Positions 1-39,295 of a DNA stretch of 39,295 nt are shown here, one piece after another. Origin of the DNA: Prasinococcaceae sp. CCMP 1430. Taxonomy: Eukaryota > Prasinodermophyta > Palmophyllophyceae > Prasinococcales > Prasinococcaceae. The number at the start of each line of letters is the position of its first letter. The first letter of the stretch is position 1. Made by a program: the position numbers and the translations under genes. The notes beneath the pieces were generated by a model. The model searched no databases. It was not told where the DNA came from and saw only the letters and a program-made list of their open reading frames with translations. The stretch is from contig RQSC01001082.1 of assembly GCA_013416795.1 (NCBI GenBank), positions 1-39,295 on the forward strand, given 5' to 3'.

Positions 1-612
1 CATCGCGCCGGGGGGGGGGGGCCCAGGCCGCGGCCGGCGGCGCCCCTAGGCGCGCGCGCGCGCGTTTTCGCATGTGTTTCGCACATCATTTCGGCGCTGG
101 ACCTTCGCCATTTTTCGCAGCGCGGCGCGCGGCCGGCGCCGTTGCGAGGGGCGGAATGCTAGGAGGCCGGCCAGAGCTCTGCCTGTTCACGTCGCGAGCA
201 CGCGTTCTCTTCTTCTCTCTTCTGTCCGCGACCGCCCGCGGGAAGGCGGGCAAGAAAGAACGCGCGCGCAGCACGCCTACGCGTAGGCTACGCCTGGCCA
301 AGCTCAGGCAAGCCCACGCGCACGCGCACGTCCCCGATGGAGTCTCCCGTGGGTAGTAGCGACATGAAATAAAACATGACTTACGACATCCTTCCTTCAC
401 ACACTCCCCTCTGGCCTCGGCTCTCCCTTTCGTCGCTAGCCGCTCTCGCGAGCTCTAATACCCCCCCTCCCCCCCGCGCGCGCGCGTGCGTAAGCGACTG
501 ACGTAGGCGCGCCCCCAGAAAGTCATTCTGACGCCCTCTCTCATCAGCAGCTAGAGAGAGAGCGAGAGAGAGAGAGGGACAGTCATTAGTGTTATTACTC
601 GTGAGACGAACG
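1..612. other. Left flank without a recognisable gene
   Basis: No reading frame here looks like a real protein; the open frames are Arg/Ala-rich low complexity on both strands. The stretch holds a G run near position 10-20, a CG dinucleotide run at 51-64, another CG run around 475-488 and a GA-rich purine tract at about 552-577. It lies directly downstream of the minus-strand kinase-isomerase gene, so part of it should be that gene's 3' untranslated region. No RNA gene was recognised. Confidence 0.6.
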
Positions 613-3262
613 TCAGCGCGCCGCCGCGTCTGCGAGCGCGTCTCGCGCAGCGGCGATCGCCGCAAGCCCGTCGCGGGCGCGCAACGCCTCCTCGGCGACC
701 CCGCTCGCGGCCATGGCTGCCGCGGCTGCCCACAGCTCCCCGACGACCCGCACGTTGTGCTCCGCTTCGGCGACAGGATCCTCGCGCAGCGGGAAGGTAT
801 CGAAGTAGAGGTGCTCGCGCTCGCCCCGACCGTAGCCCGCGCGCTGCAGCCAGAAGAGGAGCTCCAGCGCTGCCTGCGGGTGCGCAGACGCAAACGCGAG
901 GCCATCCTCGGCGCCCAGGCGGACCGGCGCGTCATTGAGCTGCACGCCAAACAGCGCACGCGCTCCGTGTGCTAGCGCGGCCGACTGTGCGGGGTTCTCG
1001 CCCGCCATGAGCAGGTGGCCGAAGTCGAGCGTCAGCCCGAAGTTGGGCCTGCCGACGCGCCGCACGAGCTCCACGGCGGCGCCCGTGCTCGGCACGAGCG
1101 CGAAGCGGCTCTTCTCATCGGTGGGCTTGAACTCGAGCGACACGCGCACGCGCGGGCCGCACGCGTCGGCAACCGCGCCGTACGCCTCCGCCGCCGCGTC
1201 GAGCGCCGCCGCATAGTCAACCTGCAAATTGTAGTCGTAGCCGTCGAACTGCGGCCAGACCACCAGCTGCGATGCGTTGAGCGCGTGCACCCAGCCGCAC
1301 GCCTCGGCTGCGAGCCGCACGGCGGACGCGCGCACGTCGGCCGATGCGGCGGTGAGCGCGCCGGCGCTGAATGCGCTCTCGGGGAAGCGCATTGCGACAC
1401 CACCCGCGCGGAGCCCCGCAGCACGCAGCGCCGCGAGCACCTCTGCCGCCGCGAGCCCCTCCAGGTGCTGCGGGTAGTTGAGCTCCACCAGCGATAGCCC
1501 CGCCACGCTGGCCTGCCGCGCGATTAAACCAAGCACGCTGCTCAGCGGTTCGGCCCCGCGCCAGAGCTCCGGCCGCGCCCTCATCGAGTTGAGGCGAGAC
1601 GCGAGAAGCGGCAGCGGCGGCGCCGCCGAAGGCGACGGTGAGGGCCACAGCTCGACGTCCGCATCGCTAGGGCCGTCGACACGCTCCTGCTTCTCGTCTG
1701 CGGCGGCACTGTCTGCGCACTCCTCCCACTCCACGGCGGGGGCGGTGTCGGTCGCGCCACCCGCACCGGCGACGGCCAACCCTGCGAGCGCGTAGCACTC
1801 CTCTCGCCGCGGCAGGCTGGGCATCGCTCCGCGCCGCGCCACTGCAATCGCACCTGCGGCTGCGCCGAGGCGCAGCGCGTCGCGGTGCGGGCGGCCCTCA
1901 GCGAGCGCCACGCCAAAGGCGGCGCGAAACGCGTCGCCCGCAGCGGTCGCGTCGACGGCAGCGCCACCACCAGGAGGCCGCAGCGCAGGCTGATGCAGCA
2001 CCACCTCCTCCTTCCCTTCAACCTCTACGCCGCCATGCACCAGGAGCGCGCCTCGATCGCCAAGGGTGACCAGCACAGCGGCGGCGCCCTGTGCGCGCAG
2101 CGCGCGCGCCGCTGCGAGCGCCTCATCTGCAGTCGCTGTTGGCATGCCGTCGGTGAGCCGCGAGAGCTCGCCCTCGTTGGGTGCGACGTAGTCGACGAGC
2201 GAGAGCAGCGTGGGCCCCAGCGCGCGGTCCTCGCCGCCCGCGTCCAGGAGCACCACCGCGCGCTGGTGGAGAGAATCGGCACGGCGAGCCATTCGTTAGC
2301 ACTCGGCACTCCTCCTGTCGCACTCCCATGACGAGGGCACCCCGACAGCCGCGCGTACGCGCCTCTCGCACCTTCCCAGCACGCCGGACACGCTCCTTCA
2401 CAGCAGCCGCGACGATCTCGTTGACGAATTCGGGAATCTCGCGCTGCAGCAGAACGACTGCGCCTGCGCCTGCTATGGCGGCCTCATCGACAGCGTCCGC
2501 GGCGGCCACGCCTGCGGCCTCGGCCTCACTCGCCGTCCACGCCGCGTTGGCCCCGCCGACCACGACGCTCGTCGCCGCGCCATCAGGTTCGAGAAGCACG
2601 TAGCCCTGTCCCGAGCCGACGCCGTTGCCGTCGTGGACGGACCGCCGCAAGTCCACGCCTTCAGCCGTGAGTTTCTCGCGCAGCCATGGCGCGTGCGTAT
2701 CGGAGCCGAAGCGCCCGCAGAACCGCGCGCGCGCGCCCAGCCGTGCTGCGGCCGCCGCCTGGTTGGCTCCCTTGCCGCCGACGGCGAGCGATACCCCGGC
2801 ACCACCATTGCCACCGCTCGAGCCATCGCTTGCCAGCAGCGTCTCCTCCCGCGCCGGGAGGCGCGGCACGGGCACCGTTATGTCGACATTCACCGACCCG
2901 ACCACGTGTACATGGGGCGCGAGCGCGCCAGCGGCGCAAGCGGCCGCGAGGAGCAGCGCGAGCGCGCAGCCGAGCGCGGGCGCGAGTGGGGGGGCGCCGC
3001 TGGTGCAAGCGTGCAGCGCTCCGAAGAAACGCCGGCATCGCGCGCGCCCCCGCGCCGCGGTCGCCGAGGGTGCCGTGCGCGCGCACTGTGACCCCTTCCC
3101 CCATGCTGCTCGTACCGGCACAAGTTCCGGCTGGCTGTTGATAGGATTTCGGGCTCGCCACAGCACACGCACGTGGCGGCGGTGCGCGCGCCCCGTGAGC
3201 GCGCGCGCGAGTTGCATCTGCGTGCGCGTGCGCACACACAGTTGGCGCGCACACATCGCCAA
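613..3262 (-). CDS. Ribokinase (PfkB family) fused to a xylose-isomerase-like TIM-barrel sugar isomerase/epimerase
   Basis: Two exons, 3262-2372 and 2262-613, joined in phase 0 over a 109-bp intron (donor AAG|GTGCGAG, acceptor CTCCACCAG|CGC). The join restores a complete ribokinase fold: GSVNVDITV at the domain start, GGKGANQ substrate motif near residue 162, VAPNEGEL, and VDATAAGDAF near 405 with the catalytic Asp of the usual GAGD motif. From about residue 517 follows a second domain of the AP-endonuclease-2/xylose-isomerase barrel type, with candidate metal ligands in SLEFKPTD, LTLDFGH, VQLND and YFDTFP. Family knowledge: ribokinases phosphorylate pentoses, and the barrel family isomerises or epimerises sugars or sugar phosphates; the substrate is not readable. 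A hydrophobic stretch (ALALLLAAACAAG, about 99-111) just before the kinase looks like a signal or transit sequence, but the only in-frame ATGs (3262, 3217) lie about 80-95 codons upstream, so a 5' exon may be missing. Confidence 0.82.
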
Positions 3263-3365
3263 CTTCTACAGCACGCACGCGCACGCTCGCGGACAAGGAG
3301 GGGGAGGTGAGGGGGTGGGTGAGGTGGGGCAAGAGGGAGACCTCGGAGCTCTCGCCGGAAGCACC
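3263..3365. promoter_or_regulatory. Divergent promoter region, kinase-isomerase / SWEET
   Basis: Only about 100 bp separate the first in-frame ATG of the minus-strand sugar kinase fusion from the SWEET start at 3366. A G-rich tract at 3297-3333 (repeated GGGGG, GTGAGG and GTGGGG blocks) sits inside it, similar in character to tracts in two other divergent spacers of this window. No TATA box is evident. The promoter role is inferred from gene orientation. Confidence 0.45.
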
Positions 3366-4206
3366 ATGGCTCTCGACCACGACAGCTGGCTCCTGCTGTA
3401 CGCCGCCCCCGGCTTGGGTGTGGTGACCTCCAACGCGACGTTCGTCTCTCCGCTCGCGCACGTGCGGCGCGCGCGCGCGAGCGGCGACTTCTCGTCGATC
3501 AACGCCGCGCCATTCGCCGCCATCGTGGCCAACTGCATGGGGTGGTGCGCGTACGCGTTCGGCACGCGCGACTGGTTCGTGTTCTGGTCTAACGCGCCCG
3601 GCGTGCTGCTGGGGCTCTTCTTTGTGTCAAGTGCGATGCAACACACAAAATGCTCGTCGCTGCTCGCGCGCTTGGAGAGGCAGCTCCTCGTGCAGACGGC
3701 GGTGACACTCGTGGGCGGTGCGGTGGCGGCGATCGCGCTCCGCGATGCGGACCGAGCTATGAGCGTTCTCGGCGCAGTCGCCGTGTTCCACCTCCTCGTC
3801 TTCTACTCGGCGCCACTCTCCGATGTCGTGAATATACTGAAGCAGCGCGACTCTTCCAGCCTCCTCTGGCCGCTCATCGCGACCTCGGCCGTCAACGGAT
3901 TACTGTGGGTGAGTGCGCCACGCTTTGAGTGGCGTGCGTGCGTATGCCGGTGCTTGTCTGTGCAGTCTCCGCTGACATGCACGTGCGCGCGCGCAGGTGG
4001 GGTATGGGCTCGCACTGTCTGACTTCTTCATTGCTGGGCCCAACGCTTTTGGCGTCCTGCTGGCAGTGTTCCAGGCGGCGCTCAAGCTGCGCCTCCCGAG
4101 CAGGCCGGCGCGGGCCCTCCCGCGCTCCGCCTCGCAGGAGCCGCTGCAAGTCGTGGCAAACGAGGCGGCCAATGCCTCGGCTTCTTCTCCCGCCTGGCCT
4201 CAGTGA
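3366..4206 (+). CDS. SWEET (MtN3/saliva) sugar transporter
   Basis: Two exons, 3366-3908 and 3997-4206, with an 88-bp intron (donor TGG|GTGAGT, acceptor GCGCAG|GTG, phase 0); the spliced protein is 250 residues, the normal SWEET length. The start ATG sits in a good context (CACCATGG). Two triple-helix MtN3 repeats are visible: the first contains SNATFVSPLAHVRRAR, INAAPFAAIVANCMGW and the following FVFWSNAPGVLLGLFF; the second contains VFYSAPLSDVVNILKQRDSS, WPLIATSAVNGLLW and FFIAGPNAFGVLLAVFQ. SWEETs are seven-helix facilitators moving mono- or disaccharides down their gradient across plasma or internal membranes; the sugar cannot be told here. The short cytosolic tail is Ala/Ser-rich. Its head-to-head neighbour is a sugar kinase/isomerase fusion, suggesting joint use of an imported sugar. 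Confidence 0.93.
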
Positions 4207-4251
4207 CGACCACAGGGCGGCGCGCTGCTGCTCGTGACTGTTGTATGTGGC

Positions 4252-4259
4252 TGTATATT
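4252..4259 (+). promoter_or_regulatory. UGUAUAUU element in SWEET 3' region
   Basis: TGTATATT lies 46 nt after the SWEET stop codon. It matches the core of the Pumilio/PUF recognition element (UGUANAUA) and also contains the UGUA motif used in 3'-end processing. Two other plus-strand genes of the window carry the same core shortly after their stops. Confidence 0.35.
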
Positions 4260-4473
4260 AGACTATGCATAGTACTACAGTAGACTAGCTAGAGATATCG
4301 TACAAAAGGACTCGAAAGTAGGATCCTAGGGAGACCACGACGAGACACGCGCTGCCGCTGACAGCGCGCGCTTGAGCTGATGTCAGCTCGAGGCCCTGTG
4401 CGCATGCGCGCGACGGGACGGTCTTGGGAGTTCTCGGGCACGCACACGCAGGGACCACCCACAGCTGCAAACG

Positions 4474-6462
4474 TCAGAGGGAGAACCCAGGCGCCGCGAC
4501 CATCCAGTTGGACGCCGCGCGCGGGCGCTGCTGCTGCCGGGGTTGCTGCTGCGCGGGCGGCCACATCTCGTGCGTGTACATGTCGAGTAGCCCGCCCGAG
4601 GCCGAGCCCGCACCCGCAGCGGCGGGTGGCCTCGGGATGGCCACCGCGCTCGACGTGTGCGAGGCGCCGGCAGTCATCGAGTGCGCGTCAAGAAACTCTT
4701 GCATCCCCACCGCGGGGCTCCGCGATGTCCCAGCTCCCTCGATGCTCGCGGGGTTGTCAAAGAACAGACTGGGCGTCCCGCCCCTCCTTGCGGCGCTTGT
4801 CGAGCGCCGCAGGCTGTGCTCGTAGAGTCCGTCGTAATTCTGCTTCCTCGCGCGCACGGAGAGCAAGAGCCCCACGCCGAGAACCACCACTGCACCTGCA
4901 ATGCCACCGGCGATCCCCGCCATCTCGTTCGCGCTCAGGCCCGCGTCCTTCGTGGCCGGGGGGGAGGGGGCGCCTGAAGGCGTGAGCGACAGGCTCGGAG
5001 GGGGTGACGACGGCGGGCTCGGGGGCCGTAACAGCGTCGGTGGCGGGCTCGGGTTTATGTCGACGACCTCGAGGTCGTCGAATATGGGCTCTCCGTCCTC
5101 TCCGACGCCTGAAACCTCCGCCTGGCTAATGATGGCTTCCACCTCCACCCCGGCCGCTTTCCCTGCCTCCTCAAATGCTTGACTAATGGCGTCGGCGTTT
5201 GTAACCGAGGTGCTCACGAAGTCGGTGATGATGTCCACCTCGATGGTCGGCGCCTGCAACACCTCAGCCTCGGCGCCCACCGCTGCAGCCACCGCTGCCG
5301 CATCCGCTGCCGAGTTGGCAACGATGGCTGCTGCTTTGTCGGCCTGGTCTTCTGGGAGCGTCGTCGTGAACTCCACGTCGACACCTTCGCCTTGCAGCAG
5401 GGCGCGTGAGCGCGAGCGCGAGCGCGCGCGCTGGCCGGCCGAGTCGTCGCCCGAAGTGAACGCGAGCTTCGCTTCGACGGACGCCTCGTCGATGCCCTTG
5501 ATCTGCGCGTAGCGGGCCGCCAGATCGGCCGCAGAGACGCCTAAGATCGCCTCTCCGGTGAGTCGCCAGACCTCGCGGATGATGATTGTGACCAGCACAC
5601 TCGTCGAGTCAGGTGACAGGCCCAGTTTGTCGAAGAAACCCTGCATGACATCTGCCACGATGCTGTCGATGGTGCTGACGTCTGCCAGATCGATCTGCAG
5701 GCTCGACTGCACCCGCGTGAGCGTCAGCGGCGGTGGCGGTGGCAGTGACGCCGAGAGTGCCGGAGACGTCGGAGGTGCCGGGGGCGGGCTAGCCTGCAGC
5801 GTGACACATTCACGCGAGTCTCTGTCCCACTCGCAGTGCACGAGCTCAATGCACTGCGCCTTCTTCTGCGCGGACGTGCAGGGCGCCGAGCCGTCGCTCT
5901 CGCCGCCGCTGTCCTCTTCCTTGTTCACTTTCTTCTTCATCTTCTTCGTGTGTTTCTTCGAGGAGCTAGGGGTGGCAGCGTATTCCTCGCCATCGTAGGA
6001 TGTGGAGGTGGCTGCGTATTCCTCAGCATCGTAGGAGGTAGGAGCGGCTGCGTATTCCTCACCGTAGTCGCCACCGTAGCCCATCCGAGGAGTCGTGACC
6101 CCGTAGCCTCCGCGCATGCCCCCATCCTCGGTCGGTGACTCCCCAGGCGGTCGCGTCACAGGTGGCGGTGGTGTCTCGGAAGGCGGCGATGCCGGAGGCG
6201 GTACTGACGGCGAACTCGGTGGAGACGAGGCGACCTTGGATGCGCACGGTCCCTCAAAGACGACCCAGAGGTCGTCCGAGGCGTGGCCGTAGCCGTAGCC
6301 GTAGCCGTAGCCGTAGTTGCCGACTTCACCGTAGCCATAGCCGTAGCCATAGCACTGCGCAGCTGTTGGCGCGACGGCCTGAACCTTGAGCTCAGCAGCG
6401 GCGCCTGTAACGGCCACGGCTACAGCGCCTGCCACGGCGCAGAGCGCACGCGTTGAGACCAT
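4474..6462 (-). CDS. Proline-rich type I membrane / cell-surface protein with Tyr-Gly repeats, function unknown
   Basis: I chose the ATG at 6462 because it opens a clear signal peptide (MVSTRALCAVAGAVAVAVTG); an in-frame ATG at 6558 would only add a basic Ala/Arg stretch. The mature 640-residue chain has, in order: YG dipeptide repeats (about 37-59), a Ser-Pro-rich linker, three imperfect repeats of a Tyr-Asp-Ala/Gly-Glu-Glu-Tyr type unit (about 130-165), a Lys-rich patch, a small Cys region (CTSAQKKAQC...HCEWDRDSREC), another proline spacer, a folded region with a VDVEFTTTLPEDQ stretch followed by many Ala (about 246-454), a third PPS-rich linker, one transmembrane helix (about 514-537, GIAGGIAGAVVVLGVGLLL) and a cytosolic tail ending in a Gln-rich segment. 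This architecture resembles hydroxyproline-rich wall or surface proteins of algae. Intronless. The function is unknown. Confidence 0.72.
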   Translation of the reverse strand: MVSTRALCAVAGAVAVAVTGAAAELKVQAVAPTAAQCYGYGYGYGEVGNYGYGYGYGYGHASDDLWVVFEGPCASKVASSPPSSPSVPPPASPPSETPPPPVTRPPGESPTEDGGMRGGYGVTTPRMGYGGDYGEEYAAAPTSYDAEEYAATSTSYDGEEYAATPSSSKKHTKKMKKKVNKEEDSGGESDGSAPCTSAQKKAQCIELVHCEWDRDSRECVTLQASPPPAPPTSPALSASLPPPPPLTLTRVQSSLQIDLADVSTIDSIVADVMQGFFDKLGLSPDSTSVLVTIIIREVWRLTGEAILGVSAADLAARYAQIKGIDEASVEAKLAFTSGDDSAGQRARSRSRSRALLQGEGVDVEFTTTLPEDQADKAAAIVANSAADAAAVAAAVGAEAEVLQAPTIEVDIITDFVSTSVTNADAISQAFEEAGKAAGVEVEAIISQAEVSGVGEDGEPIFDDLEVVDINPSPPPTLLRPPSPPSSPPPSLSLTPSGAPSPPATKDAGLSANEMAGIAGGIAGAVVVLGVGLLLSVRARKQNYDGLYEHSLRRSTSAARRGGTPSLFFDNPASIEGAGTSRSPAVGMQEFLDAHSMTAGASHTSSAVAIPRPPAAAGAGSASGGLLDMYTHEMWPPAQQQPRQQQRPRAASNWMVAAPGFSL
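6284..6352 (-). repeat. In-frame hexanucleotide repeat coding for Tyr-Gly
   Basis: Two arrays of a 6-bp unit (plus strand GTAGCC/CCGTAG), split by a short GEVGN-coding spacer, encode 4 and 5 consecutive Tyr-Gly pairs in the surface protein just after the signal peptide. Units vary slightly at third positions. Such slippage-prone arrays commonly vary in length between strains. Confidence 0.85.
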
Positions 6463-6982
6463 AGCGAGCCGCTCCCGCGCCGCCCGCGCCTCTGCGCGCA
6501 CCTGACCGCCCGCGCCTCTGCGCGCGGCGCCCGCGGGCGCGAGCGCACGCCGCCGCACTCGCTCCCTTCCCCCCCGCGTCTCTTCTCAGTCCCATCGCCC
6601 CCCCTCCCTGCCCCCATCCCCCACTCCACCCACGCACCCACCCACCCACCCACCCACCTGCCGCGCTGCGCACCGGCCGACCGCGGGCGCGAATTCGATC
6701 TGCGGCGCTCCCCTCAGCCGCTGGGCTTCCTCATCCGCCGCACCGCACCGCGCCGTTCCCCGAGCGCATACGGAAACGCATGCGGCACGGGCCGCGCGAC
6801 ACCTAGGGCGCCCGTGGGTACGTTACACATTCACATACATGTACTCTGTCATACCATCTGACGGTACGTTGGGTTCGCTGCGTCGCCTGTTTGGGGTTGA
6901 CTCCGCATACATTTTTGTAGAGTGGAGTACAATCAGGGTTCGTTCGATTGGCGAGCTTTCTGGCGCGGCGCCATCAAATCGC
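6463..6982. promoter_or_regulatory. Divergent promoter region, surface protein / methyltransferase
   Basis: This gene-free spacer contains a CCCA tandem repeat at 6636-6658 and C-rich runs before it. Towards the methyltransferase it holds TTTGGGGTTGAC at 6890-6901 and a CCAAT-type TTCGATTGGCG at 6943-6953. Both resemble sequences in other spacers of the window. An in-frame ATG at 6839 exists, but the peptide between it and 6983 does not look like protein. Confidence 0.45.
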
Positions 6983-8197
6983 ATGCGCGACGAAACGCAT
7001 GCGCGCGCGAAAGCGCGGCGCATTCCCCATTTCCCGCCGAGGGGGCGCACAGGTGGCGCTGCGGGCGTGCGGGCGGGGGCGCGCGCGGGGGGGCGGGCGG
7101 GGGGCGCTACCTACCCGAGTATATCGAATACCACCGCGCACTTGACCGCGCCGGCGGCGGCCGCGGCCGCCGACTGGGCGGCGGCGCGCTCGGCGCCGTA
7201 CTTCGGCAGCGCCCTCGCCATCGTGAAGGACGCCGTCGGCCCCGTGCGCGGGCGCAAGGTTGTAGACGCCGGCTGCGGCGCCGGCGAGCTCACGCAGGAG
7301 ATGGCCGTCGAGGCGGGCGCCGAGCACGTGTGGTGCGTGGAGCCCGCGGCGCACGTGATGCGCAACACCATCGACCCGTCGCTCGCCGGCACGCTCGTGA
7401 CGTACGCGACGACTGGAGCCGAGCGCATGCCTATCGCCACCGCCACCACCGACGTCGTGCTCTTCCTCAACTCGCTGCACCACGTGCGCAAGAAAAACAT
7501 GAAAGCCGCGCTCTCCGAGGCGAGCCGCGTGCTGCAGCCCGAGGGCCACGTCGTCGTGGTGGAGCCGGTTTTGCCGAACGACGGCAGCGCGTACGCCCAG
7601 CTGCTCGGCCGCGGCATCGGCGAGGACAAGGAGATAGTGGAAGCTGAGCGCGCGCTGCGCGCCTTCACCGAGCTGCCCAAGGGGCTGTACATCGAGTCGG
7701 AGGCGTACGCACGGACCGAGAGGGAGTACGCGGGCTACGACGAGTGGCGCGACGCGGTCATTCTTGCCGACAAGTCGCGCCGGCGCGTGCTGGAGCAGCG
7801 TGATGGCGAGCTGCGCGCGCTGTTCCTCGAGGCAGCCACTTTCCGGTCGCGCGCCGCCGTCGTCAGGGCAAAGGCCAGGGCCGCCGCGAGCGCCGCGGAG
7901 CGCCGGGACGAGGACGACCTCGACGCGGATGACGCCAGCTTCGACGAGTTCGGCGTGCGCAGGCCCATCTCGGACGAGGAGGTCGCCGAGGCAGCGGCAG
8001 CGGCGGAGACAAGGGCGAGCGCCGCCTACGAGTCCGCGGCGGGGAGCGACGACGACGACGACGACAACGACGACGTCGGCGTTTACGTGCTCCCGCACTA
8101 CAGCAAGGTGTACGTGCTGCGGCAGGTCGAGGGCGCGGGCGAGCGTGACTGGTGGACAGTCGAGGCGCGCGACGGCGAGGGGCTGGGCGAGCTCTAG
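6983..8197 (+). CDS. Class I SAM-dependent methyltransferase
   Basis: 404 residues from the ATG at 6983; the frame stays open to 6839, so the start is uncertain. Motif I is VVDAGCGAGELT (about residue 92-103), followed by the acidic ribose-binding position in VWCVEP, the TTDVVLFLNSLHHV strand-4 motif and VLQPEGHVVVVEP. This order is the Methyltransf_11/UbiE-like fold. The second half departs from the family: a basic Ala/Arg helix, an acidic stretch with six consecutive Asp codons (a GAC repeat near 8048-8065) and a final VYVLPHYSKVYVLRQVEG segment ending close to the stop. The methyl acceptor cannot be deduced. The leader is basic and Gly/Ala-rich and might be an organelle transit peptide (inference). 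Intronless. Confidence 0.8.
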   Translation: MRDETHARAKARRIPHFPPRGRTGGAAGVRAGARAGGRAGGATYPSISNTTAHLTAPAAAAAADWAAARSAPYFGSALAIVKDAVGPVRGRKVVDAGCGAGELTQEMAVEAGAEHVWCVEPAAHVMRNTIDPSLAGTLVTYATTGAERMPIATATTDVVLFLNSLHHVRKKNMKAALSEASRVLQPEGHVVVVEPVLPNDGSAYAQLLGRGIGEDKEIVEAERALRAFTELPKGLYIESEAYARTEREYAGYDEWRDAVILADKSRRRVLEQRDGELRALFLEAATFRSRAAVVRAKARAAASAAERRDEDDLDADDASFDEFGVRRPISDEEVAEAAAAAETRASAAYESAAGSDDDDDDNDDVGVYVLPHYSKVYVLRQVEGAGERDWWTVEARDGEGLGEL

Positions 8198-8424
8198 ATC
8201 TTCGAGGCGGTCCAACGTGCGCGGCAAGCGCTGGCTAGAGGCGCACGCGCGCGCGCGCGCGGTGCCGCTTGCAGCGCTGCCAGTGCGCCACTCGGATCAC
8301 GATAATCCTCCATGCATCACAGCCTCAAGCGGCGTGCCCACGGCGTCCTGACGCCACCGCCGGCGAGCGTGCGCATCGCAAGTACATTGGATGTGTTACA
8401 GGCCGGCGGGAGCTTCCACCTCAC

Positions 8425-9747
8425 TCACTTCTTCGGAGCGGCGCCGCGCTTGATTTTGGGGAAGGTGAGCGGCGCCTTGAGGCGCGCGACGGCGGTGGTG
8501 CCGGTGCGCAAGCGCTTGCGCTCGACGAAGCAGCCCATCTCGCGCAGGCGCGAGTTGACGTCCTTGGTGCCAAGCTTGAGCTCGTCGCCGTACGCGATGG
8601 CATCGAAGGCAAAGCCATCCAGATGCAGCAGCAACACGGCGATGTACAGCCCGCAGAGCTGATGCTGGCGCTTGCTGCGAGCGTAGCGTGTCGCAGTGCC
8701 CGTGCCCTGGGGCGTCATGAAGCGGTCCAAGAGACCGGCCGCCACCAGCTCCGGCACACCCAGTTTCTCCGACAGCTCCGCTGTCCCCCCGCTGCTGCCG
8801 CCACCCTTGTAGAATGCTACATGCGCCTGCAACATCCACAGCACGCGTGCACGCAGATCACGCGCCTCCGTTGTTGTCTCGGGGTCCGCGAGCGACGCGA
8901 GCCGCGCGATGACGAGAGAGCACCAGCCCTCCTCCTCCGCCTGCCTATGCGCTCCCCGCGCCTCCTTCGGGGAGCGCATGCGCCGCCCGAGCGACAGCAG
9001 CAGCTTCGCGTCGAGGCAGCCCCATTCCTCGTCGTCGCAGAGTTTGTCCAGCGGGTAGCATCCCTCCACTGTCTGCGCGCTCGCGTCGTGCGGTGGCACG
9101 TTGCGCGCGGCCTCGGCGGCCTCCTCGTCCACCTGGCTTCGGCTCTTGCCGGCAATATTGCTGACCAGCCCCGTCAGCACTTCCACCTGGGAGAGCTTCT
9201 CCGCCTTGACGAGCGCCCGCTCTGCCGACTTGAGCTTGCGCCCACTCTTGGTCGAGCCGAACGCGTCCACGAGCGCGCGCTTCGCCGCGCGCTCCTCGTC
9301 GGCAGGCCTCGACTCAGCGGCGCGCTTAGTCGCCTCCTCCGCACGGGCCTTCTTGGCCTCGGCCACCTCCGAATCGAGCATTGGTCGCAGCGACACGACG
9401 GGCCCGGCAACGGGGTAGAGCGTCGTGCACTTTGTCCGCTTGTTGTGGCGTGCAAGGGCGTATTGCGGCGCGAGCGCCCCGGCCGGCGCGCCGCCGCCGA
9501 GGTGCGTCGTGCCGCTGTCCGACGACGCGGTCACGGCCACGCAGCGCAAGGGCCGTCCGTCGTCGCCCCCAGAGACCGCTGCCTCGAACTCGAGCTGCGT
9601 GTCGCGCGTCAAGGCCGCTCCCGGCAGCCTGACAAGCAACGCCGCATTGCCAGCGCCTCCGAGCGCCGGCTGGACGCCCCCATACACCCAGCGCTGGTAG
9701 TGTGTGGGAGGTGCCGGCTCGCCGACCCGGCGGGCGTACTGCGACAT
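8425..9747 (-). CDS. POLR1E: RNA polymerase I subunit A49-like (RPA49/POLR1E)
   Basis: 440 residues from the ATG at 9747 (MSQYARRVGE); an in-frame ATG at 9846 would add 33 low-complexity residues. Landmarks of the A49 family appear in order: an N-terminal beta-rich half ending in ARHNKRTKCTTLYPVAGPV, the linker FGSTKSGRKLKSAERALV, CYPLDKLCDDEEW, and the C-terminal tandem winged-helix part with LRARVLWMLQAHVAFYK, LCGLYIAVLLLHLDGF and ELKLGTKDVNSRLREMGCFV. The tail is basic (FPKIKRGAAPKK). In known organisms A49 pairs with A34.5 on RNA polymerase I in the nucleolus, where it helps initiation and elongation of rRNA transcription. The length is normal (about 415-480). Single exon, convergent with the methyltransferase. 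Confidence 0.85.
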   Translation of the reverse strand: MSQYARRVGEPAPPTHYQRWVYGGVQPALGGAGNAALLVRLPGAALTRDTQLEFEAAVSGGDDGRPLRCVAVTASSDSGTTHLGGGAPAGALAPQYALARHNKRTKCTTLYPVAGPVVSLRPMLDSEVAEAKKARAEEATKRAAESRPADEERAAKRALVDAFGSTKSGRKLKSAERALVKAEKLSQVEVLTGLVSNIAGKSRSQVDEEAAEAARNVPPHDASAQTVEGCYPLDKLCDDEEWGCLDAKLLLSLGRRMRSPKEARGAHRQAEEEGWCSLVIARLASLADPETTTEARDLRARVLWMLQAHVAFYKGGGSSGGTAELSEKLGVPELVAAGLLDRFMTPQGTGTATRYARSKRQHQLCGLYIAVLLLHLDGFAFDAIAYGDELKLGTKDVNSRLREMGCFVERKRLRTGTTAVARLKAPLTFPKIKRGAAPKK

Positions 9748-10441
9748 CTCCGCCTCGCGCCGCCGCAGCACCGGCCGCGCGCCCCCGGTCCCTCTCCCGC
9801 TATACGCGGGTCGAAATCCCTCTCCTTCCCGAAGCTTCCCGCGCACGGGCGCCCGCGGCGCCCCCAGCCCCTCACCCTTCCCCGTGCCGCGCCCGGCGTG
9901 TGGCGACCCGTGCCCCCGCGCCCCCGCCCGCTCGCGCGTAGCCGCCGTTGCCAGCCGCCGGCACCGTTCTGCGGAGTGCGCTTTCGGCGACCACGCAAAC
10001 CGCAGGATCCCAGTCCGCCCTGATTAAACCCCGGTTGTGCCAGGCAAGACCCTATTCAACGCCGCCTCCGCCAGAAAGACGCCGAGTCAGGGTCTACCAC
10101 GCGATACATACCCGGTTCGACCTCAGAGGCACCCCCGGACGAGCGCGGGTGCGCGGCCCCGGCGCCGCCGTTTTCGCACCGAACGTGTACATCGACGGTG
10201 CAAATCGACGGAATACCACAGTCGTCCACAGAATCATTATTATTATGTGAAACATGCGGAACGCGCCCCGAAAGTCCTACCATCTGCCGTCTCGTCACTG
10301 GGTGTTGGTGGGGATGTGCGTCCCTTCCGAATTGCCGCCTAAAAAACTGCAATTCGCAATTCCGGCGAAATCGGCGCCGCGCGGGCGGGTGTCGGAACGC
10401 ATGCGCGGCGCGCCGTACGTTTCTGGGCCACCGAATTTCGG
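9748..10441. promoter_or_regulatory. Divergent spacer, A49 / ankyrin protein
   Basis: About 700 bp without a convincing gene. The part next to the A49 start is C-rich and Arg/Pro-coding in all frames, while 10000-10440 is less biased, with AT-richer islands (ATTATTATTAT near 10234, CTAAAAAACTG near 10340). I looked for a tRNA around 10080-10140 because of a GGTTCGACC string, but no cloverleaf stems form. It ends in AATTTCGGATGTGG (10434-10447), which spans the ankyrin ATG. Confidence 0.45.
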
Positions 10442-10447
10442 ATGTGG
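10434..10447 (+). promoter_or_regulatory. 14-bp element AATTTCGGATGTGG, copy 1
   Basis: This 14-mer occurs identically at 31503-31516, upstream of the NUDT22-like gene, on the same strand. The ATG inside it is the first ATG of the ankyrin frame. An exact 14-base match is not expected by chance in 39 kb. Its role (initiator element, promoter motif or repeat remnant) is unknown. Confidence 0.4.
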
Positions 10448-11089
10448 CGCGCGCGCGCACTCGGTCCATATCCGACCGCGCACCGGCGCGCGCCGCGCGC
10501 GCGCGCGCGCGACAGCCGCGGGCGTGAGCGCGCTCGGGAGCGGCGACGCGGGGACGGAGCGGAGGCGCCATTGCGTGCGCTGCAGGCGGACGTCTACACG
10601 CCTATACACTTCGCAGCAGGAGGCGGCAGCGCCGACTGCGTGCGGCTGCTGCTCGAGGCGGGCGCCGACATGGAGAAGGCCACCGCCGACGGCCACACGC
10701 CTATGCACGCCGCAGCAGAAGGCGGCAGCGCCGAATGCGTGCGGCTGCTGCTCGAGGCGGGCGCCGACAAGGACAAGGCTGATTTCGACGGCGACACGCC
10801 TATTCACGTCGCAGTTCAATGGGTCCGCGCCGAATGCGTGCGGGTGCTGCTCGAGGCGGGCGCCGACAAGGACAAGGCTAATGTCGCCGGCAACACGCCC
10901 TTGCACCTCGCCGGAGCACGCGGCCGCGCCGACAACGTGCGGGTGCTGCTCGAGGCGGGCGCCGACGCATCCGCCCGCAATGCCGACGGCCGCACGGCGC
11001 TCCAACTCGCCGAGGAATCTGCCCACCGGTGGGAAGCGCGTGACCGCAAAGGGGCCACCGCGGCGCTGCTCAGACGCGCGCACACCTAA
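10442..11089 (+). CDS. Ankyrin-repeat protein
   Basis: 215 residues. After a basic low-complexity leader (about 1-48) come four canonical 33-residue ankyrin repeats and a C-terminal partial one. Each carries the TPxHxA turn (YTPIHFAAGGGSADCVRLLL, HTPMHAAAEGGSAECVRLLL, DTPIHVAVQWVRAECVRVLL, NTPLHLAGARGRADNVRVLL) and LLEAGAD, ending in GRTALQLAEES. Ankyrin repeats bind protein partners; no enzymatic domain is attached, so the job is unknown. The repeats are very similar at DNA level, suggesting recent internal duplication. The leader before residue 48 does not look like structured protein, so the true start may be in an upstream exon. Confidence 0.8.
   Translation: MWRARALGPYPTAHRRAPRARARDSRGRERARERRRGDGAEAPLRALQADVYTPIHFAAGGGSADCVRLLLEAGADMEKATADGHTPMHAAAEGGSAECVRLLLEAGADKDKADFDGDTPIHVAVQWVRAECVRVLLEAGADKDKANVAGNTPLHLAGARGRADNVRVLLEAGADASARNADGRTALQLAEESAHRWEARDRKGATAALLRRAHT
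10600..11000 (+). repeat. 99-bp tandem DNA repeats coding ankyrin units
   Basis: Four units of about 99 bp share a near-identical core, GTGCGGCTGCTGCTCGAGG or GTGCGGGTGCTGCTCGAGG followed by CGGGCGCCGAC, at about 10640, 10739, 10838 and 10937. The even spacing equals one ankyrin repeat. The second and third cores both run into GACAAGGACAAGGCT, indicating recent unit duplication or gene conversion. Confidence 0.85.
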
Positions 11090-11124
11090 CAACGTTGCAT
11101 GTATGTCGACTCTCTCGTTAGTCA

Positions 11125-11132
11125 TGTATATA
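11125..11132 (+). promoter_or_regulatory. UGUAUAUA element in ankyrin 3' region
   Basis: TGTATATA, a perfect match to the PUF consensus UGUANAUA, lies 36 nt after the ankyrin stop. The convergent V-ATPase E gene ends about 100 bp further on. The role is inferred from sequence only. Confidence 0.35.
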
Positions 11133-11228
11133 CCAGCGCGCGCCGCTCGCGGCCTGCCACCGCCCATCCGCACCCCCGCATCATCATCACCATCTGTACG
11201 ACGCAGTCAGTCCACTTCAGAAGGACTC

Positions 11229-11807
11229 TCACTCGCCGAACAGCCTCTTCCTGATGACCGGCAGGTTGGTGTCGTGCGCGACGGCCAGCCGCTCGTCGAG
11301 CGTGTTGGCGCACACGATCTTGCCGTCCATGGACGCCACCACCACGCCGCCCGCGCACGACTCGCCCTCGAAGCCCGGCGCGGCCGCCGCCGGCAGGAAG
11401 GCCTCCGTGTTGACCACCACGCTCGGCGGCGCGCAGCCGGCGGCGCGCGCGTACTGGGCGGCGGCCTTGGGCGCCGCCGCCTCCACGAGCGCGAGGTCGG
11501 CCCTCCTGCAGCGCACCTGCATGGCGGGCTCGGCCACCTTGGTCATCGCCTGCGCGGTGAGGCTGACCAGCAGCTGCGAGTACTTGGCCTGGTCGGCCGT
11601 GATGGTGGCCAGCGTGGCGTGCGCCGCGCCGATGGCGGCGCGGATGCACTCCTCGCGCGCGCGCAGCACGCGCAGCCGCGCCTGGTTGACCTTGGTGGAG
11701 TGCTCGATGCGCTTGCGGCTCTCGATCTGCGCCTCCTTGCGCTCGAACTCGCGCCGGATGCGCTGCTTCTCCGACTCGACCATCTGCAGCTTCTCGATGT
11801 TGAACTC
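11229..11807 (-). CDS. V-type H+-ATPase subunit E, first exon missing
   Basis: 192 residues of V-ATPase subunit E, from EFNIEKLQMVESEKQRIRRE through NQARLRVLRAREE to the C-terminal VVVASMDGKIVCANTLDERL and IRKRLFGE. Subunit E forms peripheral stators with subunit G, linking the V1 head to the V0 sector of the proton pump on vacuolar and other endomembranes. The exon begins right after a good acceptor (C-rich tract, CCGCAG|GAG, phase 0, at 11808). Roughly 33 N-terminal residues, normally containing an Ile-Arg/Gln-Gln-Glu-Ala-type helix, are therefore missing. I could not find that first exon on the minus strand up to 14120, because that DNA is occupied by the kinase on the other strand. The gene is either interleaved with the kinase, broken, or cut by a misassembly. 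Confidence 0.88.
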   Translation of the reverse strand, partial: EFNIEKLQMVESEKQRIRREFERKEAQIESRKRIEHSTKVNQARLRVLRAREECIRAAIGAAHATLATITADQAKYSQLLVSLTAQAMTKVAEPAMQVRCRRADLALVEAAAPKAAAQYARAAGCAPPSVVVNTEAFLPAAAAPGFEGESCAGGVVVASMDGKIVCANTLDERLAVAHDTNLPVIRKRLFGE

Positions 11808-11830
11808 CTGCGGCCGGGCGCGGTCGGCGT

Positions 11831-13972
11831 GTGTTGTGCGAGCGGGGGGGCGATGGCGGGGGCCTGGCGACGACGCTCGCCGGGGTCGCCAAGGCCGCCG
11901 CGCTCAAAGCGCTCGACCTCGCGGACGAGCAGGCGAAGAGCAGGGCCGCCCGCGGCGACGCTGACGGAGGGGGCCTGAACGGGCTGAACCCGCTCAAGAC
12001 TCTCGAGGAGAGGCGCGCGAGGGAGCGCGAAGAGGAGCGCAAAAGGCGCGAGCAGGAGCGCGAGGCCGCCGCCGCGCGCGAGGCCGCCGCCGAGGCGACC
12101 GCGGATGGCACAGGCGCGACCGTGTCCCCGAGCGGCGGCAGAAGCTCGGATGCCGGGGCGCCCCAGCTGTCAGCGCGCGAGGAGCGCTGGGAGCGCCGGC
12201 GCAGGGAGAAGGAGGGGCTGCCCCAGTTCTCTTCGGACCTGCAAGGGGGCGCGGGCGAGGGCGCGAGCGACGTTGACAGCCAATCTGAGAGTGGCAGCGA
12301 GAGTGACTCGCGCGCCGCCGCCATCGCTGCCGCGGAGGATGCCGCGCTCGCGCACATGGGTCTCCGGCGGTGCGAGCGCATCGGGCGGGGCGCCGTCGCC
12401 GACGTCTTCAGCGCCGTGCCTCTGAGCGATGACGACGATGCGGAATTGCTGGGTGGCGGCGCGGACGTGACGGTCCGCGCGCAGGTGCACGAGAGGTGGA
12501 AGCCGTCTCGCGGAGGAGAGTACGCGGTGAAGATTTTGCGTGCGTCGGGGGGCGCGTCTGCGCTCAAGGATATGCAGGGGGAGATGGCGGCGTCTGGGCG
12601 CATCGGCAAGCACAAAAACGTCGTGCACCTCCTGCACGGCCGCGAGGTGCGCGTGCGGATGCCCTCCGACCGAGGCCGCAAGACGATCATCCTTGTGCTC
12701 GAGCTGCTGCGGCCGGCGACGCCGCTTAACGACGCAATCGCCAAACGCGAGTCCGAGCCGTTCGACACGCGCAAGGTGGCGCTGGACATCGCCGAGGGCC
12801 TGTGCGAGACGCACCGGCGAGGGTACGCACACAGAGACGTGAAGAGTCCCAACGTGCTTCTCTCGATGGATCCGCGCCAGCGTCGCCTGGTGGCCAAACT
12901 CTGCGACTACAGCTCGGCAGCACCGACTGAGGACGCGCTGCCCACGGTTGCGCCCAAGGAGAAGGAGAGCACGCGATCGAGTGGCGCCATGGGCATTCTC
13001 GAGAGCCTCGCCGACGCATTCACCGGCTCGGAGGGCTGGCGCCCCGTGGGCTCGCTCCTCTGGATGGCGCCTGAGATGATGTCGCCTCCCGAGGAGGGCT
13101 CTGCGCTGAGCCTCGACAAGGCCGCCTACGGCAAATGCGACGTGTATTCCTTCGGGGTGGTGCTGTGGGAGCTGCTCGCGGGGCGGCTCCCGTGGGTGGA
13201 GGAGGGCATCTCGGACGCTACCACTGGCAAGGACGAGCTGCGGCGGCGCGTCGTGCAGGAAGGTGAGCGGCTGCCCGTGCCGACCGACGGCGTCGGCGAA
13301 TCGCTGCTCAAGCTGCTCGACGACTGCTTTCTGGAGGACCCCACGCAGAGGCCTAGCATGCAGGAAGTGCTGCGGCGGCTGAAGGCCACCCGCAACGCCG
13401 ACTGGGGTCCGAGGGTCGGTGAGGCAGCAGCCGCGGCGAGCGCGATCGACACCAAGGAGACATTGTTGGCATCGGGCGCATTCACCATCGTCGAGGCCAG
13501 CAAGAGCAAGGACAGCCCAGCGGTGGTGCTCACCGACGCTGTGGTGACGCTCGGGCGCTCGCGGTCCTGCACATTTGGCATTCGTGATGGCCGTGCGTCG
13601 CGTACTCATGCCGAGATGCGCTTTGTGCTTGATGAGGAGCTCTGGCCCGATAACGTAGATGGTACGAACGGGCGCAACCTATCTGACAGGGGCGACGTCA
13701 TCGAGAAGGTTGAGTGGGCCAAGGTGAAGAAAAATGCCGACGGCAGCCTCGAGTTTACCGACTCGCCGAGCGACGATGGGGCCGTGGCAGGTGCGTCTCC
13801 AACGGGCTACTTCATCGTGTGTGACAACAGCAGCAATGGGACGTCACTCAACGGCAACAGGATTCGCAAGGGGATGTGGCGGCGCCTGGCTACTGGCGAC
13901 ACGCTCAAGATCGGGCGCACGCAGCTTGAGTTCCTGGTTGATGAGGACGCGCTGCGCAAGGCCCTCGGCTGA
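11831..13972 (+). CDS. Protein kinase with C-terminal FHA domain (TKL-like), 5' end unresolved
   Basis: The open frame gives 713 residues, but 11831 is a GTG and the first in-frame ATG (12357) falls at the kinase domain itself; an in-frame stop at 11801 closes the frame upstream. A first exon is therefore probably missing. Residues about 35-90 are a charged coiled coil. The kinase domain (about 176-520) has IGRGAVADV, the lysine in EYAVKIL, HRDVKSPNVLL, the APE motif in WMAPEMM and DVYSFGVVLWELLAG. The Mg-binding motif is DYS (KLCDYSSA) instead of DFG. An acidic insertion separates the P-loop from the lysine. The FHA domain (about 557-710) shows LGRSRSC, GRASRTHAEM and NSSNGTSLNGNRI, with a roughly 60-residue insertion between the second and third. 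FHA domains bind phosphothreonine, so this kinase probably docks to phosphorylated partners or to itself. Confidence 0.85.
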   Translation: MLCERGGDGGGLATTLAGVAKAAALKALDLADEQAKSRAARGDADGGGLNGLNPLKTLEERRAREREEERKRREQEREAAAAREAAAEATADGTGATVSPSGGRSSDAGAPQLSAREERWERRRREKEGLPQFSSDLQGGAGEGASDVDSQSESGSESDSRAAAIAAAEDAALAHMGLRRCERIGRGAVADVFSAVPLSDDDDAELLGGGADVTVRAQVHERWKPSRGGEYAVKILRASGGASALKDMQGEMAASGRIGKHKNVVHLLHGREVRVRMPSDRGRKTIILVLELLRPATPLNDAIAKRESEPFDTRKVALDIAEGLCETHRRGYAHRDVKSPNVLLSMDPRQRRLVAKLCDYSSAAPTEDALPTVAPKEKESTRSSGAMGILESLADAFTGSEGWRPVGSLLWMAPEMMSPPEEGSALSLDKAAYGKCDVYSFGVVLWELLAGRLPWVEEGISDATTGKDELRRRVVQEGERLPVPTDGVGESLLKLLDDCFLEDPTQRPSMQEVLRRLKATRNADWGPRVGEAAAAASAIDTKETLLASGAFTIVEASKSKDSPAVVLTDAVVTLGRSRSCTFGIRDGRASRTHAEMRFVLDEELWPDNVDGTNGRNLSDRGDVIEKVEWAKVKKNADGSLEFTDSPSDDGAVAGASPTGYFIVCDNSSNGTSLNGNRIRKGMWRRLATGDTLKIGRTQLEFLVDEDALRKALG

Positions 13973-14058
13973 ACGAGCTCCCAATCCAGATGGAAGGAGC
14001 CCAGCCTTCATTGCGCGCGAGGTCACCTCGTGATCGAGCTAGAAGCTAAGTAAGTGCA

Positions 14059-14066
14059 TGTATATT
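14059..14066 (+). promoter_or_regulatory. UGUAUAUU element in kinase 3' region
   Basis: TGTATATT is 87 nt past the kinase stop, in the 147-bp convergent spacer shared with the SET protein. It is the same core as after the SWEET and ankyrin genes. Confidence 0.35.
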
Positions 14067-14119
14067 CTGAACAGCCATTACGAGCGCAGACGCACCCCGG
14101 GATGACGCACCCCTCGCGG

Positions 14120-17100
14120 CTACGGGGTTTCGCTCCTCTGCGCACGCGCACGCAGCCACCCGAGCACCTCGCCTTCGTACTCCTCCTTCGAGCATGCGCC
14201 TATCGCCACGTCCAGCATGGGGCTCGCCAGCATCGCGCTACGCGCATCGTCAAACGTCCAGCCCCAGTTAGGTGGCCACGAGCGCTGCGGAGTGTGCAGC
14301 AGGTGCTCGCACATCGCTGTCTGCTGCTTGGCGGATTTGCCGAGGCGCTTGGGGAGCGGCTCCGCGGGGCTCGGCGAGTAACAACTGCGCACATCGGGCA
14401 GCTGCGTGCAGCCGCGCTGCTGGTAGCCTAAGCTGCCAACGAGATCTCGCACAGCCATATCGGAGGTGCTCCAGAGGAAGAGCAGCGCGGGCAGGAAGCC
14501 AGCAGCGTACGTCGCGCCAGGCACTCGTTGGGCTACAGCGTGCCCGTCCGTGTTCGAGGCTGGGCCACCCGCAAGCATCTCCTCGCGTTCAGCATCCGGC
14601 ATCGCGCGCAGGCGTTCCTGTGCTACCGGCGGGAGGTCAGCGGCCAGCACCTCGACAGGTTCGCTGGTGAAAGACGCGTACTCAGCCGTGCGCAGGTGTG
14701 TGCGGCAGTGCGCGTGCAGGTGCAGCAGATCCGCCGCCAGATCATGGCGCGCGTTGCTCGGCACGCCGTCCTCATCCTGCAAGCCGGCGACCTCGTCGCG
14801 CAGCCACAGCAGCGCAGTGCGCAGCGCAGGGCCGCCGTCCACACCGCTCGCACCCGCGGCCACACCGGCGTCGCGCGACTCAACACCAAGAGAGAGCTCG
14901 CGATGTGTCCCGTCGTCAATGTGAGGTCGCACAGCAGACAGTAACCGCCGCGCGACGGAGTCCTCGCCACACCAAAGACGTTCCGCGACGTCGGCCCCAT
15001 CACAGCGGTATATCGGCGGAGGCACCGTGGAGTCGCCATTGGTCTTGCGCCATTCTGCGAGCACCTTCCGCACCTTGTCGACAGCGATGTTCACCGCATT
15101 CATGCGCGCGTACCAGTTGCTGTCGGCGTCGTGCGTGGCGTCCTCGAGTGTGTAGACGTACCCATCCGACTCCGGGCCCTTGCGCATCAGTGCCTTGGGC
15201 AGCTCGGCCTTTTCAAAGTCACAGATTTCCACCATCTTGACCACGAAGCGTACCATCCAGCCAGGCATCGCACGCAGCATGGCGGCGCCGATGCCCGCAC
15301 GTGCGAGTGTCTGCACGCCCTCCGGGCCAGCCAGCGCCGCCACATCCTCGCTGGTCTCCACTGTGCGCGCGGCGTCAACCGCACCTTCCGAAATCGCCTG
15401 CGCGTTCTCCTCACACGCCTGCATGAGCTGTGCCTGTCTGTGCGTCATGCCATGACTGGAATCGAGCACCTGCCTGAAGGTTCGCGCGCCCTTCCACTGC
15501 AGATAGGAGCCCTGGCACCACCGGCTACCACACAGGCAGGTGGCCTTCTCGGCCTCCGCCTTCGAGTCCGTCACACAATTATAGTTGAACGTGAGCTCCT
15601 CTCCCTCAGCAATGGGGCGAGTCGTCACTGTTTGGATTGTATATACGCCGTTGACGACCTTGGCGCGCGTTTCACAGTTGGGCTCGCAGCTGTGGCTGAG
15701 GCGACTCACGAAGGCTGTCCGATACATGGCCTCGACGTAGATGATATCCGTGCCGAGCATGTCGCCCCTCGCGCGCTCGAGCGTGATATTGTAGAACTCA
15801 GGGCTCTCCTTCTCAGCGCTCAGGAAGCGCTGCGTCGACCGGATGGCGTCCTGGCGCTCGAACCAGCGCCACGGGGGATACATCTCGCCAAGGTACTGCT
15901 TGATGAACTCGCCCTTACGCAGCCCGCCCTCCTTCGCGCAGGTGATGCCCATGCCCTTTGAGTGCATGTAGAAGGACTCATCCTCTTTGGGCATTTCAAT
16001 GCGCGCCTTAAGGTCGGCGAGAAGCGTGGCAGTATCGGCGTCACCTCTTGCTGAGGCCTCGTCGGCCGCGAGCTGCACCGCGGGTGCCAGCGGTAGCGCC
16101 ACGCTCGCCTCGCCGGCCTCACGCGCAGCGCGGCCGGCATCCTGCGCCCTGGGCAGAATTTTGCCCTCTATGATGTCCGAGTACCAGTCGTACGCGTACG
16201 CCGACTTGTAGTCCGCCTGACCAGGCTTGCACGACATGAGCGCGCGCACCAGGCTGTAGTGCGTGAATCCATCGATGCCGAACACCTCTTCCTTCCGCAC
16301 GTCCACGCCAAGCCTTTTGGGAACACTCGCGTCAGCCTCGGCAACCTCTGGCAGGTCGTTCTTGTTGAGAGCAGCCAGCGACAGAGGTGCGGGCTCGTCG
16401 CCGGCTGGTGGAAGAGCGGCCTGGCGCTTTCGCTCATTGTCTTCGACCTCGCACACCACCTCGTATTCCTCGAGCTCCTTGTAAGGGATTGAGGCGGGGA
16501 TCTCCGTGCGCGTGGCCATGTCCACGCGCGTGCCACCGACGGGCCCGCCGTCCTTGTTCGCCGCGAGCCTGCGCTTGCGGGGCGCACGGCGCGCAGCGCG
16601 CGCTTCCGTGTCACGTACACGAGCACTCTCGACATTTGCCTTCGCTTGTCGCGCCGCTGTGCCCCCAAAGAGCTGCGAGGCAATGTCGGCCTCGAATTCG
16701 TCAATGAACGCGCCCCCCTCGTCAACAAGTCTTTGTCCAGTTGCGGCAATGTCCTTGCTGCTTTCATCAGAGTTGTACTTGATGCAGTTGCGCCCGATCA
16801 GCCTCACGTCGGCGCGGATGCCTGCGAGACAAGCGTTCACGTCTTCACCATACTCGCCTTGCTCAAGTTTCGTGACCATCGTACTGAAGTCCATCGGGCG
16901 CTCGATGACGTCGAGATAGTCGGGGAACTTTGCGGTGTCAACCGGCTCGCCGAAAATCCGAAACGGGTCGCACTCTTTCCTCAGTCGACTAAAGAGTTGC
17001 TGGATCTGCTGCTTGAGCAGTGCGAATGCCACCGCAGCATTGCCCCCACCCGCCAGGAGGGCAGCGAGCCGTGGCTGCTGCGAGCCGCCCACACCCACCC

Positions 17101-19048
17101 CAGCACCTTTTCCGCCGCCGTGCTTGTCGCCAAACGCCGCATCGCGATATGCCTTGCAAGTCGAGGCAAAGGATTGCAGCGCATCCTTGTCGCCGTCCTC
17201 CCTCAGGAACGCCACGATGCGATCGAGCAGCGTTGCGGGCAGAACGCCCGGGTTTTCGCGCAAATGATTCTGAGCCAGTGCGTGCTCGTGCTCGCGCTTC
17301 TTCGCGGCGTGTTCGCGCAGCTGGCGCTCCTTCGCCGCCGCCTCCTCAGCTGCCGCGCGGAGCTCTGCCTCCTTCTTCTCGCGCAGCGCGCGCTCCTTCT
17401 CCTCCTTGGCCTCCCGTCGCCGCCGCTGCTCCGCCTCCTCGCGCTCGCGGCGCCGCGCGAACCACACAGATTCCTTGACCGCACCGTCCTCGGCATCTGA
17501 GTCGATGTCGTCCATGAGCGCATCCGCCGGCAACGCAGGCGTCGGCACAGGCGCAGGCACAGACCTGCTCGGAGGATCAACGTCGTCAGCACCATTGGAG
17601 TTCCTGAGAGCGTCGTCAAACTTCTTGCATTGCTCGTGCACGACCTGATCGAGCAACCTGCGTCGCAGCACGCCCGCGAGCGCCGACTTGACCAGCTCAG
17701 CGCGCAGTAGCGCTTCGGTCTCTTCGGGAGCGCGCGGCAGTGGTGGGGCCGCAGCAGCACCCCCCCCGTCCTTGCCGTCCTCTAGCTCCGCATCCATCCA
17801 ATCATCTAAGTCTAGGTCGGAGTCGGCGCTGTCTCCGGCGGCTGTCTCGGGCTCTGGAGCGGGAGCCACGTCTGGCTCCCACCCAGGGAGCGCCACGGCG
17901 GGCATCCAGAGGTTGTCGGCCTCCCTGCACACCATGGAGTGTTGCGATAGGCCCTTGTAACGCCGTTCACCGCTCGCCGCAAGCTCGCGCAGCTGCGCGA
18001 ACGTGTAGGAGCCGTGAGGTCTCCAGCACCCGTCGTAGTAGTACCACTTGCCCTGCTCGACTGGCATCCGCGGTGGCGGCGGCTGCGGCGCGGCATCGTC
18101 CGCAATTGCTGCGCCTGCCATCCTGGCATCAGGCGGCACATCCGCCTCGCCGTCCTCAACTTCGGCATCTGCCTGCGAAGGCACGCCGCCGTGCCTACCG
18201 AGGCCCCAGCCGTCCTCGTCAAGTTCGCCCTCGTCCCTCGCCCGCTTGCGCCCGGCGCCATTGGCTACAGCGTCCGCCGCAGCATCCTGTGCGGCGGGCT
18301 CGACCGCGCCCACCGCGTCGCCAAGGACGGCCACCGCGTCGTCACGTTCGGGCGTGCGCGTGCTATCCAGCATCTCCGTCACCTCCGCCGCCCAAGGCGG
18401 AAGCTCGAGCATGGCCACGCCCGAGAGCCGCTCGTACGCGCGCTGGGCCGCCCGCGTCGTGCGCGGATCGCGCACGCGGCGGCCCGCAGGAGGGAGCGCA
18501 TCTGCGCCGTTCGCGGCAGGCGCTTCGGGGTACAGGCGATACTTGCGCGCGCCGACCTGCTCGCCGGATCCCTCGCAGATCTGCCAGTCGCCACCACGCA
18601 GGCGCCACGCGGCGGGCCGCGTGCCCTCCACCGCTGCGCCGCCCTCATCACCGTCGCCGTCACTCTCGCCCTCGCTGTCGCTGAGATCGCTCAGGTGCAC
18701 GTCGTCCGCGCCGTCAGTGACGGCGTTCGCCGTGCCGCCGAGACCGATCTCGCCGTCCTCGACGAGCTCGCCGTCCTCGGCCTCGCCGTCCCCTCCCCCA
18801 GCATCGCCAGGTGCGCCGCCCTCGTGTGCGCGCCCGCGCCTGCCCGCGCCGCGCGGCGCGCCTGCGTAGCGGCGCGCGCGGGGCGCGCAGGTGTGGCGTG
18901 CGCCCCCCACCCCGCGCCGCCGCCCTGGCGGCTGCGCGCGTTTGGTGACTCGAGTTTTTTTTTTTAACGCAGCGGCCAACAAGAAAAACAAAAATGAACC
19001 CGGTCTGCACGGCAGGATCCGCGTTTTAGACCGTGCCTCCAAGGGCAT
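14120..19048 (-). CDS. Histone lysine methyltransferase with GYF-like, bromodomain and SET domains (ATXR3/SDG2-like)
   Basis: A single uninterrupted 1642-residue frame. In order: an acidic leader (EDGELVEDGEIGLGG), a GYF-like domain (about 331-383, GKWYYYDGCWRPHGSYTFAQ), a long Glu/Arg/Lys coiled coil (about 523-596), a bromodomain (about 679-786; FPDYLDVIERPMDFSTMV, CIKYNSDES) and a SET domain (about 1028-1183). The SET core shows GMGITCAKEGG, WFERQDAIRS, SPEFYNITLERARGD, RLSHSCEPNCETRA, GEELTFNYNCVTDSK and a post-SET CLCGSRWCQGSYLQWKG. The long SET insertion and the conserved C-terminal tail resemble the plant H3K4 methyltransferase ATXR3/SDG2. Predicted role (inference): chromatin methylation at acetylated, transcribed loci. 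The ATG at 19048 lies upstream of an A-tract and starts an unconvincing peptide; the true start may be nearer 18900 or in another exon. Confidence 0.88.
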   Translation of the reverse strand: MPLEARSKTRILPCRPGSFLFFLLAAALKKKTRVTKRAQPPGRRRGVGGARHTCAPRARRYAGAPRGAGRRGRAHEGGAPGDAGGGDGEAEDGELVEDGEIGLGGTANAVTDGADDVHLSDLSDSEGESDGDGDEGGAAVEGTRPAAWRLRGGDWQICEGSGEQVGARKYRLYPEAPAANGADALPPAGRRVRDPRTTRAAQRAYERLSGVAMLELPPWAAEVTEMLDSTRTPERDDAVAVLGDAVGAVEPAAQDAAADAVANGAGRKRARDEGELDEDGWGLGRHGGVPSQADAEVEDGEADVPPDARMAGAAIADDAAPQPPPPRMPVEQGKWYYYDGCWRPHGSYTFAQLRELAASGERRYKGLSQHSMVCREADNLWMPAVALPGWEPDVAPAPEPETAAGDSADSDLDLDDWMDAELEDGKDGGGAAAAPPLPRAPEETEALLRAELVKSALAGVLRRRLLDQVVHEQCKKFDDALRNSNGADDVDPPSRSVPAPVPTPALPADALMDDIDSDAEDGAVKESVWFARRREREEAEQRRRREAKEEKERALREKKEAELRAAAEEAAAKERQLREHAAKKREHEHALAQNHLRENPGVLPATLLDRIVAFLREDGDKDALQSFASTCKAYRDAAFGDKHGGGKGAGVGVGGSQQPRLAALLAGGGNAAVAFALLKQQIQQLFSRLRKECDPFRIFGEPVDTAKFPDYLDVIERPMDFSTMVTKLEQGEYGEDVNACLAGIRADVRLIGRNCIKYNSDESSKDIAATGQRLVDEGGAFIDEFEADIASQLFGGTAARQAKANVESARVRDTEARAARRAPRKRRLAANKDGGPVGGTRVDMATRTEIPASIPYKELEEYEVVCEVEDNERKRQAALPPAGDEPAPLSLAALNKNDLPEVAEADASVPKRLGVDVRKEEVFGIDGFTHYSLVRALMSCKPGQADYKSAYAYDWYSDIIEGKILPRAQDAGRAAREAGEASVALPLAPAVQLAADEASARGDADTATLLADLKARIEMPKEDESFYMHSKGMGITCAKEGGLRKGEFIKQYLGEMYPPWRWFERQDAIRSTQRFLSAEKESPEFYNITLERARGDMLGTDIIYVEAMYRTAFVSRLSHSCEPNCETRAKVVNGVYTIQTVTTRPIAEGEELTFNYNCVTDSKAEAEKATCLCGSRWCQGSYLQWKGARTFRQVLDSSHGMTHRQAQLMQACEENAQAISEGAVDAARTVETSEDVAALAGPEGVQTLARAGIGAAMLRAMPGWMVRFVVKMVEICDFEKAELPKALMRKGPESDGYVYTLEDATHDADSNWYARMNAVNIAVDKVRKVLAEWRKTNGDSTVPPPIYRCDGADVAERLWCGEDSVARRLLSAVRPHIDDGTHRELSLGVESRDAGVAAGASGVDGGPALRTALLWLRDEVAGLQDEDGVPSNARHDLAADLLHLHAHCRTHLRTAEYASFTSEPVEVLAADLPPVAQERLRAMPDAEREEMLAGGPASNTDGHAVAQRVPGATYAAGFLPALLFLWSTSDMAVRDLVGSLGYQQRGCTQLPDVRSCYSPSPAEPLPKRLGKSAKQQTAMCEHLLHTPQRSWPPNWGWTFDDARSAMLASPMLDVAIGACSKEEYEGEVLGWLRARAQRSETP

Positions 19049-19340
19049 GCTTACCGGGATGGCACAGACTCAGACCGGGTCGCATTGCCTTTGTTTGGTA
19101 CTGCACTGCAAACGATCGTCGCGCCGCGAATATTTTGGATTTTCTGTTTGAAATCGGCGTTCGCAGCCGAAGCGAGCGTCGCCATCCATCAAAACGCATG
19201 TGGTTTTTGGTTGACCCGCGGAATTTAAACAGAAAAGTTGCTTGGACGGGGACGTTGTGCGGCGCGCAGCGCGGCTGCACCACACCGCCTCCTCCCACCC
19301 ACCCCCGGCGGACGCCCCGCGCCCCGGGCGTCGCGGGGGG
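19049..19340. promoter_or_regulatory. Divergent promoter region, SET protein / PEX3
   Basis: An AT-richer spacer (around 19100-19240) compared with its flanks. It carries TTTTGGTTGACC at 19205-19216, followed by GGAATTTAAACAG, 125 bp before the PEX3 start. A related string occurs upstream of the methyltransferase and of the NUDT22-like gene. A T11 tract at 18955-18965 lies within the extreme 5' part of the SET frame. Confidence 0.45.
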
Positions 19341-20876
19341 ATGCCGTCGGACCTGACGTCTGCGGTGTCGCGCGCGCTGCGGTGGGTTGCGGGCGCAGCG
19401 GGCGCGGCGGCGGTCGCGTACGGCGTCTCGCACGCGTACGAGGCGCACTGGGAGGCGGAGCGCGCGCGCCTCGTCGAGGAGACGAGCGATGCGCAGAAGC
19501 GCGCCGAGGAGCACCTCGCGCGGCACTTTGACAGCGTGCAGCTCATCGCAGACAACACGACGCTGCCGGCGCTGCTGCCGCACGTGCGCACGAGGCTCTT
19601 CGCACTCGCGGACGTTGGGGAGATCACACGGCAGCTGCGCCAGGCGCGCGAGGGGGGAAATGCCGTGAGCGCCGAGGAGAAGCTCGAGCTCTGGCACACG
19701 CTCACCAGGCGCTCGTTCGTGCGGTGCCTCGCAGGGCTGTGGAGCGCCGTGCTCATGGACGTGTACGTGCGCGTGCAGCTGAACGTGCTCGGGCGCCACC
19801 TGTACCTTGACTCTGCGGTTGGCCGCGCTGCCGCCGGCCTCGCAAAGGCGCCCGCGCCCACTGCGGCGGACTCGCCGGGCGGCAGCGATGGGCGCTCGCT
19901 GCCCGTCGCCACCCAGCACTGCTTCCTCGCACTTGCCGACTATTTCCCTATGGAAGGCGTGGAGATGCTGGTGGACCTGCTTTTTGACGCAGTCGACGGC
20001 GCCCTAGGAGACGTCGACCTGCAGCAAGAGCTGTCCCCTGAGAGGCTTTCGTCGCTCTTGCGCCGCTGCAGCGACCGCTTCGCGCAGAATGTCACGGGCC
20101 ATGAGGGCGCATGGGTCGGCCTGCTCATGCCGGAGGGTGCCGAGCAAGTGGTCGGGGCCATGCAGGAAAAGGAGAACGAGGTGCCGAAGGCGCTGCCCAC
20201 CCCTGCCGTGTCTGAAGGTGCCGTGGTCCTCGACGAGCAGGCGGATCGCGGCGGTGAAGCCGACGTCGACGGCACGCCCGTGGCGTCGACGGTGGCCTCC
20301 ACGCCAAGCACACCAAGCACATCCAGCACATCCGAGCGCGCGGCAGCTTCGCACCCGACGCCCAAGCTCGAACGCGGGCGCGACGTCGCGACGCTTCGCT
20401 TTCTGGCCACGGAGACTCGTGAGGCCTTAGATTCGCAGCGCTTCGTCGACACAGTGCGCAGCGCCGCGGCCGCGGCTCACGAGGTTCTCGCCGCGACGAT
20501 CGCGCAGCAGTGGCCCGCCGAGGGCTCCACGATGACGCCAGTGAAGGGGGGTGAGGCTGCGGCGATTGGGACGCCCGCGTCGGCCGCCTCTGTGGCGGGT
20601 CCGCCCGGGTCGTCCGCGGCATCGACACCTGCATCGACGCCTCCGGAGACGCCCGTGCGCAGCGTGTCGGCGCCGCCCTCCGCCGCTGTGGAGGCTGTCA
20701 CCCCGCAGCGTGTGTTGACGCTGCGACCACTCGCGCTCGCCAAGCTCGTCCCGCTGGTAGCAGGCACGGCCGGCGCAATGCTCGACCCGCCCGCGTGGAA
20801 CCCATACGTCCGCATAGTTGCTTCGCTGCCCGCCGTGAGGGAACTGGCTGCCTACGTCTACTCAGATTTTTCGTGA
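19341..20876 (+). CDS. PEX3: Peroxin 3 (PEX3), peroxisomal membrane biogenesis factor
   Basis: 511 residues from the ATG at 19341; an in-frame ATG at 19242 would add 33 residues ahead of the membrane anchor. An N-terminal membrane helix (about 9-30, RWVAGAAGAAAVAYGVSHAY) is followed by the family signatures HFDSVQLIADNTTLPALLP, LWHTLTRRSFVRCLAGLWS and VYVRVQLNVLGRHLYLD, then QHCFLALADYFPMEGVEMLV and LSPERLSSLLRRC. PEX3 sits in the peroxisomal membrane and docks the receptor PEX19 carrying membrane proteins. The protein is longer than typical PEX3 (about 370-450) because of two Ser/Thr/Pro/Ala-rich insertions (about 290-345 and 395-455); the first is coded by a degenerate 9-12 bp repeat (20306-20332). 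Intronless; head to head with the SET gene. Confidence 0.9.
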   Translation: MPSDLTSAVSRALRWVAGAAGAAAVAYGVSHAYEAHWEAERARLVEETSDAQKRAEEHLARHFDSVQLIADNTTLPALLPHVRTRLFALADVGEITRQLRQAREGGNAVSAEEKLELWHTLTRRSFVRCLAGLWSAVLMDVYVRVQLNVLGRHLYLDSAVGRAAAGLAKAPAPTAADSPGGSDGRSLPVATQHCFLALADYFPMEGVEMLVDLLFDAVDGALGDVDLQQELSPERLSSLLRRCSDRFAQNVTGHEGAWVGLLMPEGAEQVVGAMQEKENEVPKALPTPAVSEGAVVLDEQADRGGEADVDGTPVASTVASTPSTPSTSSTSERAAASHPTPKLERGRDVATLRFLATETREALDSQRFVDTVRSAAAAAHEVLAATIAQQWPAEGSTMTPVKGGEAAAIGTPASAASVAGPPGSSAASTPASTPPETPVRSVSAPPSAAVEAVTPQRVLTLRPLALAKLVPLVAGTAGAMLDPPAWNPYVRIVASLPAVRELAAYVYSDFS

Positions 20877-21067
20877 GCGTCGCGGAGCGATTCTTGCCTT
20901 TAAGTTAGGACAAATGCACACAAGACGGTCGGCACAGGCGCCGCGGCCGGAGCGCCTGGCACGCCCCATCGCTCGCGCTCCTTCGCGCTCAGATCCCCCT
21001 CTCGCCTGGACCAGTACCTCTCCAGCCAGCCAGCTACGCAGCTAGCCAGCAATGTCCCCATACTCCC

Positions 21068-21080
21068 TTTTTTTTTTTTT
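21068..21080 (+). promoter_or_regulatory. T13 tract upstream of membrane protein gene
   Basis: Thirteen T residues in a GC-rich setting, 28 bp before the first in-frame ATG (21108) and 94 bp before the preferred one (21174). Poly(dA:dT) tracts exclude nucleosomes in many eukaryotes, so a core-promoter role is plausible. This is the only spacer in the window between two genes on the same strand. Confidence 0.3.
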
Positions 21081-21107
21081 GCGAATTTTGGGAAAGGGGC
21101 AAGGAAC

Positions 21108-22157
21108 ATGTCCTTGGTGCGCCCGGCGCCGGGCGCTGCCACAGCGCGTGGCGCTGCGCATGCTGCGCCCGCAATGGTGGCGGGCGCGCGTCGGCTGGGC
21201 GCGCTCGCACTGCTGTGGGTGGCCGTGCTCGCAGCGCTCGGCGCGGGGCGCGTGGCGGCGTTCGGCGCGGGCGACTTCGTGCCGTGTGCGCGACGCGCGC
21301 AGTTCCATGGCAAGCGCACGCAATGGCTCGACCTGCTCGGCCGTCACTGCCCGCGCTTCGGCGCGGCGGCGAGTGCGGCGATGCCGCTCGAGATGCCCGA
21401 GGACTGGAAGCAGGATGACACGTACAAGGTCTCCATGAGCTTCGGTGAGAGGCGCCGCGATCAGTGCGCGTGCTACAACCAGCAAGCACCGGGCTCCGGC
21501 GCAGCACGCCACGTCTGCTGCGCCTCTTTGGTCGCCGCGCGTGCGTGCTTCGGCACGCGCTCTGCACAGGCTCGGGGCTGTGGCGTCGTCTGCGTGCTGA
21601 CCCGCCCGCTCTGGTCGGTTGTGCCTTTGAATCACCATCGTTCTGACTGTTACCGCAACAACTGACTCGCGGCGTCAATCACAGCGCACGATCGCTTCCA
21701 GACCCCGTGGTTGGCGGTGATCGGCCCCGGGCTCACCCACCTGCCGTTGGTGGACGTGGTGCTGACGCACTCGGGTGGCGAGCTACGCTCTGTCAGCGCG
21801 CGGCTGTACGAGCTTGAAGACTCTTTCCCTGCCCTCGCACGCCACCCGGAGGTTGCAGAGCACTACCGCAACGTGAGCCACTGGCCCAAGCACCTGCTCG
21901 TGCACTACCGGTGGATTGAGGACGTGGAGGTCGATGCCGCAGGCGGTATGTTTACGCTGCTGGGCGTTGGCGCTGTGCTGGCGACGGTGGTGATGGGGGC
22001 AGTGGTGCTCGAGAGCAGGCACCAGCTTGTGCGGCTTGCGGCCGACGTGTCGGCGCCGGGCGGGGGGGCATCGGCTGGCGGCGGCACATTTGCAGGCGAC
22101 AGCAGCATGACGAGCGGCATGAGCAGGAATACAGGGGGTGCGCACAAGGCGGACTAG
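21108..22157 (+). CDS. Conserved type I membrane protein of unknown function
   Basis: Two exons, 21108-21444 and 21685-22157, with a 240-bp intron (donor TTCG|GTGAGAG, acceptor AATCACAG|CG, phase 1), give 269 residues. A second in-frame ATG at 21174 starts a cleaner signal peptide (MVAGARRLGALALLWVAVLA) and may be the real start. The lumenal part contains DFVPCARRAQFHGKRTQWLD, LLGRHCPRFG, YKVSMSF, TPWLAVIGPG and VSHWPKHLLVHYRWIEDVEV, then one transmembrane helix (MFTLLGVGAVLATVVMGAVV) and a Gly/Ser-rich cytosolic tail. I recall plant proteins with a similar FVP-RRAQ-HG...W-D-LG-HCP and HWPK-LLV-Y-W pattern, all uncharacterised, so I give no function. It follows PEX3 on the same strand by about 230-300 bp. 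Confidence 0.8.
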
Positions 22158-22230
22158 CCCGCCAAGTAGCTAGTTCAAGCGCTGGATGCGAGCTGCTGCC
22201 GCTTAGTACGTTTGAAATTATTATGCTTGC

Positions 22231-24630
22231 TCACCGAGACGACGAGCGGCGGCGTGACCTGCTCTCTTTGCGATCTGAGTGCGAGTGCTTGTGCCTGCCC
22301 CTGTGACGTTCCTTGCGCTCATCGTCGCGATCACGCGCAGAATCTGCCCCTCTGCCATCGCGCTCGCGCTCGCGCTCGCGCTCGCGCGACCTTCCACTAT
22401 CATGGTCGCGATCACGGTCGCTGCGCTTGTGCTTGTGGCTACGCCGGCGATCGGGGCTCCGGCTTCGGCTCCTGCTGCGGCTGCGGCGGTGTCTGCGCTC
22501 GTGCCTGTCGCTGCTGCGCTCACGATCTCTCTTGTGGCGCTTGTCGCTGCTGCGCTCGCGTCCACGCCGCGCCGAAAGCTCCTTGATGATGCGCAGAGCC
22601 TCCTCACGGCTGCTCACGCGCGTCGACAGAAGTGCGTCCAGAGCGCGGTCACCATCCTGCAAGGGGCTGTCGCCCCCATCTCCATCCAAGGCCGCAGCGG
22701 CGCCAGCCGCAACATCGGCTGCTCCTGCTGGCCCCGGCACAGGGGGTGGCACGGGGTCGTTCCCGTCATCCACCAGCAGGTCGTATCCCTCCGTACCGCC
22801 TGTTTTAGCATACGTGTTATGTATTTGGAAGCGCTGCAGGTACAGAGGATCGTCTATGGATGCGATGGGAGCGTTGCTTGCCCCGGGCAAGCTGCCACCC
22901 CCCTGGCCTCCCATGGCGTCTACGAGGGCAACACGTGGGCGGGGACGCGAGCGCGTGCACGTGACACACGGGGTTGTCAGAATTCTGGTACGCGCATGCG
23001 CACGCACGGGAGCCAGCTCGGCGAGGACGCGAGCGGAGACATGCGCACATCCCGACTAGCCATGCACTCGACAGGCTAGGGGTGCCGCGCGTTGACACGC
23101 ACCACCGCCTCCGCCGGTCTTGGGATCGCCGCTCGCGACCAGGTTGTTTGGGTCTACGCGCGCAAGTGCGCGTGCATCGCCGTGTGTAAGGGGCGGTGCA
23201 TGTCAGCTGTTGCAAACAAACTCATCGATAGCCTCTAGTACCGAATAAAAGCGCGCACGCGCACGTGCGGACCTCCGCGCCCGCCTGCACTCACCCTTGT
23301 CGGTGCCGTCAGACTGCGACACTACGCGCATTGAGCACGCGATCTTCAACCTGCCCTGCTCGTCTGTGCCGACGCCGATGACCTTCACGTACACCGACTC
23401 GCCTGTCTTTGCCACCTCTTGCAGCGCCTCAATCTTCTCCTCATCTGTCGCCCCTCGATCCAGTCCTAGGTAGGAACTCACCTGGCTGATGAAGACAAGC
23501 CCGTGCTTGCGGTAGCCGGACATAGAGACGAACAAACCGAAGGGGCGCACCGAGGTGACCGTCGCCTGGTGGATGCTCCACAGCGGCGGCGGTTCGTCGC
23601 TGCCGACGCCTCCTCCGCCTGCACCCGCGAGCGCATTGCTTGGATCGAGATCGGTGCCGTCCTCCTGTGAGACAGCCTTCATCGAGAGCGCTATTCGTTC
23701 GCCGTCCACGCGGACAACCTTCACCCAGCACTCCTCGCCCTCCGCAATGATGAGGCGCAGCTTGTTGACCTTCCGCTCGTCGGCCACGCGAAGAGCGGCG
23801 GCCGCCTCGGGCGTCGCGCCCTTGGGTCCGCCAGGGCCGCCCTCCACATCCGGGTCCCCGTCAAGCCGCTCGCTGACCTGCGAGCAGTGGACGAGGCCGT
23901 CCTTCGAGTAGCCCGGCATGCGAACGAACACGCCAAACGGCCGCACGCTGCGCACGGTGCCGCGGTGTATCGAGAGCGGCTGCGGCAGTCGCACCTCGCG
24001 CGGCGGCTGCGGCGCTCGCGCGTGCGGTGGCGCGCCGCTACCGGCTCCTGGCGGGGGCGGCGCACCCCAACGCGAGCGTCGCACCTGCTCGGCCGTCAGC
24101 TCAGGCACGCCCCATGGATTGCTCGCTGCTGGCTGTGGCGGCGGCGGAGGTGGCTGGCCGTGCCCAGGTAGAGGCACACTTGGAGGGGGCGGGGGCGGCG
24201 GGGGCTGGCCGTGACCCGCCCGGAGCGCCATCATCGAAGGGGGCGCGGGTGGTGGCTGCTTTCCGGGCGCTGTGGCGGGCTGCTGCTGCTGCTGCTGCGG
24301 CTGCGGCGGCAGCCGTGGCGGGCCCCAGCGTGATACGTGGGCTGGTGTTGCCTGAGGCGGCGGGGGCGGCACGCCCGCAGGTGCAGGCGCGGGGGGTTGC
24401 GGCGGCTGCGGCGGCGGCGGTGGGGGTGGCGGCGGCGAGGCGGCGGGGCGGTTGTGCGTCGGCAGGTGCGACAGCTGCTGCGGCGGCGGAGGTTGCACTC
24501 CGCTGCCGCTACCGCCGTCACTGTCGCTGCCATCGTCGAGCGCCCGGCGTCGGTGGCCGCGACCAGCGCGCCGCGCTCTGAACGTCGGTGCGGCAGCGGC
24601 AGGGGCGCCGGCACCTTCAGTGGGTGCCAT
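22231..24630 (-). CDS. Tandem S1-domain RNA-binding protein with RS-rich tail (ZCCHC17/pNO40-like)
   Basis: Exons 24630-23295 and 22919-22231 join in phase 1 over a 375-bp intron (donor AAGG|GTGAGT, acceptor CCTCGTAG|AC), giving 674 residues. The first 200 residues are Pro/Gln-rich. S1 domain 1 (about 219-318) reads SIHRGTVRSVRPFGVFVRMP and ends IALSMKAVSQEDGTDLDPSN; S1 domain 2 (about 349-443) reads SIHQATVTSVRPFGLFVSMS and ends KIACSMRVVSQSDGTD. The end signature SMK-V-Q--GTDLDP is typical of ZCCHC17/pNO40. The second exon adds IDDPLYLQRFQIHNTYAK and about 110 residues of Arg-Ser/Arg-Asp/Arg-Glu repeats with KHKR patches, as in splicing or nucleolar RNA factors. No zinc knuckle is present. 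A role in pre-mRNA splicing or ribosome biogenesis is inferred. An ATG at 24708 is an alternative start. Confidence 0.82.
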
Positions 24631-24859
24631 CACTCGCGTGGCAAGCCTCGCGAGGATACGCGCAGCGCGGGGTGAGGCAAGATGGGGCGAGGGCGGGGCG
24701 CCGCCCACGCGCCGTGTGGCAACCGCAGGTCACATTTTGGACTTGAAAGCTCTCGTGTTGTCACAACTCGCGCGGCGATCGCGCCGCCGGACTCGAGGGG
24801 TGCAGTGCGTGGGTGGGTGGGTAGGCGGGTTGGTGGGTTGGTGGGTGTGAACGGCGGGT
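24631..24859. promoter_or_regulatory. Short divergent promoter, S1/RS protein / NDUFAF3
   Basis: About 230 bp between two opposing start codons, so one bidirectional promoter must serve both. It contains a GGTT/GGGT-rich tract (about 24808-24848) with many GGG runs on the plus strand and potential to form a G-quadruplex. Confidence 0.5.
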
Positions 24860-25742
24860 ATGCTGCGCCGCGTGGCAACCGCAGTGGCGCGTGCCGCACG
24901 CTGCTCCCATGCGCCGCGCGTGTGTGCATGCGGCAATGGCGTGAGTGCGAGGGCGAGCGCGTGCGCATACACGTTCGCGTTCATGCGTGGTTCCACAAGT
25001 GGCAGCAGGTGGCTCGCAGCAACGGCGGCAGGTGCAGCGGCGGCTGGGCCGCGGCTGGGCCCGCCAGGCTCGGAGGAGGCCATGCAGCGCGTTGGTGAGT
25101 CACTCCTCGCACAAGCCGAGTACGCGCAGTCGCAGCCCAAAGGGGAGCTACGGCGCTCACTGGCAGTGAGCGGCTACTACGAGGGCGGGTTCGCGCTTTC
25201 TAGCGGGCAGACAGTCGACGGCGCGCTGTTGTGCGCGGGTGAGACTGTTGCGAGCTGGGCGCCGACATCACCCGCCGAGGTCACGCCGGGGAGTCTCAAG
25301 ATGCTCGAACTGCTCTGGCCGCCTGTCGAGACGCTCATCGTCGGCACAGGTGCGGGCTGAGACGATGGCGTCATCGTGCACGCGCGTACGTGCACGTGCA
25401 CGTGTTCGCGTGCACTCGCGTGCGTGTGTATGTACGCGCACACACGCCACATAGGCCCAGTGCTGACCCCTGCGCGAGTGTCGCGCACGCTCGTGTATCC
25501 TTTGAAACGAGACCTGCACAGGTGCGCGCGTCGAGCCTAACGGTGGGCTGCCTGCTGCGGCACGCGAGTACCTCGCATCGCGCGGCGTCACACTCGACGT
25601 GCGCCCCACGCCGAGCGCGGCGTACACCTTTGGCGTGCTCAGCGAGGAAGGCCGCCCAGTCGCGGCAGCGCTCTTTCCGATGGCCGAGGGTGACCTGGAA
25701 GGTGCGAGCACGAGTGTGTACAACGATAGCAAGCGGCGGTGA
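24860..25742 (+). CDS. NDUFAF3: NDUFAF3-like complex I assembly factor (Mth938/DUF498 fold)
   Basis: Exons 24860-25349 and 25522-25742 join in phase 1 over a 172-bp intron (donor ACAG|GTGCGG, acceptor TGCACAG|GT), giving 236 residues. The N-terminus (MLRRVATAVARAARCSHAPR) is an Arg/Ala-rich mitochondrial presequence without acidic residues. The domain is recognisable from SGYYEGGFALSSGQTVDGAL, WAPTSPAEVTPGSLKMLELL and, across the splice, LIVGTGARVEPNGGLP, YLASRGVTLDVRPTPSAAYT and FGVLSEEGRPVAAALFPM. In animals NDUFAF3 works with NDUFAF4 in early respiratory complex I assembly. The intron holds alternating purine-pyrimidine GTGCAC/CGCACA runs (about 25375-25450). The stop lies only 13 nt from the stop of the convergent CFAP43 gene. 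Confidence 0.88.
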
Positions 25743-25755
25743 GTGTAAACTAGCA

Positions 25756-28700
25756 CTAGGAATTACACGACAGCCCAAGGCGCGACGCGCCGTCATCGTG
25801 CAGCCCGTTGATCGGCGCGCCCACGAAGCTCGGAAATGTCCTGCGCCTCAGTCTTTCAAGCTCGTTGCGCAGGAACGTGATCTCCTCGGCCTGCGCTTTG
25901 CCGATGTCCTGCAGTTTGCGCTGCGTGACGAGAGAGCGCATACGCCGCGACGCGACCTCCTTGGAAAGCACCTTTGTGGTCGACTCCTCGATGGCGCGCG
26001 ATTGGTCCTCTACCGAACGCTCGAGATCCTCCGCATTGGCGTGGATGCTGTTGTTCTTCTCCACCGTGTCGCGCAGCGAGCGCGCCACGCGCTGCAGCAG
26101 ACGGCGCTTCTCGCCGACCTTCTTGTCGTGGAGGCGCCGATTGTGCTCGAGGCGCGATTCGAGCACCGCGAGCTCCGGCGCACTGGTAGTAGCCTCGCCA
26201 CCTTTCACCAGCTCCTGCAGCTGGCGCGTGACACGCATCAGCTGAAACTCGCGGAGCCTCTCCACGGCGTCCGTGGTGCGCATCTCTAGGCTCTGGTTGG
26301 CCCACTCGAGCTCGTAGATACCCCGCTTGAAGTCCTTGATGGCACTCAGAATGTCGAGCTTCTGCGTACCGTGCTTGCTCTCGATCTCGCAGTTGAGGTC
26401 TTCCACCACGGTGCGTTCGAGCAACAACGCGTCGGTGTCTTCCGCAGGCGACACGGTGTGCGTGAGGCCCGTGCCCCACGTCTCAACCTGCCCCTGCTTG
26501 ACACGCAGCGGGACCTCCTGGTCGCGCGCGCGCTTCGCACGACCTTGGCGCAGCGTATCAAGTGCGCGACTTGCCGCCTCGACCTCGCCGCGCACACGGT
26601 CATCCTCTGCGGAGAGAGAAGCAGCGTGGCGCAGCTTGTCGGCGAGTATCGCCTGCTGCTCGCGGATGGCAGCCTCGGTGTCGAGCTTTCGCTGGCGCGC
26701 GTCGACAAGCCGATCCCACCACGCCTGCTCGCAGCCCTCGGGCCGGTCGAATACCTCCTCGAGCACGCTGCCCCCACTTGAGGCTACAAGCTTGGCGTGT
26801 TTAGCGGCCACCAGCGCCTCAGCGAAGGGATCCTGCGAGCCGACCGCGCGCTCCTGTTCCATGAGCGAGGTGGCAGCTTGTACGGACTCCGCCTCGGCTA
26901 TCTCCGACACGCGGCGCCGCAGCATCTCGGCGTCTGCAGTGTAGGCCTCGACGCTAGCGCGGGCACCACGTGGCATCGACACACCGGTGACGGGCACGTG
27001 CTTGGCACGCGTTGGTTGTGCGCCGGTGGCCGTACCCATGGCGTTCGACGTCGCACCCGCCACCGGCATGCCATTGACGTTCACGCGAGCCACCTTGCCG
27101 CGGCGTTTGAAGAGCTTGTATAGCACGTCGAGGTACTCACCGGTGTCGGCGAAAGCGCGCTTGAACGAGCGCTCCAGGGCGCGGTCCTCGGCAACGAGCA
27201 CGTCTATGTCCTCACGCAGTGCATCCACCTCGTCTTTGTACGCAGATACCGCGCTTGAGGTACTCTTTCGCTCTCGCGTGAGGCGCTCGATAGAATTGAC
27301 GAGCTCTACCTCGGCCTCAGCGTCGGCCTCGGTCTCGCGTTCCACGCTCACAGCGAGCTGAAGCAGGCTCAGCTCGGTGGCAGCCACCTGAGCCTCGGCG
27401 GCCGCGTGTTCGGCCAGCGCACCCGCCTGTGCACTGTCGAACGCTATGCACACCTCCTCAGCGTCGGCGCTGAGCGTTTTGAGTTCCGACTCGAGCGCCT
27501 TGACGCGCTTCTCGCGTTCGTCGGCCGCAGCGGCCTCGCGCGCCTCCCACGCGGCCAGCTCCTTGATCTGCTCATCTGTCATTTTGCTGCGGTCACCCTC
27601 CATCCACTCGGGCCGCGAATCTACGGCCTCACCCGCGTCGCCGCCTTTGCCGTTCCCAACCAGTTGCCCGCCCATCATATCCTTGAGAGCGCGCTCGCGC
27701 GGGTCGTCGCCAGACATAGCTGCCATCCGCGCCGCCTCATCGGCGGCCTCCTTGGCCGCGCGTGCGCGCTCCTCATCCGACATGAAGCGCTCCACGCCAA
27801 TCTCTGAATCGTCTACACTCAACATCGAGCCCTCAACCTCCTGCGGCTCCAGCGCGGGCGTCTCCACGCGGACAATGGCCCCCTCGACGCCCTCAGCGCG
27901 GAGTTCAGACACGATCTCTGTACAGCGGGTATGGATCTCAGCAATACGGTCGATATCGGCTGCTTTGCGCTGGGCGAGTGCGTCAACGGACTCGTTGGCC
28001 GCTTTGCGCTGCTCAGCGAGGCGCAGTCCAAGCATAAAGATCTGCGCGCGTTTGCGTGTCGCAGGCGCGAGGTCGTAAGGGCCGTACAGCAGGCCTTCGA
28101 CGCTCCTGTCTAGGACACCATCGCGACCGTCAAGCGCGCTACCGCCGTCCCCAGCTGCAGCACCACCCGTGCCGCCGCCGCGCGCACCCGCGTCGTCGTC
28201 CTCACGCTCCTCGTCATCGCGGGTTTCGGTCTCCTTCATGTCGCCTAGGAAGCGTGAGCGCGTCGTGGCGGCGTTCTCAGCCATCTCGATGCGCCGCAAG
28301 AATGCTGCCTTGCGCCCGAGCGCCTCTGTGAGACCAGGCTTGCCGATGCCGAATGAGCGCAGCTCGTTGAATGCCACACACGGGGCGCTGCTGTCTTTCC
28401 CGGTGCTTGTGATGGCGCCGCTCTGGGCTGCAACGGTTGAGCCTCCCGCGACATCCGCCACTGTGACTCCGAAGGGGCGCACAACGCGCGTTTGCACCGC
28501 CATGGTGTCATGACATTGAGCCACGAGGCGGCGCGCGACGATCTCGTTGCGCGCATCACCTTCTAATACGTCGATGCGCGCTTCCGCGACACGCTCGAGG
28601 CCGCGGCGCTGCAGCGCCTCGCGTGCCTCAAAGTCAACGACGATCTCAGCACGGTCGATGCGCTCCAAATCCGACGCGGACTCATTGGTGCGCAAAATGT

Positions 28701-31077
28701 CCTGGAAGAGCGACCGCAGCTCCTGTAGCTCGACGCGTAGGCGGGCGCGATGATCACCAAGTTCACCAGCATCGTCGTTGGCTTCAAGAGTGAAATGCGA
28801 GAGCGACGCGCTTGCGTCGTCTGCACCCGAGCCGCCCTCGGCGGCGGACCCTATTGGCACCTCATCGTCGTTGTCTATGGCGTCCATGTCGTCGGCGGTG
28901 CCGCCGTCACCGCCTGCACCATTGCCGTCGTTCGTAATCCCGCACGTCTGCGACGACGACGTTGTGGCTGCTTGCGCACTGCGCGCTGCCAGGAGCAGAG
29001 CCTTTGCATCTGGCGAGCCCTCGCACGTGAGTGCGAGGATGGAGCCGTCGACGCCGGCCGATACCAGAGCGCCACCCGTAACAAGCGTAACGCCTATGCC
29101 GCCACCCTGTGCGCTCGCGTGCAGCCGCTCCTTGACCAAGCTCGGCGCCGATGTCTCTAGCCTGCCCGTGGCGAGGGGTACTATCGTCACCGAGCCATCG
29201 CCCGCACTCACACACACGTACGCGCCATCTGCCGTAAGCGATAGCGATGTGCCAGGTTTCTCAGCCACTGGTGGGGTGCGCTCGTCAGGCGAGCGCACGC
29301 GCGAGCCTGTGCCGCCCCAAGCCTGCTTGCGCTCCGACAGCACGTAGCGACAGAGCGTCTTCTCTTCGTCGAGTGCCAATATGGCACCCTTAGGAGACTC
29401 GACCAGCGAGGTCAACGCGCTCGCCACACGGAACGACTGATAGTCTACGTCGCCGGCTTTGAGCTTGTACGGGATACAGGAGGTGGTGTTTGAGGCGCGT
29501 GGGGCCGCCGCAGGTGGTCGCAAGCGGAAGACCTCCGGCGCAGCAGAGCGCAGACAGCCCACGAGCGCGCCGTCATCAGTGAAAGCGAGCGACGCGACGT
29601 CGGCGCCCTCGCCGAGATCGATGAACCCAAGCGGCACCACGGTGGCAGCACTTCCGCGGGTGGGGCTGTCGGTCGCGAGCAACCACAAACGGCCGTCGGC
29701 GCCGGCCGACGCCGCATGCGACCCGCTCGCTGAAAGCGCGAGAGCGCACACGGGCCCTGCGTGAAGGCGCGCGCGGTACGCCACGACGGGCACGGACGGC
29801 TCTGCGCAACGGACCAAGCGCACGACACCACTCTTGCCACCGATGGCCACGAGCGCGCGCGGCGAGCGCGTTGCAGCCACGAGGCAAGTCTGGGCGGAGC
29901 TGAACTGGCGCTTGCCGGCGAGCACAAACGTGCCGCCAGTGAGTTCCGGCACAGACCATACACGCAGCGTACCATCCTCGCCAGTGGTGACGACGTGTGA
30001 GCCGCCAGGTAGGCCAGCCAGTCCCGCAACTGCACCTGCATGCGCGTCAAGCTCTGTGGCAACCTCGGTTGCGACGGCTGGAGGCATGCCTTTCTTGTCG
30101 GACGGCGTGTCGGCAATGCGTACGACTGAGCCGTCGGCGAGGCCAACGAGCATGGCCAGGTGATCTTCCTCAAAGCTAACGCCGCGCACTTCGGCCATGC
30201 CAAGCACCTCTTCATGCACCAGCGATGCCGCACCAGATCTTGTCTCGCCCTGCACGTCAACGGCGTGTGTGTACCACAGAGCTCTGCCCAGTTGCGTGAA
30301 GAGGACCACGTGGTGGCGCGTCGCCGCCACGCGGGTGATCGGCGCCGCGTCATCCATCACGATGATGGACAATGCGCCCGAGACCGAGCTGCGCACCGGC
30401 CGCCCACTCAGTGCGCGCACAGCGAGCGCCTCGCCGCCGGCGCAGCCCACGTACAAGACACTGCCGGGCATCCACGCGTGGCAGTGCGGCCGCAGTGACT
30501 GCGTCAGGAAGTCGCCGCCGAAGTCAGCGTCCACGCGGCGTACAGAGTAGTGCTTGTCCGCGCGGTCGACATTGAAGATGGCCAGACGACCTGCGCCCGA
30601 TGCGCACAGCTGGTGCTCGTTGAGAGGGTTGAAAGTCAGGTCGGCTATGTCGAAGTCAAGCGTGCTCTCGACGAGCAGCGCGGGCTCAGTCTGCGAGAGG
30701 TCCCACAGGCGCAGCTTGTGGTCAGGATGCACCGATGCCGTGGCGAGCAACTGGCCATTGTTCGAGAACGCCAGAGCCGCCACGTCCAATGCTGCCGCGC
30801 CCTCGATGCTCGCCACGCGCGCGAGCGAGTCGCAATCGTGCAGGTGAACCACAGGCGCGAGCGCGCCGCGCTCGGCATAGGCGAGCATACATGTCGAGCG
30901 GCAGACAGCGAAGACACCCACGCCCGAGCCGGTTCCCTCCAGGAACTTATCGCCCTTATTGCGGGTGCGAAGCCTGAGCCCGTTGCCGCACACGCTCACC
31001 CACGTCGACGCAGTGAGATGGCCGATCCGCCCGCAGTCATACCCCACGCCTGCCTCGATGATGCTCTCGAAGTCCAT
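25756..31077 (-). CDS. CFAP43: Cilia- and flagella-associated protein 43 (WD40 plus coiled coil)
   Basis: One intronless 1773-residue frame. The N-terminal half (about 40-720) is a WD40 array; family-like strings include VSVCGNGLRLR, LEGTGSGVGVFAV, VAALAFSNNGQLLATASVHP, HKLRLWDLS, DIADLTFNPLNEHQLCASGA, VVTTGEDGTLRVWSVP and ALSASGSHAASAGADGRLWL. The second half is coiled coil with long Glu/Arg/Ala helices and the conserved end KLQDIGKAQAEEITFLRNEL followed by ERLRRRTFPSF. Known role: CFAP43 and CFAP44 form the tether linking inner-arm dynein f/I1 to axonemal doublets, needed for normal beating. The N-terminal pattern fits CFAP43 better than CFAP44, by eye only. Acidic low-complexity segments interrupt the helices (about 1025-1055). 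Its presence implies the organism builds a motile flagellum at some stage. Confidence 0.85.
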   Translation of the reverse strand: MDFESIIEAGVGYDCGRIGHLTASTWVSVCGNGLRLRTRNKGDKFLEGTGSGVGVFAVCRSTCMLAYAERGALAPVVHLHDCDSLARVASIEGAAALDVAALAFSNNGQLLATASVHPDHKLRLWDLSQTEPALLVESTLDFDIADLTFNPLNEHQLCASGAGRLAIFNVDRADKHYSVRRVDADFGGDFLTQSLRPHCHAWMPGSVLYVGCAGGEALAVRALSGRPVRSSVSGALSIIVMDDAAPITRVAATRHHVVLFTQLGRALWYTHAVDVQGETRSGAASLVHEEVLGMAEVRGVSFEEDHLAMLVGLADGSVVRIADTPSDKKGMPPAVATEVATELDAHAGAVAGLAGLPGGSHVVTTGEDGTLRVWSVPELTGGTFVLAGKRQFSSAQTCLVAATRSPRALVAIGGKSGVVRLVRCAEPSVPVVAYRARLHAGPVCALALSASGSHAASAGADGRLWLLATDSPTRGSAATVVPLGFIDLGEGADVASLAFTDDGALVGCLRSAAPEVFRLRPPAAAPRASNTTSCIPYKLKAGDVDYQSFRVASALTSLVESPKGAILALDEEKTLCRYVLSERKQAWGGTGSRVRSPDERTPPVAEKPGTSLSLTADGAYVCVSAGDGSVTIVPLATGRLETSAPSLVKERLHASAQGGGIGVTLVTGGALVSAGVDGSILALTCEGSPDAKALLLAARSAQAATTSSSQTCGITNDGNGAGGDGGTADDMDAIDNDDEVPIGSAAEGGSGADDASASLSHFTLEANDDAGELGDHRARLRVELQELRSLFQDILRTNESASDLERIDRAEIVVDFEAREALQRRGLERVAEARIDVLEGDARNEIVARRLVAQCHDTMAVQTRVVRPFGVTVADVAGGSTVAAQSGAITSTGKDSSAPCVAFNELRSFGIGKPGLTEALGRKAAFLRRIEMAENAATTRSRFLGDMKETETRDDEEREDDDAGARGGGTGGAAAGDGGSALDGRDGVLDRSVEGLLYGPYDLAPATRKRAQIFMLGLRLAEQRKAANESVDALAQRKAADIDRIAEIHTRCTEIVSELRAEGVEGAIVRVETPALEPQEVEGSMLSVDDSEIGVERFMSDEERARAAKEAADEAARMAAMSGDDPRERALKDMMGGQLVGNGKGGDAGEAVDSRPEWMEGDRSKMTDEQIKELAAWEAREAAAADEREKRVKALESELKTLSADAEEVCIAFDSAQAGALAEHAAAEAQVAATELSLLQLAVSVERETEADAEAEVELVNSIERLTRERKSTSSAVSAYKDEVDALREDIDVLVAEDRALERSFKRAFADTGEYLDVLYKLFKRRGKVARVNVNGMPVAGATSNAMGTATGAQPTRAKHVPVTGVSMPRGARASVEAYTADAEMLRRRVSEIAEAESVQAATSLMEQERAVGSQDPFAEALVAAKHAKLVASSGGSVLEEVFDRPEGCEQAWWDRLVDARQRKLDTEAAIREQQAILADKLRHAASLSAEDDRVRGEVEAASRALDTLRQGRAKRARDQEVPLRVKQGQVETWGTGLTHTVSPAEDTDALLLERTVVEDLNCEIESKHGTQKLDILSAIKDFKRGIYELEWANQSLEMRTTDAVERLREFQLMRVTRQLQELVKGGEATTSAPELAVLESRLEHNRRLHDKKVGEKRRLLQRVARSLRDTVEKNNSIHANAEDLERSVEDQSRAIEESTTKVLSKEVASRRMRSLVTQRKLQDIGKAQAEEITFLRNELERLRRRTFPSFVGAPINGLHDDGASRLGLSCNS

Positions 31078-31653
31078 GGCCCGATGTATGCACCTGTGCG
31101 CGCCAGCGCGCGCCTGAGCGCCGCGGAGCCACGGGCGCGCCGGGCGCCGCGCGGCAGCACGCCAGCCGCGACGCTACTCGCCAGCACGTGCAGGGAGGGG
31201 AGCTGGGGGGCGACGATTGCGCCGCCCTGCCCCGCTCCACCAGAGTGGCGCACGCAGCGCGAGCGCACCCGCCGGGCTACCCCTGCCATCCCCACCCGCC
31301 GCTGGCCGCGCCGCGGCGGCAGCTTCGGCGCGCGCGGACGATGCCCCGGCGTGCGCGACGGCAGATGAACGATTTCCAGTACGAGGTGGACTGCCGCTAC
31401 TCGGGCAACGCGCCGGATCGGGAACGGATCGGTCGGGGAACTGCGGATGTGTTTGGGTTGACCGTGCTCCCAAAATTTCTGTTTACAACAAAGGGTTAAT
31501 TAAATTTCGGATGTGGACACGGGCGCGCAAAGCGTCGCTGGCGCCCACGGTGGGCGGCGGTGGCAGTGCGCGCGGGCGAGGCGGGGCTGTTGGCCGCGCC
31601 GGCCGCCGCGCGCGCGGCCGCAGGCTAAGCGGCGGCCCTCGGCCGCCGCTGCC
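31078..31653. promoter_or_regulatory. Divergent promoter region, CFAP43 / NUDT22-like
   Basis: No convincing gene in these 576 bp. The right half is AT-richer and holds TTTGGGTTGACC (31452-31463), AAAGGGTTAATTAAATTTCG (31489-31508) and the 14-mer AATTTCGGATGTGG (31503-31516). The ATG inside the 14-mer is in frame with the Nudix protein but opens a low-complexity Arg-rich leader. Confidence 0.45.
31503..31516 (+). promoter_or_regulatory. 14-bp element AATTTCGGATGTGG, copy 2
   Basis: Identical to 10434-10447 upstream of the ankyrin gene, with the same orientation relative to its gene. Here it lies 138 bp before the preferred start at 31654. Confidence 0.4.
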
Positions 31654-33434
31654 ATGGCCAGGCTCAGAAGGACCGCCGACGCGGAGGCAGGCGCCGCTGA
31701 GGACGATCCAACCGAGCAACCAGCTCATCGCGGGGGGAGAAGAGCCAAGGCTGGGCGCGAGGGGGAAGCTGAGGCCGAGGACGAGCGCGCAGCCCGGAGG
31801 GTGGCAAGGGGCGCGTCGGCCTCGTCGGAAAGAGCGGCCGCGAAGGCGACGGGCGACGTGGGGGCGTTGGGCGTGGACGATGGCGAAATGATGTTTGAGT
31901 ACGACCTCCTGCTGGCGGCCCCGAGGGGCGCGCGGCTGCGAGCGGCCTTGTCGAACGAGCACGCGCGCGTGCCGCGCGGCAGCACGGAGGCCGACATGGC
32001 GTCCATCGACGCAGTCTGGGCGGCGCGTGTGGCGAAGCAGCCATCGTTGTACGATGCGCCAAAGTTTCGCCTGGCGGGGTGCAGCGTTGCGCGGGGTAGC
32101 TCACGCGCGGCCCCGGCGACCGTCACAGTGCACCTCGGCCTGACGTCGTACAAAGAGTACCTCGGAACCAACTGCGCCCCCTCCGACGGAGATGCCGATG
32201 GGAACGGTGGTGCTGGTGATGCTGGTAGTAGCAGTGACCGCCACAGGGGGGCTGACGGCTGTGCGGAGGCCAGCGGCGGTCGGAGACCAAAGATCCCGCG
32301 CGAGCACCTCGGCGGCTGGCGCGGATGGCTCGCAGAGCCGCACCGCCGTTGGGACGAACCGGGCCTGCCAGCCTTCGCCTTTGCATCGGCCGTCGGCGGC
32401 GTCGCGTGCTTCTCTGCGGGCGTGGATGAGGAGAGCGCGTCGTACAGACACATGAGCGATAGTTTGGGAAACGGAGCCATCGTCGAGACGATCGACAACG
32501 TGCGTGCGCATGTCCTGTTCAGCTCAATCCCATTGCACGAGTCGTCAACACGTCTCACCACCTGTACTCGCGCGCGCACACACAGCCCAAGCGCGCAGCC
32601 GCCACCGCCCTAGCCCTGCTTGAAGCACGCTGACTTCTGGCGCGCGCTCTCCCGCACCTTCATTTTGGACGACTGAACCTTCGCCGCGACACTCAGCACG
32701 TCCTCCTGTTGCGGCGGGGCACAGATGTTGGCGAGGCGCCCGGCCTCCTGGTGTTTCCGGGGGGACATCCGGAGCCCGAAAACGTGCGCAGGCCGACGAG
32801 CGGTGGAGTCGACCCAGCGGTGCCTGATGACGACCGCCTCGCCGCGCGTGCGACGGACGAGCCAAGGGAGAGCGCAGAACCCGTCAGTGGGGCAGCTATG
32901 GATGCGAACGTTGCGGACGGCGCTGTCGGTGACGTGCCCATGCAGGATGCTGATACACGAGCGGGAGGGACTGCGGGCGCGCGTGAGAGCCCGGAGGTGG
33001 GAACTCTCGCCGCAGCGATTGCGAGGGACGGCGCTGACAACGCCGCGAGTGGCAGCGGGTGGGACGAGCAAGTGACCGAGGAGCTCTATGACAGCATGCT
33101 CCGCGAGGTGCACGAGGAGACAGGCCTGCCGCGCGCGGTGCTCAGTGCCCCTCGCTTCATCGGCGCCGCCCGACGCCGCGAGAATGTCCGCAGCGGGCTC
33201 TTCTTCCACATCGAGGCCCGGGTGACTGCTGCCCAGGCTACAGTCGCATTCAAGGACCGACAGGACCGATTCGAGGCTCTCGAGCTGCACTGCGTGCGCG
33301 TGGAGGAGCTCCCGGCGCTCGTCGGCGACGGGACGCGCGTCATGCCGGGCTGCCACATGGGCGCCGCCAAGCTCTTTGAGTACGTTCTGTGGGAGCGCGC
33401 CAAGCACGGCAAGGGCGCCTGGCTCGATCTGTAA
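31654..33434 (+). CDS. NUDT22: NUDT22-like Nudix hydrolase
   Basis: Exons 31654-32499 and 32697-33434 join in phase 0 over a 197-bp intron (donor GACAAC|GTGCGT, acceptor ACACTCAG|CAC), giving 527 residues. The start ATG is in the context GCCATGG. The N-terminal NUDT22 signature is clear: AVWAARVAKQPSLYDAPKFR and LGLTSYKEYLGTN (about 159-171). After SDSLGNGAIVETIDN, the splice restores HVLLLRRGTDVGEAPGLLVF and PGGHPEPE. The Nudix box is split: PGGHPEPE at about 303-310 is separated by roughly 100 Asp/Ala-rich residues from a canonical REVHEETGL (about 417). Animal NUDT22 hydrolyses UDP-glucose and UDP-galactose; the same substrate is plausible here but not shown. The protein is longer than human NUDT22 (about 300) because of acidic and Gly/Asp-rich insertions. 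Confidence 0.87.
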
Positions 33435-33698
33435 GACTACGTAGCTAGATGCATCAATGACATGAGAGCGACGGACGTGTCGCGATGAACGCATCGTCAC
33501 CGATGTTTGGGTTTCGCAGAGGCGGTATAGGGTTTGACACAGAGGGTTTATGTCACGTGCTGGAAGCGGTGGGGCTCAGGGCCACATCAGGCTGCGCCTC
33601 TGCGGTCTGCAGGGCGTTGTAGCTGGGGCGGCGAGGGACGCGCGACGGGCGCCGAGTCCGCTCACCAGGCGCTCGCCGCGCGTCCCCTCCGCGGGCGC

Positions 33699-34267
33699 TC
33701 ACGCGAACGAGAGGACCTCGATCTCGAAGACGAGGCGCGAGTTGGGCATGATGCCCCACGCGGGGAAGCCGCCCGAGCCGTAGGCGTAGTCCGGCGTGCA
33801 GTCGAGAGTGGCGACTTCGCCGAGCTCCATCCCCAGAACGCCCTCGTCCCAGCCCTTGATCACGCTGCCGGTGCCAACGTTGAACGTGAACGGCTGCACG
33901 GGGGTGGCGCGTCGGGGGCAACAGGTCAGCGCCGGCGCCGGCGCCGGCGTTGGCGCCGCGCTGCGCGCCGCGCGCGGGTGGGGCCTCGCACCTGCTGACC
34001 CGGATCCTTGGTGCTCCAGAACTTCTCCTTGAGGTTGTTGTTCTTCCCGTAGCCTAAGGGGTTGCGCGCGGCGGCGGCGGCGAGCGGGCGAGCACGCGCG
34101 GTCAGCGTCAGCGCCTGCGCGGCGGCGGCGGCGGCGGCGCCTCCCATCCTCCCCCCTCCCCCTCGCCCAGCCGCGCACGCACCGGTGCAGTGCACCGTGA
34201 CGGCCTGGCCTTTCTTGGGCAGGGCGCCCGCCTGGCCTGGCTTGATCACGGTCTTGGTGACGCCCAT
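33699..34267 (-). CDS. FKBP12-type peptidyl-prolyl cis-trans isomerase
   Basis: Three exons, 34267-34183, 34053-33992 and 33893-33699; introns of 129 and 98 bp with donors ACCG|GTGCGT and CAG|GTGCGA, acceptors CCCTTAG|GC and CGTGCAG|CC. The spliced protein is 113 residues, exactly FKBP12 size: MGVTKTVIKPGQAG, GQAVTVHCTGYGKNNNLKEK, FWSTKDPGQQPFTFNVGTGS, VIKGWDEGVLGMELGEVATL, DYAYGSGGFPAWGIMPNS and LVFEIEVLSFA. It keeps the pocket Trp (KGWDEG) and Tyr (DYAYG) and follows the plant FKBP12 pattern with FWSTKDPGQQPF. These cytosolic enzymes speed prolyl isomerisation and are the rapamycin/FK506 receptors. No targeting sequence. The introns contain GCC/GGC microsatellites (about 33929-33950 and 34118-34140). 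Confidence 0.95.
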
Positions 34268-34732
34268 CGCGCTCGCTGTCTGCTTGGTCGGCCTGCGTGC
34301 GCGCGTGCGGTGTGGCGCCCGCCGCGGGCCGATCGGCTCCCGGCCAAAGCGCGATACCAGTTATTTCAGATTCCTGCACATTTGACACAGCCTGTTGCGG
34401 GGCGCCCGATCGCATCGCATCGCGCGGGCGTTTTCGCGGCCCGCATTTCGCGCGTGCGCAAACCGAAAATCCCTTCCCGGGCCGGTACAGCGGCGCGCCG
34501 CTTTCGCCGCCGCCGTCTGCAGATCGGCGCGGGCGCGCGCGGCGCGGCCGATGCGTTGGCGGACGCCGCGGCGGGCGCCCCCGTCAGGAGCAGCATCACC
34601 ACCCCCACGCCCATCACCTGCCAGAGCACCATCTCCAAGTCGGTGCGTGCCTCCGCGTCGAGCGCGCTCACCAAAGACACGCGCCTCGTGCTGTGCACGG
34701 AGCCCGAGGCCGAGTGGGCGCTCAAGTCCGCC
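34268..34732. promoter_or_regulatory. Divergent spacer FKBP12 / dioxygenase, including a coding-like stretch without ATG
   Basis: The plus-strand dioxygenase frame is open through this region but has no ATG before 34733. Residue composition becomes protein-like from about 34560 onward (for example TRLVLCTEPEAEWALKSA at about 34678-34731), so the real coding start probably lies here, through an unrecognised exon or a non-ATG start. The FKBP12 promoter must lie in the same DNA. Confidence 0.4.
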
Positions 34733-35875
34733 ATGTGCGAGGCCGGCTACGAGCCCTTCGTCTTCGCGCCGATCGATGATGCCGTGGCATCCACAGGGCC
34801 GCGCGAGGCTGCCGAGACCGCGCTGTTGGCCTTCGACAAGCGCTGGGGCACCCACGGCACAGTCGCCGGCGAGTCTGCAACGATCGCCGCCGCTCGCGCG
34901 CGCCAGGGCGGCTACGGCGACTTCGACCCGGAGACGTCGATCACCGTGCGCCTCAACGCACAGCTGAGCCGCTGCAGCGTCCACAGCGTCAACCTCGATC
35001 GCGAGCGTGCGGACGTCGCCGGCGTGGTGGCGCTCGACGGCGTGTGCACCGATGCCATGCGCGAGGAGCTGCTCACCTGGATGACCGCGCCTGGTTGGGA
35101 CCACTCCAAGGGGCCGCCCACCGACAAGTGGGAGCGGGCGACGCGGGACCAGGTGGGCGACGAGGAGGCGCCGCCCTCGTGGGGGCTCAAGGCAAAGGTG
35201 CTCGACGAACTCGCCGACCCCGAGAGGTGCCCGCCGGCGGCGCTCGAGGTGATCAGGCGTGTGGCCGCGCTCTACCCTGAGTTCGACGTGGACATGATGC
35301 CGGCGTCCGCGATGGCCGGACAGATGGCCCTCATGGAGGACGAGGACGGATCGGAGGGCGAAGGGGACGGTGCAGACGCCAGCGCAAGCGGCCCGTGCAT
35401 CCGCTCTCACGTTGGCAACGCGAGCATGGCCGGCGACACCTACGCCTGGCACCGTGACATGGACCCGAGCGCCATGTTCTTTGACTCGCCCTGGGCGGAG
35501 CGCTACGGATGCTACGCCAACCGGGAGATGCGCAAGCCCTACCTCGTCAGCGCGCTTCTCTACCTCGACGAGGACTGGCCCGATGCGTGGGATGCGGAGA
35601 CGCTCTTCTACGACGAGTCCAACGGCAGCGAAGGGGCGTGCGGGCTCTTCTCGAGGCCCGCGCCGGGGCGGATCGTGCTGATGGACCAAGACGTGAAGCA
35701 CAGGGTGAGCCCACCCTCGGCCAACGCGAAGCGCCCGCGCTACTCGCTCGTGTGGAAGCTCGCGTTCTACCCGCATCCGGGTGGCGCGGGCTACGGCGAC
35801 AAGGACACCACCGAGGCCACGCGGCGGGGCCACTACGCGCTCACTCGCAAGCGCTGGGGCAAGCCAGGCCTCTGA
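34733..35875 (+). CDS. 2-oxoglutarate/Fe(II)-dependent dioxygenase-like protein
   Basis: 380 residues from the first in-frame ATG (MCEAGYEPFVFAPIDDAV). The double-stranded beta-helix motifs are present: HxD as YAWHRDMDPSAMFF (His about 240, Asp about 242), the distal His in DQDVKHRVSPP (about 323) and, 12 residues later, the Arg of RPRYSLVWKLAF that binds 2-oxoglutarate. PYLVSALLYLDEDW and FSRPAPGRIVLMDQ are the flanking strands, as in prolyl-4-hydroxylase-type proteins (2OG-FeII_Oxy_3-like). Upstream, GVVALDGVCTDAMREELLTW is the helix commonly found before this fold. The C-terminus (GHYALTRKRWGKPGL) is basic. The substrate is unknown: protein, lipid and small molecule all remain possible. 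The frame continues upstream without ATG, so the N-terminus is probably incomplete. Confidence 0.8.
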   Translation: MCEAGYEPFVFAPIDDAVASTGPREAAETALLAFDKRWGTHGTVAGESATIAAARARQGGYGDFDPETSITVRLNAQLSRCSVHSVNLDRERADVAGVVALDGVCTDAMREELLTWMTAPGWDHSKGPPTDKWERATRDQVGDEEAPPSWGLKAKVLDELADPERCPPAALEVIRRVAALYPEFDVDMMPASAMAGQMALMEDEDGSEGEGDGADASASGPCIRSHVGNASMAGDTYAWHRDMDPSAMFFDSPWAERYGCYANREMRKPYLVSALLYLDEDWPDAWDAETLFYDESNGSEGACGLFSRPAPGRIVLMDQDVKHRVSPPSANAKRPRYSLVWKLAFYPHPGGAGYGDKDTTEATRRGHYALTRKRWGKPGL

Positions 35876-36068
35876 GCTCTCACTCTCGTGGCGGCTGCCC
35901 CACGGGGCTCGATGCAAGCGAATGCGCGCCTAGCTTCCTCGCTCGCGGCCGCCCAGCGTAGCGTTTGGAAAGGACTTCAAGTACGTTCCAAGAGCACATA
36001 AGATCGTTTCTTTTCTTGTCAAGAAGGCCAAATTACACACACGCACCGATCGCTCTGCGCTCTTCATT

Positions 36069-39032
36069 TCACATCGCTGCGAGCTCTTCAAGCCTCGCGC
36101 GCACCTGCTCCAGGCTCGAGCGCGCCTCCTCCGCCTCAGCGCGCGTAGCCTCCACCACCTTAGCGGGCGCCTTCTTGGAGAAGTCGCTGCCCAGCCGCCC
36201 GTCGAGCTGTGCGAGCGTCTTCTCGAGCTTGGTCGCCTGCCGAGTGAGGCGCTCGGTCTCGACGGCCACGTCAACCAGACCGCTCATTGGCAGCACCACC
36301 TCCACACCATCCCCCACCACCAGCCGCGCGCAGTCCCCGAGCTCCTCCGCGGAGGGAGCGTCCGCCGTGCCCACCAGCTGGAGGGTCTCTACCTCGAGCT
36401 TGGCCAGGAAGGCGAGTGCCGCGCGCTCGCTGTCGAGATCAGCGAGGACGGCCTCGTTCGAGGCCACCACGACTGCAGGGATGCGCTTCCCGGGCGCAAC
36501 CTCGTACTCCGCGCGAGCATTGCGCACGGCGCGAACCACAGCTTGCACCTGCGCAAAGCGCTCAGCGCCGGCGTCGCCACCAGCGCCCTCGTCCGTGTAC
36601 TCGGCGGGCGCCTCGGGCCACGCCGCCACCATCACCGAGTCGCCGTCGTGGGGCAGCGCCTGCCACATTTCCTCGGTCACGTAGGGCATGACCGGGTGCA
36701 GCATGCGCACGAAGCGCTCGTAGCAGTAGCAAAGCACGCGGCGCGCCACCGCGGCGTCGGGCGTGCCCGGGTGTCCGTAGGTGCGCGTCTTGGCGATCTC
36801 GACGTACCAGTCCGCGAAGTCGTTCCAAAGGAACTCGTAGAGCGCGCGCCCCGCTTCGCCGAAGTCGAGCTTTTCCAGCTGTTTGGTCACGTGCGCCACC
36901 AGCTCGTGCGTGCGCCCAACGATCCAGCGCTCGGCCAGCGGAAGCTCGGCCGCCTCCTCGACCGTCATGGTGGGCGCCGATGCCATCGCGGCGCGCTCCT
37001 CCGCGGTGCACTCCTCCAGGCAGAGAAGCACGAACTTGCCCGCCTGCCACACCTTGTTGAGGAAGTTGCGCGAGGCGCTCAGCCGATCCATTGACAGGTT
37101 GACGTCCTGGCCTGGCGTCGTGCCCGTCACCAGAGTGTAGCGAAGCGGGTCGGCGCCGTACTCCGCCACCACGTCCAGCGGATCGACGACGTTGCCGATC
37201 GTCTTCGACATCTTGCGCCCCTTCTCGTCGCGCACGAGGCCGTGCAGGTAGATGGTGTCGAACGGAGGCTTGCCCGTCATCTCGATGCCCATCATCATCA
37301 TGCGCGCCACCCAGAAGAAGAGGATGTCATGCCCGGTCTCCATGACGCTGCTCGGGTAGTACTTCTGGAACTTGGCGGAGCCCTCGTCGGGCCAGCCGAC
37401 CGTCGAGAAGGGCCACAGCCCAGAGCTGTACCACGTGTCGAGCACGTCGGTCTCCTGGCGCAGCGGCACGTCGGGCTCGCCCTCGGCGACGCCCAGCGCG
37501 GCGCGCGCCTGCCGTTGCGCGTCCTCGGCGTCGCGCGCGACGAAGTACTGCTCCTCGCTGGCGCCCGGCGCGTCGACGTACCACACGGGGATGCGGTGAC
37601 CCCACCACAGCTGGCGGCTCACGCACCAGTCGCGGATGTTCTCCAGCCAGTAGTAGTAGGTCTTTTCGAAGCGCTCGGGCACGAACTTGACCTCGCCCGA
37701 GCGCACGGCCTCCAGGGCGGGCCCGGCCAGCGGCTCCATCTTGACGAACCACTGCGTGGACACCAGCGGCTCGATGACCTCACCGCCGCGCTGCGAGCGC
37801 GGCACGCGGCTCACGTGGGCCTCGGTCTTCACCGCCAGTCCCTCCTCCTCCATGGCCGCCCACAGCGCCTCGCGCGCCTCGAAGCGGTCCATCCCCGCGA
37901 AGCGGCCGCCGTTCTCGTTGAGCGTTGCGTCCTCATTCATAATGTTGAGCGTGGGCAGCCCCAGCCGCTTGCCGATCTCGTAGTCGTTCACGTCGTGCCC
38001 GGGCGTCACCTTCAGGCAGCCCGTGCCGAATTCCATGTCCACGTAGTCGTCGGCCAGCACGGGGATCGTGCGGTCGGTGAAGGGCACACGGCACTCCTTG
38101 CCAACCATGTCGCTGAAGCGCGGGTCCTCGGGGTGCACACACACCGCCTGGTCACCCATGATGGTCTCCGGGCGGGTGGTGGCAACGGTGAGGGCGCCGC
38201 TCCCGTCGGCGAGCGGGTACTTGAAGTAGTACATCTTTCCCTCCTCCTCGGAGTACTCCACCTCGAGGTCCGACACCGCCGTGCGCAGGTTGGGGGACCA
38301 ATTCACCATGTAGTCGCCGCGGTAGACGAGCCCCTTCTCGTGGAGCCTCACGAACGACTCGGCCACGGCCGTGCAGAGCGCCGGGTCGAGCGTGAACGCC
38401 TCCTGCTCCCAGTCGCACGAGGCGCCCAGCCGCCGCAGCTGCCCCGTGATGCGCCCGCCGTACTCCGCCTTCCACTCCCACACGCGCTCCTCGAACGCCT
38501 CGCGCCCGAGGTCGTGCTTGCTCACCCCCTCCTCGGCGAGCTTTCTCTCCACCAGCAGCTGCGTGGCGATGCCCGCATGGTCCGTCCCCGGAAGCCACAA
38601 CGTGGGCCGCCCGCGCATCCGCTGAAAGCGCGCCATGATGTCCTGCAGCGTGACGAACATGCCGTGGCCCATGTGAAGCGCGCCCGTCACGTTCGGCGGC
38701 GGCATGCTCACGACGAAGGGCTCCTTGTCCGAGGTCTCATCGGGCGCGAAGAAGCCCGAGCTCTCCCACCACTCGTAGAGCGCGCGCTCCGAGGCCGTGG
38801 GGTCGAAGTTCTTGGGCAGGTCGGTGGGGGAGGGGCACGGCGCCGGGGCGGTGCGCGCCACCGACGTCGCCGCCGCGCTCGCCGCGCACCGCCGCAGCCG
38901 ACCGCGCCGCCGCAGCCGCGGCGACAGCCGCCGTCGCCATCGCCATCCCGCCCGCCACCCCCGCGGGCCCAGCCCGGTGTGGCGCCTGCACCCCCCCACA
39001 CACCGCCCAGCCTCGCCCGCTGCCGGTGCCAA
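36069..39032 (-). CDS. Valyl-tRNA synthetase, bacterial/organelle type
   Basis: 987 residues, one exon. Class I signatures: PPPNVTGALHMGHGMFVTLQ with the HIGH box as HMGH (about 119), WLPGTDHAGIATQ, editing-domain strings VATTRPETIMGDQAVCVHPE and GTGCLKVTPGHDVNDYEIGK, KMSKTIGNVVDP (KMSKS loop, about 606) and the anticodon-binding helices. The C-terminal coiled-coil arm (ERLTRQATKLEKTLAQLDGR) is typical of ValRS. It starts PKNFDPTASERALYEWWESS, as in bacterial ValRS, after about 70 residues rich in Arg, Ala and Gly with no acidic residue beyond the first few, a likely mitochondrial or plastid transit peptide. Whether it also serves the cytosol cannot be told. It charges tRNA-Val and edits misactivated Thr. 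It converges with the dioxygenase over 193 bp. Confidence 0.95.
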   Translation of the reverse strand: MAPAAGEAGRCVGGCRRHTGLGPRGWRAGWRWRRRLSPRLRRRGRLRRCAASAAATSVARTAPAPCPSPTDLPKNFDPTASERALYEWWESSGFFAPDETSDKEPFVVSMPPPNVTGALHMGHGMFVTLQDIMARFQRMRGRPTLWLPGTDHAGIATQLLVERKLAEEGVSKHDLGREAFEERVWEWKAEYGGRITGQLRRLGASCDWEQEAFTLDPALCTAVAESFVRLHEKGLVYRGDYMVNWSPNLRTAVSDLEVEYSEEEGKMYYFKYPLADGSGALTVATTRPETIMGDQAVCVHPEDPRFSDMVGKECRVPFTDRTIPVLADDYVDMEFGTGCLKVTPGHDVNDYEIGKRLGLPTLNIMNEDATLNENGGRFAGMDRFEAREALWAAMEEEGLAVKTEAHVSRVPRSQRGGEVIEPLVSTQWFVKMEPLAGPALEAVRSGEVKFVPERFEKTYYYWLENIRDWCVSRQLWWGHRIPVWYVDAPGASEEQYFVARDAEDAQRQARAALGVAEGEPDVPLRQETDVLDTWYSSGLWPFSTVGWPDEGSAKFQKYYPSSVMETGHDILFFWVARMMMMGIEMTGKPPFDTIYLHGLVRDEKGRKMSKTIGNVVDPLDVVAEYGADPLRYTLVTGTTPGQDVNLSMDRLSASRNFLNKVWQAGKFVLLCLEECTAEERAAMASAPTMTVEEAAELPLAERWIVGRTHELVAHVTKQLEKLDFGEAGRALYEFLWNDFADWYVEIAKTRTYGHPGTPDAAVARRVLCYCYERFVRMLHPVMPYVTEEMWQALPHDGDSVMVAAWPEAPAEYTDEGAGGDAGAERFAQVQAVVRAVRNARAEYEVAPGKRIPAVVVASNEAVLADLDSERAALAFLAKLEVETLQLVGTADAPSAEELGDCARLVVGDGVEVVLPMSGLVDVAVETERLTRQATKLEKTLAQLDGRLGSDFSKKAPAKVVEATRAEAEEARSSLEQVRARLEELAAM

Positions 39033-39295
39033 AGCCCTACTCGGGCCACGTCGCTCGCGCGCGCTTTAAGGGTTACATTTTTAGGGTTCAATCTCGGCGC
39101 TGCCGCCCCGCGTTTTGAGCTGCGCCTTTCGTTTGAGGTTAGGGTTTACGCAAGATCAGATTTTGGGTTGGATATTTCCGAGGTATGATGCGTCGGAGTA
39201 CGCTCAGAGAGAACGACGGAATGGGATTCGATTGGCGCGGCGTTTTTTTGGCGCGGCGGCGGCTGGCGGCGGCTGCCGCGCGGGCGCGGCGGCGG
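39033..39295. promoter_or_regulatory. ValRS upstream region with telo-box-like motifs
   Basis: Reading towards ValRS (minus strand), AAACCCTAA (39147-39139) and AACCCTAA (39088-39081) lie 107-115 and 49-56 bp upstream of the ATG at 39032. AAACCCTAA is the plant telo-box, enriched before translation-machinery genes. The plus strand also has TTTTGGGTTGGA (39161-39172), TTCGATTGGCG (39227-39237) and TTTTTTTGGCGCGG (39242-39255, E2F-like), possibly serving a plus-strand gene beyond the window edge. Confidence 0.4.

What the first reader, a model, noticed from the sequence alone, without database searches (positions are those of the whole stretch)
613..39032. Nearly perfect strand alternation of neighbouring genes
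Gene order and strand read - + - + - + - + - + + - + - + - + -. Of 17 adjacent pairs, 16 switch strand; the only exception is PEX3 followed by the membrane protein. With random orientation, 16 or more of 17 would occur with probability 18/131072 (about 1.4 in 10,000). The genome may be organised as head-to-head pairs with shared promoters and tail-to-tail ends.
Basis: partly seen in the sequence, partly recalled or inferred. Interest (0 to 1): 0.75.

Follow-up and report, generated by a model that had tools for sequence, protein, structure and literature searches.

The report
Alternating gene strands, green alga
In this compact green-algal genome, neighbouring genes really do tend to sit on opposite DNA strands (16 of 17 pairs here, about 72% in sampled stretches elsewhere against 50% by chance), a mild, already-described style of genome packing that is unusually complete in this window.

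Summary
Sixteen of the 18 genes carry a Pfam domain on the called strand. All 13 adjacent pairs in which both genes are domain-supported switch strand.

The key check was outside the window. In about 150 kb of unmasked DNA from six contigs (one of them the rest of the window's own contig), 44 of 61 adjacent pairs switch: 72%, 95% CI 59-83%, p = 3.6e-4 against 50%. Among Pfam-supported pairs it is 23 of 34. So alternation is a real, moderate tendency in the sample. The window is a lucky stretch of it: P(>=16/17) is about 0.03 at 72%. It is not near-perfect genome-wide.

The genome (24.5 Mb, ~68% GC) belongs to a flagellate green alga. Convergent gaps are short (median 205 bp). Divergent gaps (624) are no longer than tandem gaps (830), although they hold two promoters. 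That fits shared promoter regions but does not prove them.

The same tendency is published for the brown alga Ectocarpus, where divergent partners are not co-expressed. Most likely this is ordinary compaction. Co-regulation is untested.

The parts
613..3256 (-). gene 1: PfkB-family kinase fused to xylose-isomerase-like TIM barrel
   Evidence: Pfam PF00294, PF01261; HMM model; 5' end uncertain
3366..4206 (+). gene 2: SWEET (MtN3_slv) sugar transporter
   Evidence: PF03083 (on the ORF 2604-4022); exact start uncertain
4474..6462 (-). gene 3: proline-rich protein with a hydrophobic N-terminus and a TM-like segment, no Pfam domain above cutoff
   Evidence: single ORF, coding score 190
6983..8197 (+). 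gene 4: methyltransferase
   Evidence: PF08241
8425..9747 (-). gene 5: RNA polymerase I subunit A49
   Evidence: PF06870, 8.9e-46
10442..11089 (+). gene 6: ankyrin-repeat protein
   Evidence: PF12796, 1.3e-34
11229..11783 (-). gene 7: V-ATPase subunit E (N-terminal residues lie in an unmodelled 5' exon)
   Evidence: PF01991, 5.5e-49; PDB V-ATPase E, 3.8e-44
11797..13972 (+). gene 8: protein kinase with FHA domain; first exon 11797-11835 doubtful
   Evidence: PF00069, PF00498
14120..19085 (-). gene 9: bromodomain/SET/SDG2_C histone methyltransferase
   Evidence: PF00439, PF00856, PF19633
19341..20876 (+). gene 10: PEX3
   Evidence: PF04882 over cut-off
21174..22157 (+). gene 11: putative signal-peptide/single-TM membrane protein; with PEX3 the only same-strand neighbour pair
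   Evidence: HMM score 84; hydropathy; no Pfam hit
22231..23919 (-). gene 12: S1-domain, RS-rich RNA-binding protein; 5' end uncertain, may extend towards 24729
   Evidence: PF00575
24983..25742 (+). gene 13: DUF498 protein
   Evidence: PF04430
25756..31077 (-). gene 14: CFAP43 axonemal protein
   Evidence: PF25828, 1.7e-114; best PDB match FAP43, 9.5e-113
31654..33434 (+). gene 15: NUDIX protein, two exons read as one gene
   Evidence: PF00293; intron donor AAC|GTGCGT
33699..34267 (-). gene 16: FKBP-type peptidyl-prolyl isomerase
   Evidence: PF00254
34733..35875 (+). gene 17: 2OG-Fe(II) oxygenase
   Evidence: PF13640
36069..38946 (-). gene 18: valyl-tRNA synthetase; start uncertain, the ORF runs to 39065
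   Evidence: PF00133, 1.4e-148; PDB ValRS, 1.8e-207

Best explanation
This is a stretch of a compact green-algal nuclear genome in which adjacent genes are biased toward opposite strands (about 70% of neighbours rather than 50%). Convergent pairs abut with very short 3' gaps, and divergent pairs sit on one intergenic promoter region. The most likely cause is compaction plus selection against same-strand neighbours, which need both a terminator and a separate promoter between them and risk read-through. The strand pattern, the excess outside the window and the short convergent gaps are shown. That divergent genes share a regulatory region is inferred from gap lengths, and the selective cause is inferred. 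The window's 16/17 is a chance-high sample of this ~70% tendency.
For: 16/17 in the window and 44/61 outside (CI 59-83%), stable over HMM priors. Domain-supported adjacent pairs: 13/13 in the window, 23/34 outside. 49 of 60 sampled gene models outside have a Pfam hit on the called strand. Median gaps: convergent 205, divergent 624, tandem 830 bp. With separate promoters a tandem gap should equal the average of convergent and divergent gaps, but it is longer (mean excess 388 bp, 95% 130-640); a shared promoter region predicts it within error (47 bp, -241 to 337). (CG)n runs per gap: divergent 1.93, tandem 2.17, convergent 0.35. The same combination (opposite-strand neighbours, divergent gaps shorter than tandem) is published for Ectocarpus (PMC7784034).
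Against: The sample outside is 61 pairs from six contigs, not the whole genome. At the strictest score threshold the excess outside drops to 19/33 (58%), partly because skipping genes lowers it by construction. Some large tandem gaps hold weak ORFs that may be missed genes; counting them shrinks the tandem gap (mean 646 bp) and weakens the shared-promoter inference. Divergent versus tandem gap lengths alone do not differ significantly (p = 0.27). No transcript data.
Confidence: 0.75

Rival explanations
1. Chance and selection of the example: genome-wide orientation is random and this window was noticed because it is extreme.
For: The window was picked by eye; some sampled stretches are near 55-60% (C2 7/12, C6 5/9, C12 rest 3/5).
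Against: Pairs outside the window, not chosen for orientation, switch in 44/61 (p = 3.6e-4), and domain-supported pairs in 23/34 (p = 0.029). All pooled: 60/78.
Confidence: 0.1
2. Gene-calling artefact: merged tandem genes or antisense shadow ORFs in a 68% GC genome inflate alternation.
For: High GC gives many long antisense ORFs; a few low-score calls lie opposite real genes or inside tandem gaps.
Against: 16/18 window genes and 49/60 sampled models have domains on the called strand; no antisense ORF tested had one. Counts barely change when introns are penalised heavily (47/65 to 47/67). With low-score genes removed the rate is 72-74% at thresholds 35-45.
Confidence: 0.08
3. Functional head-to-head pairing: divergent partners are kept together because a bidirectional promoter co-regulates them.
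For: 7 of 8 divergent gaps in the window are under 700 bp, the eighth is 1063 bp; gap lengths fit a shared promoter region.
Against: Divergent partners in the window have no evident functional link (RNA Pol I A49 with an ankyrin protein; SET methyltransferase with PEX3; CFAP43 with a NUDIX protein). In Ectocarpus transcript levels of divergent partners do not correlate (r about 0.04-0.05; PMC7784034).
Confidence: 0.1

Closest known systems
Ectocarpus (brown alga) genome organisation (PMC7784034)
   Same: Adjacent genes tend to opposite strands; divergent gaps shorter than tandem gaps (409 against 2293 bp there). 61.7% of genes flanking 5' intergenic regions are in divergent pairs, against 71% of 5' ends here outside the window.
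   Different: Ectocarpus is an unrelated brown alga and its tendency is described as unusual compared with genomes of similar size; here the host is a compact 24.5-Mb green-algal genome, the sample is small and there are no chromatin data.
[quoted passage not shown] PMC2871058)
   Same: Departure from the roughly 50% co-directional pairs seen in most species.
   Different: The text read does not state the direction or size of each departure, and the supplement was not readable here.
Dinoflagellate unidirectional gene blocks (PMC5177918, PMC7789003)
   Same: Same statistic, orientation changes between neighbours.
   Different: Opposite extreme: 0.15-2.3 changes per 10 genes there, about 7 per 10 here.

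Membership tests
Genomes with opposite-strand neighbour bias (Ectocarpus-like organisation) | Adjacent genes on opposite strands more often than 50% | tested here: met
   44/61 outside the window, p = 3.6e-4; 16/17 inside
Genomes with opposite-strand neighbour bias (Ectocarpus-like organisation) | Divergent intergenic regions significantly shorter than tandem ones | tested here: inconclusive
   median 624 against 830 bp, Mann-Whitney p = 0.27
Genomes with opposite-strand neighbour bias (Ectocarpus-like organisation) | Divergent starts share one nucleosome-depleted region | not testable with these tools
   needs MNase or ATAC data
Bidirectional promoter gene pairs | Divergent genes with starts under 1 kb apart | tested here: met
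   72% of 29 divergent CDS-to-CDS gaps are under 1 kb; transcription starts not mapped
Bidirectional promoter gene pairs | Partners co-regulated from a common element | not testable with these tools
   no expression data
Strictly alternating genome | Nearly all neighbours switch strand genome-wide | tested here: not met
   17 of 61 pairs outside are same-strand

The most novel reading that the evidence does not exclude
The whole genome has a strand-switch rate of 70% or more, possibly among the highest known for a nuclear genome, with divergent pairs built on a single shared promoter region as the default transcription unit, so that this alga is a natural test of selection against tandem genes.
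Probability: 0.3. Interest if true: 0.5.

Novelty: new member of a known kind. Interest (0 to 1): 0.3.

Why it matters
Gene orientation is near random in most eukaryotes, so a lineage with a clear bias is a handle on what constrains gene order: promoter sharing, read-through between tandem genes, or compaction. The effect is moderate and of a type already described, so it is a useful extra case rather than a surprise.

Tried and rejected
A first guess of a high-GC fungus was dropped when CFAP43, LHC proteins, PsbR, CDPK-type kinases and SDG2_C appeared. Prasinoderma coloniale was considered (25.3 Mb, 69.8% GC; PMC7455551) but not established: it is 41% coding, this sample is roughly two thirds coding. 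tRNA genes hidden in gaps: none found. A directional promoter motif: only GC-rich and palindromic (CG)n strings stood out, and in the window most divergent gaps lack them. Merging of two genes in 31654-33434 was considered; the intron has a consensus donor and the two exons read as one NUDIX protein, so it was kept as one. Literature searches found no report on orientation bias for a green alga; one paper says Ostreococcus promoters have fewer bidirectional elements than yeast (PMC2850359).

Full report
What was claimed. The window is G000:C12:1-39295; the genome has 24.5 Mb in 145 contigs.

Check of the observation. The window is 68% GC and holds 231 stop-to-stop ORFs of at least 100 codons on both strands, so strand calls need care. 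I wrote a strand-symmetric HMM (coding Markov model, introns, starts, stops), trained it first on window ORFs and then on all sampled DNA. Sixteen of the 18 genes have a Pfam domain on the called strand. The two without are 4474-6462 and 21174-22157. About ten long antisense ORFs scanned alongside had no domain. Every adjacent pair in which both genes are domain-supported switches strand (13 of 13). The order is unchanged for gene priors from 1e-4 to 0.05 and intron priors from 1e-5 to 3e-3.

Is it more than chance? The proper test is elsewhere in the genome. The session allowed about 210 kb of other sequence, about 150 kb of it unmasked and usable, from C1, C2, C3, C6, C9 and the rest of C12. 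With genes of coding score 35 or more, 44 of 61 adjacent pairs switch (72%, CI 59-83%, one-sided p = 3.6e-4): 23 convergent, 21 divergent, 17 tandem. Of 60 gene models scanned there, 49 had a Pfam hit on the called strand, and domain-supported adjacent pairs switch in 23 of 34 (p = 0.029). Stretches differ (C9 13/15, C3 15/19, C2 7/12, C6 5/9, C12 rest 3/5) but not beyond sampling error (heterogeneity p = 0.10). Against a 72% background 16 or more of 17 has probability 0.03. So there is a real moderate bias in the sample, and the window is a high draw from it. Raising the score threshold to 80-100 lowers the rate to 58-63%; this is expected when genes are skipped, but it also means that small genes carry part of the signal.

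Whose genome. Light-harvesting chlorophyll-binding genes are present. Plant-type families include SDG2_C, PsbR, calcium-dependent kinases with EF hands, and DUF2499/DUF3593. V-ATPase E is closest to entries 36qu and 7uw9 (I take the latter to be a plant enzyme, from memory), and CFAP43 is closest to 8glv FAP43, which I take, from memory, to be Chlamydomonas. CFAP43 and CPC1/SPEF2 point to a flagellate stage. This is a flagellate green alga; the species was not established. Splice donors are mostly GTGCGN.

How it probably works. Convergent gaps are very short (median 205 bp; in the window 13-267 bp). Divergent gaps have a median of 624 bp and tandem gaps 830 bp. If every gene brought its own promoter and terminator, a tandem gap would be the mean of the convergent and divergent gaps. 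It is longer than that by a mean of 388 bp (95% 130-640). If a divergent pair shares one promoter region, the expected tandem gap is the divergent gap plus half a convergent gap, and the data agree (difference 47 bp, -241 to 337). (CG)n runs, typical of upstream regions here, occur about equally per divergent and per tandem gap (1.93 and 2.17) and rarely in convergent gaps (0.35). This supports one regulatory region per divergent pair, but missed small genes in tandem gaps would weaken it: including low-score genes gives tandem mean 646 bp. On this reading alternation saves intergenic DNA and avoids same-strand read-through. That cause is inferred, not shown.

Comparison with what is known. 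In a survey of 64 eukaryotes most have about 50% co-directional pairs, with Monosiga, Cyanidioschyzon, Thalassiosira and Cryptococcus named as less random (PMC2871058). In the brown alga Ectocarpus adjacent genes have a relatively strong tendency to be on opposite strands. There 61.7% of genes at 5' intergenic regions are in divergent pairs, divergent gaps under 600 bp share one nucleosome-depleted region, and the partners' transcript levels are not correlated (PMC7784034). The like-for-like figure here is 71% outside the window. So the kind of thing is known; this is a further, perhaps stronger, case in a green alga. Dinoflagellates are the opposite extreme (PMC5177918, PMC7789003). One paper cites in silico evidence for fewer bidirectional elements in Ostreococcus than in yeast (PMC2850359), a reason not to assume co-regulation.

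Verdict. Observation confirmed, and chance alone is unlikely. 'Nearly perfect' applies to this window only. Shared promoters are plausible; co-expression is untested and not to be assumed.

Noticed in passing
window 613-3256 (-): A PfkB-family sugar kinase and a xylose-isomerase-like TIM barrel (AP_endonuc_2) lie in one uninterrupted reading frame, a two-enzyme fusion.
   Followed up: no
window 11229-11900: V-ATPase E (-) and an FHA kinase (+) start almost back to back; the V-ATPase match begins at profile position 29, so its 5' exon must lie within or beyond the kinase's 5' end, i.e. overlapping divergent 5' ends.
   Followed up: partly
L016:3643-4953 (-) and L016:5578-6795 (+): Two neighbouring divergent genes both carry DUF3593 and DUF2499, an inverted duplicate pair.
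   Followed up: no
upstream regions of sampled genes: CGCGCGCG occurs in 42 of 76 upstream 250-bp stretches against 15 of 78 downstream, yet most divergent gaps of the window lack such runs.
   Followed up: partly
introns in all sampled stretches: Splice donors are mostly GTGCGN (38 of 73) rather than GTGAGT, with about 0.7 intron per gene.
   Followed up: no
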